Origin: Microbacterium croceum | GTDB lineage: Bacteria > Actinomycetota > Actinomycetes > Actinomycetales > Microbacteriaceae | Assembly: GCF_023091245.1 (NCBI RefSeq) | Contig: NZ_JAHWXN010000001.1 | Location: 558,001 to 622,000 of the forward strand | Direction: 5' to 3' | Length of the DNA stretch: 64,000 nucleotides | Shown here: piece after piece, positions 1-64,000 of the stretch | How the letters are laid out: the number at the start of each line of letters is the position of its first letter | Numbering within the stretch: the stretch's first letter is position 1 | Notes under the pieces: model-generated | Database searches by the model: none | What the model was told of the DNA's origin: nothing | Seen by the model: only the letters and a program-made list of their open reading frames with translations | Made by a program: the position numbers and the translations under genes

Positions 1-60
1 GAAGAGGATGCTGTGAACACTGGCCCGGATGCCGCCTCGACCGAGAAGCCGAATGAGTAG
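1..60 (+). CDS. 3' end of an upstream gene (partial, unidentified)
   Basis: Only the last 19 codons are present, in frame 1, ending in TAG. The tail is acidic and polar (ends STEKPNE). Its stop overlaps the murJ start by 8 bases, which suggests translational coupling. In related actinobacteria the gene before murJ often encodes a large DUF6049 membrane protein, but too little is visible here to name it. Confidence 0.5.
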   Translation, partial: EEDAVNTGPDAASTEKPNE

Positions 61-1687
61 CCTCGGCCGCGCGAGCGCCATCATCGGCGCGGGCACCATG
101 GTGTCGCGCGTGACGGGGTTGCTGCGCAGCATCGTGCTGGTGGGGGTGATCGGCTCCTACAAATCGGGACCGGCCGATGCCTTCACGTTCGCCAACCAGC
201 TCCCGAACAGCGTGTTCTCGCTGATCTCCGTGGGTATCCTCACGGCCGTCATCGTCCCTCAGATCGTGAAGGCCGCGGCGGATGCCGACGGCGGGAACGC
301 CTTCATCTCGAAACTCTTCACGTTGGGAACCGTCGTCCTGGTCGTGATCACCGGGATCGCGACGGCCGCTGCCCCGTGGCTGGTTCATCTGGCCGCGGGC
401 AAGGCATCGCCCGACATCCTGGCTCTCGCCACAGCGCTCGCGTACTGGTGCCTTCCGCAGATCCTGTTCTACGGCCTCTATGCCCTGCTGGGCGAAGCTC
501 TGAACGCCCGTCGAATCTTCGGTCCGTTCACCTGGGCTCCCGTCATCAACAACGTCGTCTCGATCATCGGGTTCCTCATCCTGGGCGCCGTGTTCGCTCC
601 GGTCTCCACGAACGCGGCGGAGTGGACGCCGGCGATGATCAACACCCTCGGCGGCACGGCGACACTGGGCATCGCCCTTCAGGCGGTCGTGCTTCTGGTG
701 TTCTGGCGTCGCACCGGTCTCGCTCTGAAGCCCGACTTCCGGTGGCGGGGTGTCGGTCTCGGCGCTGTCGGGCGCCTCGCCGGGTGGACCTTCCTGATGG
801 CCTTCGCGAGTCTTGCCGCCGGAATGCTGCAGGGGTTCATCATCAGCGAGGCGGCGGGTGCCGGGGCTTCGGCGACGGTGACTGCGAACGCCTGGCTGAT
901 CTTCATGCTGCCGTACTCGGTCATCGTGCTGTCGATCGGTACTCCCTACTTCACACAGATCAGCGAGCACGCGGCAGCGGGCCGCCATCAGGAGGTCCGT
1001 GCGGACATCGCGCGGAGCATCCGCACCCTCCTCTTCTTCATCGTCGCTGCCGTCGCTGCCGTCGCAGCCTCCGCGATCCCCGCATCCCGCGTCTTCTCGA
1101 AGGCCACGGAAGACGTCAGCGCCGCGAGCGCCGCCGAAGCCGCCGCCCTCGTCCTGCTCTGCTACCTCGTGAGCCTGATCCCGCTCACGATCCTCTTCAT
1201 CGTGCAGCGCACGTTCTACGCCTACGACGACACCCGCACGCCGTTCTGGTTCACGATCTTCCAGTGCGTGCTGATCGTGGCGACCACTCTCGCCGCCTGG
1301 GGTCTGCTCGAGGCCGATGTCATCCCGATCACCTCTCTCGCCGCTGCGGTGGCCCTCGGTCAGTCGATCGCGAGCATCCTGCAGACCGTGGTGGCGACCT
1401 GGTTGCTGCACCGCAAGATCGGCGGCCTGCAGGTCGGCAGCTGGATGCTCACGATCGGCCGCTTCGCCGTCGCCGGCATCCCCGCAGGATTCGCCGGCTG
1501 GGGCGTCTACCTGCTCGCCGGAGGCGCCGACGGATGGATGGTCGCCGGCCAGTTCCTCGGCGCCCTCGGCACCGCGGTCATCGGCCTCGTCGTGGTCGGG
1601 GTCTACATCGGCATCCTCGCCCTGATGCGTGCCCCCGAGCTCACGGTCGCGGGCGCCCTGGTGCGCCGATTCCTGCCCGGCCGCTGA
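53..1687 (+). CDS. murJ: Lipid II flippase MurJ (MviN family)
   Basis: Polytopic inner-membrane protein that moves lipid II to the outer face of the membrane for peptidoglycan synthesis. The N-terminus shows the typical MurJ opening (GTMVSRVTGLLRS), followed by many hydrophobic segments across 544 residues, with basic cytoplasmic loops such as VLLVFWRRTG. I chose the ATG at 53 because it opens on the conserved region and overlaps the upstream stop; an in-frame ATG 24 bases earlier adds only an Arg/Pro-rich stretch. Actinobacterial MurJ often carries a cytoplasmic pseudokinase tail, which is absent here, so this is the short form. Spacing to trxB is 119 bases, so trxB probably has its own promoter. 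Confidence 0.93.
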   Translation: MSSLGRASAIIGAGTMVSRVTGLLRSIVLVGVIGSYKSGPADAFTFANQLPNSVFSLISVGILTAVIVPQIVKAAADADGGNAFISKLFTLGTVVLVVITGIATAAAPWLVHLAAGKASPDILALATALAYWCLPQILFYGLYALLGEALNARRIFGPFTWAPVINNVVSIIGFLILGAVFAPVSTNAAEWTPAMINTLGGTATLGIALQAVVLLVFWRRTGLALKPDFRWRGVGLGAVGRLAGWTFLMAFASLAAGMLQGFIISEAAGAGASATVTANAWLIFMLPYSVIVLSIGTPYFTQISEHAAAGRHQEVRADIARSIRTLLFFIVAAVAAVAASAIPASRVFSKATEDVSAASAAEAAALVLLCYLVSLIPLTILFIVQRTFYAYDDTRTPFWFTIFQCVLIVATTLAAWGLLEADVIPITSLAAAVALGQSIASILQTVVATWLLHRKIGGLQVGSWMLTIGRFAVAGIPAGFAGWGVYLLAGGADGWMVAGQFLGALGTAVIGLVVVGVYIGILALMRAPELTVAGALVRRFLPGR

Positions 1688-1806
1688 GGCGGCCATCGAG
1701 CCGTCTCCCAGCCCGACACGCGACCCTGGTCAGGGAATGCCTCGCGGCTACCATGGGTTGAAGCACTCGAAGGTCATTCGACTGCAGTTTCTAAGACGGA
1801 GAGCAC

Positions 1807-2781
1807 ATGCGTCAGGTCATCATCATCGGCTCCGGCCCCGCCGGATTCACGGCTGCCATCTACGCAGCCCGAGCGAACCTCAAGCCGCTGCTCATCGCGA
1901 GCTCGGTCGAGGTCGGCGGCGAGCTCATGAACACCACCGAGGTCGAGAACTACCCGGGCTTCCCCGAGGGCATCCAGGGCCCAGAGCTCATGGCGAAGTT
2001 CCAGGAGCAGGCCGAGAAGTTCGGCACCGAGGTCGTCTACGACGACGTCACCGAGCTGCAGCTCGACGGCCCCGTCAAGAAGGTCATCCTGGGCAGCGGT
2101 GCGGAGCACGAGACCAGGGCGCTGATCTACGCGACCGGTTCCGCGTACCGCAAGCTCGACATCGAGGGCGAGGAGCGTCTCTCCGGCTACGGCGTCTCGT
2201 GGTGCGCCACGTGCGACGGCTTCTTCTTCCGCGAGAAGACGATCGCCGTGGTCGGTGGCGGCGACTCCGCGATGGAGGAGGCGACCTTCCTCACGCGCTT
2301 CGCAGAGAAGGTCTACGTCATCCACCGCAAGGACTCGCTCCGCGCCTCGAAGATCATGCAGGAGCGCGCGTTCGCGAACGAGAAGATCGAGTTCGTGTGG
2401 AACAGCGAGGTCGCCGAGGTGCTCGGTGGCGACTCCGTGACCGGCGTGCAGCTGCGCTCCACGGTCGACGGCACCCTCCGTGACCTCCCGCTCGATGGAC
2501 TCTTCATCGCGATCGGCAACGACCCGCGCACGCACCTCGTGCACGACAAGCTGAAGCTCACGGAGGAGGGCACCATCTGGGTCGACGGACGCTCGTCGGT
2601 GACGTCGGTCCCCGGCGTCTTCGCTGCCGGAGACGTCATCGACCCGACCTACCGCCAGGCCATCACGGCTGCCGGGTCCGGAACGGTCGCCGCTCTCGAC
2701 GCGGAGCACTTCCTCGCGGATTTCGATGACGCCTCGGTCGAGGTCCCGGCTGCCGAGGCCGCCGAGATCCTCACTGCGTGA
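1807..2781 (+). CDS. trxB: Thioredoxin reductase
   Basis: NADPH-dependent FAD disulfide reductase that keeps thioredoxin reduced in the cytoplasm. The N-terminal FAD-binding motif (GSGPAGFTAA, about residues 8-17), the redox-active pair in WCATCD (Cys near residues 133 and 136) and the NADPH-binding GGGDSA near residue 150 are all present. The C-terminal FAD motif is visible as GVFAAGDV. Length of 324 residues is normal for the low-molecular-weight class. A purine-rich Shine-Dalgarno (acggagagc) lies just before the ATG. trxA follows 67 bases later, giving a trxBA unit. Confidence 0.97.
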   Translation: MRQVIIIGSGPAGFTAAIYAARANLKPLLIASSVEVGGELMNTTEVENYPGFPEGIQGPELMAKFQEQAEKFGTEVVYDDVTELQLDGPVKKVILGSGAEHETRALIYATGSAYRKLDIEGEERLSGYGVSWCATCDGFFFREKTIAVVGGGDSAMEEATFLTRFAEKVYVIHRKDSLRASKIMQERAFANEKIEFVWNSEVAEVLGGDSVTGVQLRSTVDGTLRDLPLDGLFIAIGNDPRTHLVHDKLKLTEEGTIWVDGRSSVTSVPGVFAAGDVIDPTYRQAITAAGSGTVAALDAEHFLADFDDASVEVPAAEAAEILTA

Positions 2782-2848
2782 CCCCGCGGGAACAGTTTCA
2801 CCTCGTCGGCTGTTGTAGCAGACGAACCTCGAATCAAGGAGAACTCTG

Positions 2849-3172
2849 ATGAGTGCAAAGGCTACGAGCCAGGCGACCTGGGAGCAGGACGTTCTGCAGG
2901 CCGAGGGTCCCGTGCTGGTGGACTTCTGGGCGGAGTGGTGCGGCCCGTGTCGCATGGTCGCCCCGGTGCTGGACGAGATCCAGGCCGACAACCCCGACAA
3001 GATCACGATCCTCAAGCTCAACGTGGACGAGAATCCCGAGCTGGCGATGAAGTACCAGATCACGTCGATCCCGGCGATGAAGGTCTTCAGCGGTGGTGAG
3101 GTCAAGACGACCATCATCGGCGCGAAGCCCAAGTTCGCCCTCGAGAAGGACCTCGCCGCTTTCATCGGCTGA
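2849..3172 (+). CDS. trxA: Thioredoxin
   Basis: Small cytoplasmic dithiol oxidoreductase of 107 residues, reduced by the TrxB encoded just upstream. The active site WCGPC lies near residues 30-34, preceded by the usual strand VLVDFWAEWC, and the cis-Pro loop is seen in ITSIPAMKVF. The Shine-Dalgarno aaggaga is well placed before the ATG. A strong terminator-like hairpin begins 17 bases after the stop, closing the trxBA unit. Confidence 0.97.
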   Translation: MSAKATSQATWEQDVLQAEGPVLVDFWAEWCGPCRMVAPVLDEIQADNPDKITILKLNVDENPELAMKYQITSIPAMKVFSGGEVKTTIIGAKPKFALEKDLAAFIG

Positions 3173-3188
3173 GTTCCCACACACGTCC

Positions 3189-3224
3189 AGGCCGCCGTCT
3201 CCTCCGGGAGGCGGCGGCCTTTCG
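3189..3224 (+). terminator. Rho-independent terminator after trxA
   Basis: GC-rich stem (ggccgccgtctcc pairing with ggaggcggcggcc) closed by a four-base loop (tccg) and followed by ttt. Placed directly after trxA, so it should end the trxBA transcript. Confidence 0.85.
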
Positions 3225-3272
3225 CGTCCCCGGCTCTGACCCGTCCGGGGTTCACACCCCGCAACTGGCTCT

Positions 3273-3292
3273 GCGCACCGGCTCCGGTGCGC
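3273..3292. other. Short perfect inverted repeat between convergent genes
   Basis: GCGCACCGG and CCGGTGCGC are separated by two bases. It lies downstream of the minus-strand gene at 3407-3742 and could act as a weak terminator for it, but there is no T-run on that strand. The rest of 3225-3406 shows nothing I recognise. Confidence 0.35.
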
Positions 3293-3406
3293 CAAGAATC
3301 ACGGGCGATCTCAAGAATTGCGGACGATCCCGCTGATATCGACCGCGAAAGTTCACATTCTCCGCAGAAGGTGACGGACGGATGCCCCCAGGGCCGCGCG
3401 TACCGG

Positions 3407-3742
3407 TCAGAAGGCGTCGGCGACCGAAGGGTCCCAGCGCCGGTGGCGCTGCTTCTCGTCCAGGAGGCCCCAGACGGCCGGGGTGAGCTCTGGGTACTCC
3501 AGAGCGATCTGACGCAGCACACGGTAGTGCCGAGCGGCGTTGGGGCGCACTCCGTCGTTGGCCGTGATGTTGTCGGCGCGCAAGAGGTACACCACGAGCT
3601 CGTCGACGCTCGGCAGCTCCTCCATGAACTCCCAGGGGTCTTCGCCACCGAGGAGACGCTCCTGGATGAGCACGGCGAGTTCGTCGGCCGCCTCCGCACG
3701 CAGCACTTCGAGGCTGGCACGGCGGGGGACGGACTCGGTCAT
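3407..3742 (-). CDS. Conserved actinobacterial protein of unknown function (111 aa)
   Basis: Small soluble, acidic, mostly helical protein with no signal peptide or membrane segment. It contains repeated Leu/Glu-rich helices (VLRAEAADELAVLIQERLL) and a Trp-rich C-terminal half. I recognise the type as a short conserved protein of Microbacteriaceae but know no function. It starts 9 bases after the stop of the sugar porter on the same strand, so the two are probably co-transcribed. Codon use and composition match its neighbours, which argues that the frame is real. Confidence 0.75.
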   Translation of the reverse strand: MTESVPRRASLEVLRAEAADELAVLIQERLLGGEDPWEFMEELPSVDELVVYLLRADNITANDGVRPNAARHYRVLRQIALEYPELTPAVWGLLDEKQRHRRWDPSVADAF

Positions 3743-3751
3743 GCTTCCAGC

Positions 3752-5200
3752 CTACGCGCGCGTGCGCCGTGGTCGGCGCTCGATCTTCACGTCGTCGCTC
3801 ATCTCCTCCAGCTCTTTGCCCTTGGTCTCTGCGACCTGGAAGTAGACGAAGAAGAACGACAGCAGTGCGAAGAAGGCATAGAAGCCGTAGGCGAACGGCA
3901 GACCGATCTGCGCAAACGCGGGGAACGTCGTGGAGATGAAGAAGTTCGCCGCCCACTGCGCCGCTGCGGCGACGGCCAGGGCACCGGCACGGATCGAGTT
4001 CGGGAACATCTCTCCCAGAAGCACCCAGACCAACGGGCCCCATGTCGCCCCGAAGAACACCACGAACGCATTCGCACAGATCAGCGCCACGGTCGACCAT
4101 GGGTCCGGAAGCGTCACCGCTCCGGCGGAATCCAGTGTGCCGAACGAGAAGGCGAGGGCCATCAGTCCGAGCGAGATCGTCATGCCCACCGAGCCGACGA
4201 GCAGCATGATGCGCCGCCCCACCTTGTCGACCAGCAGGATCGCCACGATCGTCACGGCGATGTTGGTGACGGAGGTGATCACGGTGATCGTGAGCGCCTG
4301 CGCTTCACCGAAGCCGACCGACTGCCACAGCGTCGTGGAGTAGTAGAAGATGACGTTGATGCCGACGAACTGCTGGAAGACGGAGAGCAGGATCCCGACC
4401 CACACGATCGGTTTCAGCCCGAAGCGGTTGCCGCGCAGGTCGCGCAGCGACTCCGAGCGCTCGGTGTTGATCGTGCCGGTGATCTCCGTGATCTTCGCGT
4501 CGACGTCGACCGTTCCGGTCACCGCTGTCAGCACCTCGGATGCCTTCTCGAGCTGCCCCTTGGCGACCAGATAGCGCGGGGACTCCGGCAGGCGCAGTGC
4601 CATGATGCCGTAGACGATCGCGGGGATCGCCTCGGCGATGAACATCCAGCGCCATGCGTATAGACCCCAGAGAGGCTCTGCCGCTCCCCCGGCGACATCC
4701 GCGAGCATCGCATCCGACAACAGCGCGACGAAGATGCCGGTGACGATCGCGAGCTGCTGGAGCGAGCCCAGACGTCCGCGCATCCGCGCGGGTGAGACCT
4801 CTGCGATGTAGGCCGGCGCGATCACGGATGCCGCGCCGACACCGAGTCCACCGACGACGCGCCAGATGATGAGGTCGACGACGCTGAATGCGAGGCCTGA
4901 TCCGATCGAAGAGAGCAGAAAGAGGATCGCTGCGGCGACCATGATCGGGATGCGCCCGTACCGGTTGGCGAGCGGACCGGCGAACCATGCGCCCACCGCG
5001 CAGCCGATCAGCGCGGATGAGACGGCGAAGCCCTTGAGTCCGACGCCGAGATCGAACCCGGAACCGGATCCCGCAAGGGCGTCCACCGCCCCGTTGATCA
5101 CCGCAGTGTCGAAGCCGAAGAGGAAGCCGCCCAATGCCGCCGCGATGCTGATCGCGATCACGCGACCCTTCAGAGCCGAACCCGATGGTGTCGCTGACAT
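3752..5200 (-). CDS. Sugar porter family MFS transporter
   Basis: Predicted 12-helix major facilitator symporter, 482 residues, for a sugar or polyol; the substrate cannot be read from sequence. Family marks are FGFDTAVINGA in helix 1, the loop motif NRYGR after helix 2, PESPRYLVAKG at the end of the first half, DKVGRR in the second half and the C-terminal VAETKGKELEEM. These are the classical signatures of the XylE/GLUT-like sugar porter family. Start ATG lies just downstream of a gaggac Shine-Dalgarno. The following small gene is likely in the same transcript; parB, 62 bases upstream on the same strand, is probably a separate unit. Confidence 0.9.
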   Translation of the reverse strand: MSATPSGSALKGRVIAISIAAALGGFLFGFDTAVINGAVDALAGSGSGFDLGVGLKGFAVSSALIGCAVGAWFAGPLANRYGRIPIMVAAAILFLLSSIGSGLAFSVVDLIIWRVVGGLGVGAASVIAPAYIAEVSPARMRGRLGSLQQLAIVTGIFVALLSDAMLADVAGGAAEPLWGLYAWRWMFIAEAIPAIVYGIMALRLPESPRYLVAKGQLEKASEVLTAVTGTVDVDAKITEITGTINTERSESLRDLRGNRFGLKPIVWVGILLSVFQQFVGINVIFYYSTTLWQSVGFGEAQALTITVITSVTNIAVTIVAILLVDKVGRRIMLLVGSVGMTISLGLMALAFSFGTLDSAGAVTLPDPWSTVALICANAFVVFFGATWGPLVWVLLGEMFPNSIRAGALAVAAAAQWAANFFISTTFPAFAQIGLPFAYGFYAFFALLSFFFVYFQVAETKGKELEEMSDDVKIERRPRRTRA

Positions 5201-5262
5201 GATGTCCTCCCCGACGTCTGTTGAGGGGAGTCTAGGCCCGTCCCGGCACGCCTCGGGCGGCG

Positions 5263-6228
5263 TCAGCTCTTTCCGTAGCCCTCTTCGCCGAGCTCCTCGA
5301 GAATGCGGTTCAGATCTTGAATCGAAGCAAAATCAATCGTGACCTGCCCTTTTCGCGCGCCGAGCGCGATCTTGACGCGGGTGTTCAGCCGGTCTCCGAG
5401 CTTTCCTGCCACCTCGTCGAGGTAGGCGCGTCGCGCTCCGGGCGTCGGCTTCGGGGTCGAGCCCGCCGCCGCCGGCTGGTGCTTCGCGGCCTCCTCCGTG
5501 GCGCGGACGGAGAGATCCTCATTCACGACCTTGTCAGCGAGGCGCTGCATGGCCTCAGCGCTCTCGAGGCTCAGGATCGCCCGTGCGTGACCAGCGGTGA
5601 GCACACCGGCCGCCACCCGCTGCTGCACGGGGACCGGAAGCTTGAGCAGGCGGATCGTGTTGCTGATCTGCGGACGCGAGCGTCCGATCCGCGTTGCGAG
5701 CTCCTCCTGCGTGATGCCGAAGTCCTCCAGCAGCTGCTGATAGGCGGAAGCCTCTTCCAAAGGGTTCAGCTCGGAGCGATGCAGGTTCTCGAGCAGCGCA
5801 TCGCGCAGCAGATCCTCGTCGGCGGTCTCACGCACGATCGCGGGGATGGTCTCCAGACCGGCCTCCCGCGCCGCGCGGGTGCGCCGCTCCCCCATGATGA
5901 GCTCGTAGTCACCCTCGGAGTTCTTGCGCACCACCACGGGCTGGAGCACACCGAACTCGCGTACGCTGTGCACCAGCTCGGCGAGGTCCTCCGCATTGAA
6001 GTGGGTGCGGGGCTGTCGCGGGTTCGGCACGATCTTCTGCGGGTCGACCTGCACCAGATGGATGCCGGGAACTGCGGTCAGATCAGGATCCTCGGTCGGC
6101 GCCGTGGTCTCCGGCGACGGCCGCAGGCTCGCGCCGGGAAAGAACACGTCCACGGGACGCTCGGACTGATCGGCGGTCGGGATGAGAGCGCCGATTCCAC
6201 GGCCCAATCCAGTGCGCTTCGCCATCAT
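5263..6228 (-). CDS. parB: Chromosome partitioning protein ParB
   Basis: CTP-dependent DNA clamp that loads at parS sites and spreads to build the origin segregation complex. The CTP-binding motif GERRTRAA is near residues 113-120, the arginine-rich patch NLHRSELNPLEEA at 148-160 and the parS-reading helix-turn-helix at about 172-197 (TQEELATRIGRSRPQISNTI). The short C-terminal dimerisation region ends the protein. The N-terminal KRTGLGRGIGALIP is the segment that contacts ParA. ATG overlaps the parA stop (ATGA), so translation is coupled. A second ATG three bases further in is an equally possible start. Confidence 0.96.
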   Translation of the reverse strand: MMAKRTGLGRGIGALIPTADQSERPVDVFFPGASLRPSPETTAPTEDPDLTAVPGIHLVQVDPQKIVPNPRQPRTHFNAEDLAELVHSVREFGVLQPVVVRKNSEGDYELIMGERRTRAAREAGLETIPAIVRETADEDLLRDALLENLHRSELNPLEEASAYQQLLEDFGITQEELATRIGRSRPQISNTIRLLKLPVPVQQRVAAGVLTAGHARAILSLESAEAMQRLADKVVNEDLSVRATEEAAKHQPAAAGSTPKPTPGARRAYLDEVAGKLGDRLNTRVKIALGARKGQVTIDFASIQDLNRILEELGEEGYGKS

Positions 6229-7151
6229 TTCTCCTTGCTCTGCGACGCTGTGCGCGCCGCGATCTCGACAGCGGCCTCGCGGTACGCGATCGCGCCGGCG
6301 GATTGCCCATCGTAGGCGATCACGGTCTGGCCGAAACTCGGGGCCTCCGACACCCGCACGGAGCGCGGGATGACGGTTTCGAGCACCTGAGTCGGGAAGT
6401 GGGTGCGGACCTCATCCGCGACCTGCTGCGCCAGCCGCGTACGCCCGTCGAACATCGTCAACAGGATGGTCGAGAGGTGAAGCGCCGGGTTCAGGTGCTT
6501 CTGGATCATCTGGATGCTGCCGAGCAGCTGGCTGAGCCCCTCCAGTGCGTAGTACTCGCACTGGATAGGGATGAACACCTCAGACGCTGCAGTGAACGCG
6601 TTGATCGTCAGCAGCCCGAGCGACGGGGGGCAATCGATGATCACGAAGTCCATCGGGCTCCCAGTGAGGTAGTCCTCCAGCGCGCGACGCAGTCGATGTT
6701 CGCGTGCCACCTGCGCGACGAGCTCGATCTCGGCGCCGGCCAGGTGGATCGTACTGGGCGCGCAGAACAGGTTCGGGTTCTCTGGGCTCTGCTGAATGAT
6801 GTCAGCGAGGGGGAACTCGTCGATCAACACGTCATAGACACTGGGGATATCCGCACTGTGCGGAACACCGAGCGCTGTCGAGGCGTTGCCCTGGGGGTCG
6901 AGGTCGATCACGAGGACCTTGGCACCGAGCCCTGCGAGGGCTGATGCGACGTTGACCGCGGTGGTCGTCTTGCCGACGCCACCCTTCTGGTTGGACACCG
7001 TCAGCACGCGTGTGCCACCCGTGAACTCCACTTTGGCGGATTCCAGGGCACGCCGCCGGGCGGAGAGGTCTGCGAGTTCCCGCGCGAGCGGTGTATCCAT
7101 ACCGAACGATTCGTTCGAGGATGCCTTGTCGGACTGTTTCACGTGAAACAT
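6225..7151 (-). CDS. parA: Chromosome partitioning ATPase ParA
   Basis: Walker-type ATPase that binds DNA non-specifically and moves ParB-parS complexes to segregate origins. The deviant Walker A KGGVGKTT (residues 56-63) carries the signature first lysine; Walker B is seen as VIDCPPSLG. The first residues MFHVKQ are encoded by a parS site that covers the start codon, so ParB binding could repress its own operon. If that ATG is not used, the ATG at residue 18 (MDTPLAREL) is an alternative start. parB follows with a four-base overlap. Confidence 0.96.
   Translation of the reverse strand: MFHVKQSDKASSNESFGMDTPLARELADLSARRRALESAKVEFTGGTRVLTVSNQKGGVGKTTTAVNVASALAGLGAKVLVIDLDPQGNASTALGVPHSADIPSVYDVLIDEFPLADIIQQSPENPNLFCAPSTIHLAGAEIELVAQVAREHRLRRALEDYLTGSPMDFVIIDCPPSLGLLTINAFTAASEVFIPIQCEYYALEGLSQLLGSIQMIQKHLNPALHLSTILLTMFDGRTRLAQQVADEVRTHFPTQVLETVIPRSVRVSEAPSFGQTVIAYDGQSAGAIAYREAAVEIAARTASQSKEK
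7135..7150. promoter_or_regulatory. parS site 1 (perfect, overlaps parA start)
   Basis: TGTTTCACGTGAAACA, a perfect 16-base parS palindrome. Its right end includes two bases of the parA ATG, placing ParB on the parA translation start and probably near the promoter. Confidence 0.95.
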
Positions 7152-7476
7152 CCACTCCTTTCGGGGCCGCGTTCTACTCTAATCGCTGGGACGGACCATG
7201 ATCGTCGGTCTTCCGTCCTGTCCATCGCATTGCTCCCTGACGCGCGCAGAGGATCGTCCCGTCTGCTCACGCCCCGCCCCACCCTCGGCGCCATTCACCC
7301 GCGCCTCCATTCCGATAGGAATCACCTGAAGACTGAGAGGGACACTGCCTCCGAGAAGGCGCGATTCGTGTTGCCGACGTGAGAGCGGGGTATGGACCGC
7401 CCGCCGAGCGTCGCGCACTGCGGACACCTCGTGCGATCGCCATGTCCCACACGACTTGCGCCCCGATGCCCAGAGG

Positions 7477-7492
7477 TGTTTCACGTGAAACG
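7477..7492. promoter_or_regulatory. parS site 2
   Basis: TGTTTCACGTGAAACG; the 14-base core is perfect. It is embedded in a longer dyad (gaggtg on the left, cacctc on the right). Confidence 0.93.
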
Positions 7493-7601
7493 CACCTCTC
7501 TTGCGGAGGGCGTGATCGATCGCCCTCCGCTGGAGTGAACTGTATCGATCGCCGATCGGATGGTGTCCGCGCCTACTCAGGTAGCCCGACAGCGAGGAGG
7601 G

Positions 7602-7617
7602 TGTCTCACGTGACGCA
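7602..7617. promoter_or_regulatory. Degenerate parS site 3
   Basis: TGTCTCACGTGACGCA keeps the central CTCACGTGA but differs from consensus at three positions. Probably weak or decayed. Confidence 0.5.
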
Positions 7618-7941
7618 TCCTCTGAGCGGCCACGGCGTCGATGTCGTGTCTTCGCACCTGCGTTGCTCGTGATGTTGAGCTTGGCACCTCCAGCAGAGCT
7701 CACGGTTCCCTGGAGTCCGCCCCTCTCGGCAGCGCGCGCATCACGCTTCCGAGCGAGAACTGCGAGGGGAGACAGCCGGGATGAGCGGAGGAACCCGGCA
7801 TCCATCAACGCCCGGCAGCCACTTTCTCGCCGACCTCGCGACGTCGAGAGAGGGTGTGTGCTGTGCAAGAGCTTCGGCATCGACGCCCCCGTACTCCCTG
7901 ACCAGATCACGCAGTCCGCTTCGCGAAGCGCGTGGAGCATG

Positions 7942-7957
7942 TGTTTCACGTGAAACG
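7942..7957. promoter_or_regulatory. parS site 4
   Basis: TGTTTCACGTGAAACG with a perfect 14-base core. Confidence 0.93.
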
Positions 7958-8137
7958 CCCCGTCCTGCCTACCCGAGCCCTCACCCGAGACCGGCTCCCG
8001 GGCCTGTGGATGGATCTGTGGAGCAACGCCCATTCGGGACGGGACTTGCCGGCTCTCTCCTGCCATCCGCGCCCGCGTTTCCTATCAAACACAGGGAAGC
8101 CGACGACGATCCGCGTTCTGCACGACCTCGGACTACC

Positions 8138-8146
8138 TGTGGATAA
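8138..8146 (-). promoter_or_regulatory. DnaA box inside the parS region
   Basis: TGTGGATAA on the plus strand, the exact complement of TTATCCACA. An imperfect one (TGTGGATGG) is at 8005-8013. Location between parS sites suggests DnaA can bind the segregation region, but binding is inferred. Confidence 0.6.
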
Positions 8147-8206
8147 CGCCCTCAGTCAATGCATAGCCAGGTCATCAGTTCCCTGAGTGCTCGAGCCGCA
8201 CTCCCG

Positions 8207-8222
8207 TGTTTCACGTGCAACA
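8207..8222. promoter_or_regulatory. parS site 5 (one mismatch)
   Basis: TGTTTCACGTGCAACA has a single departure from the palindrome (C for A at position 12). Confidence 0.85.
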
Positions 8223-8493
8223 CTCCACTGCCTCACGCCCCGCGAGTCACGCTCGATGCGGTCACCACACGGCGGTCGAACGTAACCGACCTCTCCTCGC
8301 GAGTGACCGTCTCACAACCACCCTCGAGAGCGGCCGCGTACCGCAACGAGGCGCACGCATCGTCTTTCCTCGGCGAGGGACCAACATCTCGACGCCCCGC
8401 TCCGCGCTTCCCTCAAGAGCACGTCAGCTCCCGCTACAGCCCCCACGAGGTGTTCGATACGGGTGAGTCTCAGTGAGCACGCCGCCATGCCCA

Positions 8494-8509
8494 TGTTTCA
8501 CGTGAAACC
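8494..8509. promoter_or_regulatory. parS site 6
   Basis: TGTTTCACGTGAAACC with a perfect 14-base core. Confidence 0.93.
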
Positions 8510-8761
8510 CATCTTCGCGCGCGGCCATCGTCGGACTCGACCCGCCACCCGAGTCAACCGATGTCGAACTACACGAGTGTCTCGCCACGGCCCCGAGGTC
8601 AAGACACGACCGAGGAACGATGGGGATACTCCCGAACTGAGCATCGCGAAGAGCGGCTGTTGCGGGCAGGGCTCCCTCTCCCCTGACAGGAGAAGCGCAC
8701 CGAAGAGCAACGACAGAGGCGGGTACTCCATCATTGCCCTCACGCATCAGGGCACGAGGCA

Positions 8762-8777
8762 TGTTTCACGTGAAACA
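8762..8777. promoter_or_regulatory. parS site 7 (extended perfect palindrome)
   Basis: TGTTTCACGTGAAACA; the perfect dyad extends outward to 8759-8780 (22 bases). It lies 12 bases past the rsmG stop codon. Confidence 0.95.
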
Positions 8778-8788
8778 TGCGACGATAA

Positions 8789-9412
8789 CTATCGAACGAC
8801 AGCCCGGAGAACCCGGGTCGTCTCCGAGAGCACCCCATCGCCGAGAACCTCGACGCGCACATCTGACAACGTGAACTTCTTGATGGCCTTCTGCGCCGCC
8901 GCGATCTCGCTATCGACATTCATGCCCTTGAGCAGCGCGAGCTCTCCCCCGTCTTTCACCAGCGGGGCAGTCAGGGGGATGAGGGTACGCAACGCACTCA
9001 CAGCTCTCGCTGTCACGACGTCGAATCCGTCGGGGCGGCGTACATCCTCAGCGCGGGCACGGTGAACCACCACGTTCTCCAGGCCCAGTGCCGTCACCTG
9101 CTCGTTGAGCCAGGTGACACGCCGCTCCATCGGCTCGATCAGGGTCCACTGCACATCTGGACGTGCGATGGCGAGCACCAAACCGGGAAGGCCGGCACCG
9201 GAACCGATGTCCGCCACAGATCCATGGAAGAGCGGAGCTGCGATCACACTGTTCAGGATGTGTCGCGTCCACAGTCGAGGAAGCTCGAGCGGTCCGATCA
9301 GACCGCGCTCCTCCCCTTCACGCGCCAGCGCATCCGTGAACTGTCGCGCCACGTCGATCCGATCTCCGAAGAGATCAGCGGCTATCCTCGGCTCCTTCTC
9401 GAGAACAGTCAC
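8789..9412 (-). CDS. rsmG: 16S rRNA (guanine-527 N7)-methyltransferase RsmG (GidB)
   Basis: SAM-dependent methyltransferase that modifies G527 of 16S rRNA; loss is known in other bacteria to give low-level streptomycin resistance. The SAM-binding glycine-rich loop ADIGSGAGLPGLVLAI lies near residues 67-82, followed by the acidic strand end IEPMERR. The long open frame reaches upstream across a parS site, but I choose the GTG at 9412 because ggggag precedes it by 7 bases and it yields the usual 207 residues. The parS at 9431-9446 is then in the short leader between khpB and rsmG. Confidence 0.92.
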   Translation of the reverse strand: MTVLEKEPRIAADLFGDRIDVARQFTDALAREGEERGLIGPLELPRLWTRHILNSVIAAPLFHGSVADIGSGAGLPGLVLAIARPDVQWTLIEPMERRVTWLNEQVTALGLENVVVHRARAEDVRRPDGFDVVTARAVSALRTLIPLTAPLVKDGGELALLKGMNVDSEIAAAQKAIKKFTLSDVRVEVLGDGVLSETTRVLRAVVR

Positions 9413-9430
9413 GTGCGCACTCCCCGTTGA

Positions 9431-9446
9431 TGTTTCACGTGAAACA
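9431..9446. promoter_or_regulatory. parS site 8 (between khpB and rsmG)
   Basis: TGTTTCACGTGAAACA, with the dyad extending to 9426-9451 (26 bases). It begins immediately after the khpB stop codon and upstream of the rsmG start, in the middle of an operon. Confidence 0.95.
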
Positions 9447-9938
9447 TCAACGTCGGCGAAGGACCGTGTGCCGGTCTGCACCCTCGCCGTAGGACTCCGA
9501 CACCAGGCCACGGTCCGAGGCGATGTCGTGCACCAGCTTGCGCTCGTAACTCGACATGGCCGGCAGCGACGCCTGCGACGATCCCTCATCGAGCTTGACA
9601 GCCGCAGCATCGACCAGAGTCTCCAGCTGCCGACGGCGGATGTCGCGAGATCCGCCGATGTCGAGGATCAGACGAGAGAACGCACCGGTCTTGTTCTGCA
9701 CTGCGAGGCGCGTCAGCTCCTGCAGAGCCTGCACCGTGTCGGGAGCAGAGAGGAGTGCGAGTCCGTCATCCTCCGCTTCGACCGATACGTAGGCGCGGCC
9801 CTGACGAACGTCGAGGTTCAGGTCGCCATCGATGTCAGCGATGTCGAGGAGTTCCTCGAGGTAATCCGCGGCGATGTCGCCTTCGTTCTCGAGCTGAGCC
9901 ACCGTGGGTTCGACGCTCTCCGTCACGCTCTCGGTCAT
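9447..9938 (-). CDS. khpB: RNA-binding protein KhpB/Jag (KH and R3H domains)
   Basis: Cytoplasmic RNA-binding protein of 163 residues encoded next to yidC, as in most Gram-positives. An acidic N-terminal stretch is followed by a type II KH domain (about residues 30-90) and a C-terminal R3H domain containing RKLVHDIASDRGLVSESYGEG, where the Arg and His of the R3H motif are visible. In other bacteria Jag/KhpB pairs with KhpA and affects cell division and envelope synthesis through RNA. Its ATG overlaps the yidC stop by four bases, so the two are translationally coupled. Confidence 0.9.
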   Translation of the reverse strand: MTESVTESVEPTVAQLENEGDIAADYLEELLDIADIDGDLNLDVRQGRAYVSVEAEDDGLALLSAPDTVQALQELTRLAVQNKTGAFSRLILDIGGSRDIRRRQLETLVDAAAVKLDEGSSQASLPAMSSYERKLVHDIASDRGLVSESYGEGADRHTVLRRR

Positions 9939-11005
9939 GAGGCGCTCCCCTTCTTCTTCGCACGCTTCTTGCCGACGGGCTGCTGTCGCTTCGGAGCCTC
10001 GGCCTTCGCCTTCTCGACTTCCTCGAGCTTGCGCTGCTGCTCCGCCTCGTACACCGACATAGGAACGACCTTGCCCGATGAGTCGATCGCCTTGCCCTTG
10101 CGGGCCAACCGCTCCTCGCGCGCCTTCGCCGCTTCAGAGCCGGGGGTCGGCATCTCGCGGATGACGAGGAACTGCTGTCCCATGGTCCAGAGGTTCGAGA
10201 TGAACCAGTACACGACGACGCCGAGCGGGAAGAAGATGCCCGAGAAGATGAAGCCCAGGGGCAGCACGTAGAGCATGATCTTCTGCATCTGGTACGCCTG
10301 GCCGGTCTTGGCCTCGGGCGACAGGTTCTTCGAGATGATCTGCAGCTGGGTGAAGAACTGCGAACCGATCATGAGTACGACGAGCGTGACGAGGATGATG
10401 ATCGCGGTCGTGTTACCGGTGTCGACGGCATTCCCGAGCGTCTCGTGCAGGGAGGCCACCCCGAAGAGCTTGGCGTCGTAGAACTGCTGGGTCAGCTCCG
10501 GGTTGAGCAGGCCCACTCCTCCGATGCTGTCCTTCGCGTGCTTGCTGACGTCGCTCAGCACGCTGAACAGTGAGAAGAAGATCGGCATCTGTACGAGCAG
10601 AGGCAGGCAGCTCGACATCGGCGTCGTGCCGTGTTTCTTGTACAGCGCCATGGTCTCGCGGCTCATGGCCTCACGAGAGAGCTGGTCCTTCTTGCCGCGA
10701 TACTTCTCCTGTACTTTTCGCAGTTCAGGAGCAATTTCCATCATCTTTCGCTGGCTCTTGATCTGCTTCACGAAGAGCGGGATCAGAGCAGCACGGACCA
10801 CGATGACGAGACCGACGATCGACAGTACCCACGTGAGTCCGGATGCCGCCGGCAGCCCGACCGCCGTGAGAAGCCAGTGCCAAGCGACGAGGATCAGCTC
10901 GACGACCCACTTCAGCGGCCACAGAATGGTGCCGAGCAGATCGAAGCCTCCCGCGGCGGGCGCGTCGCTGGGAGTTGTGCTGGCTAGTAGGAGATCAAGA
11001 CCCAC
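9935..11005 (-). CDS. yidC: Membrane protein insertase YidC (Oxa1 family)
   Basis: Inserts and folds membrane proteins alone or with SecYEG. Of 356 residues, the core shows five hydrophobic segments; the hydrophilic groove arginine is likely in VIVVRAALIPLFVKQIKSQ, and the coiled hairpin EKYRGKKDQLSREAMSRE follows. PMSSCLPLLVQMPIFFSLF is the conserved third membrane region. The C-terminus is a long Lys-rich tail (GKKRAKKKG) that probably contacts ribosomes. Start is GTG at 11005 with aaagga spaced 7 bases upstream inside the end of yidD. Confidence 0.95.
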   Translation of the reverse strand: MGLDLLLASTTPSDAPAAGGFDLLGTILWPLKWVVELILVAWHWLLTAVGLPAASGLTWVLSIVGLVIVVRAALIPLFVKQIKSQRKMMEIAPELRKVQEKYRGKKDQLSREAMSRETMALYKKHGTTPMSSCLPLLVQMPIFFSLFSVLSDVSKHAKDSIGGVGLLNPELTQQFYDAKLFGVASLHETLGNAVDTGNTTAIIILVTLVVLMIGSQFFTQLQIISKNLSPEAKTGQAYQMQKIMLYVLPLGFIFSGIFFPLGVVVYWFISNLWTMGQQFLVIREMPTPGSEAAKAREERLARKGKAIDSSGKVVPMSVYEAEQQRKLEEVEKAKAEAPKRQQPVGKKRAKKKGSAS

Positions 11006-11008
11006 TGA

Positions 11009-11359
11009 TCAGTCCTTTCGGGCAGGGACGACGAAACCGCGAGCAGTCAGGTCGTAGCGGAAGTGCTTGTGCGGCTGAACGTCATCGACGCCACCGCGAG
11101 ACCAAGGGTTGCAACGAAGGATGCGCCAGGCCGAGACCAGCGATCCCCGCACAGCGCCGTGCTGTTGCACTGCACCTACAGCGTAGGCGGAACACGACGG
11201 GTAGTACGCACACACATCTCCATACAGAGGAGAGATCACCGTGCGGTATCCCGCGAGGAATCCCAGCACCAGGTTGCGCGGGATCAGCGGGATGCTCCGC
11301 AGCAGATCGCGACCCTGCAGATGCGCGTCGCCGATCGACGAAGCCGGAAGAGCCGTCAT
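11009..11359 (-). CDS. yidD: Membrane protein insertion efficiency factor YidD
   Basis: Small membrane-associated protein that aids YidC-dependent insertion. The family core is clear: GYRTVISPLYGDVCAYYPSCSAYAVGAVQQHGAV, with the conserved Cys pair, then WRILRCNPWSRGGVDDV. Length is 116 residues from the ATG at 11359, which overlaps the rnpA stop by four bases; the frame is open further upstream but that part is a shadow of rnpA. The C-terminal extension of about 20 residues beyond the core is common in actinobacteria. Confidence 0.93.
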   Translation of the reverse strand: MTALPASSIGDAHLQGRDLLRSIPLIPRNLVLGFLAGYRTVISPLYGDVCAYYPSCSAYAVGAVQQHGAVRGSLVSAWRILRCNPWSRGGVDDVQPHKHFRYDLTARGFVVPARKD

Positions 11360-11712
11360 GTCGGTACCTCGGCAGGCGCCGGACTCAGTCGGCCGAGGCA
11401 GCGGTTCACATCCGCACTCAGTTCCGCATAGGTCGCGGTGGCAGACGCAGGAAGGGCACGGATGACGACATCCGTGCCCTCGGGGACGCGCGGCAGCGCC
11501 TCCGCGCAGACGGCTTTGAGCCGTCTGCGTACGGAGTTGCGCACCACGGCGTTCCCCACCTGCTTGCTGATGATGAAACCGAACCGTGCAACGGTGCTCT
11601 CGCCCGTCGACAACATCGAGGTCACGACGCGCGCCCCGCCACAACGGGATCCACGTCGAACGACCAGTCGATAGTCGCTCCCGCGGGTCAGCCGATACGG
11701 GCGGGCGAGCAC
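11356..11712 (-). CDS. rnpA: Ribonuclease P protein component
   Basis: Protein subunit that helps the RNase P RNA bind pre-tRNA and cleave the 5' leader. The RNR motif is present as GNAVVRNSVRRRLK, and the N-terminal RLTRGSDYRLVVRRG is typical. It has 118 residues with a GTG start six bases after the rpmH stop, giving the classic rpmH-rnpA-yidD-yidC order. Confidence 0.95.
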   Translation of the reverse strand: MLARPYRLTRGSDYRLVVRRGSRCGGARVVTSMLSTGESTVARFGFIISKQVGNAVVRNSVRRRLKAVCAEALPRVPEGTDVVIRALPASATATYAELSADVNRCLGRLSPAPAEVPT

Positions 11713-11718
11713 AGCGGA

Positions 11719-11856
11719 CTACGCGGAGAGCTCGGTGCGGCCCTTCGCGCGACGAGCGGCGAGGATGCCGCGGCCGGCGCGGGTGCGCATGCGAGCACGG
11801 AAGCCGTGCTTCTTGGCACGACGACGGTTGTTGGGCTGGAAGGTGCGCTTAGTCAT
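11719..11856 (-). CDS. rpmH: 50S ribosomal protein L34
   Basis: 45-residue, very basic protein opening [19 protein letters not shown] and continuing [14 protein letters not shown], which is a near-universal L34 sequence. It starts the minus-strand block that runs through rnpA, yidD, yidC, khpB and rsmG. It is divergent from dnaA, as in most bacteria. Confidence 0.98.
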
Positions 11857-12174
11857 GGAATCACTCCGGGAATGCTGCCACCGGGTTCACTGCGACCGGA
11901 GACATGGGGTACTGCCAAAAATGGCATAAGTCAACCAAGTAAGGGTACGTCTTGGTGGCGCGCAGAGCAAATCTGCGCGCTGAGGCATACGGCGTCCAGA
12001 GTGAACCGCACAGCCATTATCCACAACCCTCGTGCTCGGCGCGTGCACAACACGCTCGCGTGTTTTCAAGGGCAGGTTGCCGTTCGAGGCCCGGATGACT
12101 ACCGTGGCAGAGCAAGTTATCCACAGGGGACCGCAGCATCGAGGACCCCTCACCGATCCCCCGCCCGGAGCGTC
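11857..12174. promoter_or_regulatory. rpmH-dnaA divergent promoter region with two DnaA boxes
   Basis: 318 bases between the two start codons. Perfect DnaA boxes TTATCCACA occur at 12017-12025 and 12117-12125; the second is 49 bases upstream of the dnaA ATG. They fit autoregulation of dnaA and a possible minor part of the origin. An A/T-richer stretch near 11910-11945 probably holds the rpmH promoter. I cannot assign -35/-10 boxes with confidence. Confidence 0.7.
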
Positions 12175-13587
12175 ATGTCCACACCAGCCCAGCCCGACGT
12201 CCCGATCTGGACCACGGTGCAGGAGCTGCTGGAGTCTGATGATCGCGTCACTCCACAGCTCCAGGGCTTCCTCAGCCTCGCCGTCCCAGCCGGCGTGATG
12301 GCCGCGACCCTCTACCTCGAGGTTCCGAACGATCTCACCGCGGCGCAGATCAACAAGAGGCTCCGTCTTCCGATCATGGAAGCGCTCACCCACCTGGGCG
12401 ATGAGGTCACGGCTTTCCGCGTCGTCGTCAATCACGAACTCGCCGAGCAGCCCACCGCTCCGATCCCCGTGTCCGAGTTCGGACGTCAGGACGGTGACTT
12501 CGCGCGGCAGGACCATGTGCGCGTCGAGTCCCCCATGGAACAGCCGACGCCGATGCGGCACGAGTCACGCCTCAACCCGAAGTACACCTTCGACAACTTC
12601 GTCATCGGTCAGTCCAACCGCTTCGCCCATGCGGCAGCCGTCGCCGTGGCCGAAGCGCCGGCCAAGGCGTACAACCCCCTCTTCATCTACGGAGACTCCG
12701 GTCTGGGCAAGACGCACCTCCTCCACGCCATCGGCGACTACGCGCAGTCCCTCTATCCGGGCGTCAAAGTGCGGTACGTGTCGAGCGAGGAGTTCACGAA
12801 CGACTTCATCAACTCGATCGCGAACAACCGTGGCGCCGCGTTCCAGGCGCGCTACCGCGAGGTCGACATCCTCCTGATCGACGACATCCAGTTCCTGCAG
12901 GGACGTGCGGAGACCCAGGAAGCCTTCTTCCACACCTTCAACACGCTCCACGACCACAACAAGCAGGTGGTCATCACGAGCGATGTCGCGCCGAAGCACC
13001 TCACCGGTTTCGAGGACCGGATGCGCAGCCGCTTCGAGTGGGGCCTCATCACCGACGTGCAGGCACCCGACCTCGAGACGCGTATCGCGATCCTCCGTAA
13101 GAAGGCACAGAGCGAGGCCCTCCACATCCCCGATGAGGTGCTGGAGTACATCGCGACCGTCGTGTCCTCCAACATCCGCGAGCTCGAAGGCGCCCTGATC
13201 CGCGTCTCGGCTTTTGCGAGCCTCAACCGGTCGGCGCTCGACATCTCGCTCGCGCAGACGGTCCTGCGCGACATCATCGACACGGCGGAAGACAACATCA
13301 TCTCGCCGACCGACATCATCACCGCCACCGCGCAGTACTTCAAGCTCACGGTCGACGACCTCTACGGATCGAGCAGATCGCAGCAGATCGCGACCTCGCG
13401 CCAGATCGCGATGTACCTGTGCCGTGAGCGCACGAGTCTGTCGCTGCCGAAGATCGGGCAGCTCTTCGGCAATCGCGACCACACGACCGTGATGTACGCC
13501 TACAAGAAGATCAGCGAACTCATGAAGGAACGGCGCTCGATCTACAACCAGGTCACGGAGATCACCACTCAGCTCGGTCGCCGCTGA
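12175..13587 (+). CDS. dnaA: Chromosomal replication initiator DnaA
   Basis: AAA+ initiator that binds DnaA boxes and opens oriC. Domain I (residues 1 to about 90) precedes a short linker; Walker [12 protein letters not shown] is near 172-182 and Walker [11 protein letters not shown] near 232. The C-terminal domain IV carries the DnaA-box reading helix ([24 protein letters not shown] region, about 425-446). I choose the ATG at 12175, giving 470 residues, because the homologous part starts there ([13 protein letters not shown]); the frame is open far upstream but crosses the rpmH/rnpA region. Confidence 0.97.
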
Positions 13588-13609
13588 GGGCTCGTCACAC
13601 TCCCGCAGA

Positions 13610-13650
13610 GGGGGACACCGCATCCGTTCGGGTGGGGTGTCCCCCTTTTT
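13610..13650 (+). terminator. Rho-independent terminator of dnaA
   Basis: Stem gggggacacc pairs perfectly with ggtgtccccc around a 16-base loop and is followed by five T residues. It separates dnaA transcription from oriC. Confidence 0.9.
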
Positions 13651-14082
13651 GCCGACTTGACACGCCGACCGGGCCCCCGGTAAATGCGTCTATGCACATG
13701 TGGATAACTTGTGGATGAATGTTGAACGGCGACGCCCGGATGTGGGCCGATCACGCAAACCTGTGGATAACTCCGGGGAAGTCCCCAGGGGCCGGATCGT
13801 CCTCCACCCCCGGTTTCCTCAGGGATTCCACAAGTGACAAAGGTGTAGTTCCTTACTCCCGACAGCTATCCACCGAGTTATCCACAGAATCCACAGCTGT
13901 TAACACTGTTAAGGAGTTAACCCAGTTAAGGCGCGATCCGATCACCAGACAGTGTGAAAACCGGGATCCGAATCACAAATCCCTCGGGCGTAGGGATACC
14001 TGTGACTCTGGGGCTAGCATGGGAAGCCCTGCACAGGGACAGACGACGACACACGTCGAAGAATGACGACAAGGGAGCACCC
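13651..14082. other. Chromosomal replication origin oriC
   Basis: Gene-free dnaA-dnaN spacer. Perfect DnaA boxes: 13699-13707 and 13762-13770 (minus orientation) and 13878-13886 (plus). Near matches are at 13710-13718, 13866-13874 and 13887-13895. Directly after the last one comes an A/T-rich stretch with four GTTAAC/GTTAAG units (13899-13930), a good candidate for the unwinding element. Site order suggests DnaA loading next to the GTTAA repeats. The right part (13931-14082) presumably holds the dnaN promoter, which I cannot pinpoint. Confidence 0.9.
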
Positions 14083-15225
14083 GTGAGGTTTCAGGTCAAC
14101 CGCGATGTCTTCAGCGAGGCAGTCTCGTTCGTCGTCAAGCTTCTGCCGCAGCGCAATCCCCAGCCGATCCTCGCCGGCGTCCTGATCGAGGCGGATGGCT
14201 CGGGACTCACACTCTCGGCCTTCGACTACGAGGCGTCGGCTCGCACGACCATCGAGGCGACAGTCGATACGCCCGGCACGATCCTCGTGCACGGCCGACT
14301 GCTGTCCGACATCGCGAGCCGGCTTCCGAACGCACCGATCGAGATCGCCGTCGAAGAAGACGGCGGCATCACCGTCACCTGCGGATCCGCCCGATTCACC
14401 CTTGCAGCGATGCCGGTCGAGGAATATCCCTCGATCCCGGAGGTCTCCGGCTCGTCGGGTGTCGTGCCGGCCGACGATTTCGCCACGGCGATCTCCCAGG
14501 TCGGTTTCGCCGCCTCCCGTGATGATGTGACCCCCGTTCTCACAGGTGTGCAGCTCGAGGTCTCCGGTCACAATCTCAGCCTCGTCGCCACCGACCGTTA
14601 CCGGGTCTCTCTCCGGGATGTCCCGTGGGACGGCGAGACCGTCGAGACGACGGCGCTTGTTCCCGCGCGTACGCTGCTCGAGGTCGGAAAGACCTTCGGG
14701 CATGCGGGCACGATCCAGATCGCCTTCTCGGGTGCGGGCGATCGCGAGATCATCGCGTTCACCTCGGGTAACAAGACCGTGACTTCTCTGCTGATCAAGG
14801 GCAACTTCCCGCCCGTGCGCCGACTGTTCCCCGAGCAGACGGACCACTACGCGGTCATCAACACGGCAGACCTCGTCGAGGCCGTTCGCCGTGTCGCACT
14901 CGTGCTCGACCGCGCCGCCCCGCTGCGTTTCACGTTCTCGAGCGACAGTGTGACCATGGATGCGTCGGGCAGTGAGCACGCGCGTGCATCCGAATCGGTC
15001 GACGCGATCCTCCACGGCGGTGACGAGGTCACCCTCGGGCTGAACCCGCAGTACCTGATCGAAGCCCTCGGCGCGGTGAAGAGCGAGTTCGTGCGCGTGA
15101 CCTTCACTTCGAGCGACAACGCCAACAAGCTGAGCCCGGTCCTCGTGACGAGCCAGACCTCGGTCGACCAGGCCGGCCTGGATTCCTTCAAGTACCTGCT
15201 GCAGCCGAACCTCCTCCTGCGCTGA
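14083..15225 (+). CDS. dnaN: DNA polymerase III beta sliding clamp
   Basis: Ring-shaped processivity clamp of replicative polymerase. It is 380 residues long with three repeated clamp domains; the N-terminal MRFQVNRDVFSEAVSFV and the C-terminal PQYLIEALGAV region match the family. The GTG at 14083 with aaggga upstream gives the normal N-terminus; the longer open frame begins inside oriC. recF follows 73 bases downstream. Confidence 0.97.
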   Translation: MRFQVNRDVFSEAVSFVVKLLPQRNPQPILAGVLIEADGSGLTLSAFDYEASARTTIEATVDTPGTILVHGRLLSDIASRLPNAPIEIAVEEDGGITVTCGSARFTLAAMPVEEYPSIPEVSGSSGVVPADDFATAISQVGFAASRDDVTPVLTGVQLEVSGHNLSLVATDRYRVSLRDVPWDGETVETTALVPARTLLEVGKTFGHAGTIQIAFSGAGDREIIAFTSGNKTVTSLLIKGNFPPVRRLFPEQTDHYAVINTADLVEAVRRVALVLDRAAPLRFTFSSDSVTMDASGSEHARASESVDAILHGGDEVTLGLNPQYLIEALGAVKSEFVRVTFTSSDNANKLSPVLVTSQTSVDQAGLDSFKYLLQPNLLLR

Positions 15226-15298
15226 CACCGGTTCCTCGCCGGAGACGCTCCCGTCTCGTCGTGTGTCCAGTGTCAGACGCCGAAGGTAGGGTGAAACC

Positions 15299-16522
15299 GT
15301 GATTGTGGAGCACCTGAGTCTGGTCGATTTCCGCAATTACGCGACCGCAGATCTCGTGCTGCACCCGGGACCGAACGTGCTGGTGGGCCTCAACGGGCAG
15401 GGCAAGACGAATCTGGCCGAGGCGGTCGTGTTCCTTGCGACGCTCGGTTCGCATCGGGTGTCGTCCGATGCCCCGATGGTGCGCGACGGCCAGGAGTACG
15501 CGATCATCCGTGCCCGTCTCTCACACGGTGAGCGCCGAGTGCTGGTCGAGGTGCAGCTGAATCGTCAGGGGTCGAACAAGGCGCGCATCAACGGCTCCCT
15601 GTCGAAGACCAACGAGCTCCCCCGTTATGCCCATGTGGTGCTGTTCGCGCCGGAGGATCTGCAGATCGTGCGCGGAGATCCGTCGTCGCGTCGACGCTTC
15701 GTCGATCAGCTCCTCATCCAGCGCACGCCCCGGCTCTCCGCGGTTCTGGCCGATTACGATCGTGTGCTCAAACAGCGCAATGCGCTGTTGAAGTCGGCGA
15801 GGGCTCGCGGAATCAAGGGCGAGGCGCTGAGCACCCTCGACGTGTGGGACGACAAGTTGGTCGCGCTCGGCTCGGAGATCATCGTGGCTCGTCAGCGGCT
15901 GGCGGCAGATCTGCAGAAGCCGGTGGCCGATGCCTACGCGGCGATCGCCGGCGCGGATCATCAGCCGCAGCTCGAATGGGCGCTGTCGGTGCGCGGTGCA
16001 GACCCCGAAGAAGAGACAGGGCGCGTCGATGCCCAGGGCGATGCCGTGATCGAGACCTCCGGCGATATCGCCGAGATGTTCCGCGCGTCGCTCCTGGCCA
16101 AGCGCTCGAGCGAACTCGAGCGTGGCCTGACGCTCACGGGTCCCCATCGCGACGATCTGGTTCTGCGTGTGCGTTCTCTTCCCGTGAAGGGCTATGCCTC
16201 ACACGGCGAATCCTGGTCAGTCGCTCTCGCACTGCGCCTCGCATCGGCGGAGCTGCTGCGCAGCGAGTCGCCCGCGGGCGATCCGGTGCTGATCCTCGAT
16301 GACGTGTTCGCCGAGCTCGACGCCAACCGTCGCCAGCGATTGGCCGACCTCACCGCCGGCTATGAGCAGGTGGTGGTCACGGCGGCCGTGGAGGAGGATA
16401 TCCCCGAGGTGCTGCACGCTCACGTGGTGCGCATCAGCGCAGGGACCATCAGCGACGACCGCAGTGTGTCGACCGGCGCGGCGACAGCGAACGTCACGGA
16501 TCAGGAGGCGACGGATGAGTGA
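15299..16522 (+). CDS. recF: DNA replication and repair protein RecF
   Basis: SMC-like ATPase that helps load RecA at gapped DNA. Walker A GLNGQGKTNL is near residues 29-38; the signature motif lies around GYASHGESWSVALALRLA and Walker B is PVLILDDVFAELD. Length of 407 residues is normal. The GTG start is the first sensible codon. The stop overlaps the dciA ATG by eight bases, so the pair is translationally coupled. Confidence 0.95.
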   Translation: MIVEHLSLVDFRNYATADLVLHPGPNVLVGLNGQGKTNLAEAVVFLATLGSHRVSSDAPMVRDGQEYAIIRARLSHGERRVLVEVQLNRQGSNKARINGSLSKTNELPRYAHVVLFAPEDLQIVRGDPSSRRRFVDQLLIQRTPRLSAVLADYDRVLKQRNALLKSARARGIKGEALSTLDVWDDKLVALGSEIIVARQRLAADLQKPVADAYAAIAGADHQPQLEWALSVRGADPEEETGRVDAQGDAVIETSGDIAEMFRASLLAKRSSELERGLTLTGPHRDDLVLRVRSLPVKGYASHGESWSVALALRLASAELLRSESPAGDPVLILDDVFAELDANRRQRLADLTAGYEQVVVTAAVEEDIPEVLHAHVVRISAGTISDDRSVSTGAATANVTDQEATDE

Positions 16523-17024
16523 CATCACCGTGGATGCCGCCGCGGCATCCGAAGCCCCCGAGACCGTCTCCACCTACCTGCGGTTGCGTGGTCTCAAGCC
16601 GAGCCCGAACTCGTGGAAGCGCAAGCGCCGCATCCGTGATGATGATGACAACGCCCCGTTCACCCCCGGTCGCGACCCCGGAACCCTCGGCGACGTGCTC
16701 GACAAGTTGAGCCGGGACTCCGGGTGGCAGACCACGCTCGCCCGCGAAGACCTGGTGCGTCAGTGGGCGGACCTCGCGGGGGCCGACACCGCGAAGCACT
16801 CGGAGCCGGTCTCGTTGGAGCGCGGTCTGCTCACGGTGAAGTGCGATTCGACGGCCTGGGCGAAGAACCTCCAGTACATGCGCGCGACCATCGTCACCGA
16901 GATCGGACGACGCTATCCGGATGCCGGCGTGGAGAACCTCCGCTTCATCGGACCGGACGTTCCCTCTTGGAAATGGGGTCCCAGAGCCGTCCCAGGGCGG
17001 GGTCCACGCGATACCTACGGGTAG
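16515..17024 (+). CDS. DciA-like protein (DUF721), helicase loader
   Basis: 169-residue protein with a basic, disordered N-terminal half (NSWKRKRRIRDDDD) and a C-terminal DUF721 domain (about residues 55-145) with RQWADLAGADTAKHSEP and STAWAKNLQYMR, hallmarks of the family. In bacteria without DnaC/DnaI, DciA proteins load the replicative helicase; M. tuberculosis Rv0004 at the same position has this role. Function is by family and position. The start overlaps the recF stop. The C-terminal extension is Pro/Gly-rich. Confidence 0.88.
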   Translation: MSDITVDAAAASEAPETVSTYLRLRGLKPSPNSWKRKRRIRDDDDNAPFTPGRDPGTLGDVLDKLSRDSGWQTTLAREDLVRQWADLAGADTAKHSEPVSLERGLLTVKCDSTAWAKNLQYMRATIVTEIGRRYPDAGVENLRFIGPDVPSWKWGPRAVPGRGPRDTYG

Positions 17025-17142
17025 GACACCATCGGCAGGGTCCCGACGGCTCAGAGGGCCACACGCGGCCGTTGAGCGGCATTCCACGATAAAACCCCGC
17101 TAGAATGGGAGTTCGTGATATCGATGTGGAGAATGCCCTCTG

Positions 17143-19257
17143 ATGACGCCTGAATCCCCTGCTGACGAGACGGAATCCAACACCGAGGGAACGCCGGACC
17201 CTTCGATGGGCTCACAGACCCAGACACCGGCGGACGAGGGGACCCATTCCACGTCGATCTCCCCCAAGATCAAGCAGCCCGGCGAGTACGGTGCGGACTC
17301 CATCCAGATCCTGGAAGGCCTCGAGGCCGTCCGCAAGCGTCCCGGTATGTACATCGGTTCCACAGGTCCCCGAGGTCTTCACCACCTGGTCTACGAGATC
17401 GTCGACAACTCGGTCGACGAGGCGCTGGCCGGCTACGCCGACACCATCGTCGTCACGATGCTCGCCGACGGCGGCGTGCGCGTGGTCGACAACGGTCGCG
17501 GCATCCCGGTCGACCCGCACTCGTCCGATCCGACCAAATCGACCGTCGAGGTCGTGCTGACGATCCTGCACGCCGGTGGAAAGTTCGGCGGTGGCGCCTA
17601 CGCCGTCTCCGGTGGCTTGCACGGTGTGGGTTCGTCCGTCGTGAACGCGCTGTCGACGCGTTTCGATGTGGAGGTCAAGCAGAAGGGCTTCGTCTGGCGG
17701 CACAGCTTCGCCAATGGCGGCACCCCGCAGCAGAAGCTCGAGAAGGGTGAGGCGACCGAGGAGACCGGCACGACGATCACGTTCTGGCCGGACGCCGAGA
17801 TCTTCACCGAGACGATCGAGTTCGACTACGACACCCTGCGCACCCGCTTCCAGCAGATGGCGTTCCTGAACAAGGGGCTGCGCATCGACCTGCGCGACGA
17901 GCGCCCGCAGTCGGCCTACGAGATCGAGGTCGACGGACAGACCGTCACGAAGCAGCCGGGCGACGTCTTCTTCTACGAGCGCGGTCTGGTCGACTACGTC
18001 GAGTACCTGAACAAGGTGCGTCACGCCGAGGTCGTGAACGAGGAGATCATCGCGTTCGAGTCCGAGGACACCGCGCGCAAGATCTCGCTCGAGGTCGCGA
18101 TGCAGTGGACGACCTCCTACACCGAGAACGTCTTCACCTACGCGAACACCATCAACACGCACGAGGGGGGAACGCACGAGGAAGGCTTCCGCGCGGCGCT
18201 CACCACTCTGGTGAACAAGTACGCCCGCGCCAACAACATCCTCAAGGAGAAGGACGACAACCTCTCCGGCGACGATGTGCGCGAGGGACTCACCGCGGTG
18301 ATCTCCATCAAGCTGGGCGAGCCCCAGTTCGAGGGTCAGACGAAGACCAAGCTCGGAAACACCGAGGCCAAGGCGTTCGTGCAGAAGGTCGTGGGCGATC
18401 AGCTCGGCGACTGGTTCGACCGCAACCCCGCCCAGGCGAAGAACATCATCCGTAAGGCGCTCGACGCCGCGACCGCTCGTCTCGCCGCCCGCAAGGCGCG
18501 CGAGACCGCCCGTCGCAAGAGCGTGTTCGAGTCGGCGGCGATGCCGGACAAGCTCAAGGACTGCACGAGCAAGGACCCGTCGATCAGCGAGATCTTCCTC
18601 GTCGAGGGTGACTCCGCAGGCGGTTCGGCCGTGCAGGGACGCGACCCGCACACGCAGGCGATCCTGGCGCTGCGCGGCAAGATCCTCAACGTCGAGCGTG
18701 CGCGTCTCGACAAGGCGCTGGGCAACAAGGAAGTCCAGGCGATGATCCAGGCCTTCGGCACGGGCATCGGCGAAGAGTTCGACATCGAGAAGGCGCGTTA
18801 CCACAAGATCGTGCTGATGGCCGATGCCGACGTCGATGGCCAGCACATCACGACGCTGCTGCTCACACTGCTGTTCCGCTACATGCGTGGACTCATCGAG
18901 GCGGGCTTCGTGTACCTCGCGATGCCGCCGCTGTACCGCCTGAAGTGGTCGAACTCGGCACACGAGTACGTCTTCAGCGACGCCGAGCGCGACGCCCTGC
19001 TCAAGCACGGCCTCGACAACGGCAAGCGCATCCCGAAGGATGCCGGCATCCAGCGCTACAAGGGTCTCGGTGAGATGAACCCGAAGGAGCTGTGGGAGAC
19101 CACGATGGATCACTCCACTCGTACGCTCCAGCAGATCACCATCGAGGATGCCGCGGCGGCGGACGAGATCTTCAGCGTGCTGATGGGTGAGGACGTCGAA
19201 TCCCGACGAGGCTTCATCCAGCGCAATGCCAAGGATGTCCGCTTCCTCGACATCTGA
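17143..19257 (+). CDS. gyrB: DNA gyrase subunit B
   Basis: ATPase subunit of the type IIA topoisomerase that introduces negative supercoils. GHKL ATP-binding features [10 protein letters not shown] and [14 protein letters not shown] lie in the first third. The TOPRIM motif EGDSAGGSA and the metal-binding DADVDGQH are in the last third, and [10 protein letters not shown] near the C-terminus. The first ~45 residues are a polar extension before [14 protein letters not shown], so a later start is possible, but similar extensions occur in actinobacterial GyrB. Total 704 residues. Confidence 0.97.
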
Positions 19258-19318
19258 TCCCCACCTACATACACACACGCGAATCGGAGGCTGCCGCCAC
19301 GCACGACGTGAGGACGCA

Positions 19319-19394
19319 GGGATGCCGCGGAGCGAGCATCGGGAGGGGCCCGCGAAGCGGGAGGGTCCCCGCTCTGCGAGCGAAGCGGCATCCC
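19319..19394. repeat. Complex inverted repeat between gyrB and gyrA
   Basis: Outer arms gggatgccgc (19319-19328) and gcggcatccc (19385-19394) are a perfect 10-base match. Inside is a second hairpin, cccgc-gaa-gcggg, flanked by ggag and tccc runs. It could be a REP-like element or an RNA structure tuning gyrA expression; there is no T-run, so not a normal terminator. The rest of the 173-base spacer shows nothing else. Confidence 0.65.
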
Positions 19395-19430
19395 GGAGTC
19401 CGGTAGCCAAGACAGAATCGAAACAGACAC

Positions 19431-21988
<2,558 letters not shown>

Positions 21989-21992
<4 letters not shown>

Positions 21993-22393
21993 GCACAGTA
22001 GCCGACAAGCTGGCGAAGAAGTCCACGCGCAAGACCAGCGGGAAGCAGGTCCGCCTGCGTCTGGTCTACGTCGACTTCTGGTCGGCAGTGAAGCTCTCGT
22101 TCCTCGGAGCGGTGGCGCTCGCAGTCGTCACGATGGTGTCGTTCTTCCTGATCTTCCTGGTGCTCCAGGCGACCGGCATCATGGCGACAGCCGATGAATT
22201 CATCAACAAGTTCTCGGATGGTGCGATCGCGCTGTCGACGCTCGTGGGACTGCCGCAGGTCATGGCCTTCGCCGCGGTCGTCGCGATCCTGAACCTGATC
22301 GTGTTCACGGTGCTCGGTGCCGTGATCGCGGGAATCTACAACCTCGCCGTGAAGGTGACCGGCGGACTCCTCGTCGGCTTCATGTCGAACTGA
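21989..22393 (+). CDS. DUF3566 membrane protein
   Basis: 134 residues: a basic N-terminus ([19 protein letters not shown]), then two long hydrophobic segments (about residues 33-58 and 90-115) joined by an external loop. This matches the DUF3566 family found directly after gyrA in actinobacteria (M. tuberculosis Rv0007). Function unknown; the neighbour tRNA-Ile/tRNA-Ala order is shared with that species, with extra genes inserted here. Translation is coupled to gyrA. Confidence 0.88.
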
Positions 22394-22421
22394 TCCTTCG
22401 ACAGGATCGACGACCCCGTAT

Positions 22422-22462
22422 CGACGAAGGGCGGATGCTGCGGCATCCGCCCTTCGTCGTTC
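22422..22462 (+). terminator. Terminator of the gyrB-gyrA-DUF3566 unit
   Basis: Perfect 17-base stem (22422-22438 with 22443-22459) around a tgcg loop, followed by only a short tt. Strong hairpin with weak U-tract. Confidence 0.8.
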
Positions 22463-22543
22463 CCGGCGGGGTAGGGAAAACCCGAACGCAGGAGTCCGGT
22501 TGACTCGGTGTCGGCGCGCACGGGGCGCCCGTACCTTGGAAGC

Positions 22544-23809
22544 ATGACCACTCAGACTGCGACCGCGCCGCCGGTGACGGCCGCGAAACCGCCGCTGTGC
22601 ATCTTCACGACCATCCTGCATCTGGCAGGTGTCGGGGTGATCGGCGGCATGATCTTCAGCGCTCTCGGTGGGCTCCTCGGCACCGGCCTCGGACTGCTCT
22701 TCGCCGCCGGCGTCGGTGCTGTCCTCCTGGTGGGTCTGGTCTACGCGCTGTTCGGCGTCGGCTGGTTCGAGGTAGCCCGCGTCGGTGAGCTCTACCGCAC
22801 CCCGATCGCACCGCTCGCTCTGCGCCGTCGCGATCGCCCCGGCTTCGGCGGCTGGCTGCGCTCGCTCGGACGACAGGCCATCGACGGACGCATGTGGCGC
22901 GCGGTCGCCAACCTCGCTATCGCCGCGATCCTCGGCCTCATCGTGCTCCGGCTGTTCTGGGCTGTGGTGTGGTCGGTGTTCCTCATCTTCGCGCCGATCA
23001 CATCGACGGACACCGTGCTCGGCGCTTTCGGCGGCGGGATCCCCGTCGACCTGGCCCCGCTGATCGGCATCCTCGGCATCGCGGTCTCCGTCGTCGGCAT
23101 GATCGGACTCGCGTTGCTGCACCGGACGCTGGCGCTGGCGATCGTGATCCGCAGCCGCGAGACCGAGCTCACCGAGAAGGTGCGCACATCCACCGCGCAG
23201 CGTGAAGGTGCGGTCCGCGCGGCTGATCTCGAGCGCACCCGGATCGAGCGGGATCTGCACGACGGCGTGCAGCCGCGTCTGGTGTCGGTCGGCATGACGC
23301 TCGGGCTGGCACAGCAGAAGATCGACAACGACCCGGACACCGCCAAGGAGTTGATCGCCGAGGCGCACACCTCCACCAAGGCTGCGATCACCGAGCTGCG
23401 GCAGCTCGCCCGCGGCATCCATGCCTCGGTCCTCGACGATCGCGGACTGGACGCGGCGTTGTCGGCACTCGCCGGCCGCTCGCACATCCCCGTCAGTCTC
23501 GATGTGCGGATGGACGGGCGGTGCAGTCGCGAGGCCGAGGCCGCCGTGTACTTCTCCATCGCGGAGTCCCTCACCAATGCGGCGAAGCACTCGCGAGCGA
23601 GTGAGGCTCGTGTCACCGTGCGCATCCGCGAAGGGAACACCCTCTGGGCACGCGTCGAGGACAACGGCATGGGCGGCGCGCAGCTGCAGCCCGGCGGCGG
23701 ACTCGACGGCATCGCCAACCGGGTGCTCGCGGCAGGCGGCACCTTCCGACTCGACAGCCCTCAGGGCGGTCCGACCAGCCTGGAGGTGAACGTGCCATGC
23801 GCATCCTGA
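22544..23809 (+). CDS. Sensor histidine kinase (NarL/DesK type)
   Basis: 421-residue membrane kinase. The N-terminal ~200 residues have four hydrophobic helices and the motif ELYRTPIAPLALRR, fitting the 'putative sensor' domain. The HisKA_3 phosphoacceptor is ERDLHDGVQPRLVSVGM, with His near residue 241, followed by a HATPase domain with VEDNGMGG and GGGLDGIANR. The ATG at 22544 is chosen over one 36 bases upstream because the latter adds a shadow-like stretch. The response regulator overlaps its 3' end by 13 bases. Signal unknown, perhaps membrane state. Confidence 0.88.
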   Translation: MTTQTATAPPVTAAKPPLCIFTTILHLAGVGVIGGMIFSALGGLLGTGLGLLFAAGVGAVLLVGLVYALFGVGWFEVARVGELYRTPIAPLALRRRDRPGFGGWLRSLGRQAIDGRMWRAVANLAIAAILGLIVLRLFWAVVWSVFLIFAPITSTDTVLGAFGGGIPVDLAPLIGILGIAVSVVGMIGLALLHRTLALAIVIRSRETELTEKVRTSTAQREGAVRAADLERTRIERDLHDGVQPRLVSVGMTLGLAQQKIDNDPDTAKELIAEAHTSTKAAITELRQLARGIHASVLDDRGLDAALSALAGRSHIPVSLDVRMDGRCSREAEAAVYFSIAESLTNAAKHSRASEARVTVRIREGNTLWARVEDNGMGGAQLQPGGGLDGIANRVLAAGGTFRLDSPQGGPTSLEVNVPCAS

Positions 23810-24486
23810 TCTGCGAGGACTCCGTCCTGCTGCGCGAAGGTCTCGTCCGCCTCCTCGAAGACGCCGGTCATGTCGTCGTCGCGGCTCTCCCCGACACCGC
23901 CGGTCTGGCCGACGCAGTCGCCGGCAGCGACCCGGAGCTCTGCATCCTCGATGTGCGGCTTCCCCCGACCTTCACGGACGAGGGCATCCGCGCAGCACTC
24001 GGATTGCGGTCCACCCACCCGTCGCTGGCGATCCTGGTGCTCTCGCAGTACGTCGAGGAGCGCTACGCGTCGGATCTGATCGCCGCGCAGGGCGGGCCGC
24101 TCGGCTACCTACTCAAGGACAGGGTCGCCGACGTCTCGGAGTTCCTCGCCTCGGTGCAGCGCATCGCGGAGGGAGCCACCGTGCTCGACCCCGAGGTGGT
24201 CGCGCAGCTGCTGACCCGCCGCAACCGCGACGATCGGATGCTCCGGCTCACGGAGCGGGAGCGCACCGTGCTCGCGCTGATCGCCGAGGGCAAGTCGAAT
24301 CAGGCGATCGCCGCGCTGCTGTTCCTCTCGGAGGCGAGTGTCGAGAAGAACATCACCGCCATCTTCCAGAAGCTGGGCTTCGAGCAGGACGAGTCGGGAA
24401 ACCGCCGCGTGCTCGCCGCTCTTGCACACATCGAGAACACCGGAGGCCCGACGCCTCCGACCGGCCAGACAGGAGTGGCACGATGA
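23797..24486 (+). CDS. Response regulator, NarL/LuxR family
   Basis: 229 residues. The receiver domain has the acidic pocket CEDS near residue 8, the phosphoacceptor Asp in CILDVRLPP and the switch Lys in YLLKDRV. A LuxR-type helix-turn-helix follows (LTERERTVLALIAEGKSNQAIA, then SVEKNITAIFQKLG). Overlap with the kinase gene makes it the cognate partner. It overlaps the next gene by four bases and so likely forms a three-gene operon. Confidence 0.92.
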   Translation: MRILICEDSVLLREGLVRLLEDAGHVVVAALPDTAGLADAVAGSDPELCILDVRLPPTFTDEGIRAALGLRSTHPSLAILVLSQYVEERYASDLIAAQGGPLGYLLKDRVADVSEFLASVQRIAEGATVLDPEVVAQLLTRRNRDDRMLRLTERERTVLALIAEGKSNQAIAALLFLSEASVEKNITAIFQKLGFEQDESGNRRVLAALAHIENTGGPTPPTGQTGVAR

Positions 24487-25409
24487 CCACCGAACAGAAC
24501 GACTTCTCGGGCGGGCACACCCCGCTCACTCCCCCGCCGGCCTCCGGCACGCAGCCCGCTCCGCAGGCCCCCTCGCCGGAGATGGCGGCGCCACCCGCAA
24601 CGGGGCGCTCTGCCGGCTCGAAAGCGGTGATGATCGTCACGGCCATCGTCGGCGGCATCGCGATCCTGGGCTCCGGTGGTGCCGCCGCGGCCGCCGCTGC
24701 CGGAAGCATCATGTCGTCGAGCACTCCCGACTCCGTCCAGACCGTGTCGACCGAGGGACTCACGGGTATCGACGTCAGCGCGGATGCCAGCAGCATGCGC
24801 GTCGAGTACGGCAACGTCGACGAGGCGCGGCTCGCGATCACGAACGGACGCGGCGCGGCGTGGACCTTCGAGCGGGACGGAGACGAGCTGGTCGTGCGCA
24901 GTCCGCAGGGCGTGTGGGGCTGGTGGTTCGGGAGCTGGTTCGGAGACGAGGAGGTGGCCGTGCTGACGCTGCCGGAGAGCCTGCAGGGAGAGGAGCTCGA
25001 CGCGGACCTCACCCTCAACGCCGGAAGCCTCGACGTGGTCGGGGAGTTCGGGGCGCTCGACATCGACGTGAACGCCGGAGCCCTCGACGTGCGGGGCACT
25101 GCGACCGGATTCGACGTCCAGATGAGCGCGGGGCGAGCCGATGTGCTGCTCGACGGCGTGGACGAGGCCGATCTGGGTGTCTCCGCCGGCGACCTCACCG
25201 TGGAGCTCACGGGCACAGCGCCGAGACGGACCGCGGTCGATGTGAGCGCGGGGTCGGTGGATCTGACCGTGCCTGACGTCGAGTACGACCTCACCCAGGA
25301 TGTGAGCGCAGGCTCGCTCGATGCGAAGGTGCAGCAGTCGTCCAACGCCCGCCGCACCATCGATGTCACGCTCGAAGCGGGCAGGGCGACCATCCGTCCG
25401 GGCCGTTGA
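24483..25409 (+). CDS. DUF4097 family beta-strand repeat protein
   Basis: 308 residues. A Pro-rich cytoplasmic start is followed by one transmembrane helix (about residues 45-70) and then a repetitive external beta-structure with recurring D-V-S/N-A-G motifs (DVNAGALDV, VSAGDLTV, VSAGSLDA). This matches DUF4097/adhesin-like proteins that often accompany LiaS/LiaR-like envelope-stress systems. Being the last gene of the kinase-regulator operon, it is likely a regulator's output or modulator; that role is inferred. Confidence 0.78.
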   Translation: MTTEQNDFSGGHTPLTPPPASGTQPAPQAPSPEMAAPPATGRSAGSKAVMIVTAIVGGIAILGSGGAAAAAAAGSIMSSSTPDSVQTVSTEGLTGIDVSADASSMRVEYGNVDEARLAITNGRGAAWTFERDGDELVVRSPQGVWGWWFGSWFGDEEVAVLTLPESLQGEELDADLTLNAGSLDVVGEFGALDIDVNAGALDVRGTATGFDVQMSAGRADVLLDGVDEADLGVSAGDLTVELTGTAPRRTAVDVSAGSVDLTVPDVEYDLTQDVSAGSLDAKVQQSSNARRTIDVTLEAGRATIRPGR

Positions 25410-25415
25410 TCTCCT

Positions 25416-25462
25416 TCGAGGGAGGGGCCTCCGTACGGGTCCTCTCCCTCGATTCGGATTTT
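25416..25462 (+). terminator. Terminator before tRNA-Ile
   Basis: Imperfect stem of about 15 bases (tcgagggagg... with ...tctccctcga at 25443-25452) followed by ttcggatttt. It ends the two-component operon. Confidence 0.7.
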
Positions 25463-25495
25463 CCGCGAAACTCCGGTAAAGTTTCGGAGGTTGAC

Positions 25496-25569
25496 GGGGC
25501 TATAGCTCAGGTGGTTAGAGCGCTTCACTGATAATGAAGAGGTCCCAGGTTCAAGTCCTGGTAGCCCCA
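25496..25569 (+). tRNA. tRNA-Ile (GAT)
   Basis: 74 bases. Acceptor stem GGGGCTA/TAGCCCC, D-arm with AGCTCAGGTGGTTAGAGC, anticodon loop CTGATAA (anticodon GAT) and T-loop GTTCAAGTC. Discriminator A; CCA is not encoded. It precedes tRNA-Ala, the usual pair downstream of gyrA in actinobacteria. Confidence 0.97.
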
Positions 25570-25595
25570 CACTCTCAATTCAATATTTCCCTCAC

Positions 25596-25668
25596 GGGGC
25601 CTTAGCTCAGTTGGTAGAGCGCCTGCTTTGCAAGCAGGATGTCAGGAGTTCGAATCTCCTAGGCTCCA
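25596..25668 (+). tRNA. tRNA-Ala (TGC)
   Basis: 73 bases. Anticodon loop TTTGCAA (anticodon TGC). The acceptor stem GGGGCCT/AGGCTCC contains the G3-U70 pair that defines alanine tRNA. T-loop GTTCGAATC. CCA is not encoded. It lies 26 bases after tRNA-Ile. Confidence 0.97.
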
Positions 25669-25688
25669 CACTGTGTTGAGACAGTATG

Positions 25689-25721
25689 ACGAAAGCTCTG
25701 GTCGTTGACCAGGGCTTTCGT
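25689..25721. terminator. Bidirectional terminator after the tRNA pair
   Basis: Stem acgaaagctctggtc / gaccagggctttcgt with one mismatch and a three-base loop. It serves the tRNAs and could also end the convergent BenE gene, which stops at 25753. Confidence 0.8.
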
Positions 25722-25752
25722 GTTGTTGCTGCCGGACGGATGCGTCGGCCGC

Positions 25753-27030
25753 TCAGCCCTTCCTGCGCCCTCGCTGCATTCGCCGCTCGCGCACCTCGCG
25801 GCTGTCGACGGCTGCCGTGGCGGGGTCTTGTCGCCCGTCCGGGTGCAGTGCGCTCTGCCCGCGCGCAGCAAGGGCGAGATAGACGACTGTACCGGCGAGC
25901 AAGCCCCAGAACGCAGCGCCGACACTGAACAGGACGACGCCCGACATCGTGACCGCCAGAGTCGTGATGGCGGCGAGTCCGGTGCGCGTGTCGCCGCTCA
26001 TCGCACCGGTGAGGGCGGTGAGCGCGGAGCCCAGCAGGGCGACGGCGGCGATGACGGAGACGGTCTCGGTCGGGATCGCCTGGAACCCCGCGACGAGGAT
26101 GCCTCCGAACGAGCCGACGAGCAGATAGGTGACTCCTCCCGAAAGCCCTGCGATGTAGCGCTTCGCGTGGTCCGGATGCGACTCGGGCCCGACCGCTATC
26201 GCTGCGGTGATCGCACCGAGGTTGATGCCGTGCGCGCCGAACGGCGCGAGGATTGCGGAGACTGCGGAGATGGTCCCCACCAGGAGCCGGTCGTCCGGGC
26301 GGTATCCCTGCGAGCGCAGCAGCGCGAGTCCGGGTGCGTTCTGCGCAGCCATCGTGACGATGAACAGCGGCAGTGCGATGCTCACGATGGCGGAGGGGGT
26401 GAGTATCGGCATCGTGAACAGAGGTCCGCTCAGAGTGAGCGCAGGAGTCATCTCATGGAGGGAACCTGTAGCCCAGGTCGTCATCAGGCCGACCACCAAG
26501 GCCGCGAGAACGGCGAAGCGATCGAAGAATCGCTTGCCCACGAAGAACGTGACGACGATGCTCGCCGCGATCACCGGTGCGCTCGCGAACGCGCCGGCCG
26601 CCTTCACGATGAACGGGAGCAGGATGCCCGCGAGCAGTGCCTGCAGTATCGGCCCGGGGATTCTGGAGAGCAGCCACCCGAACAACCCCGTGTACCCGAC
26701 GATCGCGGCGGCGACCGAGGCGACGAGGAAGGCCCCCACCGCCTCTGCGAACGAGAAGCCGCCGAGCGACGCGATCAGCAGCGCGGCGCCGGGAGTGGAC
26801 CAGGCCACGATCACCGGGATGCGGGTGAAGAGGCTCAGCGCGATGCTGCATGCACCGTTGCCGATCGAGAGCGCCCACACCCACGACGCGGTCTGCGCCT
26901 CATCGAGACCTGCGGCCCGAGTGGCTTCGAGCACGACGAGGAACGGTCCGGCGAAATTGATCAGAGCCGACAGGAACCCTGCCACGATCGCGGACAGCGA
27001 CATGTCACGCCGCAGAGATCGCCCGGTCAT
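25753..27030 (-). CDS. BenE family (benzoate/H+ symporter-like) transporter
   Basis: 425-residue membrane protein with about 12 hydrophobic helices. Family marks are the N-terminal SAIVAGFLSALINFAGP, the TRIPVIVAWSTPGAALL loop and APFGAHGINLGAITAAI. Known members take up benzoate with protons; the actual substrate here is not known. The C-terminal ~35 residues are charged and probably cytoplasmic. It is divergent from a MocR-type regulator, 84 bases apart, which likely controls it. Confidence 0.87.
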   Translation of the reverse strand: MTGRSLRRDMSLSAIVAGFLSALINFAGPFLVVLEATRAAGLDEAQTASWVWALSIGNGACSIALSLFTRIPVIVAWSTPGAALLIASLGGFSFAEAVGAFLVASVAAAIVGYTGLFGWLLSRIPGPILQALLAGILLPFIVKAAGAFASAPVIAASIVVTFFVGKRFFDRFAVLAALVVGLMTTWATGSLHEMTPALTLSGPLFTMPILTPSAIVSIALPLFIVTMAAQNAPGLALLRSQGYRPDDRLLVGTISAVSAILAPFGAHGINLGAITAAIAVGPESHPDHAKRYIAGLSGGVTYLLVGSFGGILVAGFQAIPTETVSVIAAVALLGSALTALTGAMSGDTRTGLAAITTLAVTMSGVVLFSVGAAFWGLLAGTVVYLALAARGQSALHPDGRQDPATAAVDSREVRERRMQRGRRKG

Positions 27031-27085
27031 GCCCGAACCGCCGAGTCAGCGCGACGCCGAGGGCGGATCGGTAACAGACTTGAAC

Positions 27086-27103
27086 ATAATGGAGAAACGT
27101 TAT
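27086..27103. promoter_or_regulatory. Candidate operator between the transporter and MocR regulator
   Basis: ATAATG-gagaaa-CGTTAT, an 18-base near-palindrome (one mismatch in the arms) 12 bases upstream of the regulator ATG. Inferred binding site only. Confidence 0.35.
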
Positions 27104-27114
27104 CTACTGGACTC

Positions 27115-28539
27115 ATGTCCAACGATAACAGAGCGGCCGAGATTGCCTCCGCCCTGCAGCGGAGGATCGCCGACGCGCCTTCGGGTGAGAAGCTGCCCGG
27201 CGTCCGGGAGCTCTCCAGGGAGTTCCAGGCCAGCGCGGCGACCATATCTGCGGCGCTCTCCCGATTGAGTGCGCTGGGTCATGTGCGTGCCGAGCCTGGC
27301 CGAGGGACTTTCGTGGCTCAGCGCCAACATCTGGCGGCGCCGGACTTCTCGTGGCAGTCGCAGGCTCTCGGACCTGTCCGCGTCGATGCCGACCGCGCAT
27401 CTCGCCTGGGCGGATACGGCACCCCCGAGCACATTCCGCTCTCGTGGGGCTACCTCGCACCCGAACTCCTGCCCAACGACGAGCTCCGACGCATCAGCGC
27501 TCGCGCGGCCAAGGGCGATCGCGCGTGGGCGATGACCCCGCCTGCCGGATCCCCTGAACTCCGACGGATCCTCGCCGCCGAGTATCGAGTCGATCCGAAC
27601 GATGTGCTCGTCGTCTCCGGTGGGCAACAAGGTCTCGTCTTCGCGATGCGTACTCTCGCCGAACCAGGATCCACGGTGATCACCGAGAGCCCGAGCTACC
27701 CCGGCGCGATCCTCGCCGCACAGAGCGCCGGACTCACCTTGGCGTCGGTACCCGCCGACGCCGATGGAATCCTGGTGGACCGCCTTGCGGACGAGCTCGA
27801 ACGCACTCGCGCGCGGATCATCTACCTCCAGCCGAGCTTCGCGAACCCTACCGGGACGGTCCTCAGTCGTGAGCGCCGCGCGCTGATACTCGAGCTCGCA
27901 GCCCGACACGGCGCCTTCGTCATCGAGGATGACTGGGCTCGACACCTCAACATCGATGGGCCGACGCCGTCCCCCCTCATCACCGAGGATCCTCACGGGC
28001 ACGTCGTGACGGTGCTCACCCTGTCCAAACCAGCATCACCAGGACTCAGGATCGGAGCGGTCATCGCACGTGGTCCGGCGGGAGCACGGCTGCGCGCATC
28101 CCGCACCGCTGACGACCTCTGCGTCGCCCCCCTCGTGCAGGAGATCGCACAGAGTCTTCTCTCCTCGAGTGTCTGGCCGCGGCACCTCAAGCGTCTGGGT
28201 GTCGAACTCGCCGCCCGGCGTGATGCGGTGGTCTCGGCAATCAACACCGCCATGCCTGCCGGTCGCATCCAGGCGATCCCCCGCGGTGGCATCCATCTCT
28301 GGGTGCGGTTGCCGCAGGGCGCGGACACGCGGGAGATCACAACCGCGGCCTACGCCGCCGGAGTGCTGGTCGGCGATGGGCGGCACTTCTTCGTGAACGA
28401 GCCGCCCGCGCCGTTCCTCCGGCTGTCCTACGGCGCCGCCACCCCACCGCAGATCGTGGAGGGCGTCAGGAGACTCGCCGAGTTGATCCCCGAGGATCCA
28501 TCCGGGCGGGGGCTCGACGTGGTGGACGACGTGGTCTAG
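27115..28539 (+). CDS. MocR-type transcriptional regulator (GntR helix-turn-helix + aminotransferase-like domain)
   Basis: 474 residues. The N-terminal winged helix (about 1-75: LPGVRELSREFQASAATISAA) binds DNA; the rest is a fold-type I aminotransferase domain. PLP residues are visible: SGGQQG, the Asn in PSFANPTGT, the Asp in IEDDWARHL and the Schiff-base Lys in LTLSKPASPGLRIG. MocR proteins sense PLP or an amino compound. The ATG at 27115 is the first start beyond the intergenic region. Divergent from the BenE transporter, its probable target. Confidence 0.88.
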   Translation: MSNDNRAAEIASALQRRIADAPSGEKLPGVRELSREFQASAATISAALSRLSALGHVRAEPGRGTFVAQRQHLAAPDFSWQSQALGPVRVDADRASRLGGYGTPEHIPLSWGYLAPELLPNDELRRISARAAKGDRAWAMTPPAGSPELRRILAAEYRVDPNDVLVVSGGQQGLVFAMRTLAEPGSTVITESPSYPGAILAAQSAGLTLASVPADADGILVDRLADELERTRARIIYLQPSFANPTGTVLSRERRALILELAARHGAFVIEDDWARHLNIDGPTPSPLITEDPHGHVVTVLTLSKPASPGLRIGAVIARGPAGARLRASRTADDLCVAPLVQEIAQSLLSSSVWPRHLKRLGVELAARRDAVVSAINTAMPAGRIQAIPRGGIHLWVRLPQGADTREITTAAYAAGVLVGDGRHFFVNEPPAPFLRLSYGAATPPQIVEGVRRLAELIPEDPSGRGLDVVDDVV

Positions 28540-28571
28540 ACGAGGCGGCGACTCCGGGTGACTCGACTCCC

Positions 28572-28603
28572 TCCACAGGTGTTAACAACTCTGTTAACAA
28601 CTC
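28572..28603. repeat. oriC-like GTTAAC element A
   Basis: TCCACAG followed by a perfect 12-base tandem: on the minus strand GAGTTGTTAACA occurs twice in a row (28580-28603). The first GTTAAC begins exactly three bases after CCACA, as in oriC. The element is between a plus-strand gene (MocR, ends 28539) and a minus-strand gene (ends 28636). Confidence 0.6.
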
Positions 28604-28635
28604 CGAGGGGCGTGGAAGAGGCGAGAGTCGCCGAG

Positions 28636-28947
28636 TCATCCTGCCGAAGATGAGCGCGGCAGCCGACGGATTCGGGCGTTGTGCACCGCGATCGCGACCA
28701 GCGCGACGCCCGGACCCGCCACCACGATCGCGAGCGCCCACCATACGGAGGTCTGGCCGACCAATACGGCGCCCAGGACGGTCAGACCGGCACCGAGCGC
28801 GCGCATGGCCACCGAACCGTGGGGTTGTGTCGCGGGCCGCGTCCCATACGGAATCCGGACGTCGCGGTTCGCGCGCAGGGTGGCCAGAAGAGCTGCAAGG
28901 AACAGGACCACTCCGGCGAGAGCGGTCGCGATGCCGAAGACGTTCAT
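28636..28947 (-). CDS. Small membrane protein of unknown function
   Basis: 103 residues from the ATG at 28947. One hydrophobic helix at the N-terminus (VFGIATALAGVVLFLAALLA), then a polar loop and two close hydrophobic stretches (about residues 50-90), with a basic tail (NARIRRLPRSS). No family recognised. The frame is open further upstream, but that part is the shadow of the next gene. Alone between two regulator genes. Confidence 0.6.
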   Translation of the reverse strand: MNVFGIATALAGVVLFLAALLATLRANRDVRIPYGTRPATQPHGSVAMRALGAGLTVLGAVLVGQTSVWWALAIVVAGPGVALVAIAVHNARIRRLPRSSSAG

Positions 28948-29053
28948 GCGCTCGACGGTATCAACCGCACCGGCTCGACGCGAGACGCGGTCGGGGCCTG
29001 AACGGCTGGGAGCACCTGGCCGCGAGCCAGGTGTACGGCGTCGAGGGAGGAGC

Positions 29054-29881
29054 CTACGTTCTCGCGGCGGCGAACCGCTCCTTGGTATCGGCATCCGCGA
29101 CGTAGACGACGAGCTGGATCTCGGTCTGGTCCGAGGGGCGCAGCTGGTGGTGCTCGAAGACCAGTCGTCCGAGCTCCGGATGCTGGAACACCCGCTCGCG
29201 GGACTGGAATCCGCGGATGTCGTGGCTCTCCCAGCGCTCCCGGAACTCCGGGCTCGCCTCCACCAGGCGCGAGACGAGGTCGCGGTAGCGGGGGTCTCCC
29301 AGGCGGGGGCCGGCCTCGGCGCGGAACTCGGCCAGGAAGCGGCGACTCGTGACATCCCAGTCGTCGAGCAGCGAGCGCACATACGGATCGGTGAAGATCA
29401 GCCACAGCAGGTTGCGCTGTTCGGGCGGGGTCTGCGCCACGTTGGGGTACAGAGCCTCGTAGGCCGCATTCCACCCGGCGACGCCCCAGTCGGGCGCGAG
29501 AGCGTACGCCGGATGCTCATCGAGCGCGTCGAGGAACCGCTGCACGTGGGCGGGCGCGGTCTCGACGGCCGCTCCTCCGCCCGGGCGTGCGGGGGCGAAA
29601 CCGGCGAGCGTCAGCACGTAGTCGTGTTCCGTGACCGTGAGGTGCAGTGTGGTGGCGACGGCATCCAGCACCTGGCGGGAGGGGTTGATGTCGCGTCCCT
29701 GTTCGAGCCAGGTGTACCAGGTGACGCTGACGCCGGAGAGGTAGGAGATCTCCTCGCGGCGCAGGCCGACCGTGCGGCCGCGTCCGGCGGGAGGGAGCCC
29801 GAAGGCGGCGCGATCGAGGTGCTCGCGGCGGGCGCGCAGGAAGGCGCCGAGTTCCCTCCGCTGTTGCTCGTCGCTCGCCAT
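29054..29881 (-). CDS. XRE-family regulator with MmyB-like ligand domain
   Basis: 275 residues. The N-terminal helix-turn-helix (about 10-80) contains GLRREEISYLSGVSVTWYTWLEQGRDI, a hallmark of this MmyB/MltR-type family. The C-terminal domain (about 105-270) matches the MmyB-like ligand-binding fold (PDWGVAGWNAAYEALYP and HPELGRLVFEHHQL). Members usually repress a neighbouring gene and respond to a small molecule. Divergent from ilvD with 77 bases between; whether it controls ilvD is inference. Confidence 0.88.
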   Translation of the reverse strand: MASDEQQRRELGAFLRARREHLDRAAFGLPPAGRGRTVGLRREEISYLSGVSVTWYTWLEQGRDINPSRQVLDAVATTLHLTVTEHDYVLTLAGFAPARPGGGAAVETAPAHVQRFLDALDEHPAYALAPDWGVAGWNAAYEALYPNVAQTPPEQRNLLWLIFTDPYVRSLLDDWDVTSRRFLAEFRAEAGPRLGDPRYRDLVSRLVEASPEFRERWESHDIRGFQSRERVFQHPELGRLVFEHHQLRPSDQTEIQLVVYVADADTKERFAAART

Positions 29882-29892
29882 GGATACAAACC

Positions 29893-29906
29893 TAGTGCTC
29901 TCACTA
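29893..29906. promoter_or_regulatory. Candidate operator of the MmyB-type regulator
   Basis: TAGTGCTCTCACTA: perfect 5-base arms around CTCT, 11 bases upstream of the regulator start. A further CTAGTG lies directly next to it. Probable autoregulatory site. Confidence 0.5.
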
Positions 29907-29958
29907 CTAGTGTCAGCGCCGTCTTCCTTCGAGTGCGGGCAGGCGCCAGGGTGGAAGA

Positions 29959-31863
29959 ATGCCCACCCCTCTTCGCTCCCGTACCGTCACGCACGGCCGC
30001 AACGCCGCAGGAGCCCGTGCCCTGTTCCGCGCTGCCGGCGTCAACCCCGCCGACTTCGGCAAGCCGATGATCGCCGTCGCGAACAGCTTCACCGAGTTCG
30101 TCCCCGGTCACACCCACCTGCAGCCCGTCGGGCGCATCGTCTCCGACGCGATCTCCGCCGCGGGCGGCATCCCGCGTGAGTTCAACACGATCGCGGTCGA
30201 CGACGGCATCGCGATGGGCCACGGCGGGATGCTGTACTCGCTCCCCTCGCGCGACCTGATCGCCGACTCCGTCGAGTACATGGTCAATGCGCACCAGGCC
30301 GACGCGCTGGTCTGCATCTCGAACTGCGACAAGATCACCCCCGGCATGCTCATGGCCGCGCTGCGCCTGAACATCCCGACCGTCTTCGTCTCGGGCGGCC
30401 CGATGGAGGCTGGTCGCGCGACTCTGGTCGACGGCTCCGTGCGCACGCTCGACCTGGTCGACGCCATCTCCGAAGCCGCGAACGACACCGTCTCGGATGC
30501 CGACATGAAGCGCATCGAGGAGAACGCCTGCCCGACCTGCGGCTCGTGCTCCGGCATGTTCACCGCGAACTCGATGAACTGCCTCGTGGAGGCGCTCGGC
30601 CTCGCCCTGCCGGGCAACGGCTCGGTGCTCGCCACCCACACCGCCCGCCGCGCGCTGTACGAGAAGGCCGGTGAGGTCGCGGTCGAGATCACCCGCCGCT
30701 TCTACGAGGACGACGACGCCTCGGTGCTGCCACGTGAGGTCGCGAGCTTCGCGGCGTTCGAGAACGCCATGGCGCTCGACATCGCGATGGGCGGATCGAC
30801 CAACACGATCCTGCACCTGCTCGCCGCGGCCCACGAGGCCGGCATCAGCTTCGGTCTCGACGAGATCGACGCGGTCTCGCGCCGCGTGCCCTGCCTCGCG
30901 AAGATCGCGCCGAACCCGGCCTCGGGCCGTATGTACTACATGGAGGATGTGCATCGCGCCGGCGGCATCCCCGCAGTCCTCGGCGAGCTGCGCCGCGGCA
31001 ACCTGCTCGACGAGAACGTCAGCACCATCCACTCCCCCTCGTTCGCTGCCTGGCTGGACGACTGGGACATCCGCGGGGGCAAGGCGACGGATGCCGCGAT
31101 GGACCTCTGGTATGCGGCCCCCGGCGGGGTGCGCTCGTCGAGCGCGTTCTCGCAGTCCGAGCGCTGGGCGGCCCTGGATGAGGATGCCGCGACCGGCTGC
31201 ATCCGCGATGTCGAGCATGCCTACTCGGTCGACGGCGGTCTCGCCGTGCTCCGCGGCAACCTCGCTGTCGACGGCGCCGTGGTGAAGACCGCCGGCGTCG
31301 ACCCCTCGATCCTGGTGTTCTCCGGTCCCGCCGTGGTGTGCGAGTCGCAGGAGGAGGCGGTGGCGAAGATCCTCGGCAAGAAGGTGCAGCCGGGCGACGT
31401 GGTCGTCATCCGCTACGAAGGCCCCCAGGGCGGCCCCGGTATGCAGGAGATGCTGCACCCGACCTCGTTCCTCAAGGGTCGTGGGCTCGGCAAGGTGTGC
31501 GCCCTCATCACGGACGGCCGCTTCTCTGGCGGCACGTCGGGGCTGTCGATCGGCCATGTCTCCCCCGAAGCGGCCGCCGGCGGCGTGATCGCCCTGGTGC
31601 AGGACGGCGACATCATCGACATCGACATCCCTTCGCGCTCCATGTCGCTGCAGGTCAGCGAGGCCGAGCTCGAGGAGCGCCGTGCCCGCCTGCTCGAGGG
31701 CACCGGCTATCAGCCCGTCGACCGTGCCCGGCCGGTGTCGCTGGCGCTGCGGGCGTATGCGGCGATGGCGACCTCGGCCGACCGCGGTGCCGTGCGCGAC
31801 GTCGAGAAGGTCGAGCGCGCCCTGCGGGCGCAGGAGCTGCAGAGCGCTGCCGCTCTCGTCTGA
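29959..31863 (+). CDS. ilvD: Dihydroxy-acid dehydratase
   Basis: Iron-sulfur enzyme that dehydrates 2,3-dihydroxy acids in branched-chain amino acid synthesis. 634 residues. Cluster and metal ligands are seen as [10 protein letters not shown] and [29 protein letters not shown] and [21 protein letters not shown] are conserved. The size and the long middle section fit the E. coli-type [4Fe-4S] class. The ATG at 29959 ([20 protein letters not shown]) matches the usual N-terminus. It stands alone rather than in an ilv operon; convergent with the XRE-cupin gene. Confidence 0.95.
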
Positions 31864-31877
31864 CCGACCCTGCTCGC

Positions 31878-31935
31878 TGAGGGGTCGCAACACGCCGCGA
31901 GTACGCGCGGGCGCACGGCGTGTTGTGACCCCTCA
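31878..31935. repeat. Convergent-junction inverted repeat, copy 1
   Basis: 20-base arms at 31878-31897 and 31916-31935 match at 19 of 20 positions, with an 18-base centre. The right arm contains the stop codon of the minus-strand XRE-cupin gene. Copies 2 and 3 are at 33549 and 40954. Confidence 0.85.
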
Positions 31936-32520
31936 CGTGGGTGAGGTTGGAAGCGTGCGGGTGACCGGGCGCTCGCCGTCCGGGACGAAGAGGTGCAGGA
32001 TCTCGACCGCCAGCTGATCGGCCGGCCCGAACCAGTGCGGGAGTGAGGAGTCGAACTCGACCTGCTCCCCCGGTTCGAGCAGGTGCTCCTCGCGTCCGAT
32101 GACCAGCCGCAGGTGTCCGGCGAGCACGTGGATCCAGGCATGACCCCGGTGGCTCGCCAAGACGGGCTCCCGTGGCCCCAGCACGTGCTTGAACGCCTGC
32201 ACACGGCCGGGGTGCTGGGTCAGCGGCACGGCGACTCCGCCCGTGCCGAGTCGCTGCGGTTCGAGGTTCACCCGTGGATCCCCGGTCTCGGGTGCCCCGA
32301 TGATCCGGTCCAGTGAGACGGCGAAGGCGCGGGCGAGGGGGATCAGCGCGTCCAGCGTCGGCTGCCGGTGTCCGGTCTCGATCCGCGACAGCGCGCTCAC
32401 CGAGAGGCCGGAGAGCGCTGCGACCTCGGCCAGGGTCAGCTGTCGTGCCGAGCGCAGCCGTCGCAGCCGGGGGCCGATCGCTTCCAGCACGGCGGCGGTA
32501 TCGGCATCCATGCTCGCCAT
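31933..32520 (-). CDS. XRE-family regulator with C-terminal cupin domain
   Basis: 195 residues. The N-terminal helix-turn-helix (residues 15-70) has LTLAEVAALSGLSVSALSRIETGHRQPTL. The C-terminal ~100 residues form a small cupin barrel (HRGHAWIHVLAGHLRLVIG, then EPGEQVEFDSSLPHWF). Such regulators commonly bind a small metabolite and repress themselves. It is divergent from a small oxidoreductase gene, and a near-palindrome lies at its start codon. Confidence 0.88.
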   Translation of the reverse strand: MASMDADTAAVLEAIGPRLRRLRSARQLTLAEVAALSGLSVSALSRIETGHRQPTLDALIPLARAFAVSLDRIIGAPETGDPRVNLEPQRLGTGGVAVPLTQHPGRVQAFKHVLGPREPVLASHRGHAWIHVLAGHLRLVIGREEHLLEPGEQVEFDSSLPHWFGPADQLAVEILHLFVPDGERPVTRTLPTSPT

Positions 32521-32521
32521 C

Positions 32522-32538
32522 TTTGCAGAATCCGCAAA
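32522..32538. promoter_or_regulatory. Candidate operator of the XRE-cupin regulator
   Basis: TTTGCAGAATCCGCAAA, 17 bases, arms match at 7 of 8 positions. It begins two bases upstream of the start codon of the XRE-cupin gene, so binding would block its own expression and possibly the divergent gene's. Confidence 0.55.
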
Positions 32539-32616
32539 CGAGCTGGATGTCGACGGCTCCGTGGTTCGACGATGGAGTCCGCTCGCGACGCACGCGGGGC
32601 GGGAAGGAGCTGCATC

Positions 32617-32655
32617 ATGACCGTACGACGTTCCTCCTCTGCGAGCACCCGATGA
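32617..32655 (+). CDS. Putative 12-residue upstream peptide
   Basis: ATG with a strong Shine-Dalgarno (gaagga, 8 bases upstream) encodes MTVRRSSSASTR and stops at TGA, which overlaps the ATG of the next gene (ATGA). The downstream gene has no good Shine-Dalgarno of its own, so translational coupling through this peptide is plausible. Confidence 0.45.
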   Translation: MTVRRSSSASTR

Positions 32656-33551
32656 GGGCGCTGCTGCTGGGCGCCCGCGGCGCGGTCGGCACCGTGATCC
32701 GGCGCGAGCTCGAGCGAGCCGATCACACCGTGACTGCGGCCAGTCGCGCTGAGGCGGGCGGGGTGCGTATCGACCTGCGCGGAGACCTCGCGCCTCTGGC
32801 CGCTCTCGCTGGCGAGCATGACGTGGTGATCAACGCCTCCGGCATCGAGCGTCCTGAGCTCGCGACCGCGACAGCGCGCACACCCCTGGTCGACATCTCG
32901 GCAACCGGGAGCTATCTCGCCGCGCTCCGGGATGCCGCGCGCGGACTCGTGGTGCTCGGTGCCGGGCTCGCCCCCGGACTGACGACGGTGCTCGCCGCTG
33001 CGCTCGACACGCGTCCGCGCGACCAGATCGACGTGCTCGTGATGCTCGGCAGCGGGGAGAAGCACGGGCCCGCCGCTGTCGCCTGGACGGCGGGCCTCGT
33101 CGGCACCGACATCCACCTGCCGCCGGACGCCGGGAAGGTGCGCAACTTCCGCACGAGCGTGCGTGCCGAGGGTCCGGACGGTCGCACCAGGCGCTATCTG
33201 CGGGCGGACTTCCCCGACCACATCCTGCTGGCACCGACCGGGTCGCCCGTCATCCGCTCGTACCTCACACTGGGCTCGGCGGCGATGACGGCATCCCTCG
33301 ATCTGGTCGGACGCCTGCCCGCCCTGCGCGGGGTGCTCTCGATCGCCCCGCATGTCGGCGGCGAAGACTGGCATGTGGTCGCTCGCAATCGTCGCACGGG
33401 CGAGCGTCGACAGGCTGCCGGCTCGGGTCAGTCCGAGGCGACCGGCCGGCTCACCGCCCTCGCCGCCGTCCGCATCGCCGGCTCCACGCGCGGCACGGCC
33501 ACGATGGCCGACCTGGTCTCGGCCGACGAGGTCGAGGCTGTACTGGCGTGA
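32652..33551 (+). CDS. NAD(P)-binding Rossmann-fold oxidoreductase (saccharopine dehydrogenase-like)
   Basis: 299 residues. It opens with a nucleotide-binding motif (LLLGARGAVGTVI) and continues with VVINASGIERPEL and VVLGAGLAPGLTTVLAAAL, a pattern seen in short saccharopine-dehydrogenase-like proteins. The C-terminal half resembles the catalytic/dimer part (SYLTLGSAAMTASLDLV). Substrate unknown. Its stop codon lies inside repeat copy 2. The divergent XRE-cupin regulator is the likely controller. Confidence 0.7.
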   Translation: MRALLLGARGAVGTVIRRELERADHTVTAASRAEAGGVRIDLRGDLAPLAALAGEHDVVINASGIERPELATATARTPLVDISATGSYLAALRDAARGLVVLGAGLAPGLTTVLAAALDTRPRDQIDVLVMLGSGEKHGPAAVAWTAGLVGTDIHLPPDAGKVRNFRTSVRAEGPDGRTRRYLRADFPDHILLAPTGSPVIRSYLTLGSAAMTASLDLVGRLPALRGVLSIAPHVGGEDWHVVARNRRTGERRQAAGSGQSEATGRLTALAAVRIAGSTRGTATMADLVSADEVEAVLA

Positions 33552-33606
33552 GGGGTCAAGACACGCCGCGCCAGAGCTCCTTTCCACGGCGTGTTCTGAC
33601 TCCTCA
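33549..33606. repeat. Convergent-junction inverted repeat, copy 2
   Basis: 20-base arms at 33549-33568 and 33587-33606 match at 17 of 20. The left arm contains the TGA of the oxidoreductase gene. It lies between this plus-strand gene and the minus-strand lacI-type gene. Confidence 0.85.
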
Positions 33607-33636
33607 CGCGGGAGAGTTCGAGTCGACCGGACGGGA

Positions 33637-34665
33637 TCAGATCGTCGAACCGGGGTGCGTGGCCGTCGAGCGTCGGGGGATGAGCTGCATCGGGATCACG
33701 ACGCTCTCGTACGCGCGCGTGCGATCGCTCAGGCGGGCGACAGCGAGGCGAGCGGCCTGACGGCCCAGTGCCTCGACGTCGCCGGTGACGACGCTGATGC
33801 CGAGTACCTGCGCCCACTCCGGCTCGTCGAAGCCGATCACTGCGGGTGAGGCCTCGGGGTGCTCGGCGATCTCCTCCATCACACCGAGGAGGATGCGGTT
33901 GTTCCCCGCGACCACCGCGGTCGGCGGGGTCTCCAGCGCGAGCAGGTCACGCATGCACTCCCGCGACGATGGCACGTCGTGCGCGTCGGTGCGCAGCAGC
34001 TCTCGCCACCCCGAGCTGTGACCGTCGAGCACGTCGCCCATGCCGGCGAGGCGCTGGCGATACGTGGGCAGCCAGGCGTAGTCGCCGATGAAGGCGATGC
34101 GGTGGTGGCCGGCGTCGATCAGGTGCCGGGCGGCCAGGCGTCCCCCCTCGCGGTTGTCGAAGACGACCGAGTCCGCGTCGAGGTTCTCGGCCGGACGGTC
34201 GACGAAGACCACGGGGATGCCGCGGGCCTGCAGTTGCGCGTAGTCGGAGTGGTCGGTCATGGCGGAGACCGTGATCACGGCCTTGGTCTGGCGGTCGGCG
34301 AGGTCGTGGGCGACGCGCTGCTCCTGCTCGGCGGACTCTCGGGAGTTCGCGACCGAGAGGTGCATGCCGCGGGGACGGATCTCGTCTTCGATGGCCTGTG
34401 CGAGCGCGGAGTAGAACGGGTTGGTGAAGTCTCCGGTGATCAGTCCGATCGACTCGGCGAGGCGTCCGCTGGCCAGCAGGCTCGCGGCGGCGTTGCGCTG
34501 ATAGTCGAGCTCGGCGGCGGCGGCCAGCACGCTGGCGAGCGTCTTCGCGCTCACGTACGACTCGCCGCCGAGGGCTCGGGATGCCGTCTTCAAACTGACG
34601 CCCGCGCGGGCGGCGACCTGCGCGAGCGTCGGCCGCGGCGTCGCCTCGTCGTCTGTGCGTGTCAT
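33637..34665 (-). CDS. LacI-family transcriptional regulator
   Basis: 342 residues from the ATG at 34665. The DNA-binding headpiece (about 13-60) shows LAQVAARAGVSLKTASRALGG and ends in a hinge-helix sequence (AASLLASGRLAESIGLI). A periplasmic-binding-like sugar domain follows, with FTNPFYSALAQAIEDE and RPAENLDADSVVFDN. A palindrome of LacI type is upstream of the divergent GH92 gene, so this is probably its local repressor, responding to a sugar from mannoside breakdown. Confidence 0.92.
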   Translation of the reverse strand: MTRTDDEATPRPTLAQVAARAGVSLKTASRALGGESYVSAKTLASVLAAAAELDYQRNAAASLLASGRLAESIGLITGDFTNPFYSALAQAIEDEIRPRGMHLSVANSRESAEQEQRVAHDLADRQTKAVITVSAMTDHSDYAQLQARGIPVVFVDRPAENLDADSVVFDNREGGRLAARHLIDAGHHRIAFIGDYAWLPTYRQRLAGMGDVLDGHSSGWRELLRTDAHDVPSSRECMRDLLALETPPTAVVAGNNRILLGVMEEIAEHPEASPAVIGFDEPEWAQVLGISVVTGDVEALGRQAARLAVARLSDRTRAYESVVIPMQLIPRRSTATHPGSTI

Positions 34666-34766
34666 GCGTCCCCCTCGCCCGCCGGGGGCGGATAGCTCAT
34701 TATCGCGGTCGGTCGCTGCGAGATGCACCTTCCCTGCACGACGAACGCTGTGGTAGCGTCCTCATC

Positions 34767-34786
34767 ATATGACAGCGATGTCATAT
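34767..34786. promoter_or_regulatory. LacI-type operator upstream of the GH92 gene
   Basis: ATATGACAGCGATGTCATAT: perfect 8-base arms with a central CG step, typical of LacI-family operators. It lies 71 bases before the GH92 ATG and 102 bases from the regulator start, where it could govern both. A possible -10 (tagcgt) sits immediately upstream at 34754. Confidence 0.8.
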
Positions 34787-34856
34787 CGTCACGCGGTCTC
34801 ATCGGGAGACCCGCGGCAGACGGACGACACACAGCAGTGGAGTTTGAGGAGCAACC

Positions 34857-37800
34857 ATGAGGGTCCCCAGCCCGAGGAATGCACGACCCGCCCGCCGATC
34901 ATGGGCGGCAGCCGGCATCGCGGTGACGGTGAGCCTGGCCATGCTGACGCCGGTCCAGGCGTCCGCCGCGGCAGGTTCGACGTTCGCGTCATCGTTCGAG
35001 TCGGCTGATGCGGCGCCCGCGCTGACCGGCACCGGCAACGCGATCAACGTCACCGGCAGTCAGTTCGCCCCCGGCAGCGTGCTCGGCGGCGTCACCGCCG
35101 TCACGGCATCCGCCCAGAACACCCCGAACGAAGGCGCGGCCTTCGTCGCCGACGGCAACGCCTCCTCGAAGTGGCTCGCCTTCACGAACAAGGCGTGGGT
35201 GCAGTACCAGCTCGCGCAGCCCCAGCCCATGGTGCGCTACACGCTCACCTCCGGCAACGATGAGCCCGACCGCGACCCGAAGGACTTCCGGGTGCAGGGC
35301 TCGAACAACGGCACCGACTGGGTGACCGTCGACGAGCGCAGCGGCGAGCTGTTCAGCGGCCGCGGCGAGACCCGCACCTTCACCCTCGCGACACCGAGCG
35401 AGGCGTACACGTATTACCGCCTCGACGTGCTCGCCACCAAGACTCCCAGTAAGAACATCGTGCAGTTGGCCGGGTGGGAGCCGATCGCCGTCGATGGCGC
35501 GACGCCAGAGCCCGCCGACCTCAAGCTGCAGATCGGCAACGGCCCCACCAGCTCCGACACGGCCAAGACCGGTGTCGGCTTCACCGGCACGAAGGCGCTG
35601 CAGTACACCGGACGCCACCTCGCCGCCGGCCCCGCCTCGTCGACCAGCGTCCTGTACGACGACGTCGATCTCGCGGTCGCGGATGACAGCGAGCTGTCGT
35701 ACCTCGTCTTCCCGGTGCTCGACGGCGAGCAGACCTACGCCGCCACGTTCGTCGCGGTCGACCTGACCTTCGACGACGGCACGTCGCTCTCCACCAGTGG
35801 TGCCGTCGACTCCTACGGTTACGGCGCGAACGCGCGGCAGCAGGGTCAGGCCAATGTGCTGTGGCCGAACCAGTGGAACAAGGTGACGGTCGATCTCGGC
35901 CAGTTCGCCGGACGCACGGTCGACGACATCCTCTTCACGTACGACCACCCCGGCACCGACGTCACGGGCGTCGAGGTGCCCACCGGCGACACCGCCTTCA
36001 GCGGATGGCTGGATGACGTCGCGATCGGTGCAGCGGAGGAGCTCGACACCACCGACGGACTCGTCTCGTACGTCGACACCCGTCGTGGCACGAACTCGAC
36101 CGGCGGATTCTCGCGCGGCAACAACCTGCCGGCGACCGCGTGGCCGAACGGCTTCAACTTCATCACCCCGATGACCAACGCCGACAACGTCGGAACGATC
36201 TACCAGTACCAGCGCGCCAACAACGCGCAGAACCTGCCGGCTCTGAACGGCATCGGCTTCTCGCACCAGCCCAGCATCTGGATGGGCGACCGCAACCAGA
36301 TCGCCGTGCTGCCCGCCGCGAACGCCAACCCCACGTCGTCGCTGAACGACCGCAAGCTCACGTTCCACCACGAGAACGAGACGGCACGGCCCGACATCTA
36401 CGGCGTCGAGTTCGACAACGGCATCAACACCGAGGTCACCGCGACCGACCACGGCGCGATCTACCGCTTCGAGTTCACCGGCGACGCCAGCTCCGTGCTG
36501 ATCGACCAGCTCGTGAACAGCTCGAAGCTCACCATCTCGGGTGACACCGTGAGCGGATGGGTCGACGGCGGATCCGGCTACCCGGGTCGCACGCGCATGT
36601 TCGTCTACGGCACGTTCGACCGCGAGCCCACGGCATCCGGTGCGACCACCCGTGGCGACCGCAACGGCACCGCACGCTACGCGGCGTTCGACACCACCAC
36701 CGACCGCACGGTCGAGCTGCGTCTGTCGTCGTCGTTCATCTCGCAGGACCAGGCGAAGGCCAACCACGGCTTCGAGCTCGAGGGCGTCTCGTTCGACCGG
36801 GCTCACAAGGCGGTCCGCGATGCGTGGAACGAGCGGCTCGGCGTCGTGCATGACGTCAAGGGCGCGAGCGACACCCAGCTGGTGACGCTGTACTCGAGCC
36901 TGTACCGCCTGAATCTGTACCCCAACTCGCAGTTCGAGAACACGGGCACGGCCACCAAGCCGGTCTACAAGTACGCCAGCCCGGTCTCCGCGACCAGTGG
37001 ATCGGCGACCGACACGCAGACGAACGCGAAGATCGTCGACGGCAAGATCTATGTCAACAACGGCTTCTGGGACACGTATCGCACGGCCTGGCCGCTGTAC
37101 TCGCTGCTCTACCCCGACGTGACCGAGGAACTGGTCGACGGTTTCGTGCAGCAGTACCGCGACGGCGGATGGGTCGCGCGGTGGTCCTCTCCGGGCTACG
37201 CCGATCTCATGACCGGGACGAGCTCCGACGTCGCGTTCGCCGATGCCTACCTCGCCGGTGCGCTCAGCACCGACACTGCACTCGAGGCGTATGACGCCGC
37301 GGTCAAGAACGCCACCGTGCTGCCGGAATCCAACGCCGTCGGTCGCAAGGGGCTCGGTCAGTCGATCTTCCTCGGCTACACCGAGGCGAGCACCCATGAG
37401 AGCGCGTCGTGGGGGCTCGAGGGCTACATCAATGACTTCGGCATCGCCGAGATGGCGAAGGCCCTCTCGGAGGACCCGAAGACGCCGTCCGACCGCGTCG
37501 CGCAGCTGAAGGAGGAGGCGACCTACTTCGAGGCACGTGCCGAGCACTACGTCGAGATGTACAACCCCGAAGCGGGTACGTTCACCTCGCGCAACGCAGA
37601 CGGCAGCTGGACCTCCGGCGCCGACTTCGACAAGAAGGCCTGGGGCGGTGCCTTCACCGAGGCCAGCGCCTGGACCTTCGGGTTCCACGCGCCCCACGAC
37701 GTCGACGGCCTCGCCGCGCTGTACGGCGGACGCCAGGGGCTCCTTGACGTGATGCACGACTTCCTCACCACTCGCGAGAAGGCGGACTACTCCGGCATCC

Positions 37801-40800
37801 ACGAGGCTCGGGAGGCGCGCGACGTGCGCCTGGGCATGCTCGGTATGTCGAACCAGATCGCGCACCACATCCCCTACGTGCTCGCCGAGGCGGGCGACCC
37901 CTCCGGAGCGCAGGAGCTGATCCGCGACATCCAGGACCGTCTCTTCGTGGGTTCCGACATCGGCCAGGGCTACCCGGGCGATGAGGACAACGGCGAGTTC
38001 TCGGCCTGGTACGTGTTCTCGGCCCTCGGCTTCTACCCGCTCGAGGTGGGATCGGGGAATTACACCATCGGCACGCCGCTGTTCGACAGCGCGACGCTCT
38101 CGATCGGTGACACGGACCTGGTCATCAACGCTCCAGGAGCGTCGACGGGCAAGGACTACGTCGCCGGGGTCAGCGTCAACGGCACGGCCATCGACTCCAC
38201 CACGTTCGACGGAGACCTGGTGCGCGAGGGAGGAACTCTCGACTTCACGATGAGCGCTGAGCCGTCCGCGTGGGGTGCCAAGGACCTCGGCGAGAAGCTG
38301 GAGGTTCCCACCACGCTGGTCGACGCCACGAAGGTCGGCCGCGGCACGCTCACGGCCACCGACGGAACGCCCGTCGGCTCGCTGGCCGACGACAACATGA
38401 ACTCCAAGGTCACGTTCGCGGGCGACTCGACCGAGCTGGTGTGGACCTCGCAGTCCGGACCGGTCTCGATCGGGCAGTACACGCTGACCAGTGCCGCGAA
38501 GGCGGATGCCCCGTCGAGCTGGACGCTGGAGGGATCGGTCGACGGCACGACGTGGACCGAGATCGACAGCCGCGAGGGCGAGACGTTCACCTGGGACACC
38601 CAGACCCGGCCGTTCACGGCTCAGAACGCGGATGGCTTCACGAGCGTGAAGCTCACGCTGACGTCGAAGAGCGAGGCGCTGTCGCTGTCGGAGGTCGAGC
38701 TGTTCGCCTCGGCGTCGGATGCCGACGGACTCCAGATCTCTGCCGGCGCCCCGCAGCGGGTGAAGGTCGACACCGAGTTCACCGGTTCGCTCGCGACGAT
38801 CGTCGGCACCGAGACGGAGGCCTCCGGCTACACCGTCACGGTCGACTACGGCGACGACACCGAGGTGACCGACGTGAAGCTGGTGCGCGACGACCTGGGC
38901 GGCTGGAAGGTGAGCGCACCGCACACCTTCACGGCTCCCGGCACCTACTCGGCCGGCATCACGGTGCGCGACTCGAGCGGCGCGGTGGCCCAGACCACCG
39001 CGACCGTCACGGTCTACCGTGATGAGACGCTGGTCGGTGCCTTCAACAACGTCTGCATCGGCGACCTGGGCGTCACCGCGGCCAACTGCGATTCGCAGGG
39101 TCACGGCTACTACCGCGACAAGCTCGCCGCGGACGGGTTCGTGCAGGGCGAGACCCTGACGATCCCGGGCACCGAGCTGACGTACGACCTCCCGGCGGTG
39201 GCTGCGGGTGCGCCCGACAACATCACCGGCGAGGGTCAGACCGTGCGTCTGTCGCTCGGCGTCGGTGCCACGCAGCTCTCCTTCGTCGGAACGGCGACCG
39301 AGAGCAACCGCGATTCGCAGGCCGTGCTGCACTTCACCGACGGCAGCACGCAGACGGTGACGATCAGCCTGGGCGACTGGGTCGGAGCGTCCGGCAACCC
39401 GTACAAGCAGAACACCGTGCTGACGATCTCGGAGGGCCGTCTCTCCGGAACGGGGGCGGAATCGGGAGGAGCCAAGAACACGGCGATCTTCGCGACCGCG
39501 CCGATCACGCTCGATGTCGATGACAAGGGCGCGCCCAAGATCGTCGAGTCGCTGACGATGCCGAAGGAGCCGGGTTCGTTGAACGACGGACGCGTGCACA
39601 TCTTCGCCATCGGCTCCGACGGCGACCGCTCGGCCGCCGCACCGCTGAACGTCGAGGCCGGCACCGTATCGGGTCAGATCGCCGGCGAGGCGTTCGACGC
39701 GACGCTCGCCACGGTCACCGGCGGTGCCGGAGACAGCACCGCGATCGTCAACTGGGGTGACGGTTCTCCCGTCACCGCGGTCGAGGTCGAAGACGGCGCC
39801 GTCGCCGCAGACCACACCTACGCCACGGCGGGTACCTTCACGGTGACCGTCACGGCGGACGACGGTGTGCAGTCGGCGGAGGCGACGCTCGAGATCGCGG
39901 TCGAGGAGCCGGAACCCGAGTACGCCCCGGAGATCGCGGCACCCGACGAGGCGCACCCTGGCGACGCGGTCGAGATCACCGGCACCGGCTTCGCCCCCGG
40001 CGAGAACGTGTCGATCCGCATCGACGACGAGGAGCCGGTGGTCGTGAAGGCCGATGACGACGGCGCGATCCGCGGCGACATCGTGGTGCCCGCGTATGCG
40101 GTGGACGGCGATCACCCCGTGGTGGCGCTGGGCGACGTCTCGAACGTCGAAGCCCGGACGTCACTCCGGGTCACCGCCGAGACCTCGGCCCCGGAGAGCA
40201 CCTCGGTGGCCCTGGCCGCGGGCTCGGACGATCCCGTCGCCGGAGAATCGGTCGCACTCACCGCGACGGTCACCCCGGCCGACGCGGCGGGCAAGGTCGA
40301 CTTCTTCGAGGGTGACACCGTGGTCGGTTCGGCCACCGTCACTGCGGGTACCGCGACCGCCGACGTGCTGATCGCGACCTCGGGTACGCACACCTTCGTG
40401 GCACGGTTCGTGCCGTCCGACCCGGAGGCCTACCGCGGCTCCGAGTCGGCACCGCTCACGCTCGAGGTCCGCGGCACTCCGGTGCTGGAGGCCGAGATCG
40501 TGATCGGGGCGAAGAGCGTGGTGCAGGGCGGTAGCGTCGAGGTCATCGGTCGTGGCTTCGCCTCGGGCGAGAGCGTCTCCTTGACGCTGCACTCCGACCC
40601 GATCAGCCTCGGAGAGGTCACGGCGGACGGCACCGGAGCGTTCCGGGTGCAGGTGACCGTGCCGGCATCCGCTCCGGTGGGCGATCACACGCTCATCGCG
40701 CAAGGCGCTGACTCCGGTCTGAGCGCCGAGGGTGCGCTGCGCGTGACCGCGGCGGCATCCGGTGGCGGCGACGGACTGGCCGGGACGGGCGGAGCGATCC

Positions 40801-40883
40801 CCCTGACGCTCATCAGCCTGCTGCTGGTCCTGCTGGCCGCCGGTGGCGTGCTCGTCCTCCGACGGCGCCGCGTGGAGTCCTGA
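34857..40883 (+). CDS. Cell-wall-anchored GH92 alpha-mannosidase with accessory domains
   Basis: 2008 residues. An N-terminal signal peptide (RRSWAAAGIAVTVSLAML, cut near ASA) is followed by an F5/8C-like carbohydrate-binding domain (about 50-215), a beta-rich module (220-395), the GH92 core (about 400-1140) with FWDTYRTAWPLYSLLYPD and GDEDNGEFSAWYVFSALGFYP, another F5/8C-like domain (1145-1285), a PKD-type domain (1290-1385), an NPCBM-like region, and PKD and Ig-like repeats. The C-terminus reads LAGTG, a hydrophobic helix and RRRRVES, a sortase signal of the class E type. It should act outside the cell on mannose-containing glycans. Linkage specificity cannot be read. Start supported by gaggag. 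Confidence 0.93.
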   Translation: MRVPSPRNARPARRSWAAAGIAVTVSLAMLTPVQASAAAGSTFASSFESADAAPALTGTGNAINVTGSQFAPGSVLGGVTAVTASAQNTPNEGAAFVADGNASSKWLAFTNKAWVQYQLAQPQPMVRYTLTSGNDEPDRDPKDFRVQGSNNGTDWVTVDERSGELFSGRGETRTFTLATPSEAYTYYRLDVLATKTPSKNIVQLAGWEPIAVDGATPEPADLKLQIGNGPTSSDTAKTGVGFTGTKALQYTGRHLAAGPASSTSVLYDDVDLAVADDSELSYLVFPVLDGEQTYAATFVAVDLTFDDGTSLSTSGAVDSYGYGANARQQGQANVLWPNQWNKVTVDLGQFAGRTVDDILFTYDHPGTDVTGVEVPTGDTAFSGWLDDVAIGAAEELDTTDGLVSYVDTRRGTNSTGGFSRGNNLPATAWPNGFNFITPMTNADNVGTIYQYQRANNAQNLPALNGIGFSHQPSIWMGDRNQIAVLPAANANPTSSLNDRKLTFHHENETARPDIYGVEFDNGINTEVTATDHGAIYRFEFTGDASSVLIDQLVNSSKLTISGDTVSGWVDGGSGYPGRTRMFVYGTFDREPTASGATTRGDRNGTARYAAFDTTTDRTVELRLSSSFISQDQAKANHGFELEGVSFDRAHKAVRDAWNERLGVVHDVKGASDTQLVTLYSSLYRLNLYPNSQFENTGTATKPVYKYASPVSATSGSATDTQTNAKIVDGKIYVNNGFWDTYRTAWPLYSLLYPDVTEELVDGFVQQYRDGGWVARWSSPGYADLMTGTSSDVAFADAYLAGALSTDTALEAYDAAVKNATVLPESNAVGRKGLGQSIFLGYTEASTHESASWGLEGYINDFGIAEMAKALSEDPKTPSDRVAQLKEEATYFEARAEHYVEMYNPEAGTFTSRNADGSWTSGADFDKKAWGGAFTEASAWTFGFHAPHDVDGLAALYGGRQGLLDVMHDFLTTREKADYSGIHEAREARDVRLGMLGMSNQIAHHIPYVLAEAGDPSGAQELIRDIQDRLFVGSDIGQGYPGDEDNGEFSAWYVFSALGFYPLEVGSGNYTIGTPLFDSATLSIGDTDLVINAPGASTGKDYVAGVSVNGTAIDSTTFDGDLVREGGTLDFTMSAEPSAWGAKDLGEKLEVPTTLVDATKVGRGTLTATDGTPVGSLADDNMNSKVTFAGDSTELVWTSQSGPVSIGQYTLTSAAKADAPSSWTLEGSVDGTTWTEIDSREGETFTWDTQTRPFTAQNADGFTSVKLTLTSKSEALSLSEVELFASASDADGLQISAGAPQRVKVDTEFTGSLATIVGTETEASGYTVTVDYGDDTEVTDVKLVRDDLGGWKVSAPHTFTAPGTYSAGITVRDSSGAVAQTTATVTVYRDETLVGAFNNVCIGDLGVTAANCDSQGHGYYRDKLAADGFVQGETLTIPGTELTYDLPAVAAGAPDNITGEGQTVRLSLGVGATQLSFVGTATESNRDSQAVLHFTDGSTQTVTISLGDWVGASGNPYKQNTVLTISEGRLSGTGAESGGAKNTAIFATAPITLDVDDKGAPKIVESLTMPKEPGSLNDGRVHIFAIGSDGDRSAAAPLNVEAGTVSGQIAGEAFDATLATVTGGAGDSTAIVNWGDGSPVTAVEVEDGAVAADHTYATAGTFTVTVTADDGVQSAEATLEIAVEEPEPEYAPEIAAPDEAHPGDAVEITGTGFAPGENVSIRIDDEEPVVVKADDDGAIRGDIVVPAYAVDGDHPVVALGDVSNVEARTSLRVTAETSAPESTSVALAAGSDDPVAGESVALTATVTPADAAGKVDFFEGDTVVGSATVTAGTATADVLIATSGTHTFVARFVPSDPEAYRGSESAPLTLEVRGTPVLEAEIVIGAKSVVQGGSVEVIGRGFASGESVSLTLHSDPISLGEVTADGTGAFRVQVTVPASAPVGDHTLIAQGADSGLSAEGALRVTAAASGGGDGLAGTGGAIPLTLISLLLVLLAAGGVLVLRRRRVES

Positions 40884-40902
40884 CCCCCAGGGACTCCGAC
40901 CC

Positions 40903-40938
40903 GAGACCGCCCTCCCCATCCCCGGGGAGGGCGGTCTC
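40903..40938 (+). terminator. Terminator of the GH92 gene
   Basis: Perfect 15-base stem gagaccgccctcccc / ggggagggcggtctc around a six-base loop. No T-run, so the strength is uncertain. Confidence 0.75.
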
Positions 40939-40953
40939 GTGTCTCCTCCCTCG

Positions 40954-41011
40954 TGAGGGGTCAAGACACGCCGCGCCCTGGCGTCCGCCTAGGGCGCGTC
41001 GTGACCCCTCA
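40954..41011. repeat. Convergent-junction inverted repeat, copy 3
   Basis: Left arm 40954-40973 is identical to that of copy 2; right arm 40992-41011 is close to its complement. An inner stem (cgcgccct / agggcgcg) extends the dyad. It sits between the GH92 gene and the convergent peptidase gene. Confidence 0.85.
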
Positions 41012-41022
41012 CGCGAGTGAGA

Positions 41023-42138
41023 TCAGACGACGGTGAGCCTGTGCGGCGCGACGTTCAGGCGCTCGCACCCGTCGGCGGTCACGACGACGATGTCCTCGAT
41101 GCGTGCACCCCAGTCGCCGGCGAAATAGATGCCGGGCTCGATGCTGAACGCCATGCCCTCGCGCAGCACCAGATCGTTGCCGGGGGCGATGTACGGCTCC
41201 TCGTGCACCGAGACACCGATGCCGTGACCGGTGCGGTGCAGGAACGCCTCCCCCAGTCCCGCGGCGGAGAGCACGTCACGGGCGGCGGCATCGACCTGTG
41301 CGGCTGTGGCTCCTGGGCGCGCGGCATCGACCGCGGCCTGCTGTGCGCGCACGAGCACCGCGATGCGTTCGGCGGCCTCCGTCGAGGGCTCCCCCACGGC
41401 GTACGTGCGCGTGCTGTCGGAGTTGTAGCCGCTGGGCACCGCGCCCCCGATGTCCACCACGACGACGTCGCCGTCCTGGATCACCCGGTCCGAGACCTCG
41501 TGATGCGGATCCGCGCCGTTCGGACCCGAGCCCACGATCACGAACTCGACCGTGCGGTGTCCTTCGGCCACGATCGCCTCGGCGATGTCCGCGGCCACCT
41601 CGCGCTCGGTCCTGCCCGCCCGCAACAACTCCGGAACGCGCCGGTGCACGGCGTCGATGGCGTCACCGGCACGGCGCAGCTCCGCGATCTCGGCGGCATC
41701 CTTAATCATGCGGCTCTCGCGCAGCACGGGGGTCGCGAGTTCGAGCGTGACGCCCAGCCGCTGCCCGATCGGGATCACATGCAGCGCCGGAAGCGCATCC
41801 GAGACCCCGACGCGCGTCACGGCGCCCAGTGCCTCGGCGACCAGGTCGTAGGCGTTCTCGCCGTCGACCCAGTCCGCGAGGCGCAGGCCGAGTTCGCCGA
41901 CCGCGGTCGAGCGCACCTTCGCCAGCTCCATGCGCGGCACCACGACAGTCGGAGCGAGGCCTGGTCCGAGCACGAGCGCGGTCAGTCGCTCGATCGTGTC
42001 GCCTTCGACGCCCACCAGGTACTGCAGGTCCGGGCCGGGACCGACGATGATCGCGTCGAGTCCGGCATCGGCGGCGAGGGCGGAGGCGCGGTCGAGGCGG
42101 GCGGCGTACACGGCTGAGGAGAAGGGCAGAGTGCTCAC
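41023..42138 (-). CDS. Xaa-Pro peptidase family protein (M24)
   Basis: 371 residues from a GTG at 42138. N-terminal creatinase-like domain (residues 1-130), then a pita-bread catalytic domain. All five metal ligands of M24 peptidases are visible: two Asp in VDIGGAVPSGYNSDSTRTY, His in RTGHGIG, Glu in FSIEPGIY and Glu in ARIEDIVVV. It likely trims proline-containing peptides in the cytoplasm. Frame is open upstream but the homologous part starts about here (STLPFSSAVYAARLDR). The start is not well supported by a Shine-Dalgarno. Confidence 0.88.
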   Translation of the reverse strand: MSTLPFSSAVYAARLDRASALAADAGLDAIIVGPGPDLQYLVGVEGDTIERLTALVLGPGLAPTVVVPRMELAKVRSTAVGELGLRLADWVDGENAYDLVAEALGAVTRVGVSDALPALHVIPIGQRLGVTLELATPVLRESRMIKDAAEIAELRRAGDAIDAVHRRVPELLRAGRTEREVAADIAEAIVAEGHRTVEFVIVGSGPNGADPHHEVSDRVIQDGDVVVVDIGGAVPSGYNSDSTRTYAVGEPSTEAAERIAVLVRAQQAAVDAARPGATAAQVDAAARDVLSAAGLGEAFLHRTGHGIGVSVHEEPYIAPGNDLVLREGMAFSIEPGIYFAGDWGARIEDIVVVTADGCERLNVAPHRLTVV

Positions 42139-42200
42139 GGCGTCCACGCTACTGCGCGCTCTCGCCGGTGTCTCCGCCCTTCTCGTGCCGACCGGTATCG

Positions 42201-42650
42201 TCAGCTGATCGCGAGACGAATGCGCTCTGCGAGCAGCTTTCGGTTCGCAGATGTCAACTCGAGCAGGGCGTACGCCGTCGGCCACATCGTGCCGTCGTCG
42301 AGGTTCGAGATGGGCTCGAAGCCGAAGGTTCCGTAGCGCACTTTGAACTTGCTGGCCGGCTGGAAGAAGCAGAGCACCTTGCCGTCCTTGCCCCAGGCAG
42401 GCATCCCGTAATAGGTGCGCGGCACGAGGTCGGGGGCGACCTCTGTCACCAGCTCGTGCAGCGCGGTGGCGAGCTTCTTGTCGTTGTCGTCGGAGAGCTT
42501 GTCGACGGCGGCCTTGAGGTCGGCTTCACCCTCGGCACGCTGCTCCTCGGGAGTCTTCTTCGCGCGGGACCGCCGGGCCTTGGCCTCCTTGGCCGCTGCC
42601 TGCATGGCCTCGCGCTCTTCGGCACTGAAGTTCTTCTCGTTGTCGGCCAC
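42201..42650 (-). CDS. DUF1801 domain protein (YdhG-like)
   Basis: 149 residues from a GTG with aaaggaac upstream. The N-terminal third is a charged, Lys/Glu/Ala-rich helix; the C-terminal part carries the DUF1801 fold (YYGMPAWGKDGKVLCFFQPASKFKVRYGTFGF). Members related to YdhG/FraA-type iron chaperones share this fold, but function in actinobacteria is not established. Confidence 0.82.
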   Translation of the reverse strand: MADNEKNFSAEEREAMQAAAKEAKARRSRAKKTPEEQRAEGEADLKAAVDKLSDDNDKKLATALHELVTEVAPDLVPRTYYGMPAWGKDGKVLCFFQPASKFKVRYGTFGFEPISNLDDGTMWPTAYALLELTSANRKLLAERIRLAIS

Positions 42651-42797
42651 GGCCGTTCCTTTCGCGATGCGATCTGTGATGCCTTCAGAGTACGGATGCC
42701 GCCGCGCGCCGTGCTTCTCGATTCGTGATCGATCGGAACGGGCTGTGGTCTGACTCACAGACGTCGAGGGCCGGTATCCGGGGCTAGGGTGAAAAGC

Positions 42798-43220
42798 ATG
42801 GACCTGCGTGTCGCGGCATACGCGGTCGTCACGGACGACGACGGCCGGCTGCTGCTCGCGCGCTGGACCGAAGGACGCCGGGTGGCCTGGACGATGCCCG
42901 GTGGTGGGCTCGAACCGGGCGAGCCGCCGGAGGACGCAGTGCGTCGCGAGCTCCGCGAGGAGACGGGCTACAGCGTCAAGGTCGGAGAGCTGCTGGGCGT
43001 GCACTCCCGGGTGATCCCGGCCACACAGCGCGTGCAGAAGGCGGCGGAGCCGTTGCACACCCTGCGCATCGTCTACCGCGCACAGGTGACCGGCGGCAGA
43101 CTGCGGTTCGAGACCGACGGCTCGACCGACATGGCCGAGTGGTTCTCACGCCGGGCGGTCGCCGATCTGCAGCGGGTGAAGCTGGTCGACATCGCCATGC
43201 GGATGGCCGGGATCTACTGA
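42798..43220 (+). CDS. Nudix hydrolase
   Basis: 140 residues. The Nudix box spans about residues 36-58, with GGGLEPGEPPEDAVRRELRE followed by ETGY, keeping the catalytic REXXEE pattern. It hydrolyses nucleoside-diphosphate-linked compounds; the substrate is not evident. I prefer the ATG at 42798 (agggtg upstream) over a GTG nine bases earlier. It converges on the YbaK gene with only four bases between stops. Confidence 0.9.
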   Translation: MDLRVAAYAVVTDDDGRLLLARWTEGRRVAWTMPGGGLEPGEPPEDAVRRELREETGYSVKVGELLGVHSRVIPATQRVQKAAEPLHTLRIVYRAQVTGGRLRFETDGSTDMAEWFSRRAVADLQRVKLVDIAMRMAGIY

Positions 43221-43224
43221 TCGG

Positions 43225-43746
43225 TCAGTCCCGACGCTCCTCCGGAACGGAGATGTCGGCGACTGTGGCGCCGTAGGCGGCGATCAGATCGTCCGCGTCG
43301 ACGAACAGGCTGTAGCCGTGAGCTCCCGCGCCCATGGCGATGCGCTGTCCGACGATCGACTCGTCTGCGTAGATCGGCCAGTCCGTGGTGCTGCCGATGG
43401 GTACGATCGTGCCGCGTTCGTACCCGGTCGCGGCCAGTGCGAGCTCAGGTTCGGGCAGCCGCAGCTTGTTCACGCCGACGAGGGCGCGCAGCTTCGGCCA
43501 CGAGATCGAGCGCCCACCGGGGATGAGAGCGAACAGGTAGGTGTCATCCGCGCGCTTGACGACCAGGGTCTTCACGATGCCGGACGGGTGGATGCCGAGC
43601 AGTTCGGCGGCCTCGAACAGGCTGTTCGCCGCGGGGCGCTCCCGGATGTCGATCGTCAGGCCGCGTGCCGCCGCAGCGTCGCGAACCCGGGCGTGCTGAT
43701 CGCCCCCGTCACCCGAAGGTGCGGAGGCGGGATCAGAGGCGGTCAC
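43225..43746 (-). CDS. YbaK/EbsC-family aminoacyl-tRNA deacylase
   Basis: 173 residues. The editing-domain fold is recognised by HPSGIVKTLVVKRADDTYLFALIPGGRSI (with the catalytic Lys), LRALVGVNKLRLPEP and a conserved GYERGTIVPIG. It likely hydrolyses mischarged tRNA such as Cys- or Ala-tRNAPro. The N-terminal ~15 residues are low-complexity. The start overlaps the stop... of the following minus-strand gene arrangement: its ATG (43746) overlaps the end of the upstream gene at 43743 by four bases, so the two are coupled. Confidence 0.88.
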   Translation of the reverse strand: MTASDPASAPSGDGGDQHARVRDAAAARGLTIDIRERPAANSLFEAAELLGIHPSGIVKTLVVKRADDTYLFALIPGGRSISWPKLRALVGVNKLRLPEPELALAATGYERGTIVPIGSTTDWPIYADESIVGQRIAMGAGAHGYSLFVDADDLIAAYGATVADISVPEERRD

Positions 43747-44243
43747 GCGTCGGGAGCGGACAGCGGGTCATCGGCGACCCAGAGCTCGTCGTCGGCACGA
43801 AGTGCCTGCCATGCCGCGTACAGCACGCCGGCGGCGGCTGCGACACCCAGGATGATCGCGACGACCGAGCCGAGGCCGGGTCCGCTCTTCTGGGGCTTGG
43901 CGGCCTTGCGCACCTGCTTCTCGATGCCGAGGCGCTTGGCGTTCGCGACGTCCCACGCGGTCAGTGCGCTGCCGACGACACCGCCGACGATCGGGACGAC
44001 CTTGTCGTCGACGACGTGCTTGCCGATCTTCACACCACGGTCCACCACCGGGGCGACCCGGCGGTTGTAGGTGTCCTGGACCACGGGCAGCACCTGCTCG
44101 CGACCGAGGCTGCCGAGCTGGCGGCTCGCCTCGCGGGCAACATCGGCGGCGTGTCCGACCAGAACCTGCTGCGACTCCCAGAGCTGGGTCGCGTCGTTCT
44201 GCAGTCGGCGCAGTTCCTTCTTCCGCTTGCGGCTGAGGCTCAC
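43743..44243 (-). CDS. Conserved protein with one C-terminal membrane helix
   Basis: 166 residues from a GTG at 44243 with a strong aggaga Shine-Dalgarno. A basic, coiled N-terminal part (SRKRKKELRRLQNDATQLWESQQ) is followed by amphipathic Val-rich helices (VVDDKVVPIVGGVVG) and a single hydrophobic helix (SVVAIILGVAAAAGVLYAAWQAL) with an acidic tail. I recognise the general type from Microbacteriaceae but no domain. Function unknown. Confidence 0.7.
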   Translation of the reverse strand: MSLSRKRKKELRRLQNDATQLWESQQVLVGHAADVAREASRQLGSLGREQVLPVVQDTYNRRVAPVVDRGVKIGKHVVDDKVVPIVGGVVGSALTAWDVANAKRLGIEKQVRKAAKPQKSGPGLGSVVAIILGVAAAAGVLYAAWQALRADDELWVADDPLSAPDA

Positions 44244-44414
44244 GATGTTCTCCTGTCGATTGGAGGTGCGGGTTCCCCATCTTGCCAGAAGAGGCTGGAT
44301 GCGAGGCGGGAAAACACCTCCCCTTGCCAAGTCGCAGGGTACGCGGTACCTTCTCGTCCCCGTTCGGGAGCGGCAACAAAGCCAACACATGGGAAGCTCT
44401 GCGAGAATGAGGGC

Positions 44415-44972
44415 ATGCCTCACGCCTCTCATGTCGCAACCCTGCACACCAACCACGGTGACATCGTCATCAACCTCTTCGGTGACCACGCCCCGAAGAC
44501 GGTCAAGAACTTCGTCGGCCTCGCCGACGGCACCCAGGAGTGGACGCACCCCGCCACCGGCAAGCCCGGCGAGGGTCCCCTCTACAAGGACGTGGTCTTC
44601 CACCGCATCATCCCGAACTTCATGATCCAGGGCGGCGACCCGCTTGGACAGGGCGTCGGCGGTCCCGGCTACAACTTCGACGACGAGATCAACAACGAGC
44701 TGAACTTCAACGCTCCCTACATCCTCGCGATGGCCAACGCCGGCCTCCGCCGCAACGCCATCACGGGCAAGCCCGAGGGCACCAACGGGTCGCAGTTCTT
44801 CATCACCACCGACCCGACCCCGTGGCTCCAGGGCAAGCACACGATCTTCGGCGAGGTCGCCGATGACGCCTCCAAGGCCGTCGTCGACGCGATCGGTGCC
44901 GTCGCCACCGGCCCGGGTGACCGCCCCATCAAGCCGGTCGTGCTGCACTCGATCGACATCGTCGCGGCCTGA
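44415..44972 (+). CDS. ppiA: Cyclophilin-type peptidyl-prolyl cis-trans isomerase
   Basis: 185 residues, no signal peptide, so cytoplasmic. Key motifs: VVFHRIIPNFMIQGGDPLGQG (catalytic Arg-Phe), NGSQFFITT and the Trp-containing PWLQGKHTIFGEV. Position before crgA matches the gene called ppiA in M. tuberculosis (Rv0009). It speeds proline isomerisation in protein folding. It is followed 21 bases later by the rhomboid gene. Confidence 0.95.
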   Translation: MPHASHVATLHTNHGDIVINLFGDHAPKTVKNFVGLADGTQEWTHPATGKPGEGPLYKDVVFHRIIPNFMIQGGDPLGQGVGGPGYNFDDEINNELNFNAPYILAMANAGLRRNAITGKPEGTNGSQFFITTDPTPWLQGKHTIFGEVADDASKAVVDAIGAVATGPGDRPIKPVVLHSIDIVAA

Positions 44973-44993
44973 CGACAGCTTCGGCCGATCCGG

Positions 44994-45881
44994 ATGTCGA
45001 CGCCTGAGTTCACGAGCAATCGCGACAACTTCTGCTACCGGCATCCGGATCGGCAGAGCTTCGTGCTCTGCCAGCGCTGCCTGCGCACCATCTGCCCGGA
45101 GTGCCAGACGCCGGCACCGGTCGGGGTCATCTGCCCCGAGTGCATGAAGGAGCAGCGCAAGAACCGCACCCCCGCGCAGAAGCGCGCCGAGCGTCGCTGG
45201 GGCGGCGGTGGATCCGTCACCGCGGTGCGCAGTGGCGCGCCGGTCGTCACGTACGCACTGCTCGCGATCACCTCGTTCATCGGGCTGGTGCAGTTGATCC
45301 CGGGCATGGATGGCCCGATCAAAGAGGCGCTCTGGTTCTACGCGCCATACCTCTATCCGAACCTCTTCGCGGTTCCCTTCGAGCCCTGGCGGCTGCTCAC
45401 TGCTCTGTTCGTGCACGGAAGTTTCGTGCACCTGGCGCTGAACATGCTGGCGCTGTGGATGCTGGGTCAGAGCCTCGAGCCGATGCTCGGCCGTGCCCGC
45501 TACCTCGCGCTGTATCTGATCAGCGGCCTGGGCGGCTCCGTCATGGTTGCGCTCATCGCTCCCGGCTCTCCCACGGTGGGAGCATCCGGAGCCATCTTCG
45601 GTCTGATGGCAGCGCTGCTGATCATCGGCCGCCATATCGGTGCGAACGTCACCGGGATCCTCGTGATCCTCGGCATCAACTTCGCCTTCGGTTTCTTCGC
45701 CGGCGGCATCTCCTGGCAGGCGCACCTCGGCGGAGCGATCGTCGGCGCCCTGGTGGCCTTCATCTTCACCAGGACCAAGCGCCGCGAACAGCGGATCTGG
45801 CAGATCGTGCTGCTTGCCGCCACCGCCGTCGCGCTGCTCGTGGTCGTGTTCCTCGTTCCCCCACTGCTTCTTCTGTCCTGA
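44994..45881 (+). CDS. Rhomboid family intramembrane serine protease
   Basis: 295 residues. The N-terminal ~55 contain a Cys/His zinc-finger-like motif (FCYRHPDRQSFVLCQRC and ICPEC repeated). The rhomboid domain follows with about six to seven helices; the catalytic Ser is in GASGAIFG and the His in ISWQAHLGG; HGSFVHLALNMLALW is the conserved first region. It cleaves single-pass membrane proteins; the substrate is unknown. Confidence 0.92.
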   Translation: MSTPEFTSNRDNFCYRHPDRQSFVLCQRCLRTICPECQTPAPVGVICPECMKEQRKNRTPAQKRAERRWGGGGSVTAVRSGAPVVTYALLAITSFIGLVQLIPGMDGPIKEALWFYAPYLYPNLFAVPFEPWRLLTALFVHGSFVHLALNMLALWMLGQSLEPMLGRARYLALYLISGLGGSVMVALIAPGSPTVGASGAIFGLMAALLIIGRHIGANVTGILVILGINFAFGFFAGGISWQAHLGGAIVGALVAFIFTRTKRREQRIWQIVLLAATAVALLVVVFLVPPLLLLS

Positions 45882-45885
45882 TCCC

Positions 45886-45964
45886 GAGTTGTTAACAGGG
45901 TTGTTAACCCCTGTGAATAACACCGGTGTAATTCTCCCCAGGCTGTGGAGAGAACTGTGGATAA
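45886..45964. repeat. oriC-like GTTAAC element B with a DnaA box
   Basis: Two GTTAAC units 12 bases apart (45891 and 45903), then three bases and TGTGAATAA (one mismatch to a DnaA box on the minus strand, 45912-45920). 35 bases further is a perfect DnaA box, TGTGGATAA (45956-45964), in the context TGTGGATAACTTGT shared with oriC at 13699. It lies between convergent genes (rhomboid and crgA). Confidence 0.65.
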
Positions 45965-46003
45965 CTTGTTGAGGGCCTGTGGGGTCCTGGGGAGGGGCAA
46001 AAA

Positions 46004-46036
46004 CGAAGGGCCCCTCGCTGTGCGAGGGGCCCTTCG
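46004..46036 (-). terminator. Terminator of crgA (also faces the rhomboid gene)
   Basis: Perfect 15-base stem with a three-base loop. On the minus strand it is followed by TTTTTG, the classic U-run, so it ends crgA. Confidence 0.92.
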
Positions 46037-46054
46037 GGAGGTGCGGGTGGCGGA

Positions 46055-46294
46055 TCAGCGCCAGCGGGTGGTCATCAGGAAGCCGATCAGGGCGATGCCC
46101 AGGCCGATCGCCAGGTTCCAGTTGTCGAGTCCCGGGATCGGGAACTGCATCCCCGAGATGTAGAACACGAGGATCCACGCCAACCCCAGCAGCATGAAGC
46201 CGATCATCACCGGCTTGAACCAGACGGCGTTCGGAGCCGCCTCGCCCTCGGCGCGCTCGACGACGGGCTCTTCACTCTTGCGCTCTCGTGCCAT
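46055..46294 (-). CDS. crgA: Cell division protein CrgA
   Basis: 79 residues. A charged N-terminus (MARERKSEEPVVERAEG) precedes two transmembrane helices (VMIGFMLLGLAWILVFYIS and LAIGLGIALIGFLM) linked by the PIPGLDNWN loop, the CrgA signature, ending in TTRWR. In Streptomyces and mycobacteria it links FtsZ with the divisome and wall synthases. The open frame extends upstream but the ATG at 46294 gives the family length. Confidence 0.94.
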   Translation of the reverse strand: MARERKSEEPVVERAEGEAAPNAVWFKPVMIGFMLLGLAWILVFYISGMQFPIPGLDNWNLAIGLGIALIGFLMTTRWR

Positions 46295-46386
46295 TCCGTC
46301 ATTGTACCCAAGAGTGCTGTCTCGAATCGATGTCGGTTGCTCCCGCCCTCGGCTTCCGTTCAGCCCGGGGCGATAAGATCGCGCCC

Positions 46387-47181
46387 ATGACTGCATCCGT
46401 CGCGCCTGGGGGGCGACGTTCGCATCGCTCCCGACCGCGGTCTCGGGCGACATTCGCGAGCGTCCTCGGGGAGCTCCTGCTCACCGCCGGTGTGCTCGTG
46501 CTGCTGTTCGTCTCCTGGCAGATGTGGATCGGCGACATCATCATCAGTGCTCAGAAGAACGAGGAAGGCGCCGCGGTCTCCGCGCAGCTCGCTCAGGCAG
46601 AGGCACCCGAGCTTCCTCCACTGGTCGCGGCCGACGACGGCACGACGACCTACGAGCCGGTCATCCCCGCCGCCCCGGCCGACACGGAGTGGCTCGCGCA
46701 GATGCACATCCCGCGGTTCGGCGCGGACTACAACGTGGGCATCTACGGTGGCACCAGCCGTGCGCGCACCCTCGACGACCTCGGCATCGGCGTCTACACG
46801 AACTCGAAGATGCCCGGCGAGGTCGGCAACTTCGCGATGGCAGGTCACCGCACCACGTGGGGCAAGCCGTTCAACCAGCTCGACAAGCTGCAGCTGAACG
46901 ATGCGATCGTGGTCGAGACACGCGACGGCTGGTTCACCTACCGCTTCCGCACGCTGGAGTACGTCAAGCCCACCCAGACCGACGTGCTCGCCGACGTGCC
47001 GCAGATGCCCGAGGTGCAGACGGGGGAGCGCTACATCACCCTCACCGCATGCTCGCCGCTGTACTCGCTCGCCGAGCGCATCGTCGCCTACGGGGTCTTC
47101 GAGAGCTTCCAGCCCCGGGCCGAGGGTCCGCCCAAGGCACTGACCGACCCGCCGCCACCCCCGGCCGCACCGTCGGTATAG
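46387..47181 (+). CDS. Class E sortase
   Basis: 264 residues. An N-terminal membrane helix (ELLLTAGVLVLLFVSWQMW, about 34-52) leads to an extracellular beta-barrel; catalytic His in MAGHRTTW near residue 153, Cys in LTACSPLYSL near 220, and the following Arg in AERIVAYG near 231. A Pro-rich tail follows. Class E sortases usually recognise LAXTG, which is exactly the C-terminal signal of the GH92 protein in this window. The gene is next to pabA-like and pknB, the usual position of this sortase in actinobacteria. Confidence 0.9.
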   Translation: MTASVAPGGRRSHRSRPRSRATFASVLGELLLTAGVLVLLFVSWQMWIGDIIISAQKNEEGAAVSAQLAQAEAPELPPLVAADDGTTTYEPVIPAAPADTEWLAQMHIPRFGADYNVGIYGGTSRARTLDDLGIGVYTNSKMPGEVGNFAMAGHRTTWGKPFNQLDKLQLNDAIVVETRDGWFTYRFRTLEYVKPTQTDVLADVPQMPEVQTGERYITLTACSPLYSLAERIVAYGVFESFQPRAEGPPKALTDPPPPPAAPSV

Positions 47182-47210
47182 GTTGTGGAAAGCGACGAGG
47201 GAGAAGACTG

Positions 47211-47366
47211 ATGTATGCCGGACTCTGGCGCCTGCTGCCCGGCCCCTGGTGGGTGCGGCTGCTGATCGTGCTGATCGTGGTCTCCGCCGTGCTCTACGCC
47301 CTCTTCTACTATGTGTTCCCCTGGGTGAGCCCGATCGTGTCCCCTGGTGAGATCGACCTCGAATGA
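47211..47366 (+). CDS. 51-residue single-pass membrane peptide
   Basis: ATG with agaag upstream; begins MYAGLWRLLPGPWW and has one long hydrophobic helix (VRLLIVLIVVSAVLYALFYYVF) and an acidic end. It lies 29 bases after the sortase, and its stop overlaps the next ATG by four bases (ATGA), so it is co-translated. Short membrane peptides occur at this position in related genomes; role unknown. Confidence 0.75.
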   Translation: MYAGLWRLLPGPWWVRLLIVLIVVSAVLYALFYYVFPWVSPIVSPGEIDLE

Positions 47367-47995
47367 TCCGGGTGCTCGTGGTCGACAACCACGACAGCTT
47401 CGTGCACACTCTGGTCGGCTACCTGCGGCAGCTCGGTGCCGAGGCCACGATGATCGAATCGGATGCCGTCGACTCCGCCGGACTCTCGCAGCTGCTGCCT
47501 GCCTTCGACGCCCTGATGCTCTCGCCTGGCCCTGGTTCTCCGGCTGACGCCGGGGTCTCGCTCGAGGCGGTACGGATCGCCGCACGCACGCGGCTGCCGT
47601 TGCTCGGCGTCTGCTTGGGGCACCAGGTGATCGGTGCGGCCTTCGGAGCGCGCGTGACCGAGGCGTCCGAGCTCATGCACGGGATGGCCTCACCGGTGCA
47701 TCACGACGGCTCGTTGCTGTTCGCCGGGCTGCCGTCTCCCTTCGATGTCGGTCGCTACCACTCGCTCGCCCTCGCCGAGGCGGACCTGCCGGCGGAGCTG
47801 AGAGTGACGGCGCGCACCGAGAGTGGCACGGTCATGGGGATCTCGCATGTGGACCTGCCCGTCCACAGTGTGCAGTTCCACCCCGAGAGCGTCCTCACCG
47901 AGGGCGGCTATCGGCTGCTCGCCAACTGGCTCGACTCCCTCGGCGATACCTCTGCCGTCGAGCGTGCGGAGGCGCTGCACCCGCTGTCGCGCTGA
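47363..47995 (+). CDS. Class I glutamine amidotransferase (PabA/TrpG-like)
   Basis: 210 residues. The catalytic triad is visible: Cys in LLGVCLGHQVIG, His and Glu in VQFHPESVLTEGG. LVVDNHDSFVHTLVGYL and LSPGPGSP are typical of the anthranilate/4-amino-4-deoxychorismate synthase subunit. The partner synthase is not nearby, so whether it serves folate or tryptophan cannot be settled; the same position in M. tuberculosis holds Rv0013. Its stop lies three bases from the pknB stop (convergent). Confidence 0.9.
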   Translation: MIRVLVVDNHDSFVHTLVGYLRQLGAEATMIESDAVDSAGLSQLLPAFDALMLSPGPGSPADAGVSLEAVRIAARTRLPLLGVCLGHQVIGAAFGARVTEASELMHGMASPVHHDGSLLFAGLPSPFDVGRYHSLALAEADLPAELRVTARTESGTVMGISHVDLPVHSVQFHPESVLTEGGYRLLANWLDSLGDTSAVERAEALHPLSR

Positions 47996-47998
47996 GTC

Positions 47999-49690
47999 CT
48001 ACTCGCCGGTGCAGTACCGCAGTTCGACAGCTGATCCGATCGGCACGTCGCCAGGGGCCGCCGACATCGACATGACGGTGGGCGGGTCGGTCGCGGGGCA
48101 GTCCGGTGATTCGACGGGGGTCGGGGTGAGTCCGAGCGATTCGAGGTTCGTGGTCGCCGCAGCGAGCGTCCACCCCGCGAGGTCGGTGAGAGTGACCTTT
48201 CCGCTGGCGACGACCAGGTTGATGACGGTGCCCGGGGCGACCTCGGCATCTTCCTTCTCGCTCGCGGAGATCACGGTGTCCGCCGCGATCGACTTGTCAT
48301 TGCGTTGGATCACCGTGCCCAGTTCGAGTCCGGCCGCGGTCAGGGCCTTCTTCGCGTTCGCGAGCGACATGCCCTCCAGCTGGGGCACGGTCGACGTCTC
48401 GACGCCGGACGACACATAGAGGGTGACCGTGTCGCCCTCGCTGACCGTCTCTCCGGCCTCGGGATCGGTGCGGATCACGTTGCCCTCGGTGATGTCGGTA
48501 CTCGTCTCGACCACCAGTTTCGTCGTGAGATCCAGATCCGACAGGTCGGACTGTGCCCGTTCGGACGAGACGTTCACCAGATTCGGGACCACGCGGGACG
48601 TGGTGGGCACCTCGGGAGGACGCATGCTGATGGTCCAGACCCAGAACAGCACGGAGGCGAGGAGTACGGCGAGAAGAGCGACGCCCGCCCAGATCCACGC
48701 CACGGGCGGCCCCGACTGCGTGCGGGCCATGGTCGTATCGGTGCTGAGCTGTCGCAGGGAGCGCGCGGTCTCCTGCGCCTGGCGCGGGCTCGGGCCGTAC
48801 AGCTCGCTGGTGAGCGCCCCCAGCTCTTTGCGGCTCGGCGCGTGGCCGCTGACCGCATTGTCGAGCGCGGCGCGGAAATGCGCGGCATCCGGGTAACGCT
48901 GGTACGGATCCTTCGCGAGTGCGCGCAGCACCACCGGGTCGAGGGCGCCAGGGGCGTCTTCGTTGACCTCGGTCGGAGGGACCGGCGTCTCGCTCACGTG
49001 CTGATAGGCGACGGCGACCGGCGACTCGCCGCGGAACGGCTGTCGTCCGGTGAGCAGTTCGTAGAGCACGACGCCGGTCGAGTACAGGTCGGCGCGTGCA
49101 TCGACCGGCTCGCCCTTCGCCTGCTCCGGCGAGAAGTAGGCGGCAGTGCCGATGATCTGCGTGGTCTCGGCCACGGTCGACGACGAGTCGGACACCGCGC
49201 GAGCGATGCCGAAGTCCATGACCTTGACCTGGCCCTTCTCGGTGACCATGACGTTGCCCGGCTTGATGTCGCGGTGCACGACACCTGCCCGGTGCGAGTA
49301 GTCGAGCGCCTCGAGGATGCCGTCGGTGTAGCGGACAGCATCCTCCACCGGCACCGGTCCTGCCGCGATGATGTCCTTCAGCAGCGTGCCGCTGATGAGT
49401 TCCATCACGATATAAGGAGGCTCGTCCGAGGAGCTGTCGGTGTTCGAGGGATCGCCGGCGTCGTACACGCGCACGATCGACGGATGCGACATCCGCGATG
49501 CAGCCTGGGCCTCGAGACGGAAACGCGTGCGGAACGCGGTGTCCTTGGCGAGTTCGGGGTCGAGGATCTTGATCGCGACCTCGCGACCGAGCGTCAGATC
49601 CTGGCCGCGGTAGACCTTGGCCATCCCCCCGCGCCCGATGAGCTCGCCGACGCGGTACCTACCCGCGAGAACGCGTGGCTCTGTGGACAC
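47999..49690 (-). CDS. pknB: PASTA-domain serine/threonine kinase PknB
   Basis: 563 residues. Kinase domain 1 to about 275: glycine-rich loop [11 protein letters not shown], catalytic [20 protein letters not shown]; the activation loop has a run of Ser/Thr. A single membrane helix (about 340-360) and then three extracellular PASTA repeats (from [17 protein letters not shown]) that bind peptidoglycan fragments. It phosphorylates division and wall proteins. Ends the operon from fhaA; 41 bases after pknA. Confidence 0.95.
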
Positions 49691-49731
49691 GTACTACCCC
49701 CTGGCGAAACTGATGTTGAGCTGGAATAAGG

Positions 49732-51494
<1,763 letters not shown>

Positions 51495-51498
<4 letters not shown>

Positions 51499-52949
51499 CT
51501 GCCCAGCACCGCCTCTATGACCTTCTTCGCAATCGGAGCGGCGATCGTGTCGCCCGACCCTGATTGTCCCTGACCGCCGCCGTCTTCGACGACGACTGCT
51601 ACTGCGACCGCCGGGTCGTCCGCGGGGGCGAACCCCGTGAACCACAACGTATGCGGCTTGTTTCCGTTCTCGGCTGTACCGGTTTTACCCGCCACGTTGA
51701 CCCCGTCTATTCTTGCACCCTGCGCCGCGCCCGTAGAGACGCTCGCGACCATGGCGTCAGTGACCTCGTCGGCCGTATCCGCTTCCATCGCGCGGCCGAA
51801 CTCACTGTTGTCGAACGCCCGGATGACCGAGAGGTCGTCTCCGATCACCGCGTCGACCATGTGCGGGTTCATGACGACCCCGTCGTTGGCGATTCCCGCG
51901 GCGACCATCGCGATCTGCAGAGGAGTCGCGGTGACCTGGCCCTGTCCGAAACCGGTCAACGCCGTCTGCGCATCATCGAGTGCGCGCGGGTAGCTGGAGG
52001 GCGTCGAGGTGAGCGGAATATCGAAGCTCTTGTTGAAACCGAGCTTCTCGGCCATCTCGCGGATCGCGTCGTCGCCGAGTTCCACGGCGAGCTCGGCCAT
52101 CGGGATGTTGCAGCTGAGGCGGATGGCCTCGGCGATCGTCACCGTGGCTCCGGGGCCACAGGCGCTGCCCCAGGCGTTGGACACCTTGTTCGACGACCCG
52201 GGGAGCGTGTAGGAGGCAGGGTTCGGGAGCGTCGACTGGGGGGTCCAGTCGCCGCTCTCGAACGCGGCAGCGGCCACGACGATCTTGAACGTCGACCCCG
52301 GCGGGTTGAGGTCCCCGGCGATGGCGCGGTTCGAGAGCGGCTTGGACGGGTCGGCGGCGAGCTGCGCGTAGGCGGAGTTCGCCGCATCCGCATCGTGGGT
52401 CGCGAGCAGGTTCGTGTCGAAACCGGGCGTGGAGACCAGGGCGAGCACGCGTCCGGTCTTCGGCTCGATCGCGACCACAGCCCCGGTCAGGCCGTCGAGC
52501 GCCTCGTAGGCCGCGCGCTGCGCCGCGGTGTCGAGCGAGAGCTCGACGCTGAAACCGCGCTGCGGCTGCCCCGAGATGATGCGCTCGATCTCGGCGAAGA
52601 AGGCGTTGGAACCGGTACCGGACAGGTCGGTGTTCATGGCCTGCTCGATCCCGGTGCGGGAGTCGAGAGCTGCGTTGAAGTAGCCGGTGACCGGCTCCCA
52701 CATCGTGGCATCCGCGTAGACGCGCTGGAACTGGTACTGGTCATCGCTCGGCACCGACGTCGCGATGGCGGTGCCGTCGACGATGATCGATCCACGCTGG
52801 ATCTCGTAGCTGTCCAGTCGCGTGCGCTTGTTGTTCGGGTCCTGTGCCAGGGTGTCGGCTTCGACGACCTGGATCCAGCTGGTCGCGGCGAACAAGGCGA
52901 TGAACATGAACAGCATCACGATGCTGAGGCGGCGGAGTTCACGGGTCAT
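51495..52949 (-). CDS. pbpA: Penicillin-binding protein PbpA (class B transpeptidase)
   Basis: 484 residues. N-terminal membrane anchor (IVMLFMFIALFAATSWIQVV), then a dimerisation part and the transpeptidase domain. Catalytic motifs are NPPGSTFK (Ser in SxxK), SCN in RLSCNIPMAEL and KTG in VAGKTGTAEN. It cross-links peptidoglycan with RodA as partner. Its start overlaps the rodA stop by four bases, and its own stop overlaps pknA. Confidence 0.95.
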
Positions 52950-54331
52950 CCGATCACCACCCGGGGCTGGCGGCGGACGCCGTCGGAGATGCGTAGGAGC
53001 AGCGCCACGATGATCCAGTTGGCCACGAGCGAGGAACCTCCTGCGGCGAGGAACGGCGTGGTCAGGCCGGTCAACGGGATGACCCGGGTGACGCCGCCGA
53101 CCATGATGAACACCTGCAGCGCGATCGTGAACGAGAGTCCCGTCGCGAGCAGCTTGCCGAAGTCGTCCTGACCGGCGAGACCGATGCGCACACCGCGGCT
53201 GACGAAGACCATGTAGAGGCACAGGATCGCGAAGAGCCCGATCAGGCCGAGTTCCTCGCCGAGGCTGGTGATGATGTAGTCGCTGTGCGCGAGGGGTGTG
53301 ACCTCGGGGCGCCCCTGACCCCATCCGGTGCCGATCAGGCCGCCCCGAGCCAGGCCGAACAGGCCCTGCATCGGCTGATAGCCCGCGCCATCCGGGTCGA
53401 CCTGGTTCGGGTCGAACAGGAACAGCCAGTTGATGAAACGTCCGCGCACATAGCTGAGGATCTGCGTCGCGACGGCGACGCCGGCGACCACCAGGGTCAG
53501 ACCGATCACGACCCAGCTCGTCTTACCCGTTGCCACGTAGAGCATCGCGACGAACATGCCGAAGATGAGGGTTCCGGTGCCGAGGTCGCGCTGCAGCACG
53601 ATGATGCCGAGCGAGATGGCCCAGACCACCAGCACCGGGCCGAGCTCGCGCATGCGCGGCCAGGTCATGCCGAGGAAGCGCGTGCCGACCGAGGTCAGAC
53701 TCTCGCGGGTGCGCACGAGGTAGCCGGCGAAGAAGATCGCGAGACAGATCTTGGCGAGCTCGCCGGGCTGGAACGCGAAGACGCCGCCGAGCGACACCCA
53801 CACCGCGGCGTTCGCATCGGGGATGCGCAGCCCCGGCACGAAGGGCAGGAGCAGCAGCAGGATGCCGGCGAGGCCGAAGATGTAGGTGTAGCGGAAGAGG
53901 ATGCGGTAGTTGCGGAGCGCGATCACGACCGCGATGGCGCCGGCGAGCGAGATCGCCGTCCACGCCAGCTGCTTCGTGGAGTACGCATCCCATCCGGTGT
54001 TCTTGAACGCGATGTCGATGCGGTAGATCATCGCGATGCCGAGGCCGGTGAGCAGCGTCGCGATCGGCAGCACGAACGGGTCTGCGTCGGAGGCCACGGC
54101 CCGCAGCACGAAATGCAGCGCGAATGCCAGCACCGCCAGGCCGCCGCCGATGCCGAGCACGACAGGGTCGATGACGCCGAGGGCGCCGAGCTGCACCAGC
54201 GTCAGCGAGGCACCGGCGATGGCGCAGGCGAACAGCAGCAGCCAGAACTCACGATTGCGCTGCGTCTGGGGCAGGCGGATGCGCTTGAGGGCCTTGATGA
54301 CGCTGGTGTCGGCGGAGACATCGGTACTCAT
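52946..54331 (-). CDS. rodA: RodA/FtsW family lipid II polymerase
   Basis: 461 residues with about 10-12 hydrophobic helices. Conserved motifs: AAVWVSLGGVFAFQPGELAKI, the loop LARGGLIGTGWGQGRPEVTPLAHSDYI and GLTTPFLAAGGSS. SEDS proteins polymerise glycan strands and pair with a class B PBP, encoded next here. The start overlaps the pstP stop. It is the elongation-type SEDS of the pkn cluster. Confidence 0.94.
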   Translation of the reverse strand: MSTDVSADTSVIKALKRIRLPQTQRNREFWLLLFACAIAGASLTLVQLGALGVIDPVVLGIGGGLAVLAFALHFVLRAVASDADPFVLPIATLLTGLGIAMIYRIDIAFKNTGWDAYSTKQLAWTAISLAGAIAVVIALRNYRILFRYTYIFGLAGILLLLLPFVPGLRIPDANAAVWVSLGGVFAFQPGELAKICLAIFFAGYLVRTRESLTSVGTRFLGMTWPRMRELGPVLVVWAISLGIIVLQRDLGTGTLIFGMFVAMLYVATGKTSWVVIGLTLVVAGVAVATQILSYVRGRFINWLFLFDPNQVDPDGAGYQPMQGLFGLARGGLIGTGWGQGRPEVTPLAHSDYIITSLGEELGLIGLFAILCLYMVFVSRGVRIGLAGQDDFGKLLATGLSFTIALQVFIMVGGVTRVIPLTGLTTPFLAAGGSSLVANWIIVALLLRISDGVRRQPRVVIG

Positions 54332-55635
54332 CCGTCACCTCCGGCAGGTGTCTCGGTCGGCATCGGCAGGGGCGTCGGCGTGAGGGTGGGGGTCGGCAGC
54401 GCGTTCGCGTCGGCCCCTGCGCGCAGCCGATCGACGATGGCCATCGCATCCGACAGCGAGCGCGCCGAGATCGTGCGCTCCACCGAGGCGCGCTGGTACT
54501 CGGGCAGGTTCGCGAGCAGGATGTCGGTGTCCTGCACCGGTGTGGAGAGGGTGATCGGCCCGATGTTCTGCTGCACGCCCTGGAAGATCACGACGCTGTC
54601 GTCGTCGGCGCCGATGAAGTAGCGCGTCTGCGTCCAGCTGTAGGCGGCGAAGGCCGCGAAGCCGAGCATGGCGATCACCACGAGCACACCGGCGATCCAG
54701 CCGAGGCGGCGGCGCTTCGCACGTCGACGGTCCTCTTCGATGAGCTCCTCGAGATACTCGGCCGCGGGTTCGAAGTGGCTCGGCTCGTTCGCCGCCTGGC
54801 GCACCGGGTGCAGCCAGTTCGAACGGGCGGGGCGGGCGGAGGGCACCAGCACGCCGGGCGGGTTCGACGCAGCACCGACGATCGTCGGGGTGCCGGAGGA
54901 GAGCGGGTGGTGTCCGCCCACGTCCACCAGCACGATCGTGACGTTGTCGGGCGCTCCGCCGTCGAGGGCCTGCTTGAGCAGGTTGTCTGCCGTGCGGCCG
55001 GGAGCCATCCCCAGGCGCATGGCCTTGAGCACGCGCGTCTCGTCGACCACGCCGGAGAGGCCGTCGGAGCACAGCAGCCAACGGTCGCCGGGCTGCGTGT
55101 GCATCACGAACAGATCGAGCTCCGGGTCGGAGTCCATGTCGCTGAGCACGCGCATGAGCACGGAACGGCGCGGGTGGTAGCGCGCCTCCTCGGGGGTGAT
55201 GCGACCGGAGTCGACCAGGCGCTGCACGAACGTATGGTCGGTCGTGATCTGCGTCAGAGCATCGTCGCGGTACAGGTAGATGCGCGAGTCGCCGATGTGG
55301 CCGATGACGGCGTAGTCGTCGACCATGATGATCGCGCTGACCGTGGTGCCGAGGCCGGCGAGCTCGGGGCGCTCCTTGGCGGCGCGGATGAGGTCGCCCG
55401 CGGCCATGGTGACGGCGGCCTGCAGCGATGCCTGCGCATCCTCGGTCGAGGCGTAGCCCTGGTCGAGCGGCTCGAGGTGCTGGATCGCGATGCTCGACGC
55501 GACGTCACCGCCGGCGTGGCCGCCCATGCCGTCGGCGACGGCGAACAGGTTCGCTCCCGAGTATCCGGAGTCCTGGTTGTTGGAGCGGACCTTCCCGGTA
55601 TGGGAGATCGCAGCGCTCGAGCCTTCGAAGACCAT
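54328..55635 (-). CDS. pstP: PP2C-type serine/threonine phosphatase
   Basis: 435 residues. Phosphatase domain (about 1-240) with metal-binding Asp in VADGMGGHAGGDVAS, IGHIGDSRIYLYRDD and CSDGLSGVVD, and GGAPDNVTIVLVD. A membrane helix (IAGVLVVIAMLGFAAFAAYSW) near residue 330 and a short external tail rich in Pro/Thr follow. It reverses PknA/PknB phosphorylation. Codons are spaced seven bases from fhaB. Confidence 0.94.
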   Translation of the reverse strand: MVFEGSSAAISHTGKVRSNNQDSGYSGANLFAVADGMGGHAGGDVASSIAIQHLEPLDQGYASTEDAQASLQAAVTMAAGDLIRAAKERPELAGLGTTVSAIIMVDDYAVIGHIGDSRIYLYRDDALTQITTDHTFVQRLVDSGRITPEEARYHPRRSVLMRVLSDMDSDPELDLFVMHTQPGDRWLLCSDGLSGVVDETRVLKAMRLGMAPGRTADNLLKQALDGGAPDNVTIVLVDVGGHHPLSSGTPTIVGAASNPPGVLVPSARPARSNWLHPVRQAANEPSHFEPAAEYLEELIEEDRRRAKRRRLGWIAGVLVVIAMLGFAAFAAYSWTQTRYFIGADDDSVVIFQGVQQNIGPITLSTPVQDTDILLANLPEYQRASVERTISARSLSDAMAIVDRLRAGADANALPTPTLTPTPLPMPTETPAGGDG

Positions 55636-55642
55636 GCCGGGG

Positions 55643-56167
55643 TCAGGCTCGCAGCTCGAAGGTCGTGGCGCCCACCTTGATGGGCGTGCCGAGCGAGAGG
55701 GTGACGGGGGAGCCCGAGACCCGCTGACCGGCGACGAAGGTGCCGTTGGTGGAGTCGAGGTCCTGGATCGCCCAGCTGTCGCCGCGCAGCATGAGTCGCG
55801 CGTGGTGACTGGAGGTGTAGTCGTCGCGGATCACGAGAGCCGACTCGCTGGAGCGGCCGATCGTGAGGGAGTCGGCGCCGAGAGGAAGCTCCAGCCCTGC
55901 CTTGGGCCCGGACGTGATGACCAGCCGCTTCGCCGTCGCGATCGTCGCCGGACCGGTCGAGGGCTTCGCGGACGCCGGCCGCGGGGCCTGCGCGGGGGCC
56001 GGGGTCGCACCCGCGGCAGGAACGCCACCCGCCGTCGCCTCGACGGGAAGCTTGCGCACCTTCACCCCGAACAGGTCGGCGCGCAGGGAGTAGATGACGC
56101 CGAAGACGAAGAACCACAGCACGATCAGGAAGCCGATGCGCAGCAGGAGCAGGACGAGTTCACTCAT
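55643..56167 (-). CDS. fhaB: FHA-domain protein FhaB (FipA)
   Basis: 174 residues. An N-terminal membrane helix (LVLLLLRIGFLIVLWFFVFGVIYSL) precedes an Ala/Pro-rich linker and a C-terminal FHA domain (about 80-174) with TIGRSSESALVI, SSHHARL and STNGTFV. FHA reads phosphothreonine; in mycobacteria FipA links PknB signalling to division. The start overlaps the fhaA stop by four bases. Confidence 0.92.
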   Translation of the reverse strand: MSELVLLLLRIGFLIVLWFFVFGVIYSLRADLFGVKVRKLPVEATAGGVPAAGATPAPAQAPRPASAKPSTGPATIATAKRLVITSGPKAGLELPLGADSLTIGRSSESALVIRDDYTSSHHARLMLRGDSWAIQDLDSTNGTFVAGQRVSGSPVTLSLGTPIKVGATTFELRA

Positions 56168-56880
56168 GACAGGGCTCCGAACGCCCGGGTGGAGTCATCC
56201 GTCGGACGGGAAGGGGATGCGACAGGGACGATCTTGAACACCAAGTCGGTGCGGCCGATCGTGATCGTGGTGTCGCTGGGGAGGGCTGCTTCGCGGAGCT
56301 TCTGCCCGTTGACCTTGGTGCCGTTGGTGGAGCCGAGGTCGCGCATCATGGCGCGCTCGCCGTCCCACAGGATCTCGGCGTGCTTGCGACTGGAGCCGGC
56401 ATCCGCGATCGTGATGTCGGCATCCGTCCCTCGCCCGATGACCGTACGGGCGCGGGTGATCGAGTGGCGACGCCCGTCGACATCGACCACCGCCTGCCAG
56501 CTGACGCGGCCTTCGACGGTGCCGGAGCTGACGCGCACGGTGCCGGTGGCGACCTTGTCATCCGCTTCGAGCGTGATGGCGAGCGGGCCGGCGAAGCTGT
56601 ACCCCTGCGCCTTCGCGTGCGCGGTGAGCAGAGCGTGCAGCTCGTCGGTCAGCGCGCCGCCGAGGCCGCGCATGCGGTCCGCGTCGTCGGGGCTGAGACG
56701 CACGACATAGCTGTTGGGCGCGATGATGCGATCGCGGCTCACGACCGCGGCCTTCGTGTCGGCTTCCCGCCGGAGTGCCGAAGCGATCTCCACCGGCTGG
56801 ATGCCGCTGCGGAAGGTCTTCGCGAAGGCGCCGTTCACGGCGCGCTCGAGACCCTTCTCAAAGCTGTCAAGTAGTCCCAC
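56164..56880 (-). CDS. fhaA: FHA-domain protein FhaA
   Basis: 238 residues from a GTG at 56880 with agagga upstream; it opens GLLDSFEKGLERAVNG, the DUF3662 domain (about 1-130), typical of FhaA. The C-terminal FHA domain (about 145-230) has TVIGRGTDADITI, SRKHAEI and GSTNGTKVNG. Much shorter than the mycobacterial protein, which has a long linker. First gene of the operon with pstP, rodA, pbpA and the kinases. Confidence 0.92.
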   Translation of the reverse strand: MGLLDSFEKGLERAVNGAFAKTFRSGIQPVEIASALRREADTKAAVVSRDRIIAPNSYVVRLSPDDADRMRGLGGALTDELHALLTAHAKAQGYSFAGPLAITLEADDKVATGTVRVSSGTVEGRVSWQAVVDVDGRRHSITRARTVIGRGTDADITIADAGSSRKHAEILWDGERAMMRDLGSTNGTKVNGQKLREAALPSDTTITIGRTDLVFKIVPVASPSRPTDDSTRAFGALS

Positions 56881-57070
56881 TGGGCTCCTCTGGCATGCCA
56901 ACTGGTAGGGACATCGTAGCCAGGTGACCTGGAAGTGCGCCCCGCAGCGGCGCTGTGGGGCGAAATCCGGGCGCGTCCACGGCCCAGAACTGCGCGATGC
57001 TGCGCTGATTTCTCCGCGCTCCAGACGCGTGATATCCTCGCAAAGTTGAGTTCTTCGGAGCGAGACGCTC

Positions 57071-57153
57071 GCGCGAGTGGCGGAATGGTAGACGCGCTGG
57101 CTTCAGGTGCCAGTGTCCTTATGGACGTGGGGGTTCAAGTCCCCCCTCGCGCA
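57071..57153 (+). tRNA. tRNA-Leu (CAG)
   Basis: 83 bases with a long variable arm (class II). Acceptor GCGCGAG / CTCGCGC, anticodon loop TTCAGGT (anticodon CAG), T-arm gggggttcaagtccccc. Discriminator A; CCA not encoded. Confidence 0.97.
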
Positions 57154-57162
57154 CAGCGAGAT

Positions 57163-57201
57163 GAAGGGCCCGGTCCGGTGGGATCGGGCCCTTCGCCGTT
57201 T
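57163..57201 (+). terminator. Terminator of tRNA-Leu
   Basis: 14-base arms (13 of 14 matching, 57163-57176 with 57181-57194) around a four-base loop, followed by gccgttt. Confidence 0.8.
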
Positions 57202-57265
57202 CCGGACACGTCCGTGGCCCGTCCTCTCACAGCTCTACGAGGCCGGCCTTGACGGCGGCGATCAG

Positions 57266-57305
57266 CGGCGGAGGCGACCTGGATGCCCGGCCAGTCGCGG
57301 ACGAC
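57266..57305 (-). pseudogene. Fragment of a tyrosine-phosphatase gene
   Basis: 40 bases match the start-proximal part of the phosphatase gene at 57898-57937 in 38 positions, in the same orientation. Nothing else of that gene is present. This indicates a duplication with loss, or a rearrangement, just downstream of the tRNA. Confidence 0.7.
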
Positions 57306-57327
57306 GAGCCGGTGCTAGGTTCAGGGC

Positions 57328-57633
57328 ATGTTCGAGACGATGGTCTTCAGTTGGGATCACGCGTTCCCGCTTGAGCAGTACGGTGATGACGATGAGCCCG
57401 ACATCCGCGACGTGCTACCGGCCGGGCTGGTCGCGCGTCTGACCGAATGGGGCGAGCGCTTCGATGCCGCATGGGACTACGAAGTCGCACTGTTCCGACA
57501 CAAGCAGGATCGTGAGGAACTCGACCGGGAGTTTCGGCTGCTCGCGGCTGAACTTCGAGCGCTCGGCTATCCGTTCACGGAACGGGCGTGGTGGCGTGAG
57601 CTGCAGGAACCCTCGTGGAAGCCAAGCTCCTGA
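57328..57633 (+). CDS. Orphan 101-residue protein
   Basis: Acidic, Trp-rich soluble protein (MFETMVFSWDHAFPLEQYGDD start; FTERAWWREL near the end). No recognised family. It lies between a phosphatase gene fragment and the intact phosphatase gene, as if inserted. The last 33 residues have a clear relative at 63046-63150 (27 of 33 identical), so this is a member of a small family with a second, broken copy. Confidence 0.65.
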   Translation: MFETMVFSWDHAFPLEQYGDDDEPDIRDVLPAGLVARLTEWGERFDAAWDYEVALFRHKQDREELDREFRLLAAELRALGYPFTERAWWRELQEPSWKPSS

Positions 57634-57673
57634 TCATCCCCGTGCACGGCCGCGAGGGCGACAGGCATCAGCG

Positions 57674-58000
57674 TCACCGAAGGTGTGGGGGAACCTTCGC
57701 GCGGAGGATCTCGATGAGTTCCGGGTCCATGAAGCCGTAGTCGTCGCGGATGCCGAGGGCCACGACACGGGTATCGCGCAGCTGTGGCATGAACCGTCGG
57801 CTGATCTCCGCCTTGTGCTTCTTCTCCATCGCGATGACCACGTCGGCCCAGTCGAGGTCCTCGGCGGTGAGGATCTCGTCGGCGTCAGGTGCGAGGCCGG
57901 CGGAGGCGACCTGGACGCCCGGCCAGTCGCGGAAGACGTTCTCGGCCGTGGGGCTGCGCAACCGGTTCCGGCTGCACACGAAGAGCACGTTCATCCCCAC
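57674..58000 (-). CDS. Low-molecular-weight protein tyrosine phosphatase-like protein
   Basis: 108 residues. The active-site loop CSRNRLRSPTAE keeps the CX5RS pattern at the N-terminus, and a C-terminal FMDPELIEI corresponds to the general acid region. It is shorter than classical family members (about 150) and the loop sequence differs from the usual CTGNICRS, so activity is uncertain. ATG at 58000 or 57994. Confidence 0.82.
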   Translation of the reverse strand: MGMNVLFVCSRNRLRSPTAENVFRDWPGVQVASAGLAPDADEILTAEDLDWADVVIAMEKKHKAEISRRFMPQLRDTRVVALGIRDDYGFMDPELIEILRAKVPPHLR

Positions 58001-58057
58001 AGGTTAGGGGGTTCGAGTGCTGTTGAATCCCCGGCGCCGAGGCTGACGAGCGATCAC

Positions 58058-59158
58058 TCACGGCACGCGAAGCTCGCGGATGGGTTCTCGTCTCGCCGCG
58101 ACGATGGCGGGGAGCAACGCAGCGGACGTGGCCGTTCCCATCGCGAGCACGCACACGGCGATGGTGAACTCGGCCCCTGGCAGCGGGTCGCCGCCGACGG
58201 CGAGCACAGCGCTCGCCGTCGTCGCTCCGATCACCACGCCGATAAAGGCGAGCCCCGCGGTCTGTGTGAGCAGCAGGGACATGATGAGCCCACGGGTGGC
58301 GCCCAGTGCGCGACGGCGACCGAAGTCCTTCCGTCGCATCATCACGAGCGCGTAGAGGAGTATCGCCACAAGAGCCCCTGTGACTGCCACCATCACGATG
58401 ACGAGTCCTCGGGAGAAGGAGCCCAGCTGGCCTTGGATCAGGCTTCTCAGCTCCGCGAGTTCTTCGGACGTCTGCACGCTGACCTTCGTCGTATCGTCCG
58501 CGGCGAGAACGGAGAGGACAGCGGTGGACACGGGCGCCACGAGGTCGGGTTCCTCAGCGATGACGACGAGTGCACTCACCGGTTCGTCTCCTGCTGCCCC
58601 TGGCTGTGAGACCAGGACGAGTGGTTCGAAACCGGCGAGGAAATCGGGCGTCGTGATCCGCCCTGCGACAGGGTACGACGCTCCTGTCGTGAGACTGATG
58701 CCGCCGGCTCCGTCGACGAGTCCGAGCTGCTCCAACGCGAGTGGTGAGCCGTACGCCGTCGGCGCGTCGGCGGCAGGAACGCCCAGGTAGTCGAGCCGGC
58801 TCCCGTACGCGTACCTGACGGGTACGCGCGTGCCACCGGGAATCGCAGCGTTCGTGGCATCGATCGCGGAGGAGAACGCGCCGGCCCACTCGATGCCCGA
58901 GATGCCCGAGATTCGATCGAGGACGTCGGAGGTGACGCCTGCTCCCGGCTCGGCGCGAACCACGATGGACCGGGTGCCGGCGGAGTCGATGGAGGCGATC
59001 ACGCGCTGTTCCGCGCCCACGGTCCGTCCCGTCGTCAGCATGACGGTGAGCACCATGCCGGCGACCATCAGAATCGTGACGATGGACGCAACCGGCTGGG
59101 AGGCCGCTGTCGACATCGCTTCTCGCGCGATGGCGATGCCACGGGATGCCGTCTTCAT
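58058..59158 (-). CDS. FtsX-like ABC transporter permease
   Basis: 366 residues from the ATG at 59158. One N-terminal helix (VASIVTILMVAGMVLTVML), a large external domain (about 50-250), then three helices with the FtsX/MacB pattern (RRKDFGRRRALGATRGLIMSLL). The ATG overlaps the stop of the ATPase. It should form the membrane part of an exporter of an unknown substrate. Confidence 0.85.
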   Translation of the reverse strand: MKTASRGIAIAREAMSTAASQPVASIVTILMVAGMVLTVMLTTGRTVGAEQRVIASIDSAGTRSIVVRAEPGAGVTSDVLDRISGISGIEWAGAFSSAIDATNAAIPGGTRVPVRYAYGSRLDYLGVPAADAPTAYGSPLALEQLGLVDGAGGISLTTGASYPVAGRITTPDFLAGFEPLVLVSQPGAAGDEPVSALVVIAEEPDLVAPVSTAVLSVLAADDTTKVSVQTSEELAELRSLIQGQLGSFSRGLVIVMVAVTGALVAILLYALVMMRRKDFGRRRALGATRGLIMSLLLTQTAGLAFIGVVIGATTASAVLAVGGDPLPGAEFTIAVCVLAMGTATSAALLPAIVAARREPIRELRVP

Positions 59159-59805
59159 CCCAGTCTCATCTCGAGATCGCACGCCTCTGCCACGGCGGGA
59201 TCGTGAGTCACGACGATGACGGTCGCGCCCGCTGCGGCACGGTCGCGCAGCGCGTGGACGACCATCCGGCTCGTGGCCGGGTCGAGGTTGCCCGTCGGCT
59301 CGTCGGCGAGGATGATCGACGGCTCGCTGAGGAGCGCTCTGCAGAGTGCGATGCGTTGCGCCTGCCCACCAGACACCTGACCGGGCTTGCGATGCGCCGG
59401 CACATCGACACCGAAGCGCTCGAGCAGTTCGCGCGCTCTGCCGGCCAGGTCGGCGCGCTTCTGTCCGCGGTACAGCGCGACCTCGGTCACGTTGTCGAGC
59501 ACGGTGCGCGTCGCATCCAACGCGGCGTCCTGGAACACGAAGCCGAAAGTGTCCGCGCGCAGCCGTGCTCGACCTGCGTCATGGAGGTGTGTCACGGGCA
59601 CGCCGTCGACAGAGACCTGACCGGTGGTGGGCTTCAGCATCAGGCCGAGGAGATACAGCAGCGTGGACTTCCCCGTGCCGGAAGGTCCGGTGATGCCCGT
59701 CATGGAGCCGGCCGGGAAGTCTGCCGACCAGCTGTCGAGCACCGTCCGATCGCTTCGTCCGTACTCGAAGGTGATCTCGCGAGCGACGAGAGGGTGCATA
59801 GTCAC
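59155..59805 (-). CDS. ABC transporter ATP-binding protein (MacB/LolD-like)
   Basis: 216 residues. Walker A GPSGTGKST, Q-loop FVFQDAAL, signature VSGGQAQR, Walker B IILADEPT and switch VVTHD. Drives the FtsX-type permease encoded next. Starts at a GTG that overlaps the adaptor stop (GTGA); an ATG two codons later is possible. Confidence 0.92.
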   Translation of the reverse strand: MTMHPLVAREITFEYGRSDRTVLDSWSADFPAGSMTGITGPSGTGKSTLLYLLGLMLKPTTGQVSVDGVPVTHLHDAGRARLRADTFGFVFQDAALDATRTVLDNVTEVALYRGQKRADLAGRARELLERFGVDVPAHRKPGQVSGGQAQRIALCRALLSEPSIILADEPTGNLDPATSRMVVHALRDRAAAGATVIVVTHDPAVAEACDLEMRLG

Positions 59806-60926
59806 TGAGTCGGCTCCCTGCCGGGAACGCGAACATCCATCCCTTCATCCACGCCTTCGATGACGCTCATGCCTCGCGCCGAAGCGATGACCTTCACAGC
59901 GAGCCTGTCTCCGGATCTCGCGATGACGGCGACGTGGCCATCGGCACCTGTCACCAGCGCGGCCGACGGCACGACCAGACCCGAGACCTCCTCGGCTGTC
60001 ACGATGACAGAATCCAGGAGCGCCTCACCGTTGACGGGGATCTGGGAGCACCCGTCGCCGCAGATGGACCCCCCGTCGAGAGGATCCAGGGAGATGTCGA
60101 TCGAGCCGGACTGGGAGTCGACGACCTGCTTCCCCGCCGCAGCCGTCCAGAGGTCTCCGCTGGGGGAGGTGATCTTCACTCGAGTGCCCGTCGGCATCGT
60201 GGCGGCCTGGGCCTCGGTCACCGGTACCCGGAACTCCGGTGCGGTCGAGAGGGCGCGGACGACAGGTTCGCCGCCGGTCACGAGGTTTCCGCGAGTGATC
60301 ACCTCGTCGTCCAGGGATACGCGCGTGGGAAGGTCCGGTACGTAGATGACGTCGGAGACGTCGACGACACCGGTCTGCTCCACGTCGAGCGCCTTCTGCC
60401 AGGCGCGGATGGCCTCGACGGTGCGCGCGCCAGCGATGCCGTCCATGGCTCCGCCGTAGTGCCCGAGGACGGCGAGCATGCTCTGCAGCTGCGCGACGTC
60501 AGCGCCCTCGGCATCGAGGCCGATCGCGCGGAACGCAGGAACGTCCCCTTGGCCGATGACGACCGGGCGTTGATCCACGCGGTACAACACCTCACCGGGG
60601 CCCACCTCGGCGCCCGGTTCGAGGGGCGCCTCTGTCACGACTCCGACTGCTCGATTGGAACCGGCAGGAACCGGAGTCCATTTCGCGACCGTGTTGAGCT
60701 TCGTCGTCGATCCCACAGCGCCCGACTGCACCTTCACGTAGGTGTAGTCCGCTGCCTCGAGTGGGTCGTCGGCGGGAGTGAGGACGGATGAAGCCGCCCA
60801 GCCGATGGCGCCGGCGGCGAGGACGGCCAGAATCATCGCGACGACGAGGAGTGGTGTTCGACGATTGGTGGGGATCCGCGCTCCGCGGCGATCGTCACCG
60901 GAGGTCGTGCGGGGGCCATTCTCCAT
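59802..60926 (-). CDS. Efflux adaptor with peptidoglycan-binding domain
   Basis: 374 residues. Cytoplasmic start, one membrane helix (LLVVAMILAVLAAGAIGWAA, about 26-45), then an external part with a PG_binding_1 motif (LQSMLAVLGHYGGAMDGIAG, about 150-175) inserted in a HlyD/MacA-like barrel (region with FRVPVTEAQAATMPTGTRV). This architecture is typical of actinobacterial adaptors paired with MacB-like exporters. It lies six bases after the lipoprotein gene. Confidence 0.83.
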   Translation of the reverse strand: MENGPRTTSGDDRRGARIPTNRRTPLLVVAMILAVLAAGAIGWAASSVLTPADDPLEAADYTYVKVQSGAVGSTTKLNTVAKWTPVPAGSNRAVGVVTEAPLEPGAEVGPGEVLYRVDQRPVVIGQGDVPAFRAIGLDAEGADVAQLQSMLAVLGHYGGAMDGIAGARTVEAIRAWQKALDVEQTGVVDVSDVIYVPDLPTRVSLDDEVITRGNLVTGGEPVVRALSTAPEFRVPVTEAQAATMPTGTRVKITSPSGDLWTAAAGKQVVDSQSGSIDISLDPLDGGSICGDGCSQIPVNGEALLDSVIVTAEEVSGLVVPSAALVTGADGHVAVIARSGDRLAVKVIASARGMSVIEGVDEGMDVRVPGREPTQ

Positions 60927-60932
60927 GCGTGG

Positions 60933-61601
60933 TCAACGTCCGTTCGTGAGCTTCCAGTCGTCGATGCTGACCCCGTCCCAGAGCACTTCGCCGGGCGCTT
61001 GCTGCGGGCAGGCATCCTCCAACTCCGTCCACGCCTGATTGAAGTTGTCTTCCGCCACGGCGAGGGAGACCTGCGCAAAGGGGAAGTACGGGTCAGAGAG
61101 CCACGAATCGACGAACACGGACTCACTGGGCGGATCCGAGATGGAATGCCCGCGGTCCTCGAGGCAGGGGATGACGAAGTCGACGGTCCAGGCGTACTGC
61201 AGACGGATCTGCTTGTCGGACCAGGTCCTCGTGTACCTCTCCGGCACGGGGTACTGCACAGCGCAGGTGTACTGCGCGAGCGCGAAAGCCGCCTCGTTGC
61301 CGGACGGGACGTTCACTCCGCCGTTGGACTCCGTCGGGTATCCGGCCTCGGCGAGGCAGTCCCGGAGCGCAGCATCGCGTTCGGGGGTGTCGACGTAGCG
61401 CACGACCTCGACAGCCGGCGGATCCTCGACGCCGTAGTACTCGGCCCACTGTTCAGCCTGGCCGCGGAGGTAGTCAGGCGACCCGGGGTCCGTCGTCGCG
61501 TCGGAGCCGGGCCGCTCGCCTGATGCGGAGCAACCGGCGAGCAGGACGAGGCAAAGGGCGGCACCCACGAGGGCACCCTTCCGCGTCTCGGCGAGACTCA
61601 C
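60933..61601 (-). CDS. Lipoprotein of unknown function
   Basis: 222 residues from a GTG at 61601. Signal of lipoprotein type: LVGAALCLVLLAGC, with the lipidated Cys about residue 25. Mature part is acidic and has conserved-looking Cys residues (RDCLAEAG, QYTCAV, IPCLEDRG, DACPQQ) that may form disulfides. First gene of the exporter operon, perhaps a substrate or accessory factor. The start is coupled to an upstream 14-residue frame. Confidence 0.78.
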   Translation of the reverse strand: MSLAETRKGALVGAALCLVLLAGCSASGERPGSDATTDPGSPDYLRGQAEQWAEYYGVEDPPAVEVVRYVDTPERDAALRDCLAEAGYPTESNGGVNVPSGNEAAFALAQYTCAVQYPVPERYTRTWSDKQIRLQYAWTVDFVIPCLEDRGHSISDPPSESVFVDSWLSDPYFPFAQVSLAVAEDNFNQAWTELEDACPQQAPGEVLWDGVSIDDWKLTNGR

Positions 61602-61642
61602 GAAGCGCAGCTCGCTCCGATGATGGAACGCTTCTTCGTCAT
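61598..61642 (-). CDS. Putative 14-residue upstream peptide
   Basis: ATG at 61642 with a strong ggaggg Shine-Dalgarno encodes MTKKRSIIGASCAS, then TGA. The stop overlaps the lipoprotein GTG in the sequence GTGA. The lipoprotein start has no closely spaced Shine-Dalgarno, so re-initiation is plausible. Confidence 0.5.
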   Translation of the reverse strand: MTKKRSIIGASCAS

Positions 61643-61831
61643 GAACACCCTCCGACTTTCTAAGTAATGTGCCCACCTTTATTTTGTGATGTTAGCGCAT
61701 CCACTGAACGCACGGCGAAGGTCGGCCTCTGCCGGAAGAGGGGGTGAGGGGCGGCGAGTGAGCAACATAGGCTGAATACCCGGATGTGACTGTGGGGCTC
61801 AGCTACACACATCGGCCAGAGGAAGATCTCC

Positions 61832-62440
61832 ATGACTGAACGCAAGATGCCGCAGCTCAAGCAGCAGCGCTCGATCGACACTCGGGACGCTCTCCTCTCC
61901 GGTGCCGCACGCGTGTTCGCCCGCGCGACGTACGCCGAGGCGCGCTACCGTGATGTCGCAGTGGAGTCCGGCGTGAGCGAAGGGGCTCTGTACTTCCACT
62001 TCCGCAGCAAGGCGGACCTCGCACGGGCCGTCCTCGATGAGCAGCAGGAGCGTATGACATCCGTGCTGGTGCGTGTCGAGGAGGAGCCGGGCACCGGACG
62101 CGCGCAGCTTCTCCGGTTGATGAGGGATCTCGGAGAGCTCATCGCGCGGGATGAGGTGGTCCAGGCCGGAATCAGACTTGCCGGCCAGCCGTCCTCGGAG
62201 GTCATGGCAGAGGCGAGCGAGCCGTACCTGGAATGGGTCCGTGTCACGCGGACATTCCTCGAGCGAGGCCTCGAAGACGGGTCCGTCCGTTCAGATGCGG
62301 ACATCGACCTGCTCGCCGAGCTCTTCAACACCGTCTTCGTCGGGTCTCAGGTGTTGTCCGGTCTGGAGGACGGCTGGAAGTCGTTGCCCCAGCGCATGCA
62401 GCGACTCATGCCGACGCTGGAGGCGCTGCTCGCCGAGTAG
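61832..62440 (+). CDS. TetR-family regulator (gamma-butyrolactone receptor-like)
   Basis: 202 residues. The N-terminal DNA-binding domain (about 12-60) has RDVAVESGVSEGALYFHFRSKADLARAVLDEQ, very like ScbR/ArpA-type autoregulator receptors. The C-terminal part is helical. Divergent from the exporter operon, which it may control. Membership in the receptor group is inferred from the N-terminus only. Shine-Dalgarno agaggaag precedes the ATG. Confidence 0.85.
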   Translation: MTERKMPQLKQQRSIDTRDALLSGAARVFARATYAEARYRDVAVESGVSEGALYFHFRSKADLARAVLDEQQERMTSVLVRVEEEPGTGRAQLLRLMRDLGELIARDEVVQAGIRLAGQPSSEVMAEASEPYLEWVRVTRTFLERGLEDGSVRSDADIDLLAELFNTVFVGSQVLSGLEDGWKSLPQRMQRLMPTLEALLAE

Positions 62441-62497
62441 TGCCTGCCGCGGGGTGCGTGGCTCCGCCTTGCATGAAGCTCTCTGCCGGTGCTTCGC

Positions 62498-62890
62498 TCA
62501 GGAAGCGGGCTCCACCGCGATCACCGAGACGGTCGCCGGGCCGGTGGGCGCGGTGTAGGTGACGTCGTCGCCCACATATCTGCCGTTGACGGCGGCGCCC
62601 AGCGGTGAGCGCGGCGAGAGGGCGCGATCGTCGGCCAGAACAGTACGGTCGCCGAGGAGGAAGGTGTCTGTGCTCCCGTCGGCGAAACGGATGGTCACGA
62701 GCATCCCCGGCTCCACCAGACCGTCGTCGGGCTTCACCGTCACGTCGGCGTTCCTCACGAGCGCGCGCAGCTCGATCACACGCGCCTTCTCGGCGAGGGT
62801 CGCCTCGCTCCCCTTCTCCTCCAGAGCCGCGATCTCCGCCTCCAGGGCAGCGAGCGTGGCGGGCGGCATCCATACGGCGGGCGTGGTCAT
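62498..62890 (-). CDS. GreA/GreB-like transcription factor
   Basis: 130 residues. The N-terminal part is a helical, Glu/Ala-rich coiled region (LAALEAEIAALEEKG); the C-terminal FKBP-like domain has DGLVEPGMLVTIRFADGSTDTFLLG and SPRSPLGAAVNG. Shorter than classical GreA, so it may compete with it or bind RNA polymerase differently. ATG at 62890. Confidence 0.82.
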   Translation of the reverse strand: MTTPAVWMPPATLAALEAEIAALEEKGSEATLAEKARVIELRALVRNADVTVKPDDGLVEPGMLVTIRFADGSTDTFLLGDRTVLADDRALSPRSPLGAAVNGRYVGDDVTYTAPTGPATVSVIAVEPAS

Positions 62891-63045
62891 GGCAGATCGA
62901 TCCTTCGGTACGGGGAGCCAGCAGGCGTAACCACCGACCATATCGAGTCGCAGCGGGAAGTCAACATCGTCTCGGCGGGTGCCAGGCAACGCATCGCGCC
63001 CTGGCGGCTGATACCAGAGCGCGATGCATCGGCCCGCTGATCAGG

Positions 63046-63150
63046 TCAGGGGCTTGTCTTCCACCACGGTTCCGGCAGATCACGCCACCATGCTCGTTCC
63101 GTGAACGGGTAACCGAGAGCGCGGAGTTCAGCTGCCAACTGCCGAAACCA
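63046..63150 (-). pseudogene. Remnant related to the orphan gene at 57328
   Basis: Encodes WFRQLAAELRALGYPFTE and ERAWWRDLPEPWWKTSP before TGA; 27 of 33 residues match the C-terminus of the 57328 gene. No start or upstream part is present. It lies in the same frame as, and directly downstream of, the stop of the DUF3892 gene. Confidence 0.75.
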
Positions 63151-63180
63151 CGGGGCACGGTCGCCTCTGGGTCGTGTGGC

Positions 63181-63462
63181 TCAGAACGTGTCGAGGGCGA
63201 CGAGGTTGTTGGCGCCTTGACCATCCGCGTGGGTGCGGAGGTAGGGCTCTCCCCGGCCGGGCCGCACGACGGCGACTCGCACGCGATCCCCGCCTGAGCC
63301 CACGGAGGCTTCGCCGCCCTTGACCTCGACCCAGGCGACGAGTGAGGGCTTGTCGATCTCGCCGACCTTTCCCGATTCCGGGTTCACCCAGCGGTATCGG
63401 ATGATCTCGTCTGCCGTGCGGACTGTGCCACCGAACCGAACATGCGTGATCTCGATTGCCAT
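63181..63462 (-). CDS. DUF3892 domain protein
   Basis: 93 residues from the ATG at 63462 (MAIEITHVRFGGTVRTADEI). The DUF3892 pattern is clear: ITHVRF, YRWVNPESGKVGEID and the C-terminal YLRTHADGQGANNLVALDTF. Function unknown. Frame continues upstream but that segment is not family-like. Its TGA is in frame with the remnant below. Confidence 0.8.
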   Translation of the reverse strand: MAIEITHVRFGGTVRTADEIIRYRWVNPESGKVGEIDKPSLVAWVEVKGGEASVGSGGDRVRVAVVRPGRGEPYLRTHADGQGANNLVALDTF

Positions 63463-63616
63463 CACGGCCCCCCATCGCATCACCGCGCCTGTCGCGGACG
63501 AGACCCAGTCTTCGTGAGCGCGAGGCTGCGACGGGCGGGTCGGTCGCGGCCCTTTCGTCAGTCCCACGGAATCCTTACCGATTCCCTCGGCAGGAGTCGC
63601 TCGTCCGAAAGCCGAA

Positions 63617-63635
63617 GTTTGTTAGCCTTACCTAA
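63617..63635. promoter_or_regulatory. DtxR/IdeR-type iron box
   Basis: 19 bases ending in CCTAA match the DtxR consensus in about 14 positions, with the core TTAGCCTTACCTAA. Located 47 bases upstream of the siderophore-binding protein gene, so iron should repress it. Confidence 0.75.
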
Positions 63636-63682
63636 GTAGACATTCGTTCTGCGCATCCTCCGCTCCGAGAAAGGCTCCCGAC

Positions 63683-64000
63683 GTGCCCGCACGCCTCCGA
63701 CGCCCCGCGACCACCCTCTTCGCCCTCGCCGCTTCCGCCGCGCTCCTGCTCACCGGATGCGCCGCCGCGCAGCCCGCCGATGCGGAGAGCACGACCGCGC
63801 CCTCCGGCACCCACGAGGTGCAGCACGCGCGCGGCACGACCGAGGTGCCTGACGACGTGCAGCGTGTGGTGACCCTCGAGCCGCTCGAGCTCGACACCGC
63901 AGTCGCCGTGGGCATCACCCCTGTCGGTGCGGCCGTGGCGTCGAACGTCGCCGGGGCCCCGGCCTACCTCGACGTCACGGGTGTCGAGGGCGTCGGCACC
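63683..64000 (+). CDS. Iron-siderophore ABC transporter substrate-binding lipoprotein (partial)
   Basis: The first 106 codons, running off the end of the window. GTG start; lipoprotein signal with LLLTGC near residue 27, then GTTEVPDDVQRVVTLEPLELDTAVAVGITPVG, the start of a FecB/FepB-like binding domain. An iron box lies upstream, which supports a siderophore role. Confidence 0.88.
   Translation, partial: MPARLRRPATTLFALAASAALLLTGCAAAQPADAESTTAPSGTHEVQHARGTTEVPDDVQRVVTLEPLELDTAVAVGITPVGAAVASNVAGAPAYLDVTGVEGVGT

Follow-up and report, generated by a model that had tools for sequence, protein, structure and literature searches.

How is DnaA restrained and timed outside of oriC in actinomycetes? 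To our knowledge, this is poorly understood. A stretch of 64,000 nt from Microbacterium croceum (GCF_023091245.1, NZ_JAHWXN010000001.1, 558,001-622,000; hereafter "the window", whose coordinates are used throughout) raises the question, since two sites between convergent ORFs (ends at 28539/28636 for element 1 and 45881/46055 for element 2) resemble oriC. In oriC, CCACA (13891-13895), three bases, and GTTAAC (13899-13904) are followed by more GTTAA units. The initial annotation had described the same geometry at both elements, and it is present at each: as CCACA (28573-28577), GGT, GTTAAC (28581-28586), and GTTAAC (28593-28598) in element 1, and as TTATTCACA (45920-45912), GGG, GTTAAC (45908-45903), and GTTAAC (45896-45891) on the minus strand of element 2, where TCACA is a 1-mismatch match to the CCACA of CCACA-N3-GTTAAC. 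Counted start to start, the second GTTAAC lies 12 bases on in both elements. Element 1 also holds a 12-bp direct repeat, TGTTAACAACTC, twice (28580-28603), and the TGTGGATAACTTGT of element 2 at 45956 is identical to the oriC sequence at 13699.

This signature is real: its coordinates are reproduced, and its counts exceed chance both in shuffles of the window and in the whole genome. GTTAAC is present 6 times in the window (1.26 expected) and TTWTNCACA 8 times (0.19 expected), counts that are each reached in 0/100 shuffles, while the enrichment of CCACA-N3-GTTAAC, when up to 2 mismatches are allowed, is only mild (9 vs 4.4; 9 is reached in 2/100 shuffles). In the genome of 3.68 Mb, exact GTTAAC-N6-GTTAAC occurs at only 2 places, which lie 15-32 kb from oriC; thus, the bias toward the origin that the annotation proposed as a check is found at 2/2 exact sites. 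When up to 2 mismatches are allowed, there are 15 places vs 3 for the reversed control, the remaining 13 being looser than the two exact ones. Across the genus, the exact pattern is found in 42/149 genomes and its reversed control in 0/149.

The annotation had taken box-N3-GTTAAC as the mark of the ectopic elements, but this is not borne out: it is present in 30/30 genus oriCs and in 13/48 of the elements next to crgA, the full GTTAAC pair being found in 11/48. It is a general oriC motif that part of the crgA elements carry. Because just 13/48 elements contain it, the GTTAAC (HpaI) signature was dropped as the core of the element. The part that is conserved, which is absent from the initial annotation, is a unit of three DnaA boxes together with a palindrome, located 3' of crgA (Table 1).

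Table 1. Features of oriC, the two elements, and the genes flanking element 2 (window coordinates)
Feature	Position	Strand	Basis or remark
oriC module: tandem DnaA boxes, GCT, GTTAACACTGTTAAGGAGTTAACCCAGTTAAGG	13878..13931	+	CCACA-N3-GTTAACA in 30/30 genus oriCs
Element 1: CCACA-GGT-GTTAAC-N6-GTTAAC	28573..28598	+	geometry shared with oriC
Rhomboid-family protease gene, convergent neighbor	44994..45881	+	Pfam PF01694
Accessory tail GTTAAC-N6-GTTAAC	45891..45908	-	begins three bases past box D
DnaA box D, TTATTCACA	45912..45920	-	overlaps palindrome; only part of genus has box D
Conserved 52-nt core: boxes A, B, C + palindrome	45915..45966	-	alignment A1, 45 genus loci
Palindrome TAACACCGGTGTAA (TNACACNNGTGTNA), putative operator	45918..45931		exactly 2 genome places
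DnaA box C, TTCTCCCCA, 2 mismatches	45932..45940	+	inverted, 24 bp from A
DnaA box B, CTCTCCACA, 2 mismatches	45944..45952	-	direction as A, 12 bp from A start to start
DnaA box A, TTATCCACA, perfect	45956..45964	-	T3-T6, C8-A11 of alignment invariant 45/45
crgA intrinsic-terminator-like hairpin	46004..46036	-	between crgA and element 2
crgA, cell division protein gene, convergent neighbor	46055..46312	-	Pfam PF06781; start codon provisional

Element 2 contains four DnaA boxes within 53 bp (45912-45964) of non-coding DNA outside oriC. Boxes A-B-C are the sole match to the three-box layout in the surrounding 404 kb, and a model of the core (R1) scores 56.2 bits here vs 16.1 bits at the next non-overlapping place in the genome. 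Model R1 matches 237/249 genomes of the family (81/85 genera) and 152/198 of the order (63/72 genera); in the 54 loci that were cut out, the rhomboid gene is present within about 1.5 kb in 52 and crgA in 44. To extend the comparison to the class, 110 CrgA loci were taken from the 141 CrgA genomes found among 148 searched. DnaA boxes at these loci are densest (19.6/kb) in the 100 bp 3' of crgA, and their density falls to 0-0.74/kb beyond the first 300 bp. Of 107 loci, 100 have a box with no more than 1 mismatch inside these 300 bp, 88 have at least two boxes there, and 71 have a perfect box (36/107 are without one).

The layout is conserved as well. A search for A> and B> at 12-13 from A, with an opposed C< at 22-25 from A, finds 92/108 class-wide crgA regions (16/108 lack the layout); this search was tuned after the geometry had been seen in the same loci, but its controls nonetheless give 0/634 windows. 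Outside the window's own order, 87/102 regions have the layout. Spacings in the class are mostly 13 (A-B), 10 (B-C), and 23 (A-C), compared with 12, 12, and 24 in the window element. All of the named Streptomyces/Kitasatospora loci (80/80) have 2-4 perfect boxes 3' of crgA and none in the other bins of ±3 kb. Thus, the check on conservation is also positive, at the level of the genus for the GTTAAC pattern and of family, order, and class for the crgA element.

The element stays with crgA. In two genus genomes the rhomboid gene has moved away from crgA, and the element is still beside crgA; its orientation relative to crgA is flipped in 32 vs 16 genus loci. Such flipping fits a protein-binding site rather than a transcript. 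An Rfam scan of the window at the gathering score yields three tRNAs only and no RNA family at the element, and a known RNA was rejected on this basis. In 17 genomes the end of crgA is 11.1-34.1 kb from dnaN, and in 15/17 of the genus dnaN-crgA intervals there is no strict box outside the element, oriC itself excepted.

These features suggest that the element at 45.9 kb probably acts in cis as a DnaA control site in actinomycetes, working like the DnaA-box clusters near oriC in Streptomyces and Bacillus. Of the roles that the annotation had offered, a DnaA-titrating or -reactivating site is the best class of explanation for element 2, which is conserved and near the origin; the two elements, however, are not equivalent. 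The binding of DnaA, the sign and mechanism of control, and a second protein are all predicted from sequence. The element lies at a short, fixed distance 3' of crgA, some 10-35 kb away from oriC. A small DnaA complex would form on the closely spaced direct pair A-B together with the inverted box C. Because replication reaches the site shortly after initiation at oriC, its duplication would absorb or reset DnaA and discourage re-initiation, a brake like that proposed for the oriC-close clusters of S. coelicolor and B. subtilis. Since the element keeps its layout and its place in Streptomyces, in the window's order, and in many other families, such DnaA control is open to direct testing on a stretch of about 40 bp.

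Clusters of this kind were reportedly described by Smulczyk-Krawczyszyn (2006) for S. coelicolor and by Okumura (2012) for B. subtilis; those of S. coelicolor are reportedly named H69, H24, and D78. Since Streptomyces loci carry 2-4 perfect boxes 3' of crgA, the crgA site may be one of the S. coelicolor clusters already published. The oriC-close clusters are reported to repress untimely initiation, as cited in parts of PMC4585315, PMC5742627, and PMC13220808. Like them, element 2 has several boxes in a short non-coding stretch near oriC. The clusters, as far as these sources describe them, are single-species descriptions, whereas the crgA element is known from its sequence, class-wide place, three-box layout, and palindrome. 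A search confined to open-licence papers found none on a crgA-linked DnaA-box cluster. In E. coli, DnaA is described in PMC11317965 (excerpt) as favoring box pairs 2-3 bp apart; the gap between boxes A and B is 3-4 bp.

The opposed box invites comparison with the E. coli DARS loci, in which, according to passages of PMC5742627, the prominent feature is that box I runs opposite to boxes II and III, and box spacing is equal in DARS1 and DARS2. If the element were DARS-like, boxes A, B, and opposed C would bind ADP-DnaA in a head-to-head arrangement and free its ADP, promoting initiation rather than restraining it. The order and orientation of the three boxes are those of the DARS1/DARS2 cores, as is the A-B distance of 12 in the window element. 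However, B-C is 14 in both DARS loci vs 10-12 here (12 in the window element, mostly 10 class-wide), A-C is 26 vs 24 in the window and mostly 23 in the class, and the chromosomal position differs. A DARS-like role is therefore unlikely. The datA locus of E. coli is likewise an early-replicated DnaA-box cluster outside oriC, but its essential boxes all face one direction, with an IHF site (PMC5742627), while box C of element 2 is opposed.

Resemblance to oriC also raises the idea of a second or auxiliary replication origin, at which DnaA would open the GTTAAC tail as it does in oriC. We consider this very improbable. The box-N3-GTTAAC common to all genus oriCs speaks for it, whereas the tail is confined to the minority of elements given above, and the crgA site has no helicase-loading gene or copy of dnaA. 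The basal unwinding system (BUS) of oriC, described in portions of PMC8287927, shares an order of parts with these sites: tandem DnaA boxes lead, by way of a short GC-containing spacer, to an AT-rich unit. Its rule calls for three or more 3'-NAN-5' trios no farther than 16 bp from a DnaA box. No such run is found at oriC (13600-14082), element 1, or element 2, although 5/132 background windows have one; thus, the auxiliary unwinding role proposed by the annotation has no support beyond the resemblance to oriC. GC skew was suggestive in three sister genomes (G000, G005, and G022), where the cumulative minimum is 1.9-2.0 kb from the end of crgA and 28-34 kb from dnaN. Among 17 genomes, 11 of whose contigs begin at dnaA so that skew is visible on one side only, 9/17 have the minimum no more than 2.3 kb from the end of crgA, 4/17 have it within 1 kb of dnaN, and 4/17 have it elsewhere. 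Because of this mixture, skew was discarded as support for a second origin. It does not single out oriC, and the control-site explanation leaves it unaccounted for.

The palindrome adds a second component. Its other exact place in the genome is a WhiB-family promoter, and 6/7 palindrome loci examined have it in a WhiB-family promoter region; the other (L369) lacks a WhiB signature. The control site would have a second protein bound at the palindrome, which would also control a WhiB-family gene; such an unnamed regulator may tie replication to division. Alternatively, the element could be a device for transcription control or termination, in which DnaA and the palindrome protein act as a barrier to read-through between the rhomboid gene and crgA, or an operator with secondary DnaA boxes. 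Its position between convergent genes and the WhiB-family promoters are consistent with this, but no promoter-like site is seen near element 2, crgA has its own hairpin terminator, and the element both keeps its place without rhomboid and flips. In addition, the box layout is better conserved than the palindrome, which is present in 44/109 class regions. These observations make a transcription device quite improbable. A broader version of the control-site reading is that an ancient, class-wide DnaA locus beside crgA, with a three-box complex DARS-like in orientation and an operator whose one further exact copy in the genome is at a WhiB-family promoter, couples initiation to division and replaces the enterobacterial DnaA-cycle loci; this is possible but doubtful.

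Within the family, the exact palindrome is present in 75/100 genomes, but the reversed control is nonzero in many. A clean two-site, family-wide regulon was therefore rejected, and the WhiB connection is drawn only for this genome and for six loci of the genus. BldD, for which whiB is a target in Streptomyces and the box is TNAC(N)5GTNA (PMC4151990, in part), was rejected as the binder: the half-sites TNAC...GTNA agree, but they are separated by N6 in the palindrome rather than N5.

The equal standing that the annotation gave the two elements is not borne out. Element 2 is widely conserved, and in part of the genus an oriC-like box-N3-GTTAAC module would have been added to it; element 1 is sporadic in relatives, where it is usually found 3' of tRNA-Ala, and may represent a second copy of the module that arose there in some species. 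The datA locus, as placed by a portion of PMC5742627, is also downstream of a tRNA operon, glyVXY.

Element 2, the site at 45.9 kb between the rhomboid and crgA genes, is a conserved feature with its own sequence, layout and place, which flips, persists without the rhomboid gene, and far exceeds the GTTAAC motif in extent. Its 52-nt core combines a palindrome with three putative DnaA boxes: A, B at 12-13 bp from A, and C, which is inverted. Of 59 genus genomes, 57 gave a rhomboid match; the stretch beyond this gene was inspected in 50 of them, and the core could be aligned in 48 of the 50 loci, 45 of which entered alignment A1. Relative to crgA, the core lies in one orientation in 16 of the 48 loci and in the other in 32. 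In two genomes (G004 and G057) the rhomboid gene has moved or been separated; in both, the core remains at crgA. Two genomes without a rhomboid match, G055 and G039 (87% and 44% complete), gave weak model matches only.

Conservation extends well past the genus. The sequence-only core model, R1, matches its own genome strongly at a single site (56.2 bits); the second-best non-overlapping hit, at a WhiB-family promoter, scores 16.1 bits. At E 0.01 or better the model matches 237/249 family and 152/198 order genomes, samples that both contain genus members; among 54 loci cut out, a rhomboid gene is near in 52 and crgA in 44. In four order contigs (G517:C23, G543:C1, G404:C1, G530:C1) two model matches lie 175-380 bp apart, as if the element were duplicated. 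A class-wide survey was anchored on CrgA (PF06781), which was found in 141/148 genomes, and looked at 110 of their loci (30 + 80). DnaA boxes are densest in the 100 bp adjoining the 3' end of crgA (19.6/kb); the following two bins have 3.9 and 2.6/kb, and all remaining listed bins 0-0.74/kb. When the layout is defined as box A, box B in the same direction at 12-13 bp and inverted box C at 22-25 bp (start to start from A), with at most six mismatches in total, it is present in 92/108 class regions vs 0/634 control windows of the same loci, and in 87/102 regions outside the order of M. croceum; the commonest spacing is 13 and 23 bp (59 loci). Each of the 80 named Streptomyces/Kitasatospora loci, the top-ranked out of 549 candidates, carries 2-4 perfect DnaA boxes within 320 nt 3' of crgA.

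Since E. coli DnaA binds boxes 2-3 bp apart as a pair, as passages of PMC11317965 describe, DnaA would be expected to bind A and B as a pair, with box C added. Element 2, copied soon after oriC, could then take up or reset DnaA; boxes close to oriC favour titration, according to a portion of PMC12371093. The main alternative is a DARS-like site that reactivates DnaA: the boxes of element 2 have the same orientation as those of DARS1 and DARS2 (taken from the E. coli K-12 sequence), but the E. coli spacing is 12 and 14 bp, against 12 and 12 bp in the window's element. DnaA-box clusters close to oriC that restrain initiation are described for S. coelicolor and B. subtilis (as cited in PMC4585315, PMC5742627 and PMC13220808), and the crgA-linked site may be among the clusters already described in S. 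coelicolor. Among the papers listed by searches of the open-licence literature, none dealt with a DnaA-box site tied to crgA whose three-box layout is constant throughout the class.

Element 2 is the only place with the three-box layout in the 404 kb surrounding oriC. Other box clusters there are found at oriC and upstream of dnaA and dnaB, and in 15/17 dnaN-crgA intervals of the genus strict DnaA boxes are confined to the element and oriC. The G000:C1 cluster precedes dnaB, the gene of the replicative helicase (Pfam DnaB, DnaB_C), which suggests that dnaB is under DnaA control; dnaA is likely autoregulated through its two upstream boxes. A lone DnaA box at 8138 of the window is near the weaker of two parS-like palindromes.

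Coordinates of the element 2 core and of other features (G000:C1, genome and contig; L343, cut-out locus)
Feature	Location	Description
Core of element 2	window 45915-45966, minus strand	52 nt
DnaA-box cluster	G000:C1:490161-490247 (L343:12161-12247)	3 boxes, at most 1 mismatch each
DnaA boxes upstream of dnaA	window 12017-12125	two, perfect
parS-like palindrome	window 7135-7151	TGTTTCACGTGAAACA
parS-like palindrome	window about 8206-8223	weaker

The features named in the initial annotation were each located in the window sequence where it had placed them. Its proposals of origin bias and conservation were borne out: in a whole-genome search, exact GTTAAC-N6-GTTAAC occurs at two sites in the 3.68-Mb genome, both in the window and 15 and 32 kb from oriC, and it is present in 42/149 genus genomes vs 0/149 for the reversed control. 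The setting of the pattern was judged on 29 further genus loci (L016-L044). It adjoins crgA in 21, and the rhomboid gene in one more at a contig end; seven loci are situated elsewhere, five just 3' of tRNA-Ala with the CCACA-N3 part and two (L028, L044) with neither. The crgA-side and tRNA-Ala-side loci therefore form two classes, matching element 2 and element 1 (the 28.6-kb site). Element 1 is present in 3/17 genus intervals; it is 3' of tRNA-Ala in five relatives and, in the window, 2.9 kb beyond it.

A signature common to oriC and the ectopic sites, as had been claimed, holds for the genus oriCs examined and for part of the elements. CCACA-N3-GTTAACA is present in 30/30 genus oriCs (reversed control 0; 30 of the 56 dnaN loci found were counted) and in 2/10 oriCs of other genera of the family, and box-N3-GTTAAC in 13/48 genus elements. 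Thus, the module belongs to the oriC of this genus, and some of the ectopic sites carry it too. The published BUS rule does not fit the module.

The palindrome TNACACNNGTGTNA is exact at two places in the genome (reversed control 1), element 2 and 1986331, and from the latter it is 48 bp to the start codon side of a WhiB-family gene downstream; the same arrangement is seen in 6/7 palindrome loci of genus genomes. Class-wide, it is present in 44/109 element regions vs 0/637 controls, and in the family in 75/100 genomes; the reversed control also has matches in many family genomes. It is taken for a putative operator of a further regulator. BldD was rejected as the binder: its half-sites are similar, but its spacing is N5. 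In the genus oriCs inspected (L114-L143), a half-site of the type GTGTAGTTCC, similar to one half of the palindrome, is seen repeatedly some 25-60 nt ahead of the paired DnaA boxes.

The cumulative GC-skew minimum lies 1.9-2.0 kb from the crgA end, away from oriC, in three genus genomes. Of 17 genomes, 9 have the minimum near crgA, 4 at dnaN and 4 elsewhere; 11 of the 17 contigs begin at dnaA, so that skew is seen there from one side only. Mean dnaN-crgA skew is zero or below in 12/17 genomes. From 13900 to 46000 of the window, between dnaN and crgA, skew is flat or negative, though leading strand is expected.
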